The notes under the pieces are model-generated. The model did no database searches. It was given only the letters and a program-made list of their open reading frames with translations, and was not told the origin of the DNA. From Serendipita indica DSM 11827 (Eukaryota > Basidiomycota > Agaricomycetes > Sebacinales > Serendipitaceae), in contig CAJVGD010000001.1 in assembly GCA_910890315.1 (NCBI GenBank), positions 930,001 to 994,000 on the forward strand: a stretch of 64,000 nucleotides of DNA. Direction: 5' to 3'. How positions within the stretch are numbered: the stretch's first letter is position 1; every line of letters starts with the position of its first letter. The position numbers were made by a program, and so were the translations under genes. Of this stretch, positions 1-64,000 are shown piece after piece.

Positions 1-2112
1 ACCGGACTACACCCGAGCCTGGCGTCCCCCGCCAAGAGCTTATCGAGCTCTCGGACGAACAAGAGCATGTAGTACGTCAGTGTGAGGCCGGACACTCCAT
101 CTTCTTCACCGGTTCTGCTGGTATGTCGTCGGCCCGGCTTCCTGAATGGGTGGCCCCATAGTTGATCTACGGATATAGGAACCGGTAAATCGGTTACGTT
201 GAAAGAGGTCATCCGACGCCTTAGGCGCATGTACAGCTCTGGAAGCGTCTTTGTCACCGCTAGCACGGGTGAGTCGCTCTCAAATTCGCATTTAAGGCGT
301 TCGGTCCGTATAACCTCTACACAGGAATCGCGGCTATCAATGTGGGTGGTACGACGCTTCATTCATACGCAGGTGCGGCACGAGCTTCCGTCTGCACCCG
401 ACGTGATTCTCAACCTTTTCACAACCCCCTCCGATGATCTAGGGATTGGCCTCGGGAAAGAACCAGCCGAAGTGTTAATCAAAAACATCCGGAAAGGGAC
501 AAAAGCAAAGGGGAGATGGTGGGCGACAAGAGTTCTCGTCATTGACGAAAGTCGGTCCGATATGTGGCCCTGAATGAGCCATGCTGACAGGTTTCTTGCA
601 GTTTCCATGGTGGACGGGAATCTCTTTGACAAGCTCGAACAGATTTCTCGTGCTATCAGGGGGAACAACGAACCCTTTGGGGGGATACAACTCGTCATCT
701 GTGGCGATTTCTTCCAGCTGCCTCCTGTTTCCAAGGCGCCTTCTGCGGGACAACGGGATACGACAAAGTTTGCGTTCGAAGCCGAATCGTGGTCCAGATG
801 CGTCAAGCAAATGATCACCTTGCGCACAGTCTTTAGACAAAGAGACAACGGTCCGTCTTTTCACATCCTTCAAACCAAGCATGCCTTCTCATCTCTTCAG
901 AGCTCATCGAAATGCTCGATATGATGCGCATGGGGCAAGTGGACGCGATTGGCCTATGGTATTTTCGAAAGCTCGATCGAGAAGTCGAATACGACGACGG
1001 TATCGAACCGACAGAGCTCTTTCCTCTTCGAGCTCAGGTCGAAGGTGCCAACAATGCACGACTAAATGCTTTACCAGGCGAGGAACTTCGCTTTATTGCC
1101 ATGGACTATGCCTTTCACGACATGTACGGGAAATCCATCAAACCAGAAGCAGCATCCAAGCTCCTGGATGATACACTTGCTCCACGCGTCCTCACGCTTC
1201 GCGTTGGGGCACAAGTCATGCTCATCAAAGTCGTGCCTCATTCTCAACGGATCTAGACGCATGACTGACGTACAGTAGAACATCCCTGAAACCAAGTTGG
1301 TCAACGGCTCCATCGGGACCATTGTCTCCTTTGAGACGACCGAAGGGGCGTACTATCATGGTATCTCTGCAGCAGGAGACGACAACTCCACTCGCCGTGA
1401 AGCCTCTCAACTCGATGACGCCAACACTGACGACTCTGGAGGAGACCTAGAGAGAAACCCCTCGTCATATACATTACCCCGTTGGCCAATGGTCAAGTTT
1501 ATCACTGGTGAAGTCAGGATTATGCCACCGATGCCCTTTGAAGTTGTAAACGCGCATGGAAATTCAGAAGCTATGCGGCAACAGGTACATTCTCCCCGCT
1601 CTTTCTCACCGCCCTAATTTTTGGGTTGACAACCTCGCCCGGCCAGGTGCCGCTCATCCTTGCATGGGCGCTCTCCATCCACAAGTCCCAAGGACAAACG
1701 CTCGAGCGTGTCAAAGTGGATCTGAACGGCATATTCGAAAAAGGTCAAGGTGAGGCGCTTATTGGCTGGTCTGCTGGGAAAAGACGGAGAGAGGATGGCT
1801 GAATTTGGCATAGCCTACGTTGCAGTCTCTCGCGCTACCAGCTTTGCTGGTCTTCAAGTGAAAAACTTTAGTCAGGATAAGTGAGTGGCTGCCCCGCCTC
1901 CCCGAGAACCCGTCGCCTCGTGGAGTCTCCCAAATTGGGAGGGGGGGCTTCGAGTTTGGAAGAGGATGACTGAATCATTTCTCAGGGTAATGGCCCATCC
2001 GCGAGTCGTGGCATGGGCTCAATCGATTGAGAAGAAGCCCCAGCCAGTAGCCGAAGACGAGATGGAGATGACTTCGGACGAAGAAGGATACTGGAACGAA
2101 GCCCGCGATTAA
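1..2112 (+). CDS. PIF1: PIF1-family 5'-3' DNA helicase (5' end outside window)
   Basis: This is an ATP-dependent superfamily 1B helicase that acts in nuclear and mitochondrial genome maintenance (telomeres, G-quadruplexes, Okazaki fragments). The Walker A motif GSAGTGKS is split by an intron at 121-178, where GSAG is joined to GTGKS. It is followed by TTLHSYAG, the Walker B segment VLVIDEISMVD (joined across an intron near 553-600), [10 protein letters not shown], the 2B-region segment [20 protein letters not shown], and the late helicase motifs [16 protein letters not shown] and YVAVSRAT. The C-terminus is a short acidic tail ending in YWNEARD with the stop at 2112. About seven short introns interrupt the visible part. 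The window opens inside the gene, just before the conserved LSDEQEHVV segment, so the N-terminus is missing. No Rep domain or capture context suggests a Helitron helicase; it reads as the host PIF1. It converges on RMD5 with 220 bp between the stops. Confidence 0.93.
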
Positions 2113-2332
2113 TATTTTTTTTTGTTCTCCAAGATTTTTCTTGTCTTACGCTAAGAGTGGGGGTTAATGTTACATGGCGATAGCAAAGGGTCCTACATGA
2201 ACACAATAGAAATATCGAGATATCGTAGGGTTTGAAATAATATGCTTTTTGTGCACGCCTGAACCCGGTACAGCGGTCGAGTCGGCGCCCAGGCCTGCTA
2301 TGTCCGCGGGCTCAAATGGCCGCTCTCAAATG

Positions 2333-3777
2333 TCAGAAATAGAGGCGAACAGCCTGTCGAGCATCGCTTTCGCGTGGACAGTAGGGGCATTTTACCCGTC
2401 TAAGGCGGACATGTCAAAATTTTGCTGCACGTTCGGCGGAAACAAGAGGATACTAACGTGTGCACCTTGGTCAACTTTTGGAGACTCTCCCGAACGATGA
2501 CGTGTCCACACTGGAGCATCATCGGTGGATTGACGACCGTTGCCTGCTCTTTTGACACCGGACAGGTGAAAACGGAGTGGTAGTGGTTCTCCGGTGGCAA
2601 AGGAATTTCCACCTGTACTCGAAGGTTCAACAGGTACCCCAAAAGTCCCATATGAATACGTACCGGTATTTCCTCGGTGTGCGACCATTCGCCCTTGCGC
2701 TCCTTCATAATTTTCTTGCCTTTCTCTATACGGGGTAATGCGATCCCCCCGCCGATTATAGATACAACTTTGAGGGGGGCCTGATTGCTGACGTGCCGGC
2801 TTGCGCAATATTCTCGACTGAATGCGCCTTCGAGTCGGTTATGCACCTCTGGCGACGCGAGGTCCGGGTAGATTCGCGAGACAGAGTCCCCGAGCACTAG
2901 GCAGTTCATCAATTTCGGGACCTCTGATGGATAACGGGGCTCCAATGGCAAAAGATGCTGTTTCGCATACTCAAACGCCGGAGCGATATCCGTTGGGATT
3001 GGGGACTCTGAAAGGATACGGAGATATTGGGATCTGTGGAGGAGAAATTCGAGGTCTGAGCCTTGCGCTTCCAAAAAGCCCCTGTTGGCCTCAACCCAGC
3101 TGTACAGAGGACGTCAGGCTGGGTTTTCCCGGTCCCTGATAATATACGTACCTTAATGCGGGCTCAACATCATGGACACGCAGAGCTCCCACCACCTTGC
3201 GTAGCTCTGCAAACTTGGCAATTTCGGCCGAGTCGAGCTCGGTGGCGGTCTCCTGTAATGTGCGTTAGAAAGTGTGATTATGGTATCTAATGATGCATTC
3301 ATGACCTCTGCAAACACGTTGGCCGCCTGGAGAGCTCCCGTGCGGATGAGGTGCTGGCCAATAGTCCGCTTAATGGCTTCCACGGCATCGGTACTTTGAA
3401 AGAGTGGCTCATGCTCTGGTAACAAAACTGGTGTCTTCTGTGTACATTACCACTGCGTTAGGATTCGTCCAGTCAAAAGTGAGAAAACGGCAAACCTTGT
3501 CAATGAGCTTGCCAATCTTCGTCCCTGATGCGTGCGTCTCCTTCAGACGCTCGTCAATCTGCGCCTTTGATGCCTCTATATTTGCAAGGGCCGTCTGAAA
3601 CGTCTGCTGGATTGCCAAGGGCGGTACCTCTGGCTGATTCACGAGCCGGTCACGCTCGTCACGCAGGAATTGAGCCAAATCGGACAGTGTCTGGGCGATA
3701 GGAACCGTCTTCGTTTTGACCGCTTTGCCTGGATTCGGATTCGCGAGCTGCTCATAGCGCAAGAGTTCGCTCTCCAT
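2333..3777 (-). CDS. RMD5: RMD5/GID2-like subunit of the GID/CTLH E3 ubiquitin ligase
   Basis: This is the catalytic RING-like subunit of the GID/CTLH ubiquitin ligase, which in yeast degrades gluconeogenic enzymes. The ATG at 3775-3777 opens a coiled-coil N-terminus (MESELLRYEQLANP). It is followed by a LisH-like segment (IGQHLIRTGALQAANVF), a CTLH-type helical region (LRVHDVEPALRWVEANRGFL) and the degenerate RING, FTCPVSKEQATVVNPPMM then LQCGHVIVRESLQKLTK. The last exon is very short: a phase-2 intron (donor gttagt, acceptor ttag) joins LTKVHT to RVKCPYCPRES, and the protein ends ARQAVRLYF with the stop at 2333-2335. That final exon restores the second CPxC pair and the conserved C-terminus of the family. 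Length is about 400 aa, usual for the family. It diverges from the glucan synthase gene across 583 bp. Confidence 0.92.
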
Positions 3778-4360
3778 CTCGCAATGGTTATGGTTGCAGC
3801 CAAGTTTTCGTGACGTCGGGGGCAGTCAACATGATCTGAAGTTGCTCTCCTCTAGCCTTCCTTGCATTTTCCCTTATCCTCTTACTCTTCTCTGGGCACA
3901 TCAACATGCTCGAATCAGGGAAAACGACACGGCTTTGTTTTAGTTGCAGATTTCCCTTGAAATGTGTGTTAAATGCAATTCAAAGGGGATATTGGGCTCT
4001 CGTCTTGCTCGAAATGAGACGCAACAGGATTCGGCGAGGTCCAACTGCCCTCTTTCTCGTCTTTCGGAAGCATGGAAGAGCTCGAACAACTTCATTCTAG
4101 CAGCTCCTCTGTCGATTGCTGTGAGAAAGTGTCGCGGAGGGAGTGAATCCCCCTAGGTCCAAGAGTCCCTCCGTAGCAAATTGGGTATGCAATCCACGTC
4201 TCGAATGGCTCCAAATACTGACTATTGTTTCATCTGCAAGTGCTTGTTGCCGTCGATTTTAGTGGGAGAGCCAACTTGGTCCTCGCCACTTCTCGGTCTC
4301 GTCATTCACCAAAACCCGCTCGCCACGATACCACCAAATTAACACCACGTATACCTCCTA
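3778..4360. other. Intergenic region between RMD5 and AGS1 (divergent promoters)
   Basis: This 583-bp stretch separates two divergently transcribed genes and must hold both promoters. A pyrimidine-rich tract occupies roughly 3840-3895. Short open frames around 3906-4156 have no recognisable protein features and are taken as chance. No repeat or RNA gene was seen. Confidence 0.6.
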
Positions 4361-7300
4361 ATGTTGGAGTCTCCTTTACCCGCATTACTCGTCGTTTTCG
4401 CTCTGTTTGGGCTCACAACCATTGTTCACGAGCAGCCTGTCGTGTCTGCCCATGAATTCCGCGAAGATCTCGTGCCATGGAACCTGAACACAAACAAGGA
4501 TGCAGGAAAGAATGTTCTGCAGTATAGCACCAGCAGGCCAGAGGGAAACCACACGCCATCGCCTCGCAACTGGCGCGAGCTCCCAGTCTACACGATTCTC
4601 CTCGACAAGTTTGCGGATGGTGACCCTGTAAACAACGACTTTTTCAGCACCATGTTCGAGCACGACCAGAATGAGATCAACCTTCGTTTCGGTGGCGACA
4701 TTCGTGGCCTCCTCAACCACCTAGACTATATCCAAGGAATGGGTATACGCGTGATATACATCGCAGGAACGCCCTTTCTTAACATGCCGTGGCAGGCTGA
4801 CAGTGCGTCACGCAGTTCCATTCCAAGCCAGACTAACCTTTTGACAGGCTACTCTGCTCTCGATTTTTCGATTCTTGACCCTCACTGGGGTATAATCGAT
4901 GAATGGAGAGCGTTCATCGACGAGCTCCATAATCGTGGAATGTACTTTATGGCAGACTTCACCGTGGGCACCATGGGTGACTTTATCGGCTTCAAAGGGT
5001 ACGCATTGAAATTATTTTGATCTGAGAAATTGCTCAACTCCTTATAGACACCTCAATACGTCTACGCCCTTCAGCTTGGCAGAGTACGACGCCGTTTGGA
5101 AGAGACCAGCATATGCTCCATGGGGGATGGAGGAGTATCCCGACTTCAAGGTATGTGCCTCTTGGACGAGCAAATCGAGCTTACATTTCGATAGTTCAGC
5201 AACGAGCGAAACCAATCGTGCCAACTGCCTACATTCTGGACGGATGAAGGCATCATTGTCGATGTACCGTACGACGGGTGCTATGGATCCGAGTTTGATC
5301 AGTTTGGAGACATGGAGGCGTTTGGTGTTCACCCGGATTGGCAACGCCAGCTCTCCAAGTTTGCTTCCGTTCAGGACCGCCTTCGAGAATGGCAATCGCC
5401 CGTCATGGCCAAGATCAAGAAATTCTCATGTATGGTCATTGAAGCACTCGACATTGATGCCATTCGAATCGACAAGGCCACTCAAGTGACACTCGACGCA
5501 CTCGCAGAATGGACGACGGCGACGCATGCCTGTGCGAAAAGGTTTGGCAAGAACAACTTCTTCATTCCAGGTGAAGTCACTGGTGGCGATAGATTCGGCT
5601 CAATCTACCTCGGCCGTGGTCGCACCGTCACTCAGCGACCCCCTGGGTTCATTGCCGCATCCCAAGTCACGCCTGACCAGAGCCAGTTCTTCCTCCGCGA
5701 CAGGCAGCATATTGCACTCGACTCTGTCGCGTTCCACTACTCCATTTATCGCTCTCTGTGTCGTTTCCTTGGAATGGACGGCAATCTACAAGTGGCATAC
5801 GACGTGGACGTCAACTTTGTCACCGCATGGAACCAGATGTTTGTCAACAACGACTTTCTTAATAAGGAGACGGGCGCGGTGGATCCTCGCCACCTGTATG
5901 GCATCTCCAATTTTGACGTCTTCCGGTGGCCCGCGCTCCATAACGGCGTCGAGAAGAATATGCTGGGCCTCTTTGTTGCAACTCTCGTGATGCCAGGTAT
6001 CCCTCTGGTAAGTTTCCTTTTTTGTTTCACCCCGTCGATTTTTAACGATGTCAGTATTACTATGGAGAAGAGCAAGCATTCTACGTTCTAGACAACGGCG
6101 CGGCCAACTACATCTTTGGACGTCAGCCGATGGCATCCTCAAAGGCCTGGGAAAGACATGGATGCTATGTACTTGGATCCCAGCAGTATTTTGACTTTCC
6201 TCTCGACAAGGCCCTTCGAGGTTGCCACGACGCTTGGAATGGACTCGACCATTTCGATCCTACTGCCCCTCCACGACGGCTAATCTCGAGGTTCAATCAT
6301 CTACGCACAATTTATCCATCTCTCCAGGACGGTTTCAACCTCGTGCAGTGGGGAAACAAGACTCATTTCATCGAACTCCCTGGATCCAACCATACTCTGA
6401 CAGAGCTCGGTCTTTGGTATGTCAGTCGCTCAGCATTGCCGTCCGTACAAAATTTTACTGGACCATACGCCGACCAAGTCTACTTGTTATACACCAACGA
6501 GAACCAAACTCGCGACTACACATTTGACTGCAAGAGCGACGGATGGATCACGTCCCCTTACGTATCTGGCACCACAGTGCGCAACCTTTTCGCGCCTTTC
6601 GAGACATACACACTCCAAGATTCTCAGTCGTCGTACTTCAACGATAGCAATCCTCCATATCGAGGGTGCTTGCCAGCGATCACCATGGACCCATTCTCGT
6701 TTAAGGCACTCGTCCCACAAGACATGTGGGTGCCCCCTCGTCCTATGCTCACCCTTTTCGAGCCAGGACACGATGTACGTATCCTGAGTCGTGGTGCAAG
6801 CAACGACACGACAGTCAAAATCGCACTCGAATTCAATGTCGAGATGTCTTGCAATGGAGTATCCGCTGCCGTCTCTGTGGCGGCCTCTTCATCTGGAAGT
6901 GACCTCAGGCCACGGGTACAAGATGGCTCAGTCGACTGTCACATAGTTGGTGGCCAAAACACCACTTACCTCGCTGGAGACGTGTCCTCGACTTGGCGTT
7001 GGTCGGCTACACTTATTGATGTCCCAGATGGAATCATCGAGATTGTCGTTACGCGTCCCCCCAACAACGAGGGCTCTGACACGACACAGGCGATTGATCA
7101 TCTTATTTTCCGTAAAGGCTCGGCAGAAAATGTAATAGTGTTTCCAGATCATGACTACGCTCCCACCGGGGACGTGTTCAAGATTGAAGGAGGGGAGTAT
7201 GTCTTTACACATCGAGCAAAGGGAGCGGAGAAGTTCCGCTACTCCTGGAACTTTGGAAAAAATCATACTGTTTGGATGGACTATGAGGATGTTACGCATA

Positions 7301-10300
7301 TTCCCAAAACCGTCTTCGAGGACTGCCCAGATTGCTTTTGGGAAGGAGATCACATCATCGTTCAATGTGAGTTGGGTATTTTCAACAGGAACTCGTGCTC
7401 AACCCCATCTAGACTGGGCTAGCCTTGCAGCTTCGACGGCTCATATCGTCCATGCCGATCATGGCTATGATCTCCCGCGTCGAGTACCCCAATTCATCAT
7501 TCGGGGCCCTTACAATACCTGGGGCTACGATAAAGGAGTGCCTTCCAAAATGGAGCACAAGAAGGACGGGATATGGGAGCTCGAGGTAAAACCGTTGATA
7601 GTCTCGCAGCCGCGACTGACACACCTTTAGATCATGGCACAGTGGCCCAGCATTGTTCAAGCAAACGTCTTTTCATTTGATAACTACTTTTACGGAGACA
7701 CAGACGGGGATGGCGTGATGGAACGATTGCCGCCCAACACCGTCGCACCAAATTATCTCAACATGTCGATACCTCCAGCTCCGGTGTGTTTCAATTGATG
7801 TGAGAGATATTATTTGTTGACATGCGGAAAGCACCTCGCATGGGCATTGCGGATCAATGACAGGACTGGTCGATGGGAGATAGAGCCTCGCGGCCATGCC
7901 GTCGTTGGAGCCGTCATGTTTGTCTTGCTCCTTATTATTCCCCTCATCACGGCGATCGCATCAGTGGCTGCGTTTAGATGGGCTTTCTATGGCATCAAGC
8001 ACAACAAATGGGGGATGAAGCCAAAGGAGCACCACCCGTACCTGCCTATCCTGGGTCGAGACGGCTTTCCAAGTACAGCCAATCTTCAAGAAAAGTTCAA
8101 GGGTTGGATCAAACCCTCGCACGCGTCAGACATAATTGGCTGGCCAGAAAACCCACAAAAGAGGCGTAAAGTCTTGATCGCTACATTGGAATACGAGATC
8201 ATCGACTGGAAGCTCAAGGTCAAGATTGGAGGACTAGGCGTAATGTCGAGTTTGATGGGCAAAGCTATGAACGATGTGGACCTGGTATGGGTGGTTCCAA
8301 AGGTCAAGGACCTGGAGTACCCAGCCGGAGATCCAGCGGAGCCAATCGAGGTCGTCATCTTTGGCGAGACCTATCTTATCGAGGTGGAAACACATACCTT
8401 GGATAACATTACCTACGTGATTCTAGAGAGTCCAGTTTTTCGAGCGCAGACCAAGGCGGACCCGTACCCTGCACGCATGGACGACTTGAGCTCGGCAATC
8501 TTTTATTCGACATGGAACCAAGCAATTGCGGAGACAATTAGGAGATTCCCGCTGATCGATATATATCACATTAACGATTACCATGGCGCACTTGCTCCCA
8601 TTTATCTCCTCCCCAAAATCATCCCCGTTTGCCTTTCCTTACACAATGCCGAGTTTCAAGGCCTGTGGCCTCTGCGAACCAAGGAGGAGATGAAGGAAGT
8701 GTGTTCAGCTTTCAACATTCCAAAGGAACATTGCACAAAATATGTCCAGTTTGGCAACACTTTCAACCTCCTGCACGCCGCCGCCTCGTTCATCAGCGTT
8801 CATCAGAAGAGCATTGGTGTGGCGGGGGTTTCCGACAAGTATGGAAAGCGCAGTTGGGCACGATATCCTGCGCTGTGGACGCTGAAGCACGTCGATTCCC
8901 TGCCAAATCCCGGTCAGTGACTTGTTCCAACAGCAGAGTATCTAGTAATGTTTGCCACTAGACCCGAGCGATATCGCTGCCCTAGAAGAAACGCCCATAG
9001 CGTTGGCTGATATCAAGGTTGATGAGAAAGCCGAAGCCGCTCGACCTGAGCTCAAAAGACAGGCACAGGAATGGGCGAAGATTAAACAGGATCCAGACGC
9101 TGATCTATTTGTGTTCGTCGGACGATGGTCTAAACAGAAGGGTGTGGACCTGATCGCGGATGTCATGCCATCCATGTGCGTTCAATCGCTGGCTTTCTAC
9201 ATATCTGACACCAACGATAGATTGGAAAAGAAGCCATCTGTCCAGCTCATCGCCGTCGGTCCGGTGATCGACTTATACGGTCGTTTTGCTGCAGAAAAAC
9301 TGGCTCGGCTGATGGAGATGTATCCTGAGAGGGTCTATTCGAAGCCAGAGTTTACCGCACTACCGCCTTATCTTTTCAGTGGGGCCGATTTTGCGTTGAT
9401 TCCTTCTCGGGACGAGCCCTTTGGTCTCGTAGCCGTAGAGTTTGGGAGGAAGGGTGCTCTCGGAGTTGGGAGTCGATTGGGTGGTCTTGGTCTAATGCCT
9501 GGATGGGTACGTGCTGAGTAGTGGCATGATATGGGGCACTCATTCTCAACAGTGGTTCTCGGTCGAATCGAGTTCCACGACACATATGCTATCGCAGCTG
9601 ACGAAGACAATCAAGCTGGCACTGGCCTCTAGTCAGGAAGAACGTGCCATCCTGCGTGCACGGTCAGCTGTACAGCGTTTCCCGGTCGTAGAATGGCGAC
9701 AAAAGATGGAGGATTTCCACAGCCGGAGCATTATCGAGAGTAGGAACCTGGCTGGTGCGAATGCCTGGCGCGAATCGGACTGTCAAGAGCCACTGCCTAA
9801 GCCAGAATTAGAGCCAGAAGACTGGACTCCTGAGCATCAAGACGATCCTTCACGACCGGACTGGGCTTCGAGCACCATTGGAAGTGCGCGTGGTTCGACA
9901 GGAGGTCATGAAAGCCTCGACCCTCCTTCGATTGGCTCCATTCGACATGTTCACTCTCAAAGCAGTGAAAGGTCCCCGCTGGCGTCGACACAATGCCTGG
10001 TTCCTCGTAGATTCGATAGTGGTTCGGCCAGCACGGATCACTCTGACAGCGAAGATAGCATCAGCCGCTCCAGGTCCCTTGACAATAGTGGAGTTGTTAC
10101 GCCTCCTGAAGCACAAATTGTTGGGCCTTACAGCGACTTCCTTGCCCGTGCCAACAAGCAAATCGCGCGAGAGCAGAAGCACCTTGGTGATCCGTTTCTA
10201 GAGAACACGAATGCGCTTCACAAGCCATTTGCTGGTCGTCATTCTCGGCTTTCTTCCGTCGAGTCCATCTCCAGTATTATGGAGGAGAAGAGCGACTCGC

Positions 10301-12190
10301 CTCTCAACCAGGCGATTGCATCGGTAAGTTAAGCATTCTATCCAAATCTGATTCATTTATTAAACCCGTCCTAGTTTACCGATCAAGATGGAGAAGTAGC
10401 TCAGGCATTCGTTGCAAAGCTTCAGGCCTTGTCGGCGGAAAACTCTAAAGGTGAACTCTCTATAGAGAGATTCCTCGTAAAGAGTGAGGAAGACTTCTTC
10501 AACAAGGTCAAGAAAGACAAGATGTCCAGTGCCGCCAGTATTCTCTCTTCAAGGCGAGAGTCTTTGTGGGGAGGCGTCACATCGCTGCACTATGACTCTC
10601 GCCCAGCCTGTGCGATACTTGTTTTTGTGTATGTAGGCGATAGCTCATGGTTTTCAGCGCCACTTGAACACGAGTTCGATAGGGCAAACTATACTGGACC
10701 GCTTCCGAACTCTTTGGGACCACCGATGATGACAGCTATGCAGCTCCGAATGGCGAGAGAGATCAAGGGATGGCCAGTCTATGCTATCATTTTAGCGCTT
10801 GGGCAAATGCTTGGGGCGACCAGCTTTCAAATCACGCTACTCTCTGGTCAGAACTATCAAGGCGATATGCAACTATACGTCCTCGGATGCGTCTTCTTTG
10901 TCGCTTCTCTCGTGTGGTACACTCTCTTTCGGCTCAAGCCATCCGTTTGGGTTCTCTCCTACCCATGGATCTTCTACGGCATGGCGTTTTTCCTCGTCGG
11001 AGTCCCGTCCATAACCGACTCGTTCTCTATGCTGACACATGATATGATCACGAGCATCGCTACTTGGTGCTATGCTGTCGCGTCGGCTGCGGCATTCCTG
11101 TTCTTTGGGCTAAACTTTGGGGAGGAGGCTGTAAGTCCATTCTCAACTGTCGAGCTATCAGAGCTCATCGGTCTATAGGGTGCTGCTACGGAGATTTGGA
11201 CCATGCGAGCGTGTATTGTACAAGGCTCTCAACAAATCTGGGTCACAGCGCTCTGGTATTGGGGTCACAAGCTGAACGGCGCGATGCCTGGCTCAAAGGC
11301 TCCGTGGTGGGTTGTGATACTCTTGTGGCCACTGTCGATTATGTGCTTTGCGTTCATGTGGTGCATTCGTGATGGACTTCCAGGTGGATAAGTAACTCTC
11401 CGTAAGGGGCAAGTCTGATCGCATTCTAGACTATTATCGTCAAACGCCACCCAAAGTCCCAAACTTTATGAAGACACTATTTAGGCGTAAGCTGGTCCTG
11501 TGGTTTCTGGCATCGGAGATTTTGCGAGACTATTGGCTCAGTGGACCATACGGGCGAAACTGGTCATTCCTTTGGAGTGCATTCGTGCCAACTTGGGCGA
11601 TTCTTCTCCTAGTTATCACATTCTTTGTCGGCGTATGGTGGCTTATGATGGTCATTCTTACACGGCTAACCAAGACTCACACCTGGTTTTTACCGGTCTT
11701 TGCGGTCGGCCTAGGAGCTCCCCGCTGGTGCCAAATGCTCTGGGGAACGTCGTCGCTTGCGCTGTATATTCCATGGGCAGGCAAGGCTGGACCGTATTTG
11801 GGGACATCACTATGGTTATGGTTGGGGGTGTTGGACGCGATCCAAGGAGTCGGATTGGGGATGATTCTTTTGCAGACCCTGTCTCGACTACACGTGTGTG
11901 CAACGTTGGCGCTCGCACAATTGTTGGGCTGCGTGTGCGTGATGGTGGCTCGCGCGACGGCGCCAAACCGAATCGGACCTGGTTCCGTGTTCCCTGACGC
12001 GTCCAAGTGGGATTTCTCAAAGGGGCTGGAGGGAAGTCCGATGGCATCTGGACCATTTTGGATCGCCATGTTGTGCCAGATCATCATCGTGGTGGGCTAC
12101 TTCTGGTTCTATCGCAAGGAACAGTTGTGTAAGTTTTCAACGGGCAGCTCTTCGAGCCGGAAGACTGACCCATTTGCAGCGCGCCCATAA
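4361..12190 (+). CDS. AGS1: Cell wall alpha-1,3-glucan synthase
   Basis: This plasma-membrane enzyme makes and exports cell-wall alpha-1,3-glucan; the fission yeast orthologue is Ags1/Mok1. The ATG at 4361 opens a signal peptide ([18 protein letters not shown]). An extracellular alpha-amylase-like domain follows, with the catalytic-loop segment [12 protein letters not shown] near 5450-5495. Next come a first membrane segment ([18 protein letters not shown], about 7895-7950) and a cytosolic glycogen-synthase-type GT5 domain with [33 protein letters not shown] and the donor-site region [22 protein letters not shown] Ser-rich linker leads to a C-terminal multi-spanning exporter region (about 10770-12170). 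The last intron joins RKEQL to SRP, with the stop at 12188-12190. Roughly 14 introns are present and the protein is about 2,350 aa, the family's usual size. All key motifs look intact. Confidence 0.97.
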
Positions 12191-12460
12191 GGTTTCGCGT
12201 GATCCACCTGTCATTTTGTTCTTGTGTCTTATTTCGCAGTAATCATACACCTAGTTCTCAGTGACACGTGAAAGAGTAACAGATAAAGCGGTCTTAAGAT
12301 TGCAAAGATTATACAGAGCTACAGGGATTTGTCGGCGCACTGATAGCAAAGGTCGTGCATAGTTGCTTGTCGAATGCGGTTCCGAAATACTAGTCCGTGT
12401 CGTTGTCGATTACTCGTCATTTCCCGGAGCCTGTGGACGAAAAAACGGGGGGTATTGGGC

Positions 12461-12936
12461 CTAGTACTTTAGGATAATGTACAAGGCGTGGATGATACCG
12501 GGACTATAAGGTATGTTAGTGAGTATGTCAAGGGACTGCGGGAAGCTCGTACATATATCCCAATATTGTCAAGAGGATCTATGGGGTTGTCAGAACAAGG
12601 TATAAAGGGAAAGGGAGATATGTTAAGGACGTACGTTGATGACGAGGTCACCACCACATCTATAGGAAGATTGTCAGATCTATTTTGAAGCGCGAGGGAG
12701 AGTGCAACAAGGATAGACGTACCCGCGCTCGAGGAAGACGCCGAGAGGCGGAAGGAGGATAGCGAGGATGATCTAAACCGAGTCAGAGTGTCAGTATCAT
12801 TGCTTGACGTCCATTTGTTGAGATATTTCCGTCTGAGCGCACAGGGCGACGACGAGAAGGCGTGGTACGATGACCGTATGGCTTATGAGGATGTGAAAGG
12901 ACAAACCTTGAAGATGTCTGAAGCGGTGAACGGCAT
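12461..12936 (-). CDS. PMP3: Plasma membrane proteolipid 3 (UPF0057/Pmp3 family)
   Basis: This is a tiny two-helix membrane protein that in yeast affects membrane potential and cation tolerance. It is pieced together from five exons: 12907-12936 (MPFTASDIFK), 12723-12772 (IILAILLPPLGVFLERG), then 25-nt, 26-nt and 43-nt exons giving CGGDLVIN, ILLTILGYI and PGIIHALYIILKY, with the stop at 12461-12463. The sum is 174 nt and 57 aa, exactly the family's size. Every junction has a GT...AG intron and keeps frame. The two hydrophobic helices and the LPPLGVFLERGC hairpin are diagnostic. Its promoter lies in 12937-13543. Confidence 0.95.
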
Positions 12937-13543
12937 GTTTGTCTGTCTAGCGTTTGCTTTGGTTGGCAAGTCGTGGGTGAGTCCAAGGTTGGAGGGCGCG
13001 TCATGGGCGGCTTTTGTAGGGTGGATCCTGCGCGCGCTCGAGTTCCGAGAACGCTACGTCATCGCCACCGGGGCCAGAATCTCCCAAGGAACCCAAGCCG
13101 GATTTTGCTAGGCGACTGCGAGCGCGGTTCAGGAATCTGTTTGATTTCTAAGGCATCAGGTGCCATAGGAAAGATACAAGGTTCAAATGCCCCTATTATC
13201 GTCCCAGCCAGGTATTCTCCCAGAGCTGTAGCGTGCGAATACACTATATTCTTGCAGTTGGGTGCGTCAAGCCTGCCGTCAGCCTCGTCATTGGAGTCCC
13301 AAGGCGTCCCCAACCGAGTCGGGCGGCAGATCCACAGTAAAGCCGAGACCATGATAAAGAGTATCCAGATGCAAATATACTCATTTTATTGGCATCTCCG
13401 CTCAACCGTTGGTAGTAGTGGGGGTTCAAGGAGACTCGACGAGCTTAGCCACCGTCGACGCTCAGCATATCTTTAGGTCGGGTAAAACGAATGGCACTCG
13501 AGTTAACATATTAATAAAGAGGCTTATGAATATCACATCTCCA
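12937..13543. other. Intergenic region upstream of PMP3
   Basis: This is about 600 bp between the PMP3 start and the stop of the next minus-strand gene. Overlapping frames on both strands (for example 12973-13476 plus and 13059-13352 minus) show no domain, signal peptide or consistent splice structure. The stretch probably holds the PMP3 promoter and the 3' UTR of the neighbour. Confidence 0.5.
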
Positions 13544-15708
13544 TTACACCCATCCGGCTTTTTCCCTCAATGGTGGTACAGGCGGCACACCTCCATTGAG
13601 CACACTCACATCAACAGATGGAACCGGTGCATCTGGTAGTGGTGGCGAACGGATATACGGCGGCGGTGCAGATGGCGCACGACGGTCGACCAACCCGCCG
13701 TCCGTGTATGTATATGCCGTCGTTCCCATACTCAGTCTATGACTATCTTCGTTCGTCCCGGCAGAGTGAATAAACGCCAATTCGTCTACAGCCTCTTGCT
13801 CCTCCCGTGTCCGTCTCTCCTTTTGCTCGACCAGCTGCGCGTAGGCTTGTGTCTGGTTGTGGGAGAATGCGCTCGGATTCGTCGCGTTAGCGGAAATGCC
13901 GGATTCGGGATTGTCTATACGAATCTGGGTTCGCATACGGATGGTTTTGTAGCGGATGGAAAGACTGCGACAGGTGCTGAAGAGGAACCGTATGGCCCTG
14001 ATTCGATGGCGAGCTTATGCTGGTCGCGTAACCCTTTTCCATCGATGAACGCCCTACAATACCAGAGTATGCTCCCCGCGAATTTGCGTTGGACGTCGAG
14101 TCGGATTCGGTTTCGAGGTATCCACTCGTCTCAGACGCAGATGCCGTCCTTGGCCCCCTCCTCGCACCTCCATGATTACTCTCACTCTGCCTTTGCATGC
14201 GCGAAGGGACAAAGCTCCTCAAACCACCAGGGCTAGAGTCGTCACTGAGCGCACCCGTGTGACTGGACATGTCTCCATCGTCACTGAGATTCCTCACCCA
14301 TATTGGTACGTTGCTTTGCCGTAGTGGTTGTGGAGGATAAGTCGGTTGTTGCAGTGAAGTGTATGGCTGCGTATGGTCGAGCATCATCCGCTGTTTCGAG
14401 TTGAGATTCGAGTAGTCCACGCCATTCTCCCCTAGTCTCTCTATCGTCGACAGAGGTGGCACGACCACCGTCCCATTGCCCGGGACGAATGGATTCACCA
14501 TATCATTCATTTGCCCTCCATGAGCACCAGAATTATAATAGTTTGCCATGCCATTGCTGCTATAATTCGGTCCGAAACCCGTCATCGAGACCAATGGCTG
14601 CGACTGTGAGCCGTCGAATACTGGATTTGAGTCATATGCCTCTTTGTGGTTTTGCTCAAATTGTTGCCGGATTTGACGCTGCTTTCTTCTGAAGCAAAAG
14701 AAGAAGATGAGGAAGAGCAGGAGCAAAAGTGCGCCAAAGCCGCCTATTACCGCGCCGATTATCACGCCCAGATTGGAGGATTTAGTCGTACTATGAATGG
14801 AATTAAATGAGGAATAAAAGAAAGGATAAAGCGTACGTAGTCTGTGGGTCGGAGTTGCTGTTCGCCTGGGTCGGGAGCGGAGTTGTCACGGGGTCATCGG
14901 CGAGCGTGACAGGACCGAGCGTAGAAAACGACGAACGACGTGAAGTGGAGGTCGATGTCGAAGTTGAAGATTGTGTGGTAGAGGATGACGTCGAAGAAGA
15001 TGAACTTCTTGAACTGGAGGAGCTGGATGTTGAGCCGGTCACGTCCGGGGTATTGTACACCAAATAATCAAACTGTTTTGTTGTTAGTTCAAGTCGTGGA
15101 TGAGTAAAGAAGGGGACAGACAAGAAAGTTGGATGATGGCTGTAGTTCTACACGAAGTGTATGTGGTCTGGCGGGGAGCCCGTTGACAGAGACGGACAGC
15201 TGGTTGTACGCATATGAGTTTGTGTCCTCTGGTTGGTGCTTAAAGGTGTCTACGAGTTGGCCATCGATAGAGAGCGTGAGGTCGACGTTGGTCGTGAATG
15301 TATAATTTCGAGCCACAATATTGATAAATATGCCGTATACGGATACAGCGTCACCTAATGCATGTTAGTCAAAGACGATGTATATATCGAGGAGTGTACC
15401 GGTGAAAGTGTACTCGAAATAATTGGCTGCACCGGAGCCCCTAGTCGAATCATGCCAAGTGCCTCCATAGGCATTGTCCTTATTTGGTTTAGCAAAGCAG
15501 CTATTATTTCGCCATCAGCTCTTGTATCTCTGACAAAGGCCGCCACGAACCCTGTGCATCCCGCACCCTGTTGCCATCCCCCCGAGTAGGTGATTCCTGA
15601 AGCTACGTCGTCCACTCTATATTCTGCCGCCAGCACAACGTCTAGTAGGAGTGACGTGCATAGTAGCAGCAGCCAAAACGAGGGAGACCGGCCTGAGAAA
15701 GCTGACAT
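13544..15708 (-). CDS. Single-pass surface protein with Ser/Thr-rich stalk (paralog A)
   Basis: The function is unknown, but the architecture is that of a fungal type I membrane protein. The ATG at 15706-15708 gives a clear signal peptide (MSAFSGRSPSFWLLLLCTSL, then LLDVVLA) before AEYRVDDVASGITYSGGW. The ectodomain looks like a beta-sandwich (YTFTTNVDLTLSIDGQLVDT, then NGLPARPHTLRVELQP). It is followed by FDYLVYN, a Ser/Thr-rich stalk and a membrane segment (GVIIGAVIGGFGALLLLLFL) with the basic stop-transfer RRKQRQIRQQ. A long Pro/Ser-rich cytosolic tail ends KAGWV at 13544. A 67-nt intron at 13872-13938 best joins LQNHP to AFSHNQTQ. The same ectodomain pattern is repeated in the next gene, so this is a tandem duplicate. 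An upstream in-frame GTG at 15744 was not used because ATG 15708 gives the better signal peptide. Confidence 0.75.
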
Positions 15709-16451
15709 GGGTATGCCGGTCCGGTTGGTAAATACTCCCGCCACTCGATGTGCTCGTAACCCCTTTTCCCGCCCAGTCGTCTACGTCGATGGCCGCACGG
15801 TACAAAGAGTAGCACGAGGGAAACTGTGGGTATGGGCTGGTCGTCAGACGCGACGTGTGAGCCGGTGTGGAGGGGTCCAAATGAGAAAGAGGGGCCGTCG
15901 TCTTCTCTGTTGCTGTGCCCGCGCTATAAGCAAAAGAAGTCAAGGGACCAATATTACTCAACGGGCGGAGATTTATTTGGGCTGGGAAAGACGATCAGAG
16001 GAAGCACAAGTTACTGAAACGACCAAAGACCTCGCTCACACGAATGGAGAGAACTGCTATGGGAATCTACCGTCCATTTTGGTTCACGACCTAGAGCTGT
16101 GCTCTACGCATCGCCGGATGCAATATGGGCCCGGTCTTTGCAGCTTAATCCCTTAGACTAATACTTGTGCAGTATCGAGTGCGAGTTATGCCCTCATAGC
16201 CAACAGTTACAAAAAGCAAAAGCGGTTCTGCTGATCGACACGTGCGCCAAAGGGCCCATTAGGGGTTCACTGCGCGCTTGATGTTGTCAAATTGTCGGAG
16301 ATAGGCGTTTAGCGTCGGCCCAACCCATGAGAAATCAGAGGACGGGCGAAGCGGAGTCTAAAAGTCGACTCGTTTCACTCGACGACCTTCAATGGCTACA
16401 GCGCTAATCAAACCCCGCAATTCATTGGATCAAATGGTATAATTCATTTAC
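15709..16451. other. Intergenic region between the tandem surface-protein paralogs
   Basis: This 743-bp stretch is the upstream region of paralog A and the downstream region of paralog B. Short frames on both strands lack protein-like features. No repeat or RNA gene was seen. Confidence 0.5.
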
Positions 16452-17351
16452 TTAGAAACCAGAAAATAAACACATGATAAGCGCGCCTGCCGAAGTCGCA
16501 ACTAGAGGGAGATTCCAAAAACGTCTGTATCTGGATTGGGTAAGTTGTAGCTCGAGATGAAGTCAAAGTGGCTTACGCATTGCCCGTTTCCGTCTGGGTC
16601 GTTTCAGAGTTGAATATCGTTGTCGCAGGTCTGTATGTCGTCTGTGCTATTGACGTTGCTTGAGCACTCGAATTAGAAACTGAATCTACGGTTGTGTAGA
16701 CAAGGTAGTCAAACTAAACTCATAGTTAGTTTGTCACGCATATGCAGAATGGAGCATACCATCCACATCGAGTTGGGCTCCAACTCTGCACGCAATGTAT
16801 GTGATCCGGCACTCAGTCCAGAGACCGACAGCATGGGTACGTCGTATGAATATGTATTCAGGGGTTGAGGAACATGCTGGTATACTCCCTTCGCTTCCCC
16901 GTCAATTGATATTGTCAAGTTAACATTAGTCGTAAAGCCATCTCTAACCTACTTTCGTTAGAAATATATAGATTATGTCGAGCTGGAAACTCACAATATC
17001 GGCTAGGATTCCATAGAGCGTCACGGAGCCTCCTAACGCAGGGTTAAGAGGCGTAGTTGCATGAGGATGCAGGACATGCCTTCGAATGAATACTCTAAGA
17101 ATCGAGATTCTTCACCTGCATCTCTGGTTACGTCGTGCCAGGTCTGCTGGTATGTTCTGTTCCCCTGTGGTTGGGCAACGCAGCTAAGAAGATTGAGAAC
17201 GCGAAGCGAAGCAATGAGGGACGCACACCGTGCAAGTATTTCCAATATTCCAGCTCCCAGAATAGACGATGTCCTGTCCAGTATCATCGACTGTCACATT
17301 TGCTGCAGAGACCATAAGAGCAAGAGTAGAGACCAGAATCCAGTAGAGCAT
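16452..17351 (-). CDS. Small secreted or anchored surface protein (paralog B)
   Basis: The function is unknown. The ATG at 17349-17351 opens a signal peptide (MLYWILVSTLALMVSA) followed by ANVTVDDTGQDIVYSGSW, which parallels AEYRVDDVASGITYSGGW in paralog A. The next exons give TWHDVTRDAGEESRFLEYSF, GGSVTLYGILADI, LTISIDGEAKGVYQH, LSVSGLSAGSHTLRAELEP and FDYLVYT, in the same order as paralog A. A short Ser/Thr stretch ends with TQTETGNA. The last intron leads to an exon coding AYRRFWNLPLVATSAGAL and then IMCLFSGF, with the stop at 16452-16454. The hydrophobic end suggests a GPI-attachment signal or a tail anchor instead of the transmembrane-plus-tail of paralog A. Exon borders are by eye, so the C-terminus is the least certain part. 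Confidence 0.6.
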
Positions 17352-17857
17352 AACGAGTAAGCGAAGAAAGGGAGACCATTTGTTCTGATGAACTGGCTTT
17401 ATGAGGTTTCGTGGTACAGAGGAGCGCCGGGATGATATTGGGCGAGTATCGCCTCGGCGACGCGACGGTCAATCAGACGAATCAAGCTTCTAATCCTCAT
17501 AGCCAAGGATTAAAATTAAGTGATCGACTCATAGGACTCTAGACTTGATGTGACGCATATGGTGGCTGTTCTACTAATCACTAGGTCCACCCAAAGGACG
17601 TATTTGAGGCTGAATTGCTGGAGATTCCAAGGTGGAGAGAGAATCCAACCTTTGATCAAATCCTCACAACATTCCACGCGTCCAGACACTTCCAGAATCC
17701 CCCTAAAGGTAGCGTCACGCCGCTTGCAGAAGCCTCGTGTTTCCAGCGTGCGCAAGGGGCATTTGTGCGATTATAGAGAGCCGAGTTGAGTCGTGCTCGT
17801 AGGTGGCAATCAGATCCAAGATTGTTTTATAAGTCGTCACTCAGCCCCGGCCACATC
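17352..17857. other. Intergenic region between paralog B and the 17.9-kb gene
   Basis: This is a 506-bp divergent promoter region. No conserved frame, tRNA-like box pair or repeat was recognised. Confidence 0.5.
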
Positions 17858-19604
17858 ATGCTCCTTTCACCAGGCAAGTCTTCTTCTCTCCTCTGCCGTC
17901 AGGTCTGCTGAGATAGGTTGATGTAATCGTGCTAACATCTCTTCTTTCCTCTTATTAGCAGGTTCAACGACCCAGAACCTCAAATCCAACTCAGGCCTCT
18001 GGTCAAAGTTCAAGAAAAGAGCGTCAGATTGGGACGGTGGCGGCGCGTCCACCCAGCAACCAGCTGCTCCAATGATGGGAATGATGAGTGGTGGAGGGAT
18101 GATGGGCGGCGGCGCCGTGATGCGCCAACGATTCCTCACCCTCGTCCACGGCGATATGGAGACGATCAAGCTTATGCCAAACACCTACGCTGTCCGTCAA
18201 CACTGATTTCTATATTCTCATATGCTTATCCAAATGCAGGAAGCAGAAGCAATGGCTCGCGAATGGGTCCGACCACCCCCAGAGGCGAGTTTCCATCTAC
18301 GGGTTCCTGTCGAATACGCTTCCCTGCAAGCTTCGGTGTGTAATAATATTTCTCTACTACTCACAGCTACTTATCCATCCCCCATAGCGTCTTATCCACG
18401 GTCCATGGCTCTGGGTTCGTTATACTACAATCAATTGCCAGTCGCCATGTTTACGCCCGGCTTATCTAGATCTCGTCAGAAGAAACGTACCAAATAGCAG
18501 CGCAGGGAGTGCATGGTCTCCGAATCGAAATCGTTACCGATGCACCTCCCCCACCAGAGTGAGTACTTGCAATTTCTCGACAAATGACTGCTCAATGAAT
18601 ACAGAGAAGAACCTCCACCGCCGCCACCTCCCGTACTCGAGATGCCTGCAACCTTCAACTTGGAACTCGCCCCAGGACGGGTGATTAGCCTCGAGACCAG
18701 CTGTACCTCGGACGACCTCGACATGTCGCGAACAGACGAAGGCGAGCTCGTGGCGGGCATGTTCTGGGGAAACATGAAAATCGTGCATGAGGGGGATGAC
18801 CATTACGTCGAATTTACCGGCACTCGAAAGGACGAATCGGTTCTGCCATCCGACTTTTTCTTTGACCAGCGCGTCATGACCAAGTTGGCTGTCGCTGCGA
18901 AACCGACGACTGCACGATGCCATGTGTATATGAATACGCCCGAAGTGCAGTATGCGGATATCATCCTCAACCTTCACGCCCTCTGGAAATTTGGAACCAC
19001 CTACCCAGAAGCCGACGCAATTACAGATCATAGAGTCAAGTTTTTCGTTAGAGTACATCCTGGTGGTGCATTAGAGGACATTAACCACCAGATGGTCGTC
19101 TCTTCTCTCTACTACGAAGCCATGTAAGTTCTCCTCGATCAACGGCGATGCTCTGTTCTGACATAGTTCAGACCAGATACGACTGCTTTTGATCCATCTT
19201 CCTATATCTCGCCATATAATGGATTTGCGATGCCCACATGTGACTTTATTCCCCACATCTCTCGCGTCCTGGACACACTCGGTCTCAGTCTCCAAACACG
19301 AACACATTTTGTCAGCAACAACATTGCTGCCTTTACGGCCCACAAGAACATTGCATACCGGTTCATGTCACCCTCGCGGTTAACAGCAGCCATTGATATT
19401 TCGGTATCGATGGACCAATGCGTGTTCAACCGCTTGTTCCTCCTCTTCAAGGGAATCTCTGACGAAGAGATGATGGAATTTGCCGGTTCTGGAGAAAAAG
19501 AGGCTGCGCAGTTTGGCTGGACAGATGTAGTCGGCTTCAATCAGGCAATCAAGGACCACACGCTTAACAGGATCATTGAGACGAGCATTATGGACTGCAC
19601 ATAG
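17858..19604 (+). CDS. Unrecognised conserved-looking protein with Met/Gly-rich N-terminus
   Basis: I do not recognise this protein. The best start is ATG 17858 (MLLSPG), spliced through a GC-AG intron at 17874-17961 into STTQNLKSNSGLWSKFKKRA. An unusual Met/Gly-rich run (MMGMMSGGGMMGGG) follows, then QRFLTLVHGDMETIKLMPNT and AREWVRPPPEASFHLRVPV. A Glu/Pro run (PPPPEEEPPPPPPPVLEMPA) leads into a long domain with GRVISLETSCTSDDLDMSRT and RCHVYMNTPEVQYADIIL. After an intron near 19122-19171 the C-terminal domain contains LGLSLQTRTHFVSNNIAAFT and AHKNIAYRFMSPSRL, ending SIMDCT at 19604. There is no signal peptide or membrane segment, so it is probably cytosolic or nuclear. The exon-intron pattern and codon use look like a real gene. 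Exons between 18180 and 18500 are the weakest part of the model. Confidence 0.7.
17874..17961 (+). other. GC-AG intron
   Basis: The exon 1 end CCAG is followed by GCAAGT, the strong consensus of the GC donor class, and the acceptor is agcag at 17957-17961. Removing this span joins MLLSP to GSTTQNLKSN in frame. No GT donor nearby gives an open frame. Confidence 0.65.
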
Positions 19605-19999
19605 TTCAGTATCGTACAGGTCTCGGTGATGATCGTATATGTGGGTGGTTTCCTGTCGGTAGGATGTCTCTCCAGAGCTGCAACTCTTTTCACGTTTTGG
19701 TCGTCCAGATTTATTCGACGCCATTCATATTGTGATTTGTATACTATTTTCCAGCAATTTCATGTGAATCCACTCTCGTCTCAACAATCCGCAAATGCTG
19801 TGACTTCGATGTCCAATACCAGACCTATTGTACAGATTAGATATGACAATATGAATAAACTTCAGGAGTTGTGTCCGGCGGCCGAGATTTCGCCACGACA
19901 CAGCTTGAACCTCGCACGTACACTATTCCGTGAGATACATGGGAATATATCGAAAGGAGTGCACAGGCGTTTAATAATCACACTTTGGACCCGGCCATA
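19605..19999. other. Intergenic region upstream of KEX2 copy 1
   Basis: This 395-bp stretch separates the unrecognised gene from kexin copy 1, both on plus. It must hold a terminator and the kexin promoter. The last 15 nt before the kexin ATG are identical to those before kexin copy 2. Confidence 0.5.
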
Positions 20000-22789
20000 A
20001 TGCGTCTTCTAGGGCTACTATTATTCTTGACCAGCCCGGCGCTGCTGGAAGCCTCGTTGAGACCTGCAAAACGTTCTTATGACACACACAGTTACTATGT
20101 TATCCACCACGATCCCTCCTTTGGCCAATCCCCAGCCGACAGCGCAGCGGCGTTGGGCGCAGAGCTCGTGGAACAAGTTGGAGAACTCCAGGACCACTAT
20201 CTTGTCCGCTACGAGAAGGATTCCCAACCAGAGCGAACGCTCTTCGACGCTGGGAAGGAGCCAGTCACCCGCCGCAAGAATGTCTTAACACGAAGACATG
20301 ACAATCTCCCGCCATCTATTCGTTCTTTGACATACCAGACCGTTAGACAGCGTGTCAAGCGTGCACCGGTCCCGTCGTTTCCATCCGTAGACAAAGTGGT
20401 CTCGGAGTTCAATATTCACGACCCGCTTTTCTCCTCGCAATGGCATATCGTCAACAAGGAGGATCCACAGTATGTTGCAGTATGTACATTCGGTGTATTC
20501 GCTGATATTCTGTCGCGTGTAGACACATGGTCAATGTGACTGGGCTATGGAAGGAGGGAATCACTGGAAAGGGAGTGATATCCGCATTGATAGATGATGG
20601 ACTAGATTATACAAGCGACGACCTAAAAGCGAACTTTGTAAGCCATTTCGTCTCGAGAATTGGCAGTTTGCTGACGTGCGTACAGTATGCACCAGGTTCG
20701 CACGATTTCAACGACCACGAAGACTTGCCTACACCAAAGTTATGGGATGACAAGCACGGCACGCGATGTGCTGGAGAAATTGCTGCCGTCAAGAACGACG
20801 TCTGCGGGGTTGGCCTTGCGTACGATTCAAAAGTGGCAGGAATTCGCATTCTCTCTGGGCCAATCTCAGACGCGGACGAGGCTGTTGCCTTGAACTTTGG
20901 ATTCCAGGAGAGCCAGATTTATAGCTGCAGCTGGGGACCACCAGACTCTGGACAAGCTATGGATGGGCCTAACCTCATTGTCAGCAAGGCGATCCTCAAT
21001 GGTATCAATAATGGTCGTGGCGGTAAAGGTTCAATTTTTGTGTTTGCCTCTGGAAATGGTGCTGCCGTGGGAGACTCGTGCAACTTTGATGGATACACCA
21101 ATAGTATCTACACCATTACCGTTGGCGCTATTGATAGTAAAGGGCTACACCCTTTCTACTCAGAGGCCTGTGCGGCGAACCTGTTTGTGACCTATAGCTC
21201 TGGGTCAGGCAAGTATATCGTAAGTATCATCAACTGTTCATTTCTTATTCTGATAGTTCTTCAGTCAACAACAGATGTTGGGGAGAAATGTTCTAGGCAC
21301 CATGGCGGCACCTCGGCTGCGGCGCCTCTTGCTGTGGGTGCATTCGCTCTGGCGTTAAGTGTTCGGTGAGTATGTGTATTTTAGTCTCGAAGAGATCCTC
21401 TGATTGTATAAGACCGGATCTTACCTGGCGGGACGCCCAGCACATTGCGATTCATGCCGCTCTTCACTTCAATCCAGAAGACCCCGACTGGGAAATGACA
21501 GCAAGCGGTCGACCATATTCCTACAAATATGGATATGGTAAAATGGACGCATATACATTGGTTCATATAGCAAAATCATGGCAACTCGTCAAACCACAGG
21601 TCTGGATGTCCCTGCCAACCATCGAGTTTGAAGATGCCGCGATGGAAGATGGAGTGATGACTGGAGGTCAACCCATCAAGGAAGGAGGCGTTCGCAGTAC
21701 GACCACTATCACCAAAGCCATGCTGGAGGAAAACAACTTTGAGAAGTTGGAACACATTACCGTCAAAGTGTGGATCACGCATACCCGCCGTGGTGATGTC
21801 GAGGTCCAATTGATCAGTCCTGCTGGCATCAAAAGCGTTCTTGGCTCTCGTCGACCAGGGGACCACGCCGATACTGGCTATCCTGGATGGACATTTATGA
21901 CCGTCAAGCATTGGTAGGTTTATCAAGAGCTATTCTATCTCCTATTGATTTATTTAGGGACGAGAACCCTATTGGACAGTGGACGCTGCACGTTTTCGAC
22001 CAAGGCAACTCGGAAGCTGGTTCGATTCTCGGATGGTCTATGACGCTTTGGGGATCTGCAATTGATCCTGAGGATACTGAGAAATATGAACTTCCTGACG
22101 ACCCGAACGAAGGCCACAATCTGCCACCGCATCCGACAGCAACGACATCGACATCCAAGCAGCATGTTAAACCTACACATCACCTTCCAGAAGATCATGG
22201 TTCACAAAGTGGCGAAGCAACGCGACCTGCATTCCATCCCACGGATTCCAAGCCGGGAACAGCTCCGACAAACTCTTCGTCGACATTGCCAACGGATGAA
22301 GGCGTATTCACGCACATGTATGATCTGATGCGCAACCAGCTCTGGTTGATTGGAGCGTTTGGTATCGTGATCATCTTTGGTGTGGGAGCTGGTGTATTCC
22401 TGTGGAGACGACGACAAATGGCGAAACGGGCCAAGGGTACATATGCGCAGATTCCAGGAGACAATATGCCAATGCGTTCGATGGAGGGACAAACTGCAGG
22501 AAGTGGAGAACCGGGCAGCGGAGAACGAAGTGCAGGAGGTACGAGGGAGCTGTACGATGCATTTGGTGTTGGATCGGACGATGAGGATGAAGCCGACGAA
22601 CACAGTGCACTTACTGGGGGTGGTGCGAGTCGATACGTGCAGCAAGCGACCGTGTCCTACCACGACGGCTTCCTGGATGACGAGGGGACTATCTACTGCT
22701 CACACGGCCCGTACAACGTACAGAGACGAACCTGGTCCGGAGGAGACGCAGCAAGAGGCCAGCCATTCGCCGCCACGAGAAGGGAGTGA
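20000..22789 (+). CDS. KEX2: Kexin, Golgi proprotein convertase (copy 1)
   Basis: This is a calcium-dependent subtilisin-like serine protease of the late Golgi that cleaves secretory precursors after Lys-Arg or Arg-Arg. The ATG at 20000 opens a signal peptide (MRLLGLLLFLTSPALLEA). A pro-region ends at the autocleavage site VKRAP. The catalytic triad is visible: Asp in ALIDDGLDYTSDDL, His in DDKHGTRCAGE and Ser in HHGGTSAAAPLAVG. The oxyanion Asn is in FASGNGAA and the substrate-pocket segment is SCSWGPPDSGQAMDGP. A P domain (DVEVQLISPAGIKSVLGSRR to ILGWSMTLWGS), a Ser/Thr stalk, a membrane helix (LIGAFGIVIIFGVGAGVFLW) and an acidic cytosolic tail follow. The tail keeps a Tyr motif (VSYHDGF). 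After the G run at 22684-22687 the frame differs from the one conserved with copy 2, whose equivalent stop would lie at 22821-22823. Four introns are present. Confidence 0.95.
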
Positions 22790-23119
22790 CGGAAGCTGGG
22801 AGGATACTTCTGCAAGGGCATAGATGGAGCATTGTGACCTCATTACCTATTTTACCTATTTATTAGTATGTATTGATCCAAGTTTTGGAATATTGTGAAT
22901 ATTCTTTGTTGGGAGCTATCGACGGCAAACTCCACCGAGCAACGGCGCTCCTTTCGGCGCGCGGATGAGGTAACAAGGCAGTGCAGCCGATCGGATTAGT
23001 GGCCAAGTGGCCAGTTGCGTAAAGTTTCCGCCGGTCTTTGTGGCTCGGCCAGTGGATTTCCCGAGCGCCATCACACAAACTTGGACTCTTCGTCATTCGT
23101 CCTCTTTCCGTAATCAACC

Positions 23120-24612
23120 ATGGACGCTGATCCAGCGCAATTACTACAATATTATCGCAGAGCTGCAGAAGATGCAGGTGTCTTTAAACGACAAGGTCCA
23201 GGTGAGGCGTCGATTCTCCATAGTTCAGGAATTAACAGCTGACAATTTACGCTTTATTTGATCATCTTGACTTCCTGTACATGTTCAATCTCATCGTATA
23301 TGCCCATTCCTTCCGCTTGTCGTGAATCTCAGATGAACCCACGTCGACGGGCTCTACGCTCCCTCCAGAATCTTCTACGGCACTCACATCGTCACTTTCG
23401 ACTGCTTCAACTGCTTCAACACTTTCAACGGCTTCGACGCGCTCAACTGCATCCACTTTGTCCACTCGTTCCACCCAATCCTCAAGTTCAAGCCGCCCCC
23501 CTAGTTCCGCTGTGCCCAGTTCATCTACAGCGATTATGACCACGACTTCATCCGCAATCCAAACAACCGATTCGCAGGGACAAGTCATTACTAGCTTCAT
23601 TTTTGTCTCAGCAACGAGTACCGTACCTGCTACCACCGGAGGCGGAACTCAGGGTAAATCGACTAATACGGGTGCGATTGTGGGTGGAGTTGTCGGAGGG
23701 ATCGCGCTCGTTGTCCTCGTTGCTCTTGGCATATGGCTTGTGCGCCGGAAGATGAAGAAGGATGAGTTTGAAGCAAACATCTTTGATCTAGACCGAAACG
23801 TAGAACGTCCGACATCTATGCGACCCGGTCAAAACTTTGATATGGCTGCTGCGGGTGTCACTGCCGGGCGAACGAGCGCAGCCGAAAGAGAGGCAACGAA
23901 TGTGACACCCTATCCATATGCTCCCACATCAACTGGACCTGCAACGGCGTCTCATTACGGATCAAGTGTAGGTGGTCAGCCCGAAATGCAACAAGCGCAT
24001 ACTGGACTCGCATATTATCACGATGTGCCACAAGCCACATACCAGGACAACAATTATGGTAATTGGAACGCGAATACGCCTACAGTCAACGTCGGAGAAA
24101 CGTTCCCGAACCCATACGGGCCTAACTATCACCCAGCGGCGATGGGAGGTGCTGCGGCGGCTGGTGGTGCCGCTGCCATTGCTGCTCACCGTGGCTACAC
24201 AACCTCTCCGTCGAATGCGTCGTCCTACCCGGCTTCTAGCTATCCACCTACATCGGTTTACTCGCCTCCACCACCAGACACTGGCCGTATCTCTCCCAAC
24301 TCACCCCCGATGGCAGCGGGAACATCCCTTGCGCCGACGAATGCCCGTAGTGCAAAGGAGCGCGAAGCATTCTCGCGGACGTACCAAAATCAGGGTTATA
24401 TGGTCTCAAATCAGAGCGAAACCGGTGCACCAGCCCGCTCGAATCCTTCCCCTACGCCGTCTCGCTCGTCCGCAGCTGGAGGAGCTGGCCCAACGTCGCC
24501 TGTTCGTGTCCATCAGGATGGTGGACGCGTACCGGATGCAGATGATGATGACGCGGCTGGGGAGATTCCGCCAACGTACGACTCGATACCTCGTGACCAC
24601 GTTGCGAGGTGA
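23120..24612 (+). CDS. Single-pass membrane protein with Ser/Thr-rich region and long cytosolic tail
   Basis: The function is unknown. The ATG at 23120 gives MDADPAQLLQYYRRAAEDAG, and an intron from about 23202 to 23332 joins RQGP to DEPTSTGSTLPPESS in frame. A Ser/Thr-rich stretch, with repeats of the type STASTASTLSTAST, leads to GAIVGGVVGGIALVVLVALG, a Gly-rich membrane helix of the kind seen in fungal wall-sensor-like proteins, followed by VRRKMKK. The tail of roughly 270 aa is rich in Pro, Ser, Tyr and Ala and ends DSIPRDHVAR. No classical signal peptide is visible, so either the N-terminal exon is wrong or the protein inserts by its single helix. It lies downstream of kexin copy 1 in the same orientation. 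Confidence 0.72.
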
Positions 24613-24915
24613 AAAAAGGCTTAAATATTTCTTGGGATGGGGGACTACTCAGTGCTAGGTATTCTGCGTACCATCTCCGACTCTTTTTGTCACGAACAAA
24701 GGACTGATTCAATTCTCGGCGTCCGACGCTCGACTTCCGAGCGATTACTCAATGTATCATCTGCTAACGAAATCAAGAGAACCAATGAGACAATCCCAAA
24801 ATGTGGCTGAAGTAGCCTTGACTGTGGTGCACAACTTGAACTGAGCCGTATCCGTTGGTCCTTGCCACTCCTGAGCCAGTGGCCTGCATCTTCCTGACAC
24901 ACTCGGAGTCTCAAT
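24613..24915. other. Intergenic region upstream of the Rad5-like gene
   Basis: This is a 303-bp tandem intergenic stretch holding the end of the membrane-protein gene and the promoter of the SNF2 gene. Nothing further was recognised. Confidence 0.5.
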
Positions 24916-27900
24916 ATGTCAGAGTATAAAATTGAGTACTCGCCTTCCAGCCGTGCAGCATGCAGAGGTCAGTATTGCTCACTTCAAGAAATTGTTGTTG
25001 CTGACAACTACAGGCCCCAAGCCATGTTACGGCACCAAGATTGAAAAGGGAAGCCTCAGATTTGGTGAGCTATCAGAGAATGTGTTCGACGAAGACCACC
25101 CGGTCTGGAAATGGCGGCATTGGTGAGCCCCTTTGGGAAACGGCATAGGACGCACTCATTGACGCATCTGTGAAACTGTAGGGGATGCATGACTCCATAT
25201 CTTTTGAGACAATTGAAGAAATATCCTAGAGGGGTTCACGGTCTCTCAGGCTTTCAGCTCCTCCGGTTCGTCTCCGATCTTTTTCTGACCCACTGTTTAT
25301 ACTCTATAGGGTCGAAGATCAGCAAAGAGTTGTTTCTGCTGTCGAACGTGGTCAAGTGGATATGGCCGATATCCCTGCCTCTGCTCGCACCTTTGACCCC
25401 AACTTGCTCCCTACCACGCCTGCCGCAGCGGTCGCTAGTTCAAGCCAAGCAAGCGCAAGCTCAAATGCTGCCGGCAAGAAGCGCAAACGTGTCGAACCAC
25501 CACCGTCTAGTCAGGCTTCGACTACATCTCGTCGTTCGGATATTATCGAGTTGAGCGACAGTGATGATGATGTCGAGGTGGTGCATATGAAAAAGAGACA
25601 GAATATTGGACCGTCTGTTACTCAAAATTTGACGGTGGCTGGTCAGTCTACGGAGGTCATCGATCTCAGCGACAGCGACAATGACGAAGATGCCGGACAA
25701 GGTATGTGTCATTTTGGGGCAACGTACTGTCTCTTACCCCCCTGTAGACGAAGTCTATACTCATTTTGCGTCGTCTGTTGTTGGGATCAAATACTATAGC
25801 GGCCTCGTCGGCATCGGCGAACAGGTCAAACTTATCAGACAGCCAGAGAATGCATATGATCGCAATGCAATTTCAGTCAAAAATATATCCGGTGTGTTGA
25901 CAGGTGGACCACCTTGGGAATACTCAACATATTCGCAGGTGTACAAGTCGGTCATATTCCGAAGGATGGTAGGATCATGTACCAATGCGCGAAGGATATA
26001 ACTTACTCTTTGTCAGTTGCTATGCGTTTGTCTCCACTTATCGACAGGGGCTTGATCACCATTGAGGGCACAATGACCTCTGGAAATCTCTATGGCAAAG
26101 CTGGTTGGAAACTCGATATGTAGGATCTTTCCTTTAGCTCTACCTTCTATATTGATTTGCTTCAGTGATATTGCCATCATCGGCCCTAGCGACCCTCAGC
26201 GACGAAAAGCTTTGGAAGCAAGCTTGATTTGGGCAACTCCTGGACAATGTGGTTTTGAAGCCATGAAATCCCAGACCAACGTCGCGGGTACCTCTGTTTC
26301 AGCCAAGAAGGCTCGAGCCGGTCAAGCAAATAGCGCGGGCCTTGGATCTATTGATGCCGCCAAAGCTGTCCAGCTGCGCAACATCATGGAGAACATGAGC
26401 AGACTTGATGATGTATCACGGCGTGATACGATGCTCAATTCGCTTTGTGGTGACGACGTCCTGGAGCTTCCTGAGTACCCATCACCCCCTTCACGTGCTT
26501 CCGGAGTCCTCAAAAATGATCTCCTCAAGCATCAGGTAGGAGTAAAGCTCTGCGTCCGACTAGTCCGTTTACTCGTTTCACAGAAACAAGGCCTTCAATG
26601 GTGTATCAACGCCGAGAATCCAGTTTTACCGAAAAAAGAAACAGACAAGCCAGTCCAATTTTGGCAAATTCAGAAGACTGGAGCTAAGGCGAGTATTCAA
26701 CGGAAGTGCGCGGCTGGATGATTGACCTGGGACCAGACTTATTACTACAATAGTACGCTGAAAATCAAAGGAAGATCAATACTCACATATGAATAGTCGC
26801 AACCAGAACTCCTCAGGAAACTGCACCAGCCCTTGGTCGGGGAGGTATCCTTGGTGAGCGTAGTTTTTATTCCCTCTGCTCTTCTCATGCTTTAAACTAG
26901 CCGACGACATGGGACTCGGAAAGACTCTGACTTTACTGAGCTTGGTCGCGGCTACTAAAAAGGATCGAACTGCTTCACCATTCTGCAATGCCACACTCAT
27001 TATTGTGCCTCTTTCCGTACTTTCCAACTGGGAGACGCAAATTGTAGAACATTTCACAGAGGACAGCGACATCAAGTTTCACGTCTACTACGGTAATGGC
27101 CGGAACGTGAAGCCATCATTCCTCGAGGCACAAGATATTATTATCACAACCTATCAATGCGTCGTTGCGGATATGCCTCCTGCGAAAATGATCAAGGGTG
27201 TAGACGGAACCGAAACCATTCAAGTGAACAAGGCCAAGTCTGGCCTTTTTGCTGTAAATTGGAAGGTATGTTATACCATTCTCTCAAATCAATCCAGAGT
27301 CTCAACGTCCTAAGCGCATTTGCCTTGATGAAGGACACACGATACGCAACCCAAAAACAAAGATGGCTCAGGCATGCTATGCCCTTTCCGCAGAGCGTCG
27401 ATGGGTCGTATCTGGAACCCCGATTGTGAGTTGTGTCGGAATTCCGTTGTACAGGCTCATGACCATTTTAGATCAATAATCCTTCTGTAGGATCCATGGA
27501 GCATAGTTTGTCAAAATGTTGACATACGCATAGGATTTGGGCTCTCTGCTGCGCTTTTTGCGTATTTGTAGCCCTCTCGACAAACCAGAGTTTTTCAAGC
27601 GACTATTGTCGAGGCCACTCTCAAAGCGAGACCCATACGCCGCCGACTTACTCAAGGTCGGTGACGTCTCACTTTTCACCTTGATTTCTGAAAGTTTGCA
27701 GGCCTTGATGAGCTCTTGCTGCATTCGAAGAACCAAGGAAATGCAAGACAAAAACGGCAAGGCCTTGGTGCCCCTTCCACCAGTCACGTTCAATGTCATA
27801 CCTGTGAAACTGGACGAAAAGACGAGAGAGTTTTATGATACGGTCGAAGAAGAATCGCGAGCGTTGATTCAGGACTACCTCGCAAGAGGAGCAAACAGAG

Positions 27901-29613
27901 AAGATGTGAGCCACTGCTTACAGAAAGGTTAAGCCTAAACTCTTGCAGATGCCAACAGGTGTAAATGTACTAAGTATGCTTACGAGACTTCGCCAAATCG
28001 CATTGGATCGCAGCCTCGTCCCGACGCGATATCTCGAGGTGTGAACAGCTGCAGTGTAATACCTAGATCTTATATCATTTACCCAGGATCTTCGCGCCGC
28101 TGCGAAGGCACACCAGCACTCGGTAGCCGCACCTGCCGCATCCAACATCAGTCCAGAGGAAAAATCTAGACTTCAGGATCTTCTTGCGCAGGCTATCAAG
28201 GACTGTGAAGAGTGTAAGCATCCTTACAACTACCTCGCAGGTCGTTGATATCTCCTCAGGTCCAATTTGTTTCGAGGCCCTGACCGACCCTCGTATCACA
28301 ACATGTGCGCATCGATTCTGCTTGGAGTGCATCGTGGAGGCAGGTTCTGTGGTTCTACTGTCTTCACCATCTAATCTCTCTTTTTAGACTATCAACCGCC
28401 AGCAGAAATGTCCTTTGGTGAGTATACCTATTGGTGAGTATTTTTTTTCACTGATAGGAGATAGGATCGTCGTCAACTGCGAGTCGAGGATCTCATAGAG
28501 CCTCGGCCACCACAAGAAGACGAAGAACAAGGCGACGATGAGTCTGAAGACCACCTAGGCATAGAAGAAATAGCTCCTTCCGCAAAGGTCCAACAGCTTA
28601 TTCAAATTCTTCGAGTTCTTCCCTCCGATTCCAAGTCGCTCGTCTTTTCTCAATTTACGTCTTTCTTGGACATTGTGAGTTGACCCTATCGTGCAAAGAT
28701 TATTTCTGAAAGATCAATAGATTGGTATACAGCTTCGTAAAGAAGGTACGAGTAGCAAAGACATGGTACCTTACTGACTTAATTCCAGCATCCCTTACGT
28801 TCGCTTCGACGGCACTATGAGTGCAAGCAAACGCAAGGCCGTGTTGGAACAGTTTTCGGAGCCAATTTACACAGAATTTGACGATCAGGAGACCGAACCG
28901 GAAACCGAAGATGAAGATGCATATCGAGAGTATATAGAGAGAAAGAGGCAGAGACGAAAGGGGAAAGCGCGAGCTGTCTCGCGATTCATTGAAAGCGGAC
29001 AGGCGAAGAACCCTGTGGTCATGCTCATCTCCCTCAAGGTACGCTTTATTCATTCCTGTTCCCAGCTTCTAACCCTCCTGAATAGAGCGGTGCACTTGGT
29101 CTCAATTGCACAGTGAGTATATTAGGCTTTACTAAAACTCGTCTTATCTATGCAGGTCGCAAACAATGTGTTTTTAATGGATCCATTTTGGCACGTGAGT
29201 AAATTGACTTTTACAAGAGTTCATGTTAACAATCTCCAGGATGCAATCGAATCTCAGGTTCATTTTATACTTATAACCTCGCCTTCACTAACTTAATGAA
29301 GGCTATTGATCGTGTCAATCGTCTTGGGCAGAAAAAGGAGGTATTTGTATATCAGATGGTAGCTGAGGATACCATCGAGGCGAAGGTGAGCCTCTCATTC
29401 GGTATGGCGTACACTCTAACATTTCCCAGGTGCTCTCGATTCAAGAGCGTAAAAAGGAGCTTGTTCGTCAGGCATTCTCAGGAACTAAGACTCACCAGAC
29501 TCAGCGGGAGAAGAAGGAAGCCAGGTAAATACGCTTGCAATATGACTGTCTTGCACGCTGATAGTGTTTCTAGACTACAAGAACTAATTGAACTTTTTGG
29601 TCGGAGAGAGTAG
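24916..29613 (+). CDS. RAD5: Rad5/HLTF-like SNF2 translocase and RING E3 with an N-terminal PARP-type zinc finger
   Basis: This is a nuclear DNA-damage-tolerance protein; the Rad5/HLTF family polyubiquitinates PCNA and remodels stalled forks. Domains in order are as follows. A PARP-type zinc finger is spliced from exon 1 (MSEYKIEYSPSSRAACRG) into PKPCYGTKIEKGSLRFG and WKWRHWGCMTP, with a C-terminal helix VEDQQRVVSAVERG. Two acidic SUMO-interaction-like motifs follow (IIELSDSDDD, VIDLSDSDND). A HIRAN domain has VVGIKYYSGLVGIGEQVKLI and VGHIPKD. The SNF2 N-lobe has ADDMGLGKTLTLLSLV, IIITTYQ, DEGH and VVSGTPI. An embedded RING follows (CPICFEALTDPRITTCAHRF, then CPLDRRQL). The helicase C-lobe has SLVFSQFTSFLDII, FDGTMSASKR and AIDRVNRLGQ. 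It ends LIELFGRRE. About twenty introns are present, one of them GC-AG (26689-26736). Length is near 1,170 aa. The RING inside the helicase and the HIRAN identify the family; the PARP finger is the extra element. Confidence 0.93.
26689..26736 (+). other. GC-AG intron in the Rad5-like gene
   Basis: The exon end GCTAAG is followed by GCGAGT, and the acceptor is accag at 26732-26736. Removal joins QIQKTGAK to TYYYN, and the next intron (26753-26796) joins this to IATRTPQETAPALGRGG, the expected continuity before the Walker A motif. No GT donor gives this frame. Confidence 0.65.
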
Positions 29614-29666
29614 ATCTTTGCACGGCCCTAAGGTGTAACGTTGCCTTTTCCAATGAACATGGTCGA

Positions 29667-31872
29667 TTACACTGCCTCGAGCGTCTGAGCAGTAGTTAGA
29701 ATGGCTCATTCCATGAATAGGCAAACTAACCTGAAGAACTTGACTTAGCATAGCGTCAATCTCTGGACCTGAAATTCCAGGCACCGCCGCCGTCAGCAGC
29801 TTTCGATAGTTGCCAATCTTTCCAACGTCGGAAGACTCTGTCAATGAGTGAGCGTACTCATTGACGAGTCGGTCCGTTTGTTGCGACAGTGCTTCAATCT
29901 CTGCCCTGAGCTTCTGACATTGTTCGTCCTGTTCGACTTGCGAGCGTGGGATGTCTGAACATAGCTCCATCAAATCTGAAGCATCTTCATCCGGTGTCGA
30001 GCCCTTGACCACAGCTTCTGGGGAAAATGCAATTGTCTCTCGGGTCAATCCACGACCAGAAGCCCAAACCATCTTTTCCCACTGGTCTTCTTCACAGAGC
30101 CATTGCAGCATACCCGTCTTGCTTCGTCGGATTGTAATGTCGATGACCTCTGACTGGAGGGTCTCCAACTGTGGCTTCCTCCCACCTAGTAATTGCAAAT
30201 CCCGGTTTTTGAGTTCATCAATGGATTTTTGTGTTGATTCGACCTCCTTCTCCAACTGTGCGAGAATGCCTTTTGCCTGGAAGAGCTCCCGTTCACGATA
30301 CTTGAGCTCACCATCTAAGCACACCAGTAGCTCGTCAAATCTTTGCGTCATCTCCGTAAACACTTCGTCTCCTGCTCGCCGTACAGCTGGCAACTCTTGT
30401 GTCCTGGGGTCGAGCGCGCCAAGGCGAAAGAGCGTCCTTGCGGCGATGGTAGGAGATGATCTGAAGCGCTCGTCGTCGACCACATAGTCTTCTGCAGACT
30501 TTCCATCGTTATTCTTGAGATGTGGGTCCGCACCATGATCTAGCAACGCCTTGACGAGTCGCTTGCTGCGACATCGTGCGGCCATAGTGAGCGCCGTTTC
30601 TCCATCTGCGTCCTGAAAGTTGATAATGTCTGCAAGTTCTTTCGGATAGTCGGATAGGCGAGCTAGAGCCGTCTCCATATAATATCGAGCCGCATGAATC
30701 TTGCCCTTGGTCATGGCAAGGTCAACAATATGGTGGAAGACGGTGCGGTTGTACGAATCAATGTTGAGTGTGGTACGATGGAGTAATTCATAAAGCTCGG
30801 CAAACTTGCGGATGTCGTAGTTGTTCGCATATGACACCGCACGCATGAGTGCAGTTGTCCCGGTGGTCGTAACCTTGAAAGGATCCGCGCCAGCAGAAAG
30901 AAGAAGCTTGACTATACGGATGCGACCCATGGCGGAAGCCCAGTGTAATGCGGTGTGTCCCTCGTCGTCAATGTCTACATTGACGTCCAGGCCGGGGGTG
31001 GGTGGATAAGAAGCTGTGGTATTTGTGCAGTGTCCGTTAGAAAGTATTCGAGCATGGCATTTTTGAAGCTATCTGGCTCTGGCGAATCTTGTTTCCGCTG
31101 CTTCCTCGGGGATGGCTGAACAACCTCGACCTCCTGACCATCTCGAGAGAGTGTTGTGACGGATGCAACAGGGGATGGAGTCGCAGAGGGTTCAGATGAC
31201 CCCCCGTTTCCGGAGTATCTCTCCGACTCTTCAGATGGGTGGCGAGCACTCCTGGTGCGTGTGGAGCTGTATTCCGCCGGACTCCGATGTCTACCCTGCT
31301 TGAACCCTGGTGGAAGGAGGTTGTTTCCAACCACCGTATGCTTTGGTGCCAGCGGGGGGCTGTCTTCCGACGGCCTGTAATCAATGATAGGACGCAGTTG
31401 TGGCTCGACCTCGTATTGCCTAGCAAGCGCGAGGGCCGACTCTGGAGGAACCCATGTACCTGCAGAATGTGCAGTTGCAAACACACAAAGGGAACGCGTG
31501 GTCAGGACGTGCATGCAAACGCGTGTTGGAGGGAATAGGAACGCACCTTGGTACTTTCCGTAGCCACCTTGGACCTTTTCATGGACCCCCTTTTGCACTT
31601 CGCGCTCTAAAACGCGTGTTCGCTGTGGTTTGTCGAAGCCGGCAACTTTGAGGATTTGGGTCGCGTTAAGCCAGCCGTCTGCGCGTCTTCGCATGACCGA
31701 GACACCCTCAGATATCCTAGAGCCAAGTTATGAATTTGAGGAGCGAGCCAACGACGACGCGACTTGCATCTCATAGACAGGCACACCGCTGTAGGTCGCC
31801 TAGATGCTGCTTAGCACATGTTCCTTATATATGTGGCCTATCATTGTTCACCTTGAAGATTTGCGGAGGCAT
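29667..31872 (-). CDS. MBP1: MBP1/Res-type APSES cell-cycle transcription factor
   Basis: This is the DNA-binding subunit of an MBF-like complex that drives G1/S genes through MluI boxes. The start is ATG 31870-31872 (MPPQIFK), spliced to ATYSGVPVYEMQ and then DISEGVSVMRRRADGWLNAT, which rebuilds the KilA-N/APSES domain with the recognition region GFDKPQRTRVLEREVQKGVH and GGYGKYQGTWVP. A Ser/Pro-rich linker follows, then ankyrin repeats (IDDEGHTALHWASAMGRIRI, DADGETALTMAARC, HGADPHLKNNDGKSAEDYV), a coiled coil (CLDGELKYRERELFQAKGIL) and a C-terminal helix. The last intron joins MLSQVLQ to TLEAV, with the stop at 29667-29669. The frame changes at the G5 run 30994-30998 inside IHPPPGLDVNVD, where one base appears to be missing. 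Length is about 690 aa. An MCB-type ACGCGT lies upstream. Confidence 0.9.
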
Positions 31873-32216
31873 TTTCGGGGATTTCCACCGGAAAGCGTCA
31901 ACGACGTTGGGGGTCAAAGTTGTTGGTTGACAATCCGACATCTTGCCCAGTCCATACTAATCGATAAGGAAACGCATCCAAGTAAATTTACGTTTGTGGA
32001 TGGCGAATCTAGCTCATGTCCATCGCACATCCCATTCAAGTCGTCGCGTCGAGAAGCGCGTCATGACGTGCCTCACGCGTCAAATAGCATCATTGAATAG
32101 CTCGAAATGTCCATGATTGCATTCACTGTTAAGCCGGCCTTGATTCTTACAACTTCTGCGCGACCCGCTCAAGTGTCGATGTGAAGAGTTCCAATGGATA
32201 AATAGAATAAGTCAGT
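31873..32216. other. Intergenic region upstream of MBP1
   Basis: This 344-bp stretch holds the MBP1 promoter (minus) and the 3' end of the adjoining minus-strand gene. It contains one ACGCGT at 32075-32080 and no convincing frame. Confidence 0.5.
32075..32080. promoter_or_regulatory. Candidate MluI cell-cycle box (ACGCGT)
   Basis: The palindrome ACGCGT lies about 200 nt upstream of the MBP1-like start codon. In yeasts MBF binds this hexamer. A single occurrence could be chance, and ACGCGT also occurs inside the gene's own coding region. Confidence 0.3.
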
Positions 32217-33071
32217 CTACTGATACAGTGTCAACGGCGATGATCCGATGCCCAGTGCCAAACACGGAAGGGGTGGTGGTACAATGAGTCTATCATCCTC
32301 TAGAGTCGATGCCGAACAGGGAGTGTCACCTCTGTCACGTATTTTATCAAGCTCGAGGTGAGATGGAGTGCTTCGGGGGGAATTTTGGGATGAATGCGCG
32401 GTCGGGTGTGGGCTAGGCGAAGTCGGGGGAAACTGGTACCGGACGGAGCGCGAGGGTGATGGCATGGCTACGAACACGCAAATTTGTGCAATGGTATCGA
32501 GCTGTTCCAGTGGTGGTGGTGAGGACGGCTCCGGACGTGGACAAGGGGGAGACGGCTGCTCGTCGCTGGGAGAGGAGGAATCTTCGGACCGCGGAGTGTT
32601 CAAGTCATCTCCTTTGCATACTCCATTTGATTCTGGTAAAGTGGAATCTGTCCTTGAGCCTGTCCTCGCCTCGTCTTTGGCATACTGAGGGGGATCCGGC
32701 TCTGTATAGTCGACAGAGAGTCCAAATGGCTGCGATATGTATGAGTGTGATTCACTGCGACAAATATGACCCACTTGTTGGCTATGCCAGTATGCTGCAT
32801 CCGTCTGCGCCCTTGGATCCACATAAACTTCGAGTAGCTTTGGCTTTCGGGCACGGCGTCTCCGCTGTTGTATGATTTGTTCTACCGCGTCTTGCTGGTT
32901 TCTGAGGTTTCGAATGACCCTCAAGACGACGGGTCTAACAAGAAAAATGCCGCAGATGCATAAGATGGCAAATAGACCAAGAAGCACGCCGATGAGGAAT
33001 CTTTCCGCGGGTTTGCTGTCAACATCAGCAACTGGAGCGTCTGAAGACGCAGCGGTCGACGGCGAGGCCAT
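32217..33071 (-). CDS. Single-pass membrane protein with Pro/Ser-rich tail
   Basis: The function is unknown. The first ATG in the open frame is 33069-33071 (MASPSTAASSDAPVADVDSK); the frame extends further upstream only from a TTG, so the ATG was chosen. An N-terminal segment of about 22 residues precedes a membrane helix (FLIGVLLGLFAILCICGIFL), followed by a strongly basic cytosolic patch (QQRRRRARKPKLLEVYVDPR) and a long Pro/Ser-rich tail ending PLTLYQ at 32217. Length is about 284 aa with no intron seen. There is no signal peptide, and it resembles other short-ectodomain fungal membrane proteins only in architecture. An upstream exon cannot be excluded. Confidence 0.6.
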   Translation of the reverse strand: MASPSTAASSDAPVADVDSKPAERFLIGVLLGLFAILCICGIFLVRPVVLRVIRNLRNQQDAVEQIIQQRRRRARKPKLLEVYVDPRAQTDAAYWHSQQVGHICRSESHSYISQPFGLSVDYTEPDPPQYAKDEARTGSRTDSTLPESNGVCKGDDLNTPRSEDSSSPSDEQPSPPCPRPEPSSPPPLEQLDTIAQICVFVAMPSPSRSVRYQFPPTSPSPHPTAHSSQNSPRSTPSHLELDKIRDRGDTPCSASTLEDDRLIVPPPLPCLALGIGSSPLTLYQ

Positions 33072-33385
33072 CCAGTGGCACAGACGGCGTGAACGACGAG
33101 GCCAGGATGTGCGGATTGGTTGCAAATGTGCTCCAACAGGGTGCCGAAGGGCTTTAAGAGCGACGCCATGTGCTCAGCGGGTGGTCGAAGCATATCCATG
33201 CGGTCAAGGAGAAGCGGCGTCGTTGAAAAGCCTGACAACACACTGGAACCGCCGTAGCGGCAACATGGTCTCTGAAATATCAAAAATGCTACTATACACA
33301 TTTTCCAACGTCAAATGCTGCTTAGCACCCGTGCCGATTTATGAATGAACCCCCTCTCCACAAGGGCCACTTCCCTCATCCTCGT
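33072..33385. other. Intergenic region between MON1 and the 32.2-kb gene
   Basis: This is about 314 bp in tandem orientation on the minus strand. It holds the MON1 3' end and the promoter of the membrane-protein gene. Nothing further was recognised. Confidence 0.45.
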
Positions 33386-35448
33386 TTAGAACACGGGAGC
33401 ATCCCGCAGAAAGAGCTTGGCCTCTTCACGTTTCACCCAAGACACGACCGCGTTGGCAGCTCCAATGGCCGCACTCTTTGGCAGTCGCGGAGACAGCGCG
33501 ATGTAGATTTCAAACGATTTTGTGATCTGCATAATGCGAGTTAGCCACGTTGACCCTCGGGATGAATCATATGCCGCTCACCCATCCCATCACGCTCACT
33601 GCCTCTGTCCGTACATACTGCAGCTTGAGTGTGCATTCCTGACCCGACTTGGCGTGTATAGCGTCCCAAACGACGCGATATAGGTTGAACAGTCGCTCCC
33701 ATTCGTCCTCTAGCTCTACCTGGTCCCTCTCATCATGCGCGTGGGCTTCGATCCCGTTAAAGATGGGGGAGGTGACCTGCACATTCGGCCGACTCTTAAA
33801 GAAAAAATGCCGAAGTCCTGGGATGCCGAGTTCATCTACCGAATACGTGCTTCGCTGTGCAGCCTTGAGCAATTGTCGCAGTGTCTCCCCATCGCGAAGT
33901 CGATTCGTAGCCACGTCCGCCCACTGACGTACAACCTCAAAGTCTCCAGAAGCTGAGACTATTACCAAACACACGGCAGGCGCGTGTGTTCCACCCGTTA
34001 ATGCTGCATCTTCCTCGTTCTCCCGCGGTGCTTCGCCAGCTTCGGCAGGCTGCGAAGCGCTTGCGGCACTGTTACTTGGTAGCTGGAGGTAGGAGGCATA
34101 TGCGTGCAGAAGCCCATTGGAATTGAAACGCGGAAGGCAAATAGGCAGCCAGCTCGCTGCGCTTCCCTTGACTGCGGGCGAGCCAATCGTCGCCAGTAAA
34201 ATATGCATGTCCGCTGGGTGAACCGTGTGTTTCTTTGGTCGTGCAATCGTCACAACCTTGTCGTCGACGAACACAATGGCATATAAAATGTCCTTGAGCC
34301 GCGTCTTCATATTAGGTGGAGGGACCAGTGCATCTGCGACTCGAAGTCGGAGCCCAGAGTCCAGGCGTAAGGTGCTCAGTGACGAGGCGAGAATTGCAAA
34401 GGACCTCGGAAGGTGATCCAAGTACGACTCGAGCATGGTGGTAGTCCCCGACAAGAGCCGACGAAGGTCATAGTTGGCATGTCGAGTTAGGATCCGCTCC
34501 AACTGGGATCCAGTGAGCACAGATAATATAAGTAGATGTAAATGTTCCAAATATATTCTCGCCTGACGCTGTGAGCCATGGTATAGCACTAGAGGGAGGT
34601 CTTACCACAGACTCTGGTTCCGCGAACGGCGTGACGCATACATAGTACAGCGGCGGACGAATTGTAAAGGTTATTCGGACTGGTGGAGCGATAATGGACC
34701 TGACGCAGTTTCAGGGTCACCACCTTTGTCGGTTAAAGGGAAAGGCTTACCGAATCTTGTCCTGGTCATCCTCAAAGACGGAGATGAGCGCGTGCATGAC
34801 ACCAATCAAGTTGGTAATGTCGTCGCCCTCTGTTTCGTCAATCTTCCTGTTGGTGAACACGGGTTTGCCAGCATGAGTGAGCACGAAGAATTGGCGCGGC
34901 GGAAACTTTTGCTCATGAGACGGATCGTATGGTATATCACGTATATCTGTACGTGGCTCTGCTCGCATTGGGGGTTCATGAGAAAAGGTCTTCATACAGA
35001 TGATGAAGGTTCGACGAGGTACTCACTCACCACGACCGCGACTCAGACTCTTCTTGAGCTGCTCTCTGAGTCTCTCAGCATCAGCTGCCACTTCTTCTGG
35101 TGAGCGCATGAGATTTGGTGTCGCCCCATCCGATCCTGACGAGTCTTCCATGAGATAAACATGATCACTCGAGCCATGGTGACTATTAGAAATGATGTTT
35201 CCTCCATGTGAGAATTCAGAGATGGACGCGCTTGAGCTGAGGACGCCTGATGGTTCAATCGTCACGGCTTGGTCACTGGACACTTGTGCTGGGGATGCTG
35301 ATGCCATTAGTTGAGCATTAGTGAGTGCACGGGATGGCACAGAGTTGTGACTCTTGATTGACGGTCGCCGCGAGCTTGACGGGGTCACAGGACGCGAAGG
35401 AGTGGGGGTTTCGTGCCGCGAGTGAGATCTAATATGTGTTTCCGACAT
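33386..35448 (-). CDS. MON1: MON1, subunit of the Mon1-Ccz1 Rab7 guanine-nucleotide exchange factor
   Basis: MON1 with CCZ1 activates Ypt7/Rab7 on late endosomes, vacuoles and autophagosomes. The ATG at 35446-35448 opens a Ser-rich disordered N-terminus (MSETHIRSHSRHETPTPSRP). A conserved longin-type region follows: FFVLTHAGKPVFTNRK, DDITNLIGVMHALISVFEDD, LVLYHGSQRQARIYLEHLHL, SGTTTMLESYLDHLPRSFAI, ILYAIVFVDDKVVTIARPKK and HPADMHILLATIGS, then PSWLPICLPRFN-like text (here SWLPICLPRFNSNGLLHAYA). The C-terminal exon is joined through an intron near 33533-33587, turning VSVMGW into ITKSFEIYIALSPRLPKSAA and ending LFLRDAPVF with the stop at 33386-33388. Introns are short and the frames are clean. 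Length is about 600 aa, typical for fungi. Confidence 0.93.
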
Positions 35449-35565
35449 TCAAGTAAGAACTACACGCGTCTGAGCACGCCCAGGGAAATGCACAGCGGAC
35501 GTGGCAGCAGTGAAAGGGTGGCGACCACTTGTAAATGAACTACATCTTCATGTAACCATATTTTA

Positions 35566-35841
35566 TTAGTTGTTTAATATACGGTATATACAGATCCACA
35601 AACCTTGTACACCTTGGACTCGACCGTCAGTTGGGCTATAGCTAGACCCTTGACGACGAGCATCGTGATGCAATCTACTGATATTCTTGATTATCTCGAG
35701 TGAGTTTTTCAATTCCAAAGTGGCTAGGTCGACCTTTCCGCTGTGATGATCATCATAGAAGTCAAGCACGTACTGCAAAACATCCAAGGATGTCGCAGAT
35801 TGACGATTATACCATGCTAATCCTGATGCTTTGCTTTTCAT
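35566..35841 (-). CDS. Possible small protein of 91 aa
   Basis: I do not recognise this frame. It opens with ATG at 35839-35841 and reads MKSKASGLAWYNRQSATSLD, then an amphipathic helical stretch (VLQYVLDFYDDHHSGKVDLA, LELKNSLEIIKNISRLHHDA), and ends at TAA. The composition is protein-like over the first 65 residues, but there is no homologue I can name, and it may be a chance frame or an exon of an unmodelled gene. Confidence 0.2.
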   Translation of the reverse strand: MKSKASGLAWYNRQSATSLDVLQYVLDFYDDHHSGKVDLATLELKNSLEIIKNISRLHHDARRQGSSYSPTDGRVQGVQGLWICIYRILNN

Positions 35842-36337
35842 CTCTTTTTTCTAAATGGCCATTGACCGATGTTTTTTCCTAGGACAGCCAGCATCGCAAC
35901 TTTTAGGTGAGAATCTATTTTTCTCTTTTCACACCCGGGATGTTATACATCTTATCCGAGGCTTTTGCTGCTGAGGAGTTTACCCAAAAAAATGTCATAG
36001 TTACTCTGACCTTTCGTTCTCGTTTCTTACTGAACACTGCTGACCATGATTATTATAGATAGTTGTTGTACTCAATGTACTTAATTGTTGAATCCAGCCC
36101 GCTGCGGTCTCTGCTTTTCTTATCTTGAGCAAAGCCATCATGCCCGCTGCGTTGGAAAAGAAAATGGAATCCGTGCGAAGGCACTTTTAGTATCTGGGAT
36201 AAGACTGCACAAGCTCAACATCGATTCGAGGGGCGTGCCTTTCCGCAGCTCCTCCGTGAAGCGTGTCGAATAGTGGACAGGCTCAATGATCAAGCGATAC
36301 GCCAAAGCGACCTGCTGCGGTTTGGGCAGCCTGGCTC

Positions 36338-36344
36338 TATATAT
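36338..36344 (+). promoter_or_regulatory. TATA-like box
   Basis: TATATAT occurs about 100 nt upstream of the ATG at 36440, a usual distance for a fungal core promoter. It was recognised by position and sequence only. Confidence 0.4.
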
Positions 36345-36439
36345 CCTCACACTGCCTGCCCTACTGACGTCCTCGCCCGCTGATCTCTTGTCCCCGTCTG
36401 TTCCCTCGTCCTTTACGTCTCACGTGCGGCGGACCTGCT

Positions 36440-37634
36440 ATGGCTTCATCCTATCCACATATGCAGCAACGATATCGTGACGACGATGAAGACGGCAGCG
36501 CTGGCGTCCACGCTCCTTTACTCTCAACAGCTTCCCTCCCTGCCCAGCCCCGCTGGGCGCACGAGGTCAAGCAACTTGAAGAGCCTCGTCGTCGTCGCAA
36601 ATTCACGCTTACAATGGGAGCAGTCGCCTTGACCTATCTTCTGTACTGCGGATGGGTCGCCTATTCTCGATATGAGGTATGTTTCTGTCAACAGTGCGCT
36701 TCTCTTCGCTTCGCTCACGGCGCTTTCACAGACATCTGCACACTCCCGCGGAGCTTCATCCGAGGCTGATATTTTTCCGCATCCATTCCCAAGAATACCA
36801 CACCATCCAGCAGGGCCACCTCCCGCAATCTCTGTCCTGGGTTGTGCTTCAATTCCAAACCCTACCGAAGATATCGTGTCGGAGAAGATCAAGCTCACAG
36901 TCTCTTACCCGAGTAATGCCACGGTCGTCTTGCACCACAAGCTCCTTTTCGGTGATGTTATCGTCGAAAAGAACACCGACGAGAAAGAGGAGTTGGTGGA
37001 GCGCACCGAGGGGTCGACTTTGAACGTTGCTATCAAAGTGGCTGCACGCCCACCGTTCCCTGATCATTTCGTCAGTGAAGAGGAGGACGAGGAGACATTT
37101 GTTCTCTGTGCTACGACGCTGGTGCCTCACTCGACTCCGGGACACGAACACCCTCATTCAAGAATCGAGGGTAGCCATCCCCCTGCCCCGCCGCATCCTC
37201 ACGGCCGAGTGCATACCCCACCAGTTATTGTGGACATTTTCGTACGTCCTTTGTCATACCATGGATTTCAGGGCGCTGACTTGCAGCAGCCCGCCTTGAA
37301 CGAGACATATCCTAAACTTCCCCCTTCACCGTTTCCACATCACGGGCGAGGCAGGCGCCATCACAAGCACCTCGATACCAAGTTTTCTAATATTTGGAAT
37401 GCCGCCATTTCCTTCTTATTCCCCATGTTCACCGAGCTTCCAAGCAACCATGGCGATCGCCCGTGCCATGGAGCACCCCATCCTCCTCCGCCGCCATTCA
37501 TCGTGACCCAATTATCTGCCACTGTTTCCAAGACTAGCCACGTCGTTTATGGTGGCCCGCCACCACCACCACACCCATTCTTTTGGCATCCGCACCCCTG
37601 CCCAATAGACCAGTCAATATCGCTCACTCTCTAG
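36440..37634 (+). CDS. Type II membrane protein with His/Pro-rich lumenal part
   Basis: The function is unknown. The ATG at 36440 gives a charged cytosolic N-terminus (MASSYPHMQQRYRDDDEDGS) with PRRRRK before a membrane helix (FTLTMGAVALTYLLYCGWVA). An intron at about 36676-36731 joins YSRYE to TSAHSRGAS in frame. The rest contains LGCASIPNPTEDIVSEKIKL, a beta-rich stretch (KLTVSYPSNATVVLHHKLLF, STLNVAIKVAARP) that could be an LEA2-like or CARDB-like fold, and C-terminal His/Pro-rich segments (PPPPHPFFWHPHPCP). It ends SISLTL at 37634. The positive-inside rule favours a cytosolic N-terminus. The exact 3' exon is uncertain because a short intron near 37240-37290 is possible. Confidence 0.68.
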
Positions 37635-37999
37635 AGGAGACATGTGCTGTGTGGTTGATTCTAGGATTGCTTACTAGCCTCGACGTCGTGCAAGGGAAGT
37701 CGATGTGGCCCAAGGACTTTCTATGCATTATCATCCCTTACATCTGTACAAAGACGAAACGTACGCGTACATGATACTTGTGCTTTCTATCTGGCGGCCG
37801 GTTCACTGGCTTGGCTGAGCTGACTGAATGAGTGACTGTTGCGCTGCGGGCAAAGCCAGTGATCGTGAGGTCATCCCATCCGAGCAAGATGCCGCCCCGC
37901 AGTATGATACGCGTGTGTTCTCATCGAACTCAGGGCTATGACTGACTGTCCCCGAGGTGGCAGCTTAGGGGCTTTGCTTCTTGGAGTGCGACCACAACA
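37635..37999. other. Intergenic region upstream of the fasciclin gene
   Basis: This is a 365-bp tandem intergenic stretch with no convincing frame, repeat or RNA gene. Confidence 0.45.
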
Positions 38000-39851
38000 A
38001 TGCGTGTGGGCTTTGCATTCGCTTTGCTCGTTGGAGGAGTTCTCGCAGCTCCTGCGGACAATACTCGCAATGAATCTGACCAATTGCGCCTTACGCAGCC
38101 GATTACGAACCAGGCCCAGTCCCAAGTCGCGACCGCGCATGTTCAGCATGGAGTCAAAGAAACCAACCAGACAATCTACAAGTATCTCTCTCAGCAGATA
38201 GAGTTAGTTAATCTCTTCTTGGTCCATGCTGAGCGTCACAGACTAACCCAGATTTATATAGGTTCACCAAGTTGGTCAAAATTATTGACTGGGAAAAGTC
38301 ATACATCTCTGTTCTCAACTCTACAGATGATAAGTGCGTCAGATTACTATTCAATGAGTGTGTGGTTAATTGCTGTGCAGTATCACATTCTTTGCACCCA
38401 ATAACAAGGCCTTGACGCCTCCTAAACGTAGGCGCGACCATCAACGAAGCAGTCTCTCCCTCGCCCATATCTATGCTGAGCTAGAACGTCTCGAAGCCAA
38501 AGCCCAGAGACATGAAGGAGGCGATGACGATGATGACGAAGAGAAGAAGAAACGTTTCAAGAAGATTGTTCATGCACTTCTCAAGTATCATACGCTCCCA
38601 ACCTCTCTCGACAAGCCGGCGTTGTACAGAAACGCCACATATGAAACTGCGCTCAAGGCCAAGGATGGTTCGTTTGACGATCAGCCAAGGAGAGTCACCG
38701 CGTCGAATGATCTCATTGGACGACTTTTCATCAATTTCTGGGCCAAGGTCGAGTGGCTCTCTGTGTCTGCTGCCAATGGTGCGTTCTTGCTTTTGCAAGT
38801 CGAACTTTGCAAACCCGCTTTTAGGATACATATATACGACCAATCACCCACTCATCCCACCACCCTCTATCATGGATGAGCTGTTCCTTATTGACGACTT
38901 CTCGACTTTGGTCGGTAGTCGACAGATTCTAAATAAAATGAAACTGACCCTTCACTAGTCATCTGCACTGCAAAAAGTAGGACTCGACGACGCTCTTCAA
39001 TGGCGTTGGAAAAAGTCGTCTCCGAGACCCAAGGTGACGGCCCAGTGGTCTCGTTGTTCGCGCCCAACAACTGGGCATTCAAGCGGCTCCCAGCTCGTCT
39101 TCGCCTCTTGGCTTTTCTCCCCAGCCGGTGAAAAGGCACTCAAAAAACTCCTCCAGTTCCATATTGTACCCAACTATATCCTCCATTCGGGTACGTGGAC
39201 GCTGATTTGGCGCTCAAGTACTAACTCCAACCCATAGATTGGGTACATAAGGTCGAGGATGATGATGAGTCAGCTTTCGATATCGACGGTCAGGACTGGT
39301 ATGATGAAGTCAGAGCCATTGTGACTGGCTCTCCTGACCCAACTACGCTCATCAACCAGCTCCGAAAGCAATTCTACAAATGGTTCAATCCCATATTCAC
39401 CTCTCATCCTACGAAGGAAAAGACTGTCAAGAAATGTCGCCACCACGAGAAAAAGTATAAACGCTCGCTGATGCGTTTTGTCCCAGTCCCATCAGCTTGG
39501 CCTCCTCATCACTCTCCTCCAGACATCACAGTCAATATCACCGTACCTACGCTGCTGGATGATCACTCAGTCCGATTCGTGGTAGCCAAGCCAAAGAGGA
39601 ACGAACACCACCCGGAGAGTTCGATTGATAAACACAACGAAAGCCAGATGACCCCACCGCTTGCGAGGAGCTACGTCTTTGTCCATGGAAATCCAACTCT
39701 CGTTGAGGGCACCGCGCGCAACGGCGCAATCTATGCGCTTAGTCGCGTTCTTCATCCGTTCAAGCAAGTGCATCCAGATGGAGAGGATGTCTCCGAGGAG
39801 AAGATGTGGGAAGGCTGGGAGGATTGGCTACCTGCATGGGGCAATGCCTAA
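38000..39851 (+). CDS. Secreted fasciclin (FAS1) domain protein, two FAS1 repeats
   Basis: This is probably a secreted or cell-surface adhesion-type protein. The ATG at 38000 opens a signal peptide (MRVGFAFALLVGGVLAAP). FAS1 repeat 1 is spliced from FTKLVKIIDWEKSYISVLNS to NITFFAPNNKALTPP, with the YHTLP box (ALLKYHTLPTSLDK). An intron at about 38780-38820 joins SAANG to YIYTTNHPLIPPPSIMDELF, the start of repeat 2, followed by SSALQKVGLDDALQWRWKK. The FAS1 motif VVSLFAPNNWAFKRLPARLR then lies in another frame between the A run 39010-39014 and the T run 39113-39116. After it, SPAGEKALKKLLQFHIVPNY resumes in the original frame. The final exon (DWVHKVEDDDESAFDIDG) continues repeat 2 with ARSYVFVHGNPTLVEGTARN and ends WGNA at 39851. 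The main frame stays open through the slipped stretch, so the gene could still make a full-length product. Confidence 0.85.
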
Positions 39852-40019
39852 GTATCGACGATGAGAGATGATAGCAAAATCTAAGAAAGGCAGTTATGTA
39901 CGTCAGATTACTGTGAATTGAGACTCAAGTCCAGATACCTCTCCTGCCAGATACCGCCGTAAAACCGGAAGTTAGATACATGTGACGACTAAGGTTATAG
40001 GGTGGAAAAATAAGCTTTA

Positions 40020-42859
40020 TCAACGAGGTTCAGATGCATCTTGCCAGCTCCCATCGCCACTACCGTCACTTCCCTCTCGTCGCGGCGACTGGGTGTCTTG
40101 CTGCGGGGCTAGTTCGTCTCTATACGGCGTACGGGACGTGTGAGCTGTCGATAGTCCTTCGTCGTCCAGAAAGCCGTCGTGGTACGACACTGTCGCTGCT
40201 GCACGTATCGGCTCGCACCTCCCCCGGTGAGTGCACTGTGTTCGTCGGCTTCATCCTCGTCGTCCGAGCCAACACCAAAGGCTTCGTACAGTTCCCTCGT
40301 ACCTCCTGCACTTCGTTCTCCGCTGCCCGGCTCCCCACTTCCTGAGGCTTGACCAGTGCCACCCTCCATCGAGCGCATCGGCATATTGTCTCCAGGAATC
40401 GGTGCATATGCGCCCTTTGCCCGTTTTGCCAGCTGTCGTCGTCTCCACAGGAATACACCAGCACCAACGCCGAAGATGATGACGATACCAAACGCCCCAA
40501 TCAACCAAAGTTGATTGCTCAGCAGATCATACATGTGCGTGAATACACCCTCATCTGCCGGAAGTGTCGTTGGCGAGTTCGTCGGAGATGTTCCCGGCTT
40601 GGAATCCGTCGGATGGAAGGCCGGTCGTGTTGCTTCGCCACTTTGTGAAGCGTGATCTCCTGGAAGGTGATGTGTAGGCTTAACATGCTGCTTGGATGTC
40701 GATGTTGTTGCTGTCGGATGCGGTGGTAGGTTGTGGCCTTCGTTCGGTTCGTCTGGCAGTTCATATTTTTCAGTATCCTCGGGATCAATTGCAGATCCCC
40801 AAAGCGTCATAGACCATCCGAGAATCGAACCAGCTTCCGAGTTGCCTTGGTCAAATACGTGCAGCGTCCACTGCCCAATAGGATTCTCGTCCCTAAACCA
40901 ATCAGTCAAAATATCCAACAGCTCGTAATGACCCTACCAATGCTTGACGGTCATAAATGTCCATCCGGGATACCCAGTATCGGCCGAGTCTCCCGGTCGA
41001 CGAGAGCCAAGGACGCTTTTGATGCCAGCAGGACTGATCAATTGGACCTCTACATCACCACGGCGGGTATGTGTGATCCACACTTTGACAGTAATGTGTT
41101 CCAGTTTCTCGAAGTTGTTTTCCTCGAGCATGGCTTTGGTGATAGTGGTTGTGCTGCGAACGCCTCCTTCCTTAATGGGTTCGCCTCCAGTCATCACTCC
41201 ATCTTCCATCGCGGCATCTTCAAACTCGATGGTTGGCAGGGACATCCAGACCTGTGGTTTAACAAGTTGCCATGATTTTGCTATATGGACCAATGTATAT
41301 ACGTCCATTTTACCATATCCATATTTGTAGGAGTATGGTCGACCGCTTGCTGTCATTTCCCAGTCAGGATCTTCAGGGTTGAAGTGAAGAGCGGCATGAA
41401 TCGCAATGTGCTGAGCATCCCGCCAGGTTAAATCCGGCCTTGAAAACGTCAGATATCTCCTATTATTGTCCCTGTGTGACTTACCGGACGCTCAGAGCCA
41501 AGGCAAAGGCACCAACAGCCAGGGGGGCAGCTGCTGACGTGCCACCATGGTTATGAGAGCAGACTTTTTCACCAACATCTGTGGTGTACTGGAAGTGATA
41601 GTCAGAAAATGCCAAAGTACGGCATGAGCTTTCTCACTATATGTTTGCCGGAACCTGAACTGTAGGTCACAAACAAGTTTGCAGCACACGCCTCTGAATA
41701 GTAGGGATGCAAACCCTTACTGTCGATGGCACCGACAGTGATCGTGTAGATGCTGTTGGTGTACCCATCAAAATTACACGAATCGCCCGAGGCAGCACCG
41801 TTTCCAGAGGCAAATACAAAGATTGAACCTTTGCCGCCTCGGCCCTTGTTAATGCCATTGAGGATCGCCTTGGTGATCAGGAGGTTGGGTCCTTCCATAT
41901 CTCGTCCAGAGTCTGGTGGTCCCCAGCTACAGCTATAAATCTGGTTCTGTTGATAACCAAAATTCAGCGAGATAGCTTCGTCTGCATCGGATATTGGCCC
42001 AGATAGAATGCGAATTCCTGCTACTTTTGAATCGTACGCAAGTCCGACCCCGCAGACATCGTTTTTGACGGCAGCAATTTCTCCAGCACATCGTGTACCG
42101 TGCTTGTCGTCCCATAGTTTCGGTGTAGGCAGATCTTCGTGGTCGTTGAAATCGTGCGAGCCTGGTGCGTACTATGCACTTGTTAGCATATTACTAGCTC
42201 TCGAGACGAAATGGCGTACAAAGTTTGCCTTCAGGTCTTCGCTTTTATAATCCAGTCCATCATCTAACAGCGCAGATATCACTCCCTTTCCAGTGATTCC
42301 CTCCTTCCACAGGCCTGTCACGTTGACCATGTGTCTACACGCAGCACACCGTTAGCGAATGCACCCAGTATTGGGTGAACAGGACGTACTGAGGATCATC
42401 CTTGTTGACGATATGCCATTGCGAGGAGAACATTGGATCGTGGATGTTCAGCTTCGAGACCACTTCGTCTACGGATGGAAACGACGGGACCGGTGCACGC
42501 TTGACACGCTGTCTAACGGTCTGGTATGTCAAAGAGCGAATAGATGGCGGGAGATTGTCATGTCGTCGCGTCAAGACATTCTTGCTGCGGGTGACTGGCT
42601 CGTCTCCGGTGTTGAAGAGCGTTCGCTCGGGCTGAGAATCTTTCTCGTAGCGGACAAGATAGTGATCCTTGAGTTCTCCGACTTGCTCAACGAGCTCTGC
42701 ACCCAAAGCGGCGGCGCTGTCGGCTGGAGATTGGCCAAAGGAGGGATCGTGGTGGATAACATAGTAACTGTGTGTATCGTAAGAGCGTTTTGCAGGTCTC
42801 AACGAGGCTTCCAGCAGCGCCGGGCTGGTCAAGAATAATAGTAGCCCTAGAAGACGCAT
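40020..42859 (-). CDS. KEX2: Kexin, Golgi proprotein convertase (copy 2, inverted)
   Basis: This is a second complete kexin gene, facing copy 1 in inverted orientation about 17 kb away. The ATG at 42857-42859 and the first 74 nt of coding sequence match copy 1 exactly, as do the 15 nt before the ATG. It has the same signal peptide, pro-region (RQRVKRAP), catalytic Asp (LLDDGLDYKSEDL), His (DDKHGTRCAGE), oxyanion Asn (FASGNGAASGDSC) and Ser (NHGGTSAAAPLAVG), P domain, stalk and membrane helix. Introns are in the same positions but diverged in sequence. Near 40197 it lacks one base relative to copy 1, so the continuous frame runs RQCRTTTAFW and stops at 40109. The frame conserved with copy 1 runs on to a stop at 40020-40022, which sets the end given here. 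Introns are retained, so this is a DNA-level duplicate and not a retrocopy. Confidence 0.92.
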
Positions 42860-43261
42860 TATGGCCGGGTCCAAGCTTTTGGCTAATTCCACGTCTACAC
42901 TGAATTCCAATTACTTACTTGATTCTCTAACAATCAAAACGGTTTACTTTCCTAAGTAACGCTTGGCACTCGCTCGCGGGCCAACAGCATTGCACAAGAG
43001 AAATCTGATAGCCTGCGATGAAGAATAAATACACAATAAAACATAAACGAATAATCTACGAATTTTGAATGCACAGTCGTGTCCGTTTGTTGTTGACCCA
43101 CGGCCAATTCAGCAACTTGACTCTGCTCGCAACTTGACGCCGTTTTCTGAATTTATCGCGGCTGGGATATCAAGGCGTCTGCTAGGAGAAACACACAGGA
43201 AAGCTCTGTTTACAGTGCCGGACTCATATCGCATTTTCCAACATTTGTTGGAGGTCGTTAC
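42860..43261. other. Divergent intergenic region between KEX2 copy 2 and the kinase gene
   Basis: This 402-bp stretch holds both promoters. Outside the 15 nt next to the kexin ATG it shows no similarity to the upstream region of copy 1. No frame or RNA gene was recognised. Confidence 0.5.
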
Positions 43262-46174
43262 ATGACGCTCCGGCGGGCTCACGTCGCTCCCAATCCTCAG
43301 CTGACGCAGACATACCGTGCGCAAAAGCTTATAGGACACAGTTCTGCATCCAAAGAGCGTCCCGCTCTCGTCACCATTCAGCAAAACACTCGTCGCAACA
43401 AGCCTCGTCCTGGCGTTGTGCCAGACGATGAGGCGCCAGCCAACAAGATCTCTGCTGGATCAAAGCGAAAGAGACCCCCGGGAGGGATCGAAAACGCTGC
43501 TGCTGGCCCCTCGAATCCGCGGTCCGCCAAACGCTTGAAGCGAAGCGCATCCCCGGCGCAATCAAATTCGGACAGTGATACGGCCGCAATGGATACCGAA
43601 GAGAGCAGCGAAACAGATGAGGAGGAAACTCTAGACTATTACCTCTTCGATGCCCCGCTGTCAGAGCTCAAAAAGCTCAGGAAAGACGAGTTGGTGGCAT
43701 TCTACAAGGAGGCAAACATAGCGCGTCCCGCATCAGAGGTTGAGCAGCTCACGCGTCTCCATCTCGCAAACGCTATTATTGCCGCGCGTAGCAATCGTCA
43801 CCGACGCGGAGTTTCAAAGCGTGCCCCTAACGGAAAACAACCCCGTCCTGGCCGTACCCTTGGCATTGGTCGCCCTCCTTTTACACCAGACTCGGACGAC
43901 TATCGAACAAACCGGTCAAACCAGACTCGAACAAATCTTCGCCGTGCAGCAACAGACGGAGACGCTGGCTCCAAGACTGGACAACCAATCGGGCGCTCCT
44001 TCTCATTAAACATGCTGGTGAAACCAAACAACGGTCGGGATAGGTGCGTTCGACTTACAACTTTTGCTCGGCATTTATTTTAACCTCACATTCAGGAGAG
44101 CAAGGATCGACTCTCATTGTTCTTCGCGCTCCGATGATGTTCCTCCCATCACCCCTATCTCTCCCCCCATTACTCGCAAGCGTGTCCAGTCTGACCCGAG
44201 GCATGTTCACCTCGAGCATGACGATTCAGATGTCGAGTTGCCCAGAACTTATGAGCCTAGTCCGCGGCGTCTACGATCTCATGGAGAGCGGTCCTCGCAA
44301 GACAGTAGCCGTGCAGGTAGAAAGCTTCCTGGTCGCTCGGTGAAGCCAAAGATAGGAGAACTACAGGAAGAAGACTCAGATGGATTCGATAGCGAGGGGA
44401 GTGCCATGGACGCTGTGCCAGCATCGTCTACAGTCGATACGGATCGCGACGAGGACTCTGAAAACGACGATGAAGACGAAGAAGATGAGGACAGACTCTC
44501 GCCACGCAAACTCCGAAATGGAAAGGTCATCACTGTCGAGGAGGAAGAAGAGGCCAACAGTGATTCCGAGACTGAAGATCCCAATGCCTCTGGGGACACC
44601 GAATACATGGAAGAGGATGAGGAAGACGCGGAATCAGAAAGCATTGGCGGGGATAACGATGCGGATGAAGACTACGACGACGATGTCGACCTCTCAGAGG
44701 AGACTATCAAGTCACTGATCCGGTACAGACGGGAAGAGCTGGTCCGACTTTGCGAGTCAAGGAACCTCGATGTTGATGGGACCAAACCGCAGCTTGCCAA
44801 AGCCTTGCTTGAATGGGTACGTCCTTGGTTGTCTATTTGTTTTTTCGCTTCTGACTCGTCTAATAGCGTGACTCTCAGCAACCCTCTTCCAGTGCATCGA
44901 CCGTTCGTGCACCGTCTACCGAGCACCCAAAGAAGCAGCGACACCGCCCACCGGTCCTCGAACGATCAGGTCGTGTGCATGTATCACAACCCCGTACGCC
45001 TCCTTTGTCCGAAGATCACGGCATCGAAAGCGTCCAAGGGGTTGAGATCCATGGTACTGCGGAAGAGCCAGAACTCGAATTCGACCTCGGCTCTCTTGGA
45101 CTGGAAGACAAAGAAATTCCATACGAGAAGCTTGTGAAGAAGGAGAAAATTGGAAGTGGCGGTTTCAAAGAGTATGTATCATCTTCTATATCTTCGACCC
45201 CTTCTCACTCTATCCGTAGCGTCTATTCGGGCCTTCTGGGGAATCGCAAGGTGGCGATTGCCGAGTTTAGAGGAACTCTCACTGCCAGTAAGTTGCAACT
45301 GGATTCGATGGACGGATTGAACTAACGGCATTGGTAGTGGATATCAAGGAGCTGCAGTTGTTGCGTGACCTCAGCCATGACAATATCGTGCGCTTTGTAA
45401 GTGAATTACTTCTTATCACTACTCTGCTAACCCCCCTTCGGCAGTACGGCGTGAGCGTTCCCGAGAACACGAAGGAAACTCCCGTGATGATGATTAGCGA
45501 GCTTTGCGCCAACGGAGATCTCTTTGACTATGTGCGCAACGAAAAGGCACCGTCATTCTCTCGAGTGGTATGTTTCTCATGTGTGATTTCTTCTGCCATC
45601 CTGATTTCTGGGCAGCTACGCCTCATGTTCGACATTGCCAGTGGCTTGGAGTACCTACACAAGCATAAGCCTTCTATCATTCATCGAGACTGCAAATCCT
45701 CAAACATTCTGATCACCCGCAATGGGAGAGCCAAGATTGCAGACTTTGGCCTAGCCAAAGTCAAGCAGTCGACGCGCTCGATGGTGCGAAGTCTCGTAGG
45801 CACCGTCAACTGGCAAGCCCCAGAGCTTTGGAACGCACATCCCAAATACGATCACAAGGTGGACGTGTTTTCGTGTGCGATGGTGTTCTGGGAAATCCTC
45901 CAATGGCATCTTCCCAATAAAAAGTATCCATGGGAAGGCATGAATGAGCATGCCATATATGACGCTGTGGGGGCGAAAAGACAGCGGTGCGTTTTTCCAG
46001 ATATTTTCAAGCTGAGTACAAAACTGAATCCTATTCAGCCCCTCTGTTTCTGGTCTTAGAAAACAATGGAGTCCTGAAATTGTGGACCTGATTGAGCGCA
46101 TGTGGGCCCAAGACCCGCGAGACAGACCCTCAATGTCTGAGGTTGTAGAAGAGTTGGACAACATGCGCGCATGA
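43262..46174 (+). CDS. TKL-like protein kinase with SAP-like segments and long acidic region
   Basis: This is probably a nuclear protein with a kinase domain at its C-terminus. The ATG at 43262 opens a basic, disordered region with nuclear-localisation-like KRKRPP and KRLKR. A first SAP-like helical pair follows (LSELKKLRKDELVAFYKEAN, LTRLHLANAIIAAR), then a very acidic stretch (VEEEEEANSDSETEDPNASG) and a second SAP-like segment (IKSLIRYRREELVRLCESRN, DVDGTKPQLAKALLEW). The kinase domain has a Gly loop KIGSGGFKDVYSG, the catalytic loop IIHRDCKSSNILI, the magnesium site ADFGLAKV and QAPELW, ending ERMWAQDPRDRPSMSEVVEE and LDNMRA with the stop at 46172-46174. At the beta-3 position the sequence is RKVAIAEFRG, so the usual lysine of VAIK is Ala (codon 45260-45262). 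Length is about 800 aa. The substrate is unknown. Confidence 0.85.
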
Positions 46175-46521
46175 ATGTCCTCCTTGTTCGTTCATATCTT
46201 ACTTTTGTCCAGTATGCCTCCGACTATTCGTATCTGCTTTGTATCAATTCCCCTCGATGTGGACACACTACTTGATCATGTCTATAGTAAATCGTGGCCC
46301 CTCATCAATATCAGCCCTATTTGCACTGTCTACGACGAGTACACAGAGAGGCCGTCGAAATGACCTGTTGCCATCTACCTAGTCTGTGGATGGCGGGCGC
46401 GCAAGCTGAGCGACCTCCAGCGTTGGAGCGAAGTAAAGATGAGCTCTGCAAGTCATAATGCACTAGCGTTGCTTCTTTGTTCGTCACTCGAGGACGGTGC
46501 AAACCCGAGTGTCAACCACCA
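46175..46521. other. Convergent intergenic region between the kinase gene and UPF1
   Basis: This is a 347-bp stretch between two stop codons that presumably holds both 3' UTRs and terminators. No other feature was recognised. Confidence 0.45.
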
Positions 46522-49500
46522 CTAGAACTCGGTGACTCCTGACGATGAATATTGGGAACGAGTGTCGTCCAGGTCGGCCGCATCCTCTTGACTCTTGTAG
46601 TCGTAGGTGGATAGACTTCCCATGTCCGAGGTAGAGGAAAAAGAGGTGCGCCTACGGATCCGATCCGACTGAGAAAAGGCAATGCTGCTGGTTCGTTCGG
46701 ATGGCGCCTGACTCCCGACCACGCTTGCGACGTCCGAAGCCGCGCCGGGACGAATATCTTGTGAGACAATAGAGGATGCGTATCCGCCGTATGCACTTCG
46801 CTTGGTACCGTTGGTATGAAAAGGCCCACTAGCGCCAGAGAAAGTGGGAAGGCCAGAAGAATACGTAGCTTGGGACTTGAGCGACTGTGTGTCGGAAGGA
46901 ATGTAGGAAAGTGCATCGTGTGTCCTATAAAATGTCGAGTCGAAACGATCTTGGCCCGAGCCTCGTCGTCCTGAGAGAACGTCAGGTGATTATATGGGAC
47001 AAAGGATAACTTACCATCTGCCACGGGTCCACTACTCAGAGCTTCTCTCGCGCTGACTTCATGCCGTCGGAATGAGTCCATCGCCTTGTTCAAGGAACGC
47101 TTGGGTTTGCTAAACTGGATCATGGACGGTTGAAGATTGCTGAGAGGACCTTCCACCAAACAATTATTGTCCTTGTAGTGAGTGAGAAGATAGTGCCATA
47201 GAGGATGCTACAAGGTGTGAGCGAGTGCCAACAATCGATCGCTAGGTACAAACCTTGCTTAGGACCTTGGGATTTCCGAGGATGACTACTCCATACTTTG
47301 CACGCGTTAAAGCGACGTTCAAACGTCTGGGGTCATTCAAGAACCCTATGCCTTGATGTTCGTTGCTTCGGACGCAGCTGAGGATGATATAGTCCTTCTC
47401 TCGTCCCTGGAATGCGTCGACGCTGGCCACCTCAATCTCTTTGTACATGTCCTTTTTGAGAGTACCGTTGAACTGCATGTAATTAACGATATAGGAGCGC
47501 TGTCCCTCGTACGGTGTCACAACGCCGATTTGACTTGGCAGTACGCCACCTTTGAAGAACTTGGTGACAATCTTCTCAACGTTGGACGCCTCAGTCCTGA
47601 TCCAAACGTGAGAATCCGGTCAGAGGTCGGAAACGAAGCTCAATTACCTGTTGAGAAATGATGTGCCGCTAGAAGATATCTCCTCTTGGCCGAGATTCTG
47701 ATAAAAGAACATTGGCGAGTCAGGAACGGGCCATGGAAAGTCGACATTCTTTCGAAGACGCTCTGGGGCGGTGACGCCGTTTTGCAAAGTGCCCTCGTAG
47801 AACATGTTTGACGGAAACTCGGAGAGACACGGATGCATTCGGTATTGCACTTGGAGTCGAATGGGCTTGTTCCCGAGGAGCACGAGCCGCTCAAACAGAG
47901 ATTGGGTAAGGCCGGCTCGGGCTGCCTTTTTGTTCATGATGACTGGGCCAAGTTGCTAGCGAAATTATTAGTCTCACCTTCACATAATGTGGAGCGGCAT
48001 TACCTGGTGATCACCGACGAGGACGACTTGCTTGCAGCCGAGAACGAGGGGGATCATGCATTCTAAACCAAATGAATATGTAACCTCTCACGATGTTTAT
48101 CAACTCACCAGGCTCAGCAGCTTGGGTAGCCTCATCAATAAGTACTGTCCTGAACTTGAGCTTGCTAAGCCTCGCGTCTCCAGCTCCTACGCAAGTACAG
48201 CAAATGACATCTGCAGCACCAAGGATCTCCTTTTCACAGTTGCGGATCAAGCTCTTATACTTGCGTTCGTCGCTCTGACTCAGCTCTCCTTGTTCATTCT
48301 TCAGTTGAATCAGTTTTTGAAGTTCGACATGTCCAGTATGATTGGCGACTTGACGATGCAAACTCAGGAAAGCGACAGACGAATCGAGTTCCTCGCGGGA
48401 TTTGGCTGTCAGACGCACGACCTTTAGACCGGTAAGGTGAATCTTTTCCGTAAGTTGATCGACGGCAACGTTGGACGGCGCGCAGACGAGCACCTGGCCT
48501 CCGTTCATCTTTGCCAGATGATAGACGATGGAAGCAGAGGTGACTGTCTTGCCAGTGCCAGGCGGACCCTGTAATAGGATGTGAAGATATACAGGGTGAA
48601 TGTCACTTATGCGCACCTGGATGAGACTGATTGGCTTTTGGAGAACGCTTTTGACGGCCGACATTTGAGAGTGATTCAATTCGGGAAGATTTGGGGCCGA
48701 GAACCTGTGCCAAAATTAGACAAACTCGGTTTATGTGAATTCGATCTCGACCTTTTTGGCATCGTGGTGCGAAGGACTTGTGGCTCCAATTCGTGGCCAA
48801 GTAACTTGTGGTACTGGAGGGGATGAGGGAGAGGACGAGCAGTGGTGGTACCACTTACTATATAGCCACTGACACTCTTCTCATCTATTGCAAATGTCTT
48901 CATCGCAAGCTGCATCCGATCAAAGCTGGTAGACTTCCAGACAAAGTCTGCAGCAAACTCGTGAGTGCACTCTGTAGGCACATCATCCGATCGACGTAGC
49001 TCCAAAGCGATTTCATCGGAAACATCTGTAGCATGCAGCAACGTAAGAAGAGCGCTCGACTAAAAACGTCCACGACTGACTATTAGGAATCTTGATCACG
49101 TTTCCTACGCCTTCCCAGCGTTTGTGCATTTCACCACAATAACGGAGCCTCAGTTCGTCTCCGACAGCGAGGCGCACCTCGCCACTCTCGAGTTTGGGGA
49201 GAACAAACCAGGCGACGCGCTTTTGATTGAGACCGATATCCCATCTTACGACAATATCGGTCTGCGTTTGAGATTCTTTGAGACGCTTGTCATAATCTGC
49301 TTCGATTTTGACGAGTGGGCCAAAGATGTTTTGGTATTGGTATGCGTCTTCATATCTGAGTCGGCTCAGCGGTCTGTCTGCCGAGTAAGAAGCTAACTGA
49401 CCTAAGTAGCACGGGCTGCGGTTCGTCGTCTACACCGGGTTTTTCCAAGTCTTCGAGCGTTGCGTTTGCATTGTCGCGCCAGAGCTCCTCCAATTTGTTG

Positions 49501-50267
49501 ATCTGGGCATAGGTGATTTGCCGTGCCCGAAGCTGCTCAGTTTCACTAGGTGGTTTTACAAGCCACGACAGAAACGAGCGATCATCAATGAGGGGAGACC
49601 AAAGAGCAGGATTCCAGGACATGTCCTTGGAAAGGGTAGCGCATGGCTGGCTGGGAGATGGTCAACGTGGAAAGCTGGACAAGAAACAAATAATACTTAC
49701 CGACACAAAAGGACGACGACAGTGTCGCTTTTGGCGGGAATAAATCCAAGCATGAAGACGTTTTTACTGCCGCACGTATAGCATTCGGGTGTCGTATCTC
49801 CAAGAGGACTCTCCGAGTGAAGGACGACCTCCTTGTGCTTAGCGCGAACGAGATGGTTTACAATGTGGGATGCTGACGAGTTGCCGCGCGAGTTGCAGAA
49901 CCACTTTGAGCAAACGAGGCATTTCACGACTGATGCAGGACTGTGAATGCCACAGTAACTGGTTTAGATTAGATGTGAGCGCATGTCAGAGCAAGCAACG
50001 GAGACAGTAAGCGCACCTGCATGCGTGGGGCGGCAAATCGACAGGCCCGTCCTTGAAATCATCCAAAACTGCGTCAAAATCGTCGTCTATTCGCTGTTTT
50101 TGGGTGGCATTTGCGTGACCATTGCCGTTGAGCAAGCTTTCTGTACCATCGTCGAGCTGCTGCTGGGTGTAACCAGAGATTACGGATGCTGTATCGTCGA
50201 GACCAGCTCCTCCACCGTATTGGGATGTTGTATCGAATTGAAAGTTTGGAAACGAGTCCAAGGACAT
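46522..50267 (-). CDS. UPF1: UPF1/NAM7 RNA helicase of nonsense-mediated decay
   Basis: This is a cytoplasmic superfamily 1 RNA helicase and the central factor of nonsense-mediated mRNA decay. The ATG at 50265-50267 gives [20 protein letters not shown]; an in-frame TTG upstream was ignored. The Cys/His zinc domain is present ([52 protein letters not shown]). The 1B region is followed by the helicase core: [132 protein letters not shown] and [18 protein letters not shown]. The Ser/Gln-rich C-terminal tail ends [11 protein letters not shown]. Around ten short introns are present and the frames are clean. Length is about 1,090 aa, usual for fungal UPF1. It diverges from the acetylglutamate synthase gene across 378 bp. 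Confidence 0.97.
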
Positions 50268-50645
50268 GGACGCAGTGCGGGTCAAGAGGCGGCACTTTGG
50301 ACCTGCTTACATTAGCTGCATGAGATGGCTGATATCAACTATCCAGTCTACATTTACACCAGCTCTTAACTCTGCTATCAGCGCGTATTCAAGCTGTGTA
50401 CCGGGCGCGTCTGCTAGCGCTCGTCTGAACAATCCGCGCTCGATATTCTGGGCATATACAATATTCACGGAAATTCTGGAGGGAGAAAGAGGTCCAGAAG
50501 GGGCCATATTGTAAGATTCACAAGCAATGGCGACGCTACGGGAGCCTATGCGCGCGCCGGCTTTGGTCGGATTCACCAATCTTGCACTCTTCCACGTCTC
50601 TCCCGAGTTTAAAAGGGCCCTCTAGGGCCATACTGGGCCCGTAAA
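50268..50645. other. Divergent promoter region between UPF1 and the N-acetylglutamate synthase gene
   Basis: This 378-bp stretch carries both promoters. A minus-strand frame at 50307-50579 opens only from a TTG, has no recognisable domain and was not annotated as a gene. Confidence 0.5.
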
Positions 50646-52637
50646 ATGCCCACAGTCCTCCTCCCACCCAAAAGAGCCGTCGTCCCACTCGCTCAAGGCC
50701 GATGGGCACAGTGCGTTTCTCGAAACCAACTGCGCACGTTGCGCTCGTCTCCAGCTCACGACGCAGAGGAAATAGAATTTAATGGGAATGATGTGCGTAT
50801 ACACCATTCTTCTCTCCAACTTTGCTAATCTGTCGGTCGTTTGTAGAATGACTTTATTTTATCAATTTTGCGCGCAAAGCCTTCCATCAGGGATACAAAG
50901 TCGTATCTTGCCTCAATCAATTCCCTTCCTCCTTCTCCCGCCGCCTCGTTGCAGCGAGCCACAACGGACAAGCCAGCTGTTGACTCGACAGCCACCTTGA
51001 GCCCACCGTCTCAAGCACAGACCAATGCACAAGTTCACCCACCATCCCTTATTCAAGAGCTCATTGATCCCGTGCACCGACGAACCGCACTTGTCAAACT
51101 CCAAGGTCCCTTTTCGGATCGTCAACTCGAGAGCATTGCCCGTGGAATCGTCTATCTCGAAAAGCTCGGCCTCGTGTCTGTCATCGTCGTAGACAACGAC
51201 ACCTGGGAGTCTGGAAGTGAGTGTAAAAAAGAAGACGTCGTCGAAGAGACGATGCGAGTGGTGGCTTCCCTCGAAGCCCAGGGCGCACGGGCCCGTCCCG
51301 TACTGGACAGTATCGTACGACTAGGCCCAAACCCACAAGATGAGGGTACCGAGGATTCCGAACGGCAAGGATATTGGACGCCAGAGGCGCATGCCGTGCC
51401 CGAAGACTTGGTCGCGGTTCGTTCTGCGTTGCATTCGGGCGAAATCCCTGTGCTCCCACCAGTAGCTCTGGACTCGTTTTGCAGATCTGTTAGAGTATCT
51501 GCCAACGATATCATTGCTGCGTTGACGCGCACTATGGTACAAATGGGCTCCTCACCCGTGCCTGGCCCAGCAGCGTCCCAGGTGGATATGACACCTCTTC
51601 GATTGATGATCATCAATAGAGAAGGTGGCATACCATCCTATGCACGTTCTGGTCTCCCTCATCTCCTCGTCAATCTGGCATCAGAGTACGAACATATTCA
51701 CGACTCGTTTCTACCACAGTGGAAAATATCACACCCTACCGCTCTCGCTAATCTCGCACTGGCTAGGGCGTGCCTGTCGTACATGCCTCGCACCTCCTCC
51801 GCCATCATGGTCTCCCACCGTTCTCCCTCCTCGCTCATCGCCAACCTCATCACGAATAAACCGGCGCAATCTTCCTCACTCCCACACGCGCTCTTGCATG
51901 GAACCAGAAAGCTCACCCCGCACACACCGACGCTGTTTCGGTTTGGACTTCCTATCCGTGTGATCCGAGACCCCAAGGAGATTGACAAGGCGAAGATGAC
52001 AGCACTCCTGGAGCAATCGTTTGTAAAGACCCTCGACTATAACGCGTTTTGGGATCGGGTCGACAGGAAGTTGGACTTTGCCATTATCGCTGGAGACTAC
52101 GAAGGCGGCGCTATTGTCACTCGAGAGACGCTCCCACCCTCTCAACCTGGTGAAGAGCCACGGTCCATGGTGTATCTCGACAAGTTTGCTGTGCTTCCTT
52201 CGCACCAGGGAGACGGGACCGTCGACTTTTTGTGGGTCGCATTGCATGACGAGTCGTACGGTCTCGGTACGCCCTTTGCGCGCAATTTCCTCGAGGGGAG
52301 TATGCAAGGGTTCGGCCAGGGCCAAGACCTCGTCTGGCGGTCTCGTGCGGATAACCCCGTCAACAAGTGGTACTATGAGCGCAGCTCGGGCCACTTGCGC
52401 ATCGGATCCAAGAAGGAGTGGGTCTTGTTCTGGTGTGATGCAGAAAGTCGGCTTCGCAAGATGGAGAGTTCAATTAGAGCTGGTGGAGAGGACGGATCAT
52501 GTCCTCCGGAGATTGTGAGAGGCAAGAATGGTCATGTTATGCGGGGACCTCCATTTGTGGCGGAGGAGGAGCAAGGAAGACTTGGAAAGTGGGCCAGGGT
52601 TGTGGGAAATATTCCGTCGAGTTGGATCAAGAAATAG
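50646..52637 (+). CDS. ARG2: Mitochondrial N-acetylglutamate synthase
   Basis: This enzyme catalyses acetyl-CoA plus glutamate to N-acetylglutamate, the first step of arginine synthesis in mitochondria. Exon 1 starts at ATG 50646 with a basic transit-like peptide (MPTVLLPPKRAVVPLAQGRW). One intron joins EFNGND to NDFILSILRAKPSIRDTKSY, and the second exon is one long open frame to 52637. It shows the degenerate amino-acid-kinase-like half (RRTALVKLQGPFSDRQLESI, ARGIVYLEKLGLVSVIVVDN) and the C-terminal acetyltransferase half with ERLDYNAFWDR-type text (here VKTLDYNAFWDRVDRKLDFA), DYEGGAIVTRE, VYLDKFAVLPSHQGDGTVDF and WRSRADNPVNKWYYERSSGH. It ends NIPSSWIKK. The intron-poor second exon is unlike its neighbours. 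About 650 aa, usual for fungal Arg2-type synthases. Confidence 0.93.
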
Positions 52638-52885
52638 AGATTCTATAGACACATAGAGGCGTCTTGCGAGTGTAGCCAGGCTCTATGGTATTATCGTGGT
52701 CCCCTGCCATTATGTCAAAGCACAAGTCCCTTCGAGTTTACATGTTCCATGTACATTCTCTAAAGTATTTACACTCGCAGCAAGTCCATTAGAGTCAACG
52801 GTGTTGGCGCCAGGTATCGACACTTGAACTTCGGCCACGACAACCTTTGCATAGTGCAAACTCGGCAAAGCACTCAGAACCCACA

Positions 52886-53890
<1,005 letters not shown>

Positions 53891-54177
53891 ATGAAACGCA
53901 GTGGAATCCTTCCTACCAACTACTTGTCACAACACACGGTCATCTCTATCTATGTTGCGAATCCGCAGCTTTCCAGACCCTTTTGCTTCACGTTTGTCGA
54001 CTCGTGAGGAACAGAGAGCGCAGGTCTTGTTTGCGTATTTTCGAGGTTCTTCACGCTATTATCCTTCATTTAATACCTATAAGGAACGTTTGTAATGTTA
54101 TTTCTCCTCTTCTTGACTCCTTTGGGTCATTGTGACAAAAGGTGAATTCGAAGGCGCTCGCCACTTTGAATCCTGCC

Positions 54178-55571
54178 ATGACATCGCCCGACCAGGACAT
54201 TGGCCTAAGCGAACTATACAAGCGCGGTTTACGAGCAGCTGCAAGAACATTGGATCTGCCAACGATAGCGGATGAGACTCAGGTTCGCCAGCTCCCTCAC
54301 GGCAAAGACACGAGATCGCCTAAAGCCACCATTGCCATCTAAATACAGGAAATTCTCTCTTCCGCTCTCTTGGATCTTCGAACTGTTGCAAACAGGCTCA
54401 ATACTCTTGGATTATTCAGCCCAAACGAATCGTTTGAAGAGCTGTCGACGAGGAATGCAGTCTATATGCTCGTACCATATGTAATCGGAGACCTCGAACT
54501 TCGAGCACGTTCTTCGGATGACGAACAGCGAATGGAGATCTTACGCGGGGCGACTGTGAGTTCATGATGATGACGTAAAAATCGCAACTGAAGACTCCTT
54601 CTAGATTGCTCTGACGTCTTTTGTCCGACTGATTGACGATTACGGAATTATATCCGAGGCGGATAAAAGATTGCATGCCAGTCCACCACCTACGGATCCT
54701 GCGAAATTTCGAGAAGATAAAATAGCGAGGTATAAAGCGGAGAAGGCAATTAAGAATGCGGTGGAGGTGCGTCCAAGGTATTTCTGTCCGTGACACGGTT
54801 TGACACCTTCAAGGCCTTTCAGCAAGGTCGGAAAAGCTTTGGTGCCGCGGACACTTCCAACGACTATAGTCTGATCATGGGACTGGTTCCTGAATCACAA
54901 GAAGGTGATGGCGGGGACGAGGAAGAAGTTCGCGAGCTGGTCAAGGCAGTACTCAAAATGTTCTGGGTGCAGGCTGTCGGCCATCTGACGAACATAGAAA
55001 AGGAGATCAAAATGATACGAGAAGCACCTCCTAGACCTCAAGGTGGTTTACCTGCCGAACCAGGTTCCTCCAGTCACGGCAGTGACGCCAGCTGGAAGTT
55101 GGACATGCCTCTTGGAGGCCAGTCTTTACTGGACAAGAGTGGAAGGGTGGGATATGATTTGTTCTTCTTCTTGTTCGGTTGCTCATTTCCTTAGCCACTC
55201 CGGCCATTCACAATTCTCCCATCCAATGCTGGAGAGAGGGCAAGGCTTCAAGCAGAAGTCTTCCGACCAGACCATCGTTTACCCACTATGACCATTGACG
55301 AGTACCTGGAAGAAGAACGAAGAAGAGGTAATATCATCTCAGGAGGAGGGTGAGCTATACGTCAGTTCTGTGGGCTCATCAACTTACCTTGTGTAGGGAA
55401 GCGTCCTTTAACGCACCAACGAGCAAGGAGATTCTCAAAGAAGCGTCAGAAATGGATGGTACTCTGGAAGGTGACGAAAAGTCGGAGCAAAAACGACGTG
55501 AGGAAGAAGAATGGGCATTATTCACAGAAGCAAATCCGAAGGGTATGGGAAATACTATGAATAGAGGATGA
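54178..55571 (+). CDS. TAP42: TAP42/alpha4-family PP2A-associated protein
   Basis: Tap42 binds type 2A phosphatase catalytic subunits downstream of TOR. The ATG at 54178 gives MTSPDQDIGLSELYKRGLRA. Introns join ADETQ to EILSSALLDLRTVANRLNTL and NAVE to AFQQGRKSFGAAD. The 14-3-3-like helical core has FEELSTRNAVYMLVPYVIGD, IALTSFVRLIDDYGIIS and REDKIARYKAEKAIKNAVE. The C-terminal part has LPTMTIDEYLEEERRRGNII and KEASEMDGTLEGDEKSEQKR, and the hallmark end WALFTEANPKGMGNTMNRG, with the stop at 55569-55571. Length is about 390 aa. Only 9 nt separate its stop from the ATG of the next gene on the same strand. Confidence 0.92.
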
Positions 55572-55580
55572 ACAAACTAG

Positions 55581-57142
55581 ATGTCGCTTCCCATGAATCT
55601 TGGACCTCGCTTCTCCAGGCTCTTCACTTCTACTCGTTCACTTTCGAACAATGCAGCTGTTCCTGGCCTTAAGAACGGTGCAAAGGGTCTGTAAATAATC
55701 AAACCCAACTCGAAGACTAAGATGGATTATCAGTGGTCGTAGCAATGTCTGGAGGGGTCGATTCTTCAGTTACCGCGACCTTACTCGCTCGTCAAACTTA
55801 TGACCTGTCCGCAATATTCATGAGAAATTGGGATACGAGAGATGAAAGCGGTACTGAGCGAGGTTGCGAATGGGAAAAAGACTGGGAAGATGTGCAGCAA
55901 GTCTGCCGGAAACTCGATATTCCGTGCAAGATGGTTAACATCTGTTCTTATTAATTCTAAACGTGGCTCATTCTGTATAGGTCGACCTTTCGCGTCAGTA
56001 TTGGACGCGTGTCTTTGAACCCGCCCTGGACGTTTGGAGAGCGGGAGAGACGCCAAATCCCGATGTAGCTTGCAATAGGTAATGTTATTCGATGAAACTC
56101 CGGGCGGAGTCTTACTCTCCATACAGAGAGATCAAGTTTGGTGCATTGAAAGAGCATCTCCATCTCGGCACCGGATTTCTGGCCACAGGCAGGTCATTAG
56201 GTCTGTATCTTCGCTACTTGACACGAATTCAAGGTCACTATGCGAGATTGGAAACTGAAGCCGACGCTCACAAACGGCGAGTCAAGCTGCGACGAGGAGT
56301 CGACCCAATCAAAGATCAATCATATTGGCTATCTAGTGTCCCAGAAGAACAATTTCGAAACGTTCGTACCACAAACTGGTGTATTGCATCAATAATGTCC
56401 GAGTAGGTATTATTCCCTATAGGACACTTAAGCAAGGCGGACGTGCGCGAGATCGCAAAGAATGCCAACCTTCCCACAGCAACTCGTAAAGAAAGTATGG
56501 GAATATGTTTTGTTGGGAAGAAACGATCATTCTCCGGGTTCCTTGGTACGTCCCCCAAATTGTACTCCACTGCATCATGATAACATATGTAGATGACTAC
56601 CTGCCCCCAAACCCTGGCAACATTGTTACTCTAGATGGCAAGCTGATTGGCCGCCACCAAGGGTTGTGGCGTTATACTATCGGTCAAAATGCGCGTATCT
56701 CGGGGCTCCCCAGAAAAACATTCGTCGTGGACAAGAGGGTCAATACAAATGAGATTGTCGTCGTAGATGATCCGTACGATAGATTTATGTTCTACACCCA
56801 CCGACTAACGTTTCACCAGCAATCACCCCACACTCCACCGTACTACCATCGCAATCCGTGATATGCACTGGATATGGAGTGACCATCCTCCATCGGAGAT
56901 CTTTCAACCGTCTGGATTGCAAGTAGAAGTCAAGTTTCGTTCGGTGATGGAGCCAACGTCTGCCATCGTATATGCAAGGTACGACCCTTTTTTGACCGAT
57001 TATCTGCCTATGGTATTGAACCCTCAGGGAACGCGATTTGTACGATATCACTTTCACGAGACCTCAAATCGGTGTTGCTCCAGGACAGATCGCGGTGGTA
57101 TACCAGGGCTCATGGTGTCTAGGAGGAGGGCGAATCGTTTGA
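55581..57142 (+). CDS. SLM3: Mitochondrial tRNA 2-thiouridylase (MTU1/SLM3/TRMU)
   Basis: This enzyme thiolates U34 of mitochondrial Lys, Gln and Glu tRNAs. The ATG at 55581 gives a mitochondrial targeting-like N-terminus ([20 protein letters not shown]). The first intron (near 55688-55733) joins NGAK to [19 protein letters not shown], the PP-loop. The two catalytic cysteines are present: [19 protein letters not shown] and [20 protein letters not shown]. Other family motifs are FLATGHYARLE (joined over an intron near 56190-56230), [29 protein letters not shown] and [20 protein letters not shown]. The C-terminal beta-barrel exons join to [14 protein letters not shown]-like text (here [20 protein letters not shown]) and end WCLGGGRIV with TGA at 57140-57142. 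Length is about 430 aa. Confidence 0.93.
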
Positions 57143-57163
57143 ATGTCATATGTTATCGTCTCT

Positions 57164-58819
57164 CTATGTCAATCTATTCGCCTTAAACTTGGATACTTTG
57201 ATAGGCTTGCCTACCGTTGGTGACTGAGTTCTTCTACCGGAACTCTCTACGACGTCACCCAGGATCGTATTTCCCGCTTTGATCTTTGGTGGCATCCGTT
57301 CAGGTTCCCCATGATCAACTACGGGCGTCGAGCTGGGCGCCTCGCCTAGTTTCTCGTTTGCCAGGGTTTCTTCTACCGTTAGTCCCTTTGTGAGACCTTC
57401 GATGATCCGTTTACCCCTTTCGTTCAACTCTTCATCACTTTCATCATTTCCTTGCAGGAGTTGATTGTCGACCACTGTTCCATATTTGACTTGACCTTGG
57501 AGACCCCCGGGCAGTACTGCGTCCATAGCCTTTCGAGATATTCGAGATTGAATAAATTTGGACGAATGTCTCTCGCGAGGCTCTTCACGCAGATGCGCCT
57601 CTAGGGGAACGTTCTACCATGAACTATATCAGTATCGTGAGCATCTTTCAACTTTCAAACCAACTTCTTGGTCCCATTCATCGTCACTTTGCATAGATTC
57701 AATCGGACCACCCAATGCGCCACTTTGCGGACCCTTTCCGAGTGAGTGTCGGAGTTCATGATATCGCAGTGCAACCTCTCGATGATGAATAGCATCGTCT
57801 ATATCAGCCTCGTCTTTTTCGTCCGATTCTTCTTGACTAACTTCGCCTTCAGAGCTGCTTGGCAGGAGCTTCGCCTCCGGGTCTACGAGGTCGTCCATAG
57901 CTGCCTCTGCTGATCGTTCTAAGCCTTCAGTCGTCCTTCTATCGTCGCCAGAATCTTCGTCATCCGAATCGGTGGTCTTTATTGTGGTGCTTTCACTCGT
58001 CTGAGCTGGCACTCGCTCGATAATCTGCAGTTTCATGACGCCACTGCCACTTTTGACTCCTGCAGCCGTACGAAGTCGACCCTGCTGTATACTACCCCAT
58101 CCAGGCGCAATCGGTCCCTTTGTGTTGGAAGTTTCATCAGTCTCTACAAAGGAGACAGTCTTCTTCGTCTTTGGACCAGCCTTCGCCTGTTCGGAAGCCA
58201 GTGAAGTGGCTTCAGACACCGAATCAGTGGGTTTGGAATTATTCCTCGTATTGCTCTCTGTCCGAACTTCCTCGACCCGTTCCTTCGCAATGCGAATGGC
58301 TTTCATGAATTCACTTTCTCCTGCCTTCCTGGAGCGTTCTTCGTCCTGCCTCTCCTCCTCTTCAAGCGCATCTAAGAAGGCATCTCTTGCCTTTCTGAAA
58401 GCGGCCTTTCCCTCCTCAGTTTTCGGCATTGGGACTAGCTCTGGTGGCGGAGGAATGAAATCTGATGGACGGTAGTCGGTGACAGGCTCCGTAAATTCCA
58501 TAATAGGTAGGCCCTCCTCGTCGACAGCCTAAGGGCGGATAGATGAGCCTCGAAGCAACTATCCAGTGGCTCAACACTTGCTGGTTGCGTGGGCATCACA
58601 AAATCCTCGCCAATAAACGTTTTTAGTCTCCTCTCTATACTTTTGAGTGCCTCTGTGGATATCTCCTTAGCCTGGCGCCCATCACTTGACCCAAGTTCCG
58701 CTTGTTCAGCAGCGTCTAGTTTTGATAGCAAAGATCTTAGAGCTACAATTTAAAATATTCAGTGGAATGAAACGTTTCGATGTTAAGACGTCACCTTCGA
58801 CGTCGTGCTCGGTGGCCAT
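57164..58819 (-). CDS. URI/Bud27-like protein (DUF3835-type C-terminus)
   Basis: This is probably a relative of Bud27/URI, the unconventional prefoldin linked to RNA polymerase assembly and translation. The start is ATG 58817-58819, spliced (MATEHDVE to ALRSLLSKLDAAEQAELGSS) into a helical N-terminus. The central part is acidic and Ser-rich (EGEVSQEESDEKDEADIDDA) and contains DYRPSDFIPPPPELVPMPKT. An intron near 57612-57655 joins DEWDQEV to NVPLEAHLREEPRE, and the C-terminus has SKFIQSRISKGYG-like text, ending GKPIKVSKFKANRLT with the stop at 57164, the conserved basic end of the DUF3835 family. A full prefoldin alpha domain is not evident at the N-terminus, so the family call is tentative. 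It converges on MTU1 with 21 nt between stops. Confidence 0.6.
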
Positions 58820-58896
58820 GGTGTGCGAGTCCAAGGTTTCATAGGCGGTTGGTCAACTGTATCAAACCAAGCTATCTACATACAGACGAGAATACT

Positions 58897-61800
58897 CTAA
58901 ATTACAGGTCGTTTACGGTCATATATCTGTGCGAGAAGTCCCAGAACACCGCCATTGGCGAGTTCCTCGATTTCTTCCTCCTCCTGGCTCCGTTCTCCAC
59001 GAGCCTGAGTCCCGACAATGACTTGACCTCCATGCCTGCGCACATCATCCACATAAGAGTCGCCAAGTTGACTGCCGATTCCTCCATCTTCAGCTCGGTC
59101 CTCTTCCGTTCGCCGCTTGACTCGTGAAGTGGGCTCTTCTGGGGCTGTCATTTGAAGACTTGTACCAACTCCTCGCCTTGCGCGAGCATTGGCCATTGAC
59201 TGTGCCAGTGCCCTCTCATACATCTGCGAACGTTCGGCGAGCGTGGAGCGAGCTTGCATCGCCGATCCGGCACCGAATGTGGGTGCCGTCGAGCGTCGAG
59301 ATATGGGTTGTGGCGCATGCTTCATGTTTTGGTGCATCTCACGAAGCCTCTCCAAATAAAGACTTCCTGTCGGATCCGTCGGCGTCCACTCGGGGTGGGC
59401 GGCCTTGAAAGCGAGAAAACTCTGCTCCATCTTTCCATCTTTGCTCTGTAAGCGTTCGTCTCTTTGCCACCCATCTTGTTGCACGTCATCCGCCGCTTCT
59501 TCTCCAGTCTCGTCGATATTCCCTCCAAACCTAATGTTTCCATGCCGTTTGAAGTCGAAAACAGCAAAGGAGCACACATAGCCCAGTGTATCGACGTGAA
59601 TCGTGAATTCACGGAAGAAGTCGATAATTTCTGGGGCGCAGCTTGGTAGCGAAAGCATCAGGATGAGGGGTGTAAGAACGACGGAGAGCAATTCTTGAAC
59701 GAAGATCATCACTTTCATGGTGAATAGTTGGCCAAATTCTTGATATACCTAAAGATAGTCAGATATAGATCTTCAATACAAAAATACGTTACCTTTTGGC
59801 TATGAAGCTGCCCACGCCATTCTTCGGGCATATAATGTGTATGGCGGATGACTTCCTTCATAAGGATATCTGGGTCAAAAACTAAATGACCGTCTCGAAC
59901 CATTCCTCTAGTGACAGCAAGAATTCCACCGAATACTCCAATCCAGAACAGAACTGTCCTCCCATGAGAAATCTCAAAGTGGAGAACGAGCTCAGGGTCC
60001 AACAGGGATGCCAGAATCAAAACTCCAGCGAAGGAGCCCGCCACGAATGAGACGAAGCGAGCGACGTGAGAGACTGTTGTGTGGGGGTATTGGTCCAAAT
60101 ACATGTTTGCTGTTGGATACGATGTGTCCAATCGACGAGTGAATAAATGGGGAAGTTCGTTAAACTCGCGGAACTTCCATTCTGCATATGGAGTATATCG
60201 ACGGGACGATATTGCCGAGGGATTACTTCGTGCTTCCTGAACATGGTGAGCCATTAAAAGGTTGCACAATTATTTTCTCACCTCAAAGTATCGAAAGAAG
60301 GAGTAAATCAGCAGGTATGGAACAATGAAAGGCACTAGAATCACGTTAAGAAGGCCCATGAAGATGAACCTCTTTTTGAGTCTATGCACTTCAGTAAATG
60401 CTGGCGGCGGTAGCGTGACTGCTTACTCTTCGATAAGGTTATCCCGGCTTCTTTCCTTCAGGAATATCTCCTTGACCCTGCCACTTCGATCAAACAGAAA
60501 TGCCATGAGGCAGAAACGTAGATTCCACTCCAAAGCCCTCGTTAGTGTGGTACCTGATGTTCTAATCTTTCCTTTTGACTGTTCGCTCGAAGCTGGATCA
60601 CGGCGATAAAACCCGGTAAGTCCAAGAAGCTTTTGGGCAAAGACAGGTATTGGAAGGCGTAAGTTGAGCAGATCTTTGTTGAACATAGCAATTAAGTAAT
60701 TTTCCTGACGCATAATCCGGTTCGCTATGTCATGGGCGTCCAACTTTGCTGTGCCGGTCGCTTGATCAGCAAAAGAGGCATCGGCGTTGCCACCAATCGC
60801 GGTGATTGGGTTCTCGTCACGTATAGCTGATATACGCTGAACAACCACAGACCATGGAAGAGTGCCAATGTCTTCATCAGGAATCTTGAGGAGATGCGTA
60901 TAGAAGGACCGCATTTGAGCCAAACGGGGTAGGGATAAAAAGAATGTGAGAAGTTGGTATGCGTAAAACGTAGAGAACAGTATCAGGGAGAGAGCGGTGA
61001 CTGGTGGTAGTCTGGCAATGCGTTAGGGGTCACTTGCCGTTTTCAGAAAGTCCGTACCTGGCTAAACACCGTGGAATCGTAACGTCCTGTAGCCGACCAC
61101 CTTTCCCGCCTTCCCCAATCCTTGACAACTTGGAATAATCGATACAGCCCCATAGAAAGGTTGCAAATGCGATCACGAAGCCAACTGTCAGGAGGTTGAG
61201 GATACGTGAAAGTGCGATTGACGTGAATCCTGAGTGAGCATAGTAATCGTATACCTGGCTATCGTTTAGAAGGTAGTTCTGGTGGTGATGGACACCTTAC
61301 GTCTTGCAGGTATTCATCGAGGTTGTAAACATTGACCCAACGCCATAGAGCTTGTTGATACTCGTCAAGACCTGCATCATGCATGTCCCTTGAATCTTTC
61401 TTTGCATGGGGCTTGCTCTTTCCTTTGTGCCTGCTTGCTGAAGACATGACAGAAGCGCCGAGAGGAGACGCGCCGAGCTCTTCCTCTTCCTCCTCTTCCT
61501 CAATATCGTCAGGATGAGGTACCCTTGTGGAAAGATGGATGGGATGTGCCGTTGGTAAGATTGAAGAGCTTCCAGTGGCTCTCTTTCGTTGACTTGAAGA
61601 ACGTGGGCCGGTCCGTTGACCTCTTCCGGACAGTTTGCGCGTCGCTTTCGGAGAAGTTTCTATAATGAAAGAGCGCGGAACTTCGTCGTCTTCATCACTC
61701 TCGTGGTCAAGTTCAACGTGGCCGCGTCTTCTATCAGCCTGTGATGCTGCAGGAATCGTCCGTGAAGACGAGATACGTGTCGAGCGCTGTAATGGGATAT

Positions 61801-61947
61801 CTTGCTGCTCCCATTGCTCCCTATGTTCTCCTCGTCTTCTTCTAACAAGCCAGCTGATTGTTCATAATCGTGTATGGCTTGAAGTTGATTGTGCCTTGGT
61901 TTCGCAAGCGGGTTCATCGTGTTCAGAAAGCCAGTCGAGTGTGACAT
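58897..61947 (-). CDS. ATG9: Autophagy scramblase ATG9
   Basis: ATG9 is a multi-spanning lipid scramblase on autophagy seed vesicles. The ATG at 61945-61947 gives MSHSTGFLNTMNPLAKPRHN. The N-terminal tail then changes frame near the C3 run 61819-61821, where EENIG should continue into EQWEQQDIPLQRSTRIS. The core is conserved: DEYQQALWRWVNVYNLDEYL, ILNLLTVGFVIAFATFLWGC, LPWSVVVQRISAIRDENPIT, NYLIAMFNKDLLNLRLPIPV, ALEWNLRFCLMAFLFDRSGR, FIFMGLLNVILVPFIVPYLL, SPRRYTPYAEWKFREFNELP-like text (here SSRRYTPYAEWKFREFNELP), and MPEEWRGQLHSQKVYQEFGQ followed by VQELLSVVLTPLILMLSLPS. The tail ends IYDRKRPVI at 58897. Length is about 890 aa. It is divergent from the next gene with only 97 nt between start codons. 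Confidence 0.93.
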
Positions 61948-62044
61948 GCCGCCTGGCTGAGGAGGGAGAGTCCAAGAAACAGACGCGCGGGTTGGTTCCT
62001 TGGTCCTGACCACGCCAGTCTCTATTTGACAAACGTCTGGTAAA
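61948..62044. promoter_or_regulatory. 97-nt bidirectional promoter between ATG9 and the MED25-like gene
   Basis: The two start codons face away from each other with only 97 nt between them, so initiation for both genes must occur here or inside the opposite coding region. No TATA box was seen. Confidence 0.5.
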
Positions 62045-64000
62045 ATGACCACAATGTCTAGTCTACAACCGGTGGTCAACAACCTATTCATCACACTTGT
62101 CGTCGACTCGGCTACTCCAGACTGGGAAGAATTGTACGAGAAATATCTCTCAAAAGTTGTTCAACTTCTGGGCAGATCAACTCACGCAAAGGTTCATACC
62201 GCTAATTATTCGCTTTTGTCGTCTAGAATTCGTCATCAACTGATACCGGTTCATAGGCACGGTTGTCCTATGTCCTATACTCTTCGGCGGGTTCAAGTGG
62301 TGGGCCTATAGTCGAGGACAGGTATTTTTCACGGTCTCAAGACCTTGATTCGGCCATTGGATCAATCTCGGGCTCACTAGGTGGGTTCGTTGCCCGCCCA
62401 CTGCCGGGAGGAGGGAGCGCATCACTTGAAGGACTGGTTCGTGCCATAGAAGTATGTCATCTGTGCCATTTTTGTTGGTACCTTGCGTTAAGCTTAGACA
62501 GCATCTCGACCTATTAAACGAACTCGAGCCATCGTCGAATCTGGTTCAAAAGCACATATTTTTTGTAACGGCATGCCCTCCAGACCATAGCACGCGAGTA
62601 TTATCAAACAAGAACCACAGATTCGACGATTTTGGCTGGCAGGAATGTGAGGAATGGCTGCGAGAGGTGATTCTGGCCCTTCCCCCAGAGGATGACATCT
62701 CACGAAATATACAGCGAAAAGTGTCTCTCAGTCTTGTGGTTACACGAATGCCGGGTGATGCAAAGCATTTGGCTCTCTACAAAGGGCTCAATCCTGCTGC
62801 GGTGGACCCGATTCCTCCTCTTGGGCCTGTGCGACTATACCCGTCCCTCAGAGTAGCAGTCCTTATCAGGCCGCTGCAGCCTGGTCAGCATCCACCGGGA
62901 AGCGCGGTACCGACCACCAATTCACCTGGCACAACCCCTGCCGTTACCGTTTCTCCAAACATGGCGATAAAGCGAAAAGCCCAAGAAGATCTCCAGATCA
63001 GTCCCCGAAGAGCCAAATTTCCTACTGGAGTGTCTGCACCCCCGGGGTCAGTCCCCACTTCCCTAGGGCAATCTGTGCCAACACAAGATCTATCTGCCTC
63101 CGAATCCAGGCCAATAAAAGCCGTTGGCCCGACAGGTATGCCTATAGGAATGTCTCATGCAACGGTATGTTCCACCACCACTCACTACTATTGAACTCAT
63201 AGAACTTTCTGCGTCATGACTGGGTTTTCTATCTTAGGCCGGACCACAATTGAATACGATCGTACCGTCAGGAATTCCCAATCGCCCAGTCACGCAACTA
63301 CCTCCGAATTCACTCGCATCGAACCCTGGACCTGCTCGACCTCCCGGAACTGAGGCTCCAGACCCACAGTATGCTTTACAGATAGAGAAGATAATGGCAA
63401 ATGGTATAGCACAAGCGGGTGAGACAGCGCTGAAATTGAAGAAGATGTATGGTATGTTGCGTGATTTCTTTGTCATCTGCACAAATACTAAACTGTTACA
63501 GAGGAGGCGGTAGCGACCAAGACGGCCCTCCTGTCGCAGGGCAAACCCCTCGAAGCAAGGTCGAAGGAGGTACAGGCCGAAAAGATTAAAGACTTTTTGA
63601 TAAAACTTTATGCACGGATACGACAACAAACCATCAACGCTGCTGCAGGACCGTCCACGTTACCTATGCAAGGAGCATCACAGAATATTGGAGCACATTC
63701 AGTCAATAACCCTGGTATACAAAATCCTCAGAGAAAGGAGCAAACAGGGGGCATTTCGTTCAGTTCCGCTGCAGAGAACGCCGCCATGACGATCCGACCT
63801 GTGCCATCGGCACCACCAGTCCCATCCAACCCAATGCCTAACAACAATCCTATCCCTCAGAATATTAACTTCTTGTGGAGGGGAATGCTCTGTATTACAA
63901 ATGGCGAGGGAAAGCCGGCGATTTCAGAGTGTTTTTGCTATTTGGCGCCTGCCAAAGTTAGTGATGCCGCGTGAGTTACTGTTGATACGCATACGAAAGC
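62045..64000 (+). CDS. MED25: MED25-like Mediator subunit with VWA domain (3' end outside window)
   Basis: This is likely a fungal Mediator subunit 25 relative, a coactivator that docks transcription factors. The ATG at 62045 gives MTTMSSLQPVVNNLFITLVV, then DSATPDWEELYEKYLSKVVQ, a von Willebrand A-type start. An intron of about 65 nt joins STHAK to ARLSYVLYSSAGSSGGPIVE, followed by GGGSASLEGLVRAIE. The next intron best ends at acag (62497-62500), giving HLDLLNELEPSSNLVQKHIF, then FVTACPPDHS and FGWQECEEWLREVILALPPE. After a Pro/Ser-rich linker (PTTNSPGTTPAVTVSPNMAI) comes PQYALQIEKIMANGIAQAGE and a Gln/Asn-rich part, then NFLWRGMLCITNGEGKPAIS, which may open an ACID/PTOV-like domain. A GT donor follows SDAA near 63971, so the gene continues past the window. 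Confidence 0.6.

Follow-up and report, generated by a model that had tools for sequence, protein, structure and literature searches.

Two inverted kexin genes in Serendipita indica: an old pair probably homogenised in patches by gene conversion

What history could leave two nearly identical genes for one processing protease facing each other on a single contig, alike down to silent sites in some stretches and saturated with silent differences in another? The question is raised by Serendipita indica, a much-studied beneficial root endophyte, and concerns the KEX2 family of proteases, which activate secreted enzymes, cell-wall proteins and peptides. The pair might be an old duplication, a recent one altered by a third kexin, or a single gene counted twice through the merging of two nuclear genomes.

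The two genes and their products

The window analysed here is a stretch of 64,000 nucleotides (C1:930001-994000) of a genome of 24,708,602 bases in 55 contigs, all of which was searched. Both published PiTEF primers of Piriformospora (Serendipita) indica match this genome exactly, 194 nt apart at a single locus, the forward primer nowhere else, and a PiHXT5 primer likewise has one exact match (primers from Table 1 of PMC4957513), which makes this species very likely. Copy A of the kexin (KEX2/furin-type) gene occupies 20000-22789 on the forward strand and copy B 42859-40109 on the reverse strand, the two facing each other in inverted orientation with about 17 kb between them. Comparison of the window with itself by BLAST returned a single large pair, 19985-22795 (+) against 42874-40060 (-), at 85.4% identity over 2836 columns; the flanks of the copies did not match each other, and no wider duplicated block was found, neither the self-BLAST nor an all-against-all comparison of 502 stop-to-stop reading frames of at least 60 aa revealing anything in common beyond the genes themselves. 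Spliced models, built by hand from GT-AG sites rather than from RNA evidence, give six exons in each copy: 20000-20469, 20523-20637, 20686-21219, 21265-21365, 21413-21913 and 21958-22789 (+) for A, which encodes 850 aa as sequenced, and 42859-42390, 42334-42220, 42171-41638, 41588-41485, 41438-40938 and 40892-40109 (-) for B, which encodes 835 aa as sequenced. The five introns of each copy are short (44-55 nt) and correspond in position. The self-BLAST and the models thus bear out an earlier note on this DNA, which had described two inverted kexin genes 17 kb apart. A P-domain profile matched the genome at A and B only, the DNA of copy A found itself and B and nothing else, and no third kexin was found by these two whole-genome searches. 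Of 19 subtilase matches at exon level, the remaining 17 were tried as further kexins and rejected, having no P-domain match nearby.

Both products carry the catalytic motifs DDGLDY (residue 181), HGTRCAGE (219), ASGNGA (316), whose Asn we take to be the oxyanion residue, and HGGTSAAAP (386 in A, 387 in B). In Pfam searches Peptidase_S8 spans residues 172-449 of A (9.1e-39, residues 1-803 searched) and 172-450 of B (6.3e-39, residues 1-807 searched), and P_proprotein (PF01483) residues 519-604 of A (3.5e-27, 94.8 bits) and 520-605 of B (3.4e-27, 94.8 bits). The P domain contains an RGD in both. The nearest solved structures listed for the two copies are kexin and furin; the PDB entries 1ot5, 1r64 and 2id4, titled ‘Kexin’ and presumably representing S. 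cerevisiae Kex2, scored best, with 1.6e-83 for the reading frame of A that holds exons 2-4 and 2.6e-71 for exon 3 of B. By eye, both translations begin with a hydrophobic N-terminus, MRLLGLLLFL..., which is a putative signal peptide; the propeptide ends at the putative dibasic autocleavage site VKR|APVP; further on come a Ser/Thr-rich stretch (TATTSTSK...) and a long hydrophobic stretch, LWLIGAFGIVIIFGVGAGVFL, which is a putative transmembrane segment followed by a charged tail. Both copies combine, as expected of S8B proprotein convertases, a Peptidase_S8 domain bearing the kexin-type Asp, His and Ser motifs listed in a published survey (PMC5371821) with a P domain. Over the 803 aligned codons of the shared frame, 2132 of 2409 nucleotides and 754 of 803 residues are identical, and with the motifs present in both copies the earlier description of near-identical kexins with all catalytic residues holds. 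We regard A and B as paralogous Golgi proprotein convertases, both probably working.

The completeness formerly attributed to the two genes extends to codon 803 in A and codon 807 in B, beyond which the tail is out of frame in each. Each copy has one 1-nt indel, at differing sites: in B just after SRYVQQ, in A some 40 nt later. As sequenced, the reading frames end at 22789 (A) and 40109 (B), and a similar tail (GLSTAHT..., REGSDGS...) is open in another frame of both copies, as seen from translation and comparison of reading frames over the tail ends, 22646-22823 (+) in A and 40195-40020 (-) in B. The former 3' ends, 22823 and 40020, belong to that other frame and not to the one that encodes the rest of the gene. 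A permissive GT-AG scan offers many intron options in each tail; among them, judged by eye, none was seen that would join the tail frames with a consensus-like donor and corresponding splice sites in the two copies. The start of the tail is alike in the two copies and includes a YAQI/YAPI motif, which may form part of a putative Golgi localisation signal. The tail of yeast Kex2 carries such signals, and if the frame changes are real they could alter where the enzymes reside. Since neither tail is in frame in the present sequence, any statement that both genes are fully functional is weakened; the indels could possibly be two independent mutations within one short stretch, polymorphism between the nuclei, or errors left over from nanopore assembly. 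The published S. indica assembly (24.7 Mb, 57 contigs) was made from nanopore and Illumina data with Canu and Pilon (PMC8385953).

Silent-site divergence along the pair

Averaged over 803 codons, the pair shows Ks 0.55 and Ka 0.031 (Nei-Gojobori), with silent differences in 207 of 723 comparable codons. The average conceals a mosaic. The share of comparable codons with a silent difference is 66% in codons 324-416, but 26% in the codons before them and 22% in those after; pS reaches 0.892 (95% 0.738-1.040) in this core, which is saturation, and is 0.350 and 0.299 in the preceding and following blocks. A model with two breakpoints, placed best at codons about 324 and 416, gains 30.9 log units, against 11.9 in the best of 100 shuffles, and the windows of high difference were matched in none of 10000 shuffles at any of three window sizes. 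Low-difference windows taken alone (P 0.108 at W=40, 0.135 at W=80, 0.033 at W=100) are weak support for conversion. The core, 21070-21440 (+) in A with approximate borders, includes introns 3 and 4 and holds the catalytic Ser; it appears to be an old, unconverted block. Blocks and tracts alike were picked after the data had been seen. Base composition fails to explain the mosaic, since GC3 differs little between the three blocks (0.48-0.54). The introns carry weight here because they are free of codon selection, and they follow the same division: the copies agree at 98 of 145 sites in introns 1, 2 and 5 but at 39 of 91 in introns 3 and 4, which lie in the core (Fisher P 0.00024).

Set into the less diverged parts are long exact tracts. 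The longest, of 89 nt, comprises 15 nt before the ATG and 74 coding nt (A 19985-20073 (+), B 42874-42786), confirming what the earlier note had reported at this place, although it is one of at least four such tracts. It is followed on its 3' side by a 47-nt run (20084-20130, +); a 69-nt tract (20324-20392, +) covers the end of the propeptide and the KR cleavage site, where codons 109-135 are without silent difference; a 77-nt tract (21591-21667, +; codons 467-491) precedes the P domain, and one of 71 nt (21998-22068, +; codons 588-610) lies at its end. The six longest exact runs (89, 77, 71, 69, 47 and 38 nt) exceed those of column shuffles, the 89-nt run being equalled in 1 of 5000 and the others in 0 of 5000. 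In a stricter test confined to silent codons, the five longest runs of 26, 23, 21, 20 and 15 codons have P values of 0.026 (the longest by itself), 0.0019, 0.0003, 0/20000 and 0.0039; the first four lie, in that order, at codons 109-135, 2-24, 467-491 and 588-610.

The copies cannot be aligned upstream of -15, in agreement with the promoter divergence claimed earlier, nor past about the stop codon. The 18-mer TTGGACCCGGCCATAATG, with the ATG as its last three letters, has two exact copies in the genome, one at A and one at B. A mobile or repeated leader element was considered and rejected: six of the eight genome hits of this 18-mer have 2 mismatches, and two are exact.

Both proteins have been under strong purifying selection, with pN/pS of 0.112, 0.040 and 0.076 in the three blocks, and the fungus has therefore probably long needed both. 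Amino-acid differences number 26 in the 323 codons before the core, 5 in its 93 codons and 18 in the 387 codons after it, and they cluster in codons 256-295, which hold 11 of the 49 (shuffle P 0.0014). This segment aligns with the Kex2/furin loop that follows SCSWGPxD or SASWGPxD and that presumably lines the substrate pocket; the position of D in furin GKTVDGP is occupied by D in A and by E in B.

Old duplication with patchy conversion, and its rivals

How could a saturated block and tracts without silent change belong to one pair of genes? The two are hard to date alike, and an old duplication with later conversion is thus the simplest account. The mark of conversion between paralogs is present, namely silent-identical tracts within an otherwise old pair, non-coding sites included. 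We therefore favour, with a probability of about 0.83, an old inverted duplication, purifying selection on both copies and patchwise homogenisation by gene conversion that spared the block with the catalytic Ser. The earlier note had likewise proposed duplication followed by gene conversion and is supported in this, but had confined the conversion to the 5' end, while most of the gene appears affected except codons about 324-416.

The sequence of events might have been as follows. A duplication, evident from the pair itself, would have left the copies inverted and about 17 kb apart; its age is suggested by the saturated silent sites of codons 324-416. That the duplication arose locally is likely at most, because only the gene itself can still be aligned. 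Selection has retained both proteins, as pN/pS of 0.04-0.11 in the three blocks shows. Later repair of breaks between the copies would have transferred patches from one to the other, as the long identical tracts in an old pair and the introns that follow their blocks suggest. Conversion would have halted at the limits of homology, that is, 15 nt before the ATG and near the stop codon; the boundary is observed, and its cause is our reading. On that reading the 5' tract ends where it does because homology ends there, and promoters and 3' ends stayed independent because conversion stopped with it. To judge by family membership and protein anatomy, the signal peptide most likely directs each enzyme into the secretory pathway, where the enzyme would remove its own propeptide by cutting at VKR|APVP and then, in the late Golgi, cleave secreted proteins at dibasic sites.

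A functional variant of this history would have conversion homogenise signal peptide, propeptide and P domain while selection keeps parts of the catalytic domain distinct because the copies cut different substrates. The unconverted block does hold the catalytic Ser, and the cluster at codons 256-295 would suit such a division; yet that cluster lies outside the unconverted block, which is itself poor in amino-acid differences (5 of 93 codons), and we consider this modular form of concerted evolution unlikely for these reasons.

Could the core instead be the newcomer? Had the copies split fairly recently, as a flanking pS of about 0.3 would allow, and had the core of one copy later been replaced from a third kexin, since lost or introgressed, the same mosaic with breakpoints at codons about 324 and 416 would result, and a third donor is thinkable given that three KEX2 genes are reported in other Agaricomycetes (PMC9769878). 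This genome yielded no third kexin, however, and extra conversion would still be required for the silent-identical tracts. The flanking blocks are themselves uneven, the first having pS 0.10 in codons 1-40 against 0.36-0.46 in windows of codons 41-100, and promoters and 3' ends that cannot be aligned fit an old pair better. We judge a third donor to be decidedly improbable.

Conservation without any conversion, the tracts being held alike by constraint on silent sites through translation start, splicing or RNA structure, is very improbable. Constraint at the RNA level is plausible for the 5' tract, which lies over the start codon and the signal peptide, but the tracts also occur in the propeptide and the P domain, far from the start, and the intron sites follow the same blocks.

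Scarcely credible, finally, and rejected as the alternative it had been in the earlier note, is a false duplication through merging of two nuclear haplotypes in one contig: the strain of Piriformospora indica sequenced in 2011 is described as most likely a heterokaryon whose two haploid nuclei are distinct, and its assembly contained 1.87 Mb of highly polymorphic sequence with low coverage (PMC3192844), but A and B differ at 277 of 2409 coding nt, or 115 per kb, about 44-fold the published 2.6 SNPs per kb (PMC3192844), silent sites of the core are saturated, the copies are inverted with different flanks, and 31.1 kb around and between them are single-copy (12900-19900, 23000-40000 and 42900-50000 match only themselves in the genome).

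Kexins elsewhere, the neighbourhood and implications

To say that fungi normally have a single KEX2, as the earlier note did, goes too far. A survey of 83 species gives ‘most fungi’ 1 to 3 kexins and describes a family with little duplication and loss (PMC5371821), and Coprinopsis cinerea has three, KEX2a, KEX2b and KEX2c, which are partly redundant and partly specialised: deletion of kex2b or kex2c abolishes fruiting, and that of kex2c slows growth (PMC9769878). The pair described here resembles that case in the presence of several KEX2 genes within one agaricomycete genome; the account of C. cinerea, in the parts available and compared by description only, makes no mention of linkage, inverted arrangement or gene conversion (PMC9769878). 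The pair differs from ascomycetes in which kex2 has been knocked out, which are said to have one gene (PMC9769878). Epichloe festucae, like S. indica, has two kexin genes, kexA and kexB, which are called exceptional; they differ by one intron and are described as diverged, homogenisation going unmentioned in the text available (PMC2717940). S. cerevisiae Kex2p is said to lack the RGD that the P domain of A and B contains (PMC2717940). Kexins have also multiplied within one genome in Pneumocystis carinii, where 13 copies are subtelomeric, predicted to be GPI-anchored and under positive selection (PMC7940399), whereas A and B have a transmembrane-like segment and are under purifying selection. 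In P. indica the members of expanded families typically lie together, 2 to 7 genes to a cluster, and the clusters are attributed to unequal recombination at the locus (PMC3192844). Given these clusters and the kexin counts of other fungi, a linked kexin pair in S. indica agrees with what is known. By title, no published account of this pair was found in the literature on kexin and gene conversion, among the matches listed, or on Piriformospora indica and kexin; the word ‘kexin’ is absent from the main text of the 2011 genome paper (PMC3192844), and its sole occurrence in the available text of PMC8385953 refers to a Brachypodium gene.

Selected reading frames of the window were scanned with Pfam. 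Between the kexins, 29587-34601 (-) contains overlapping frames with ankyrin repeats and a KilA-N domain, probably one gene, which we take to be Mbp1/Swi6-like, together with a MON1/FUZ longin gene. Two frames, 23326-24609 (+) and 13890-14885 (-), have one long hydrophobic segment each and Pfam matches below cut-off only; Ser/Thr make up 51% of the first 120 residues of the former and 20% of the latter overall. Both may encode cell-surface proteins, and to see KEX2 clients in them is speculation. Related short frames without Pfam match at 15092-15780 and 16712-17468 (-), with 49% over 65 aa and 43% over 42 aa, are probably a small tandem gene duplication. Towards the ends of the window lie a gene with alpha-amylase and starch-synthase-type domains (4343-8917, +), probably an alpha-glucan synthase, and ATG9 (58900-61022, -); a 46-nt imperfect palindrome (82.6%) at 51587-51632 falls within the frame 50847-52634, which encodes an N-acetylglutamate synthase NAT domain.

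For work on S. indica, the presence of a second kexin may leave knockouts of a single gene without a phenotype, and any probe or guide RNA directed at the identical tracts would hit both copies. For the dating of duplicates, one pair shows an old unconverted block beside freshly converted ones, and whole-gene Ks should accordingly be used with caution (the mean here is 0.55, with the core saturated). The history itself is of a known and ordinary kind in the evolution of gene pairs; the detail added is a clean mosaic that spares the block of the catalytic Ser, in which a known evolutionary pattern is visible with unusual clarity.
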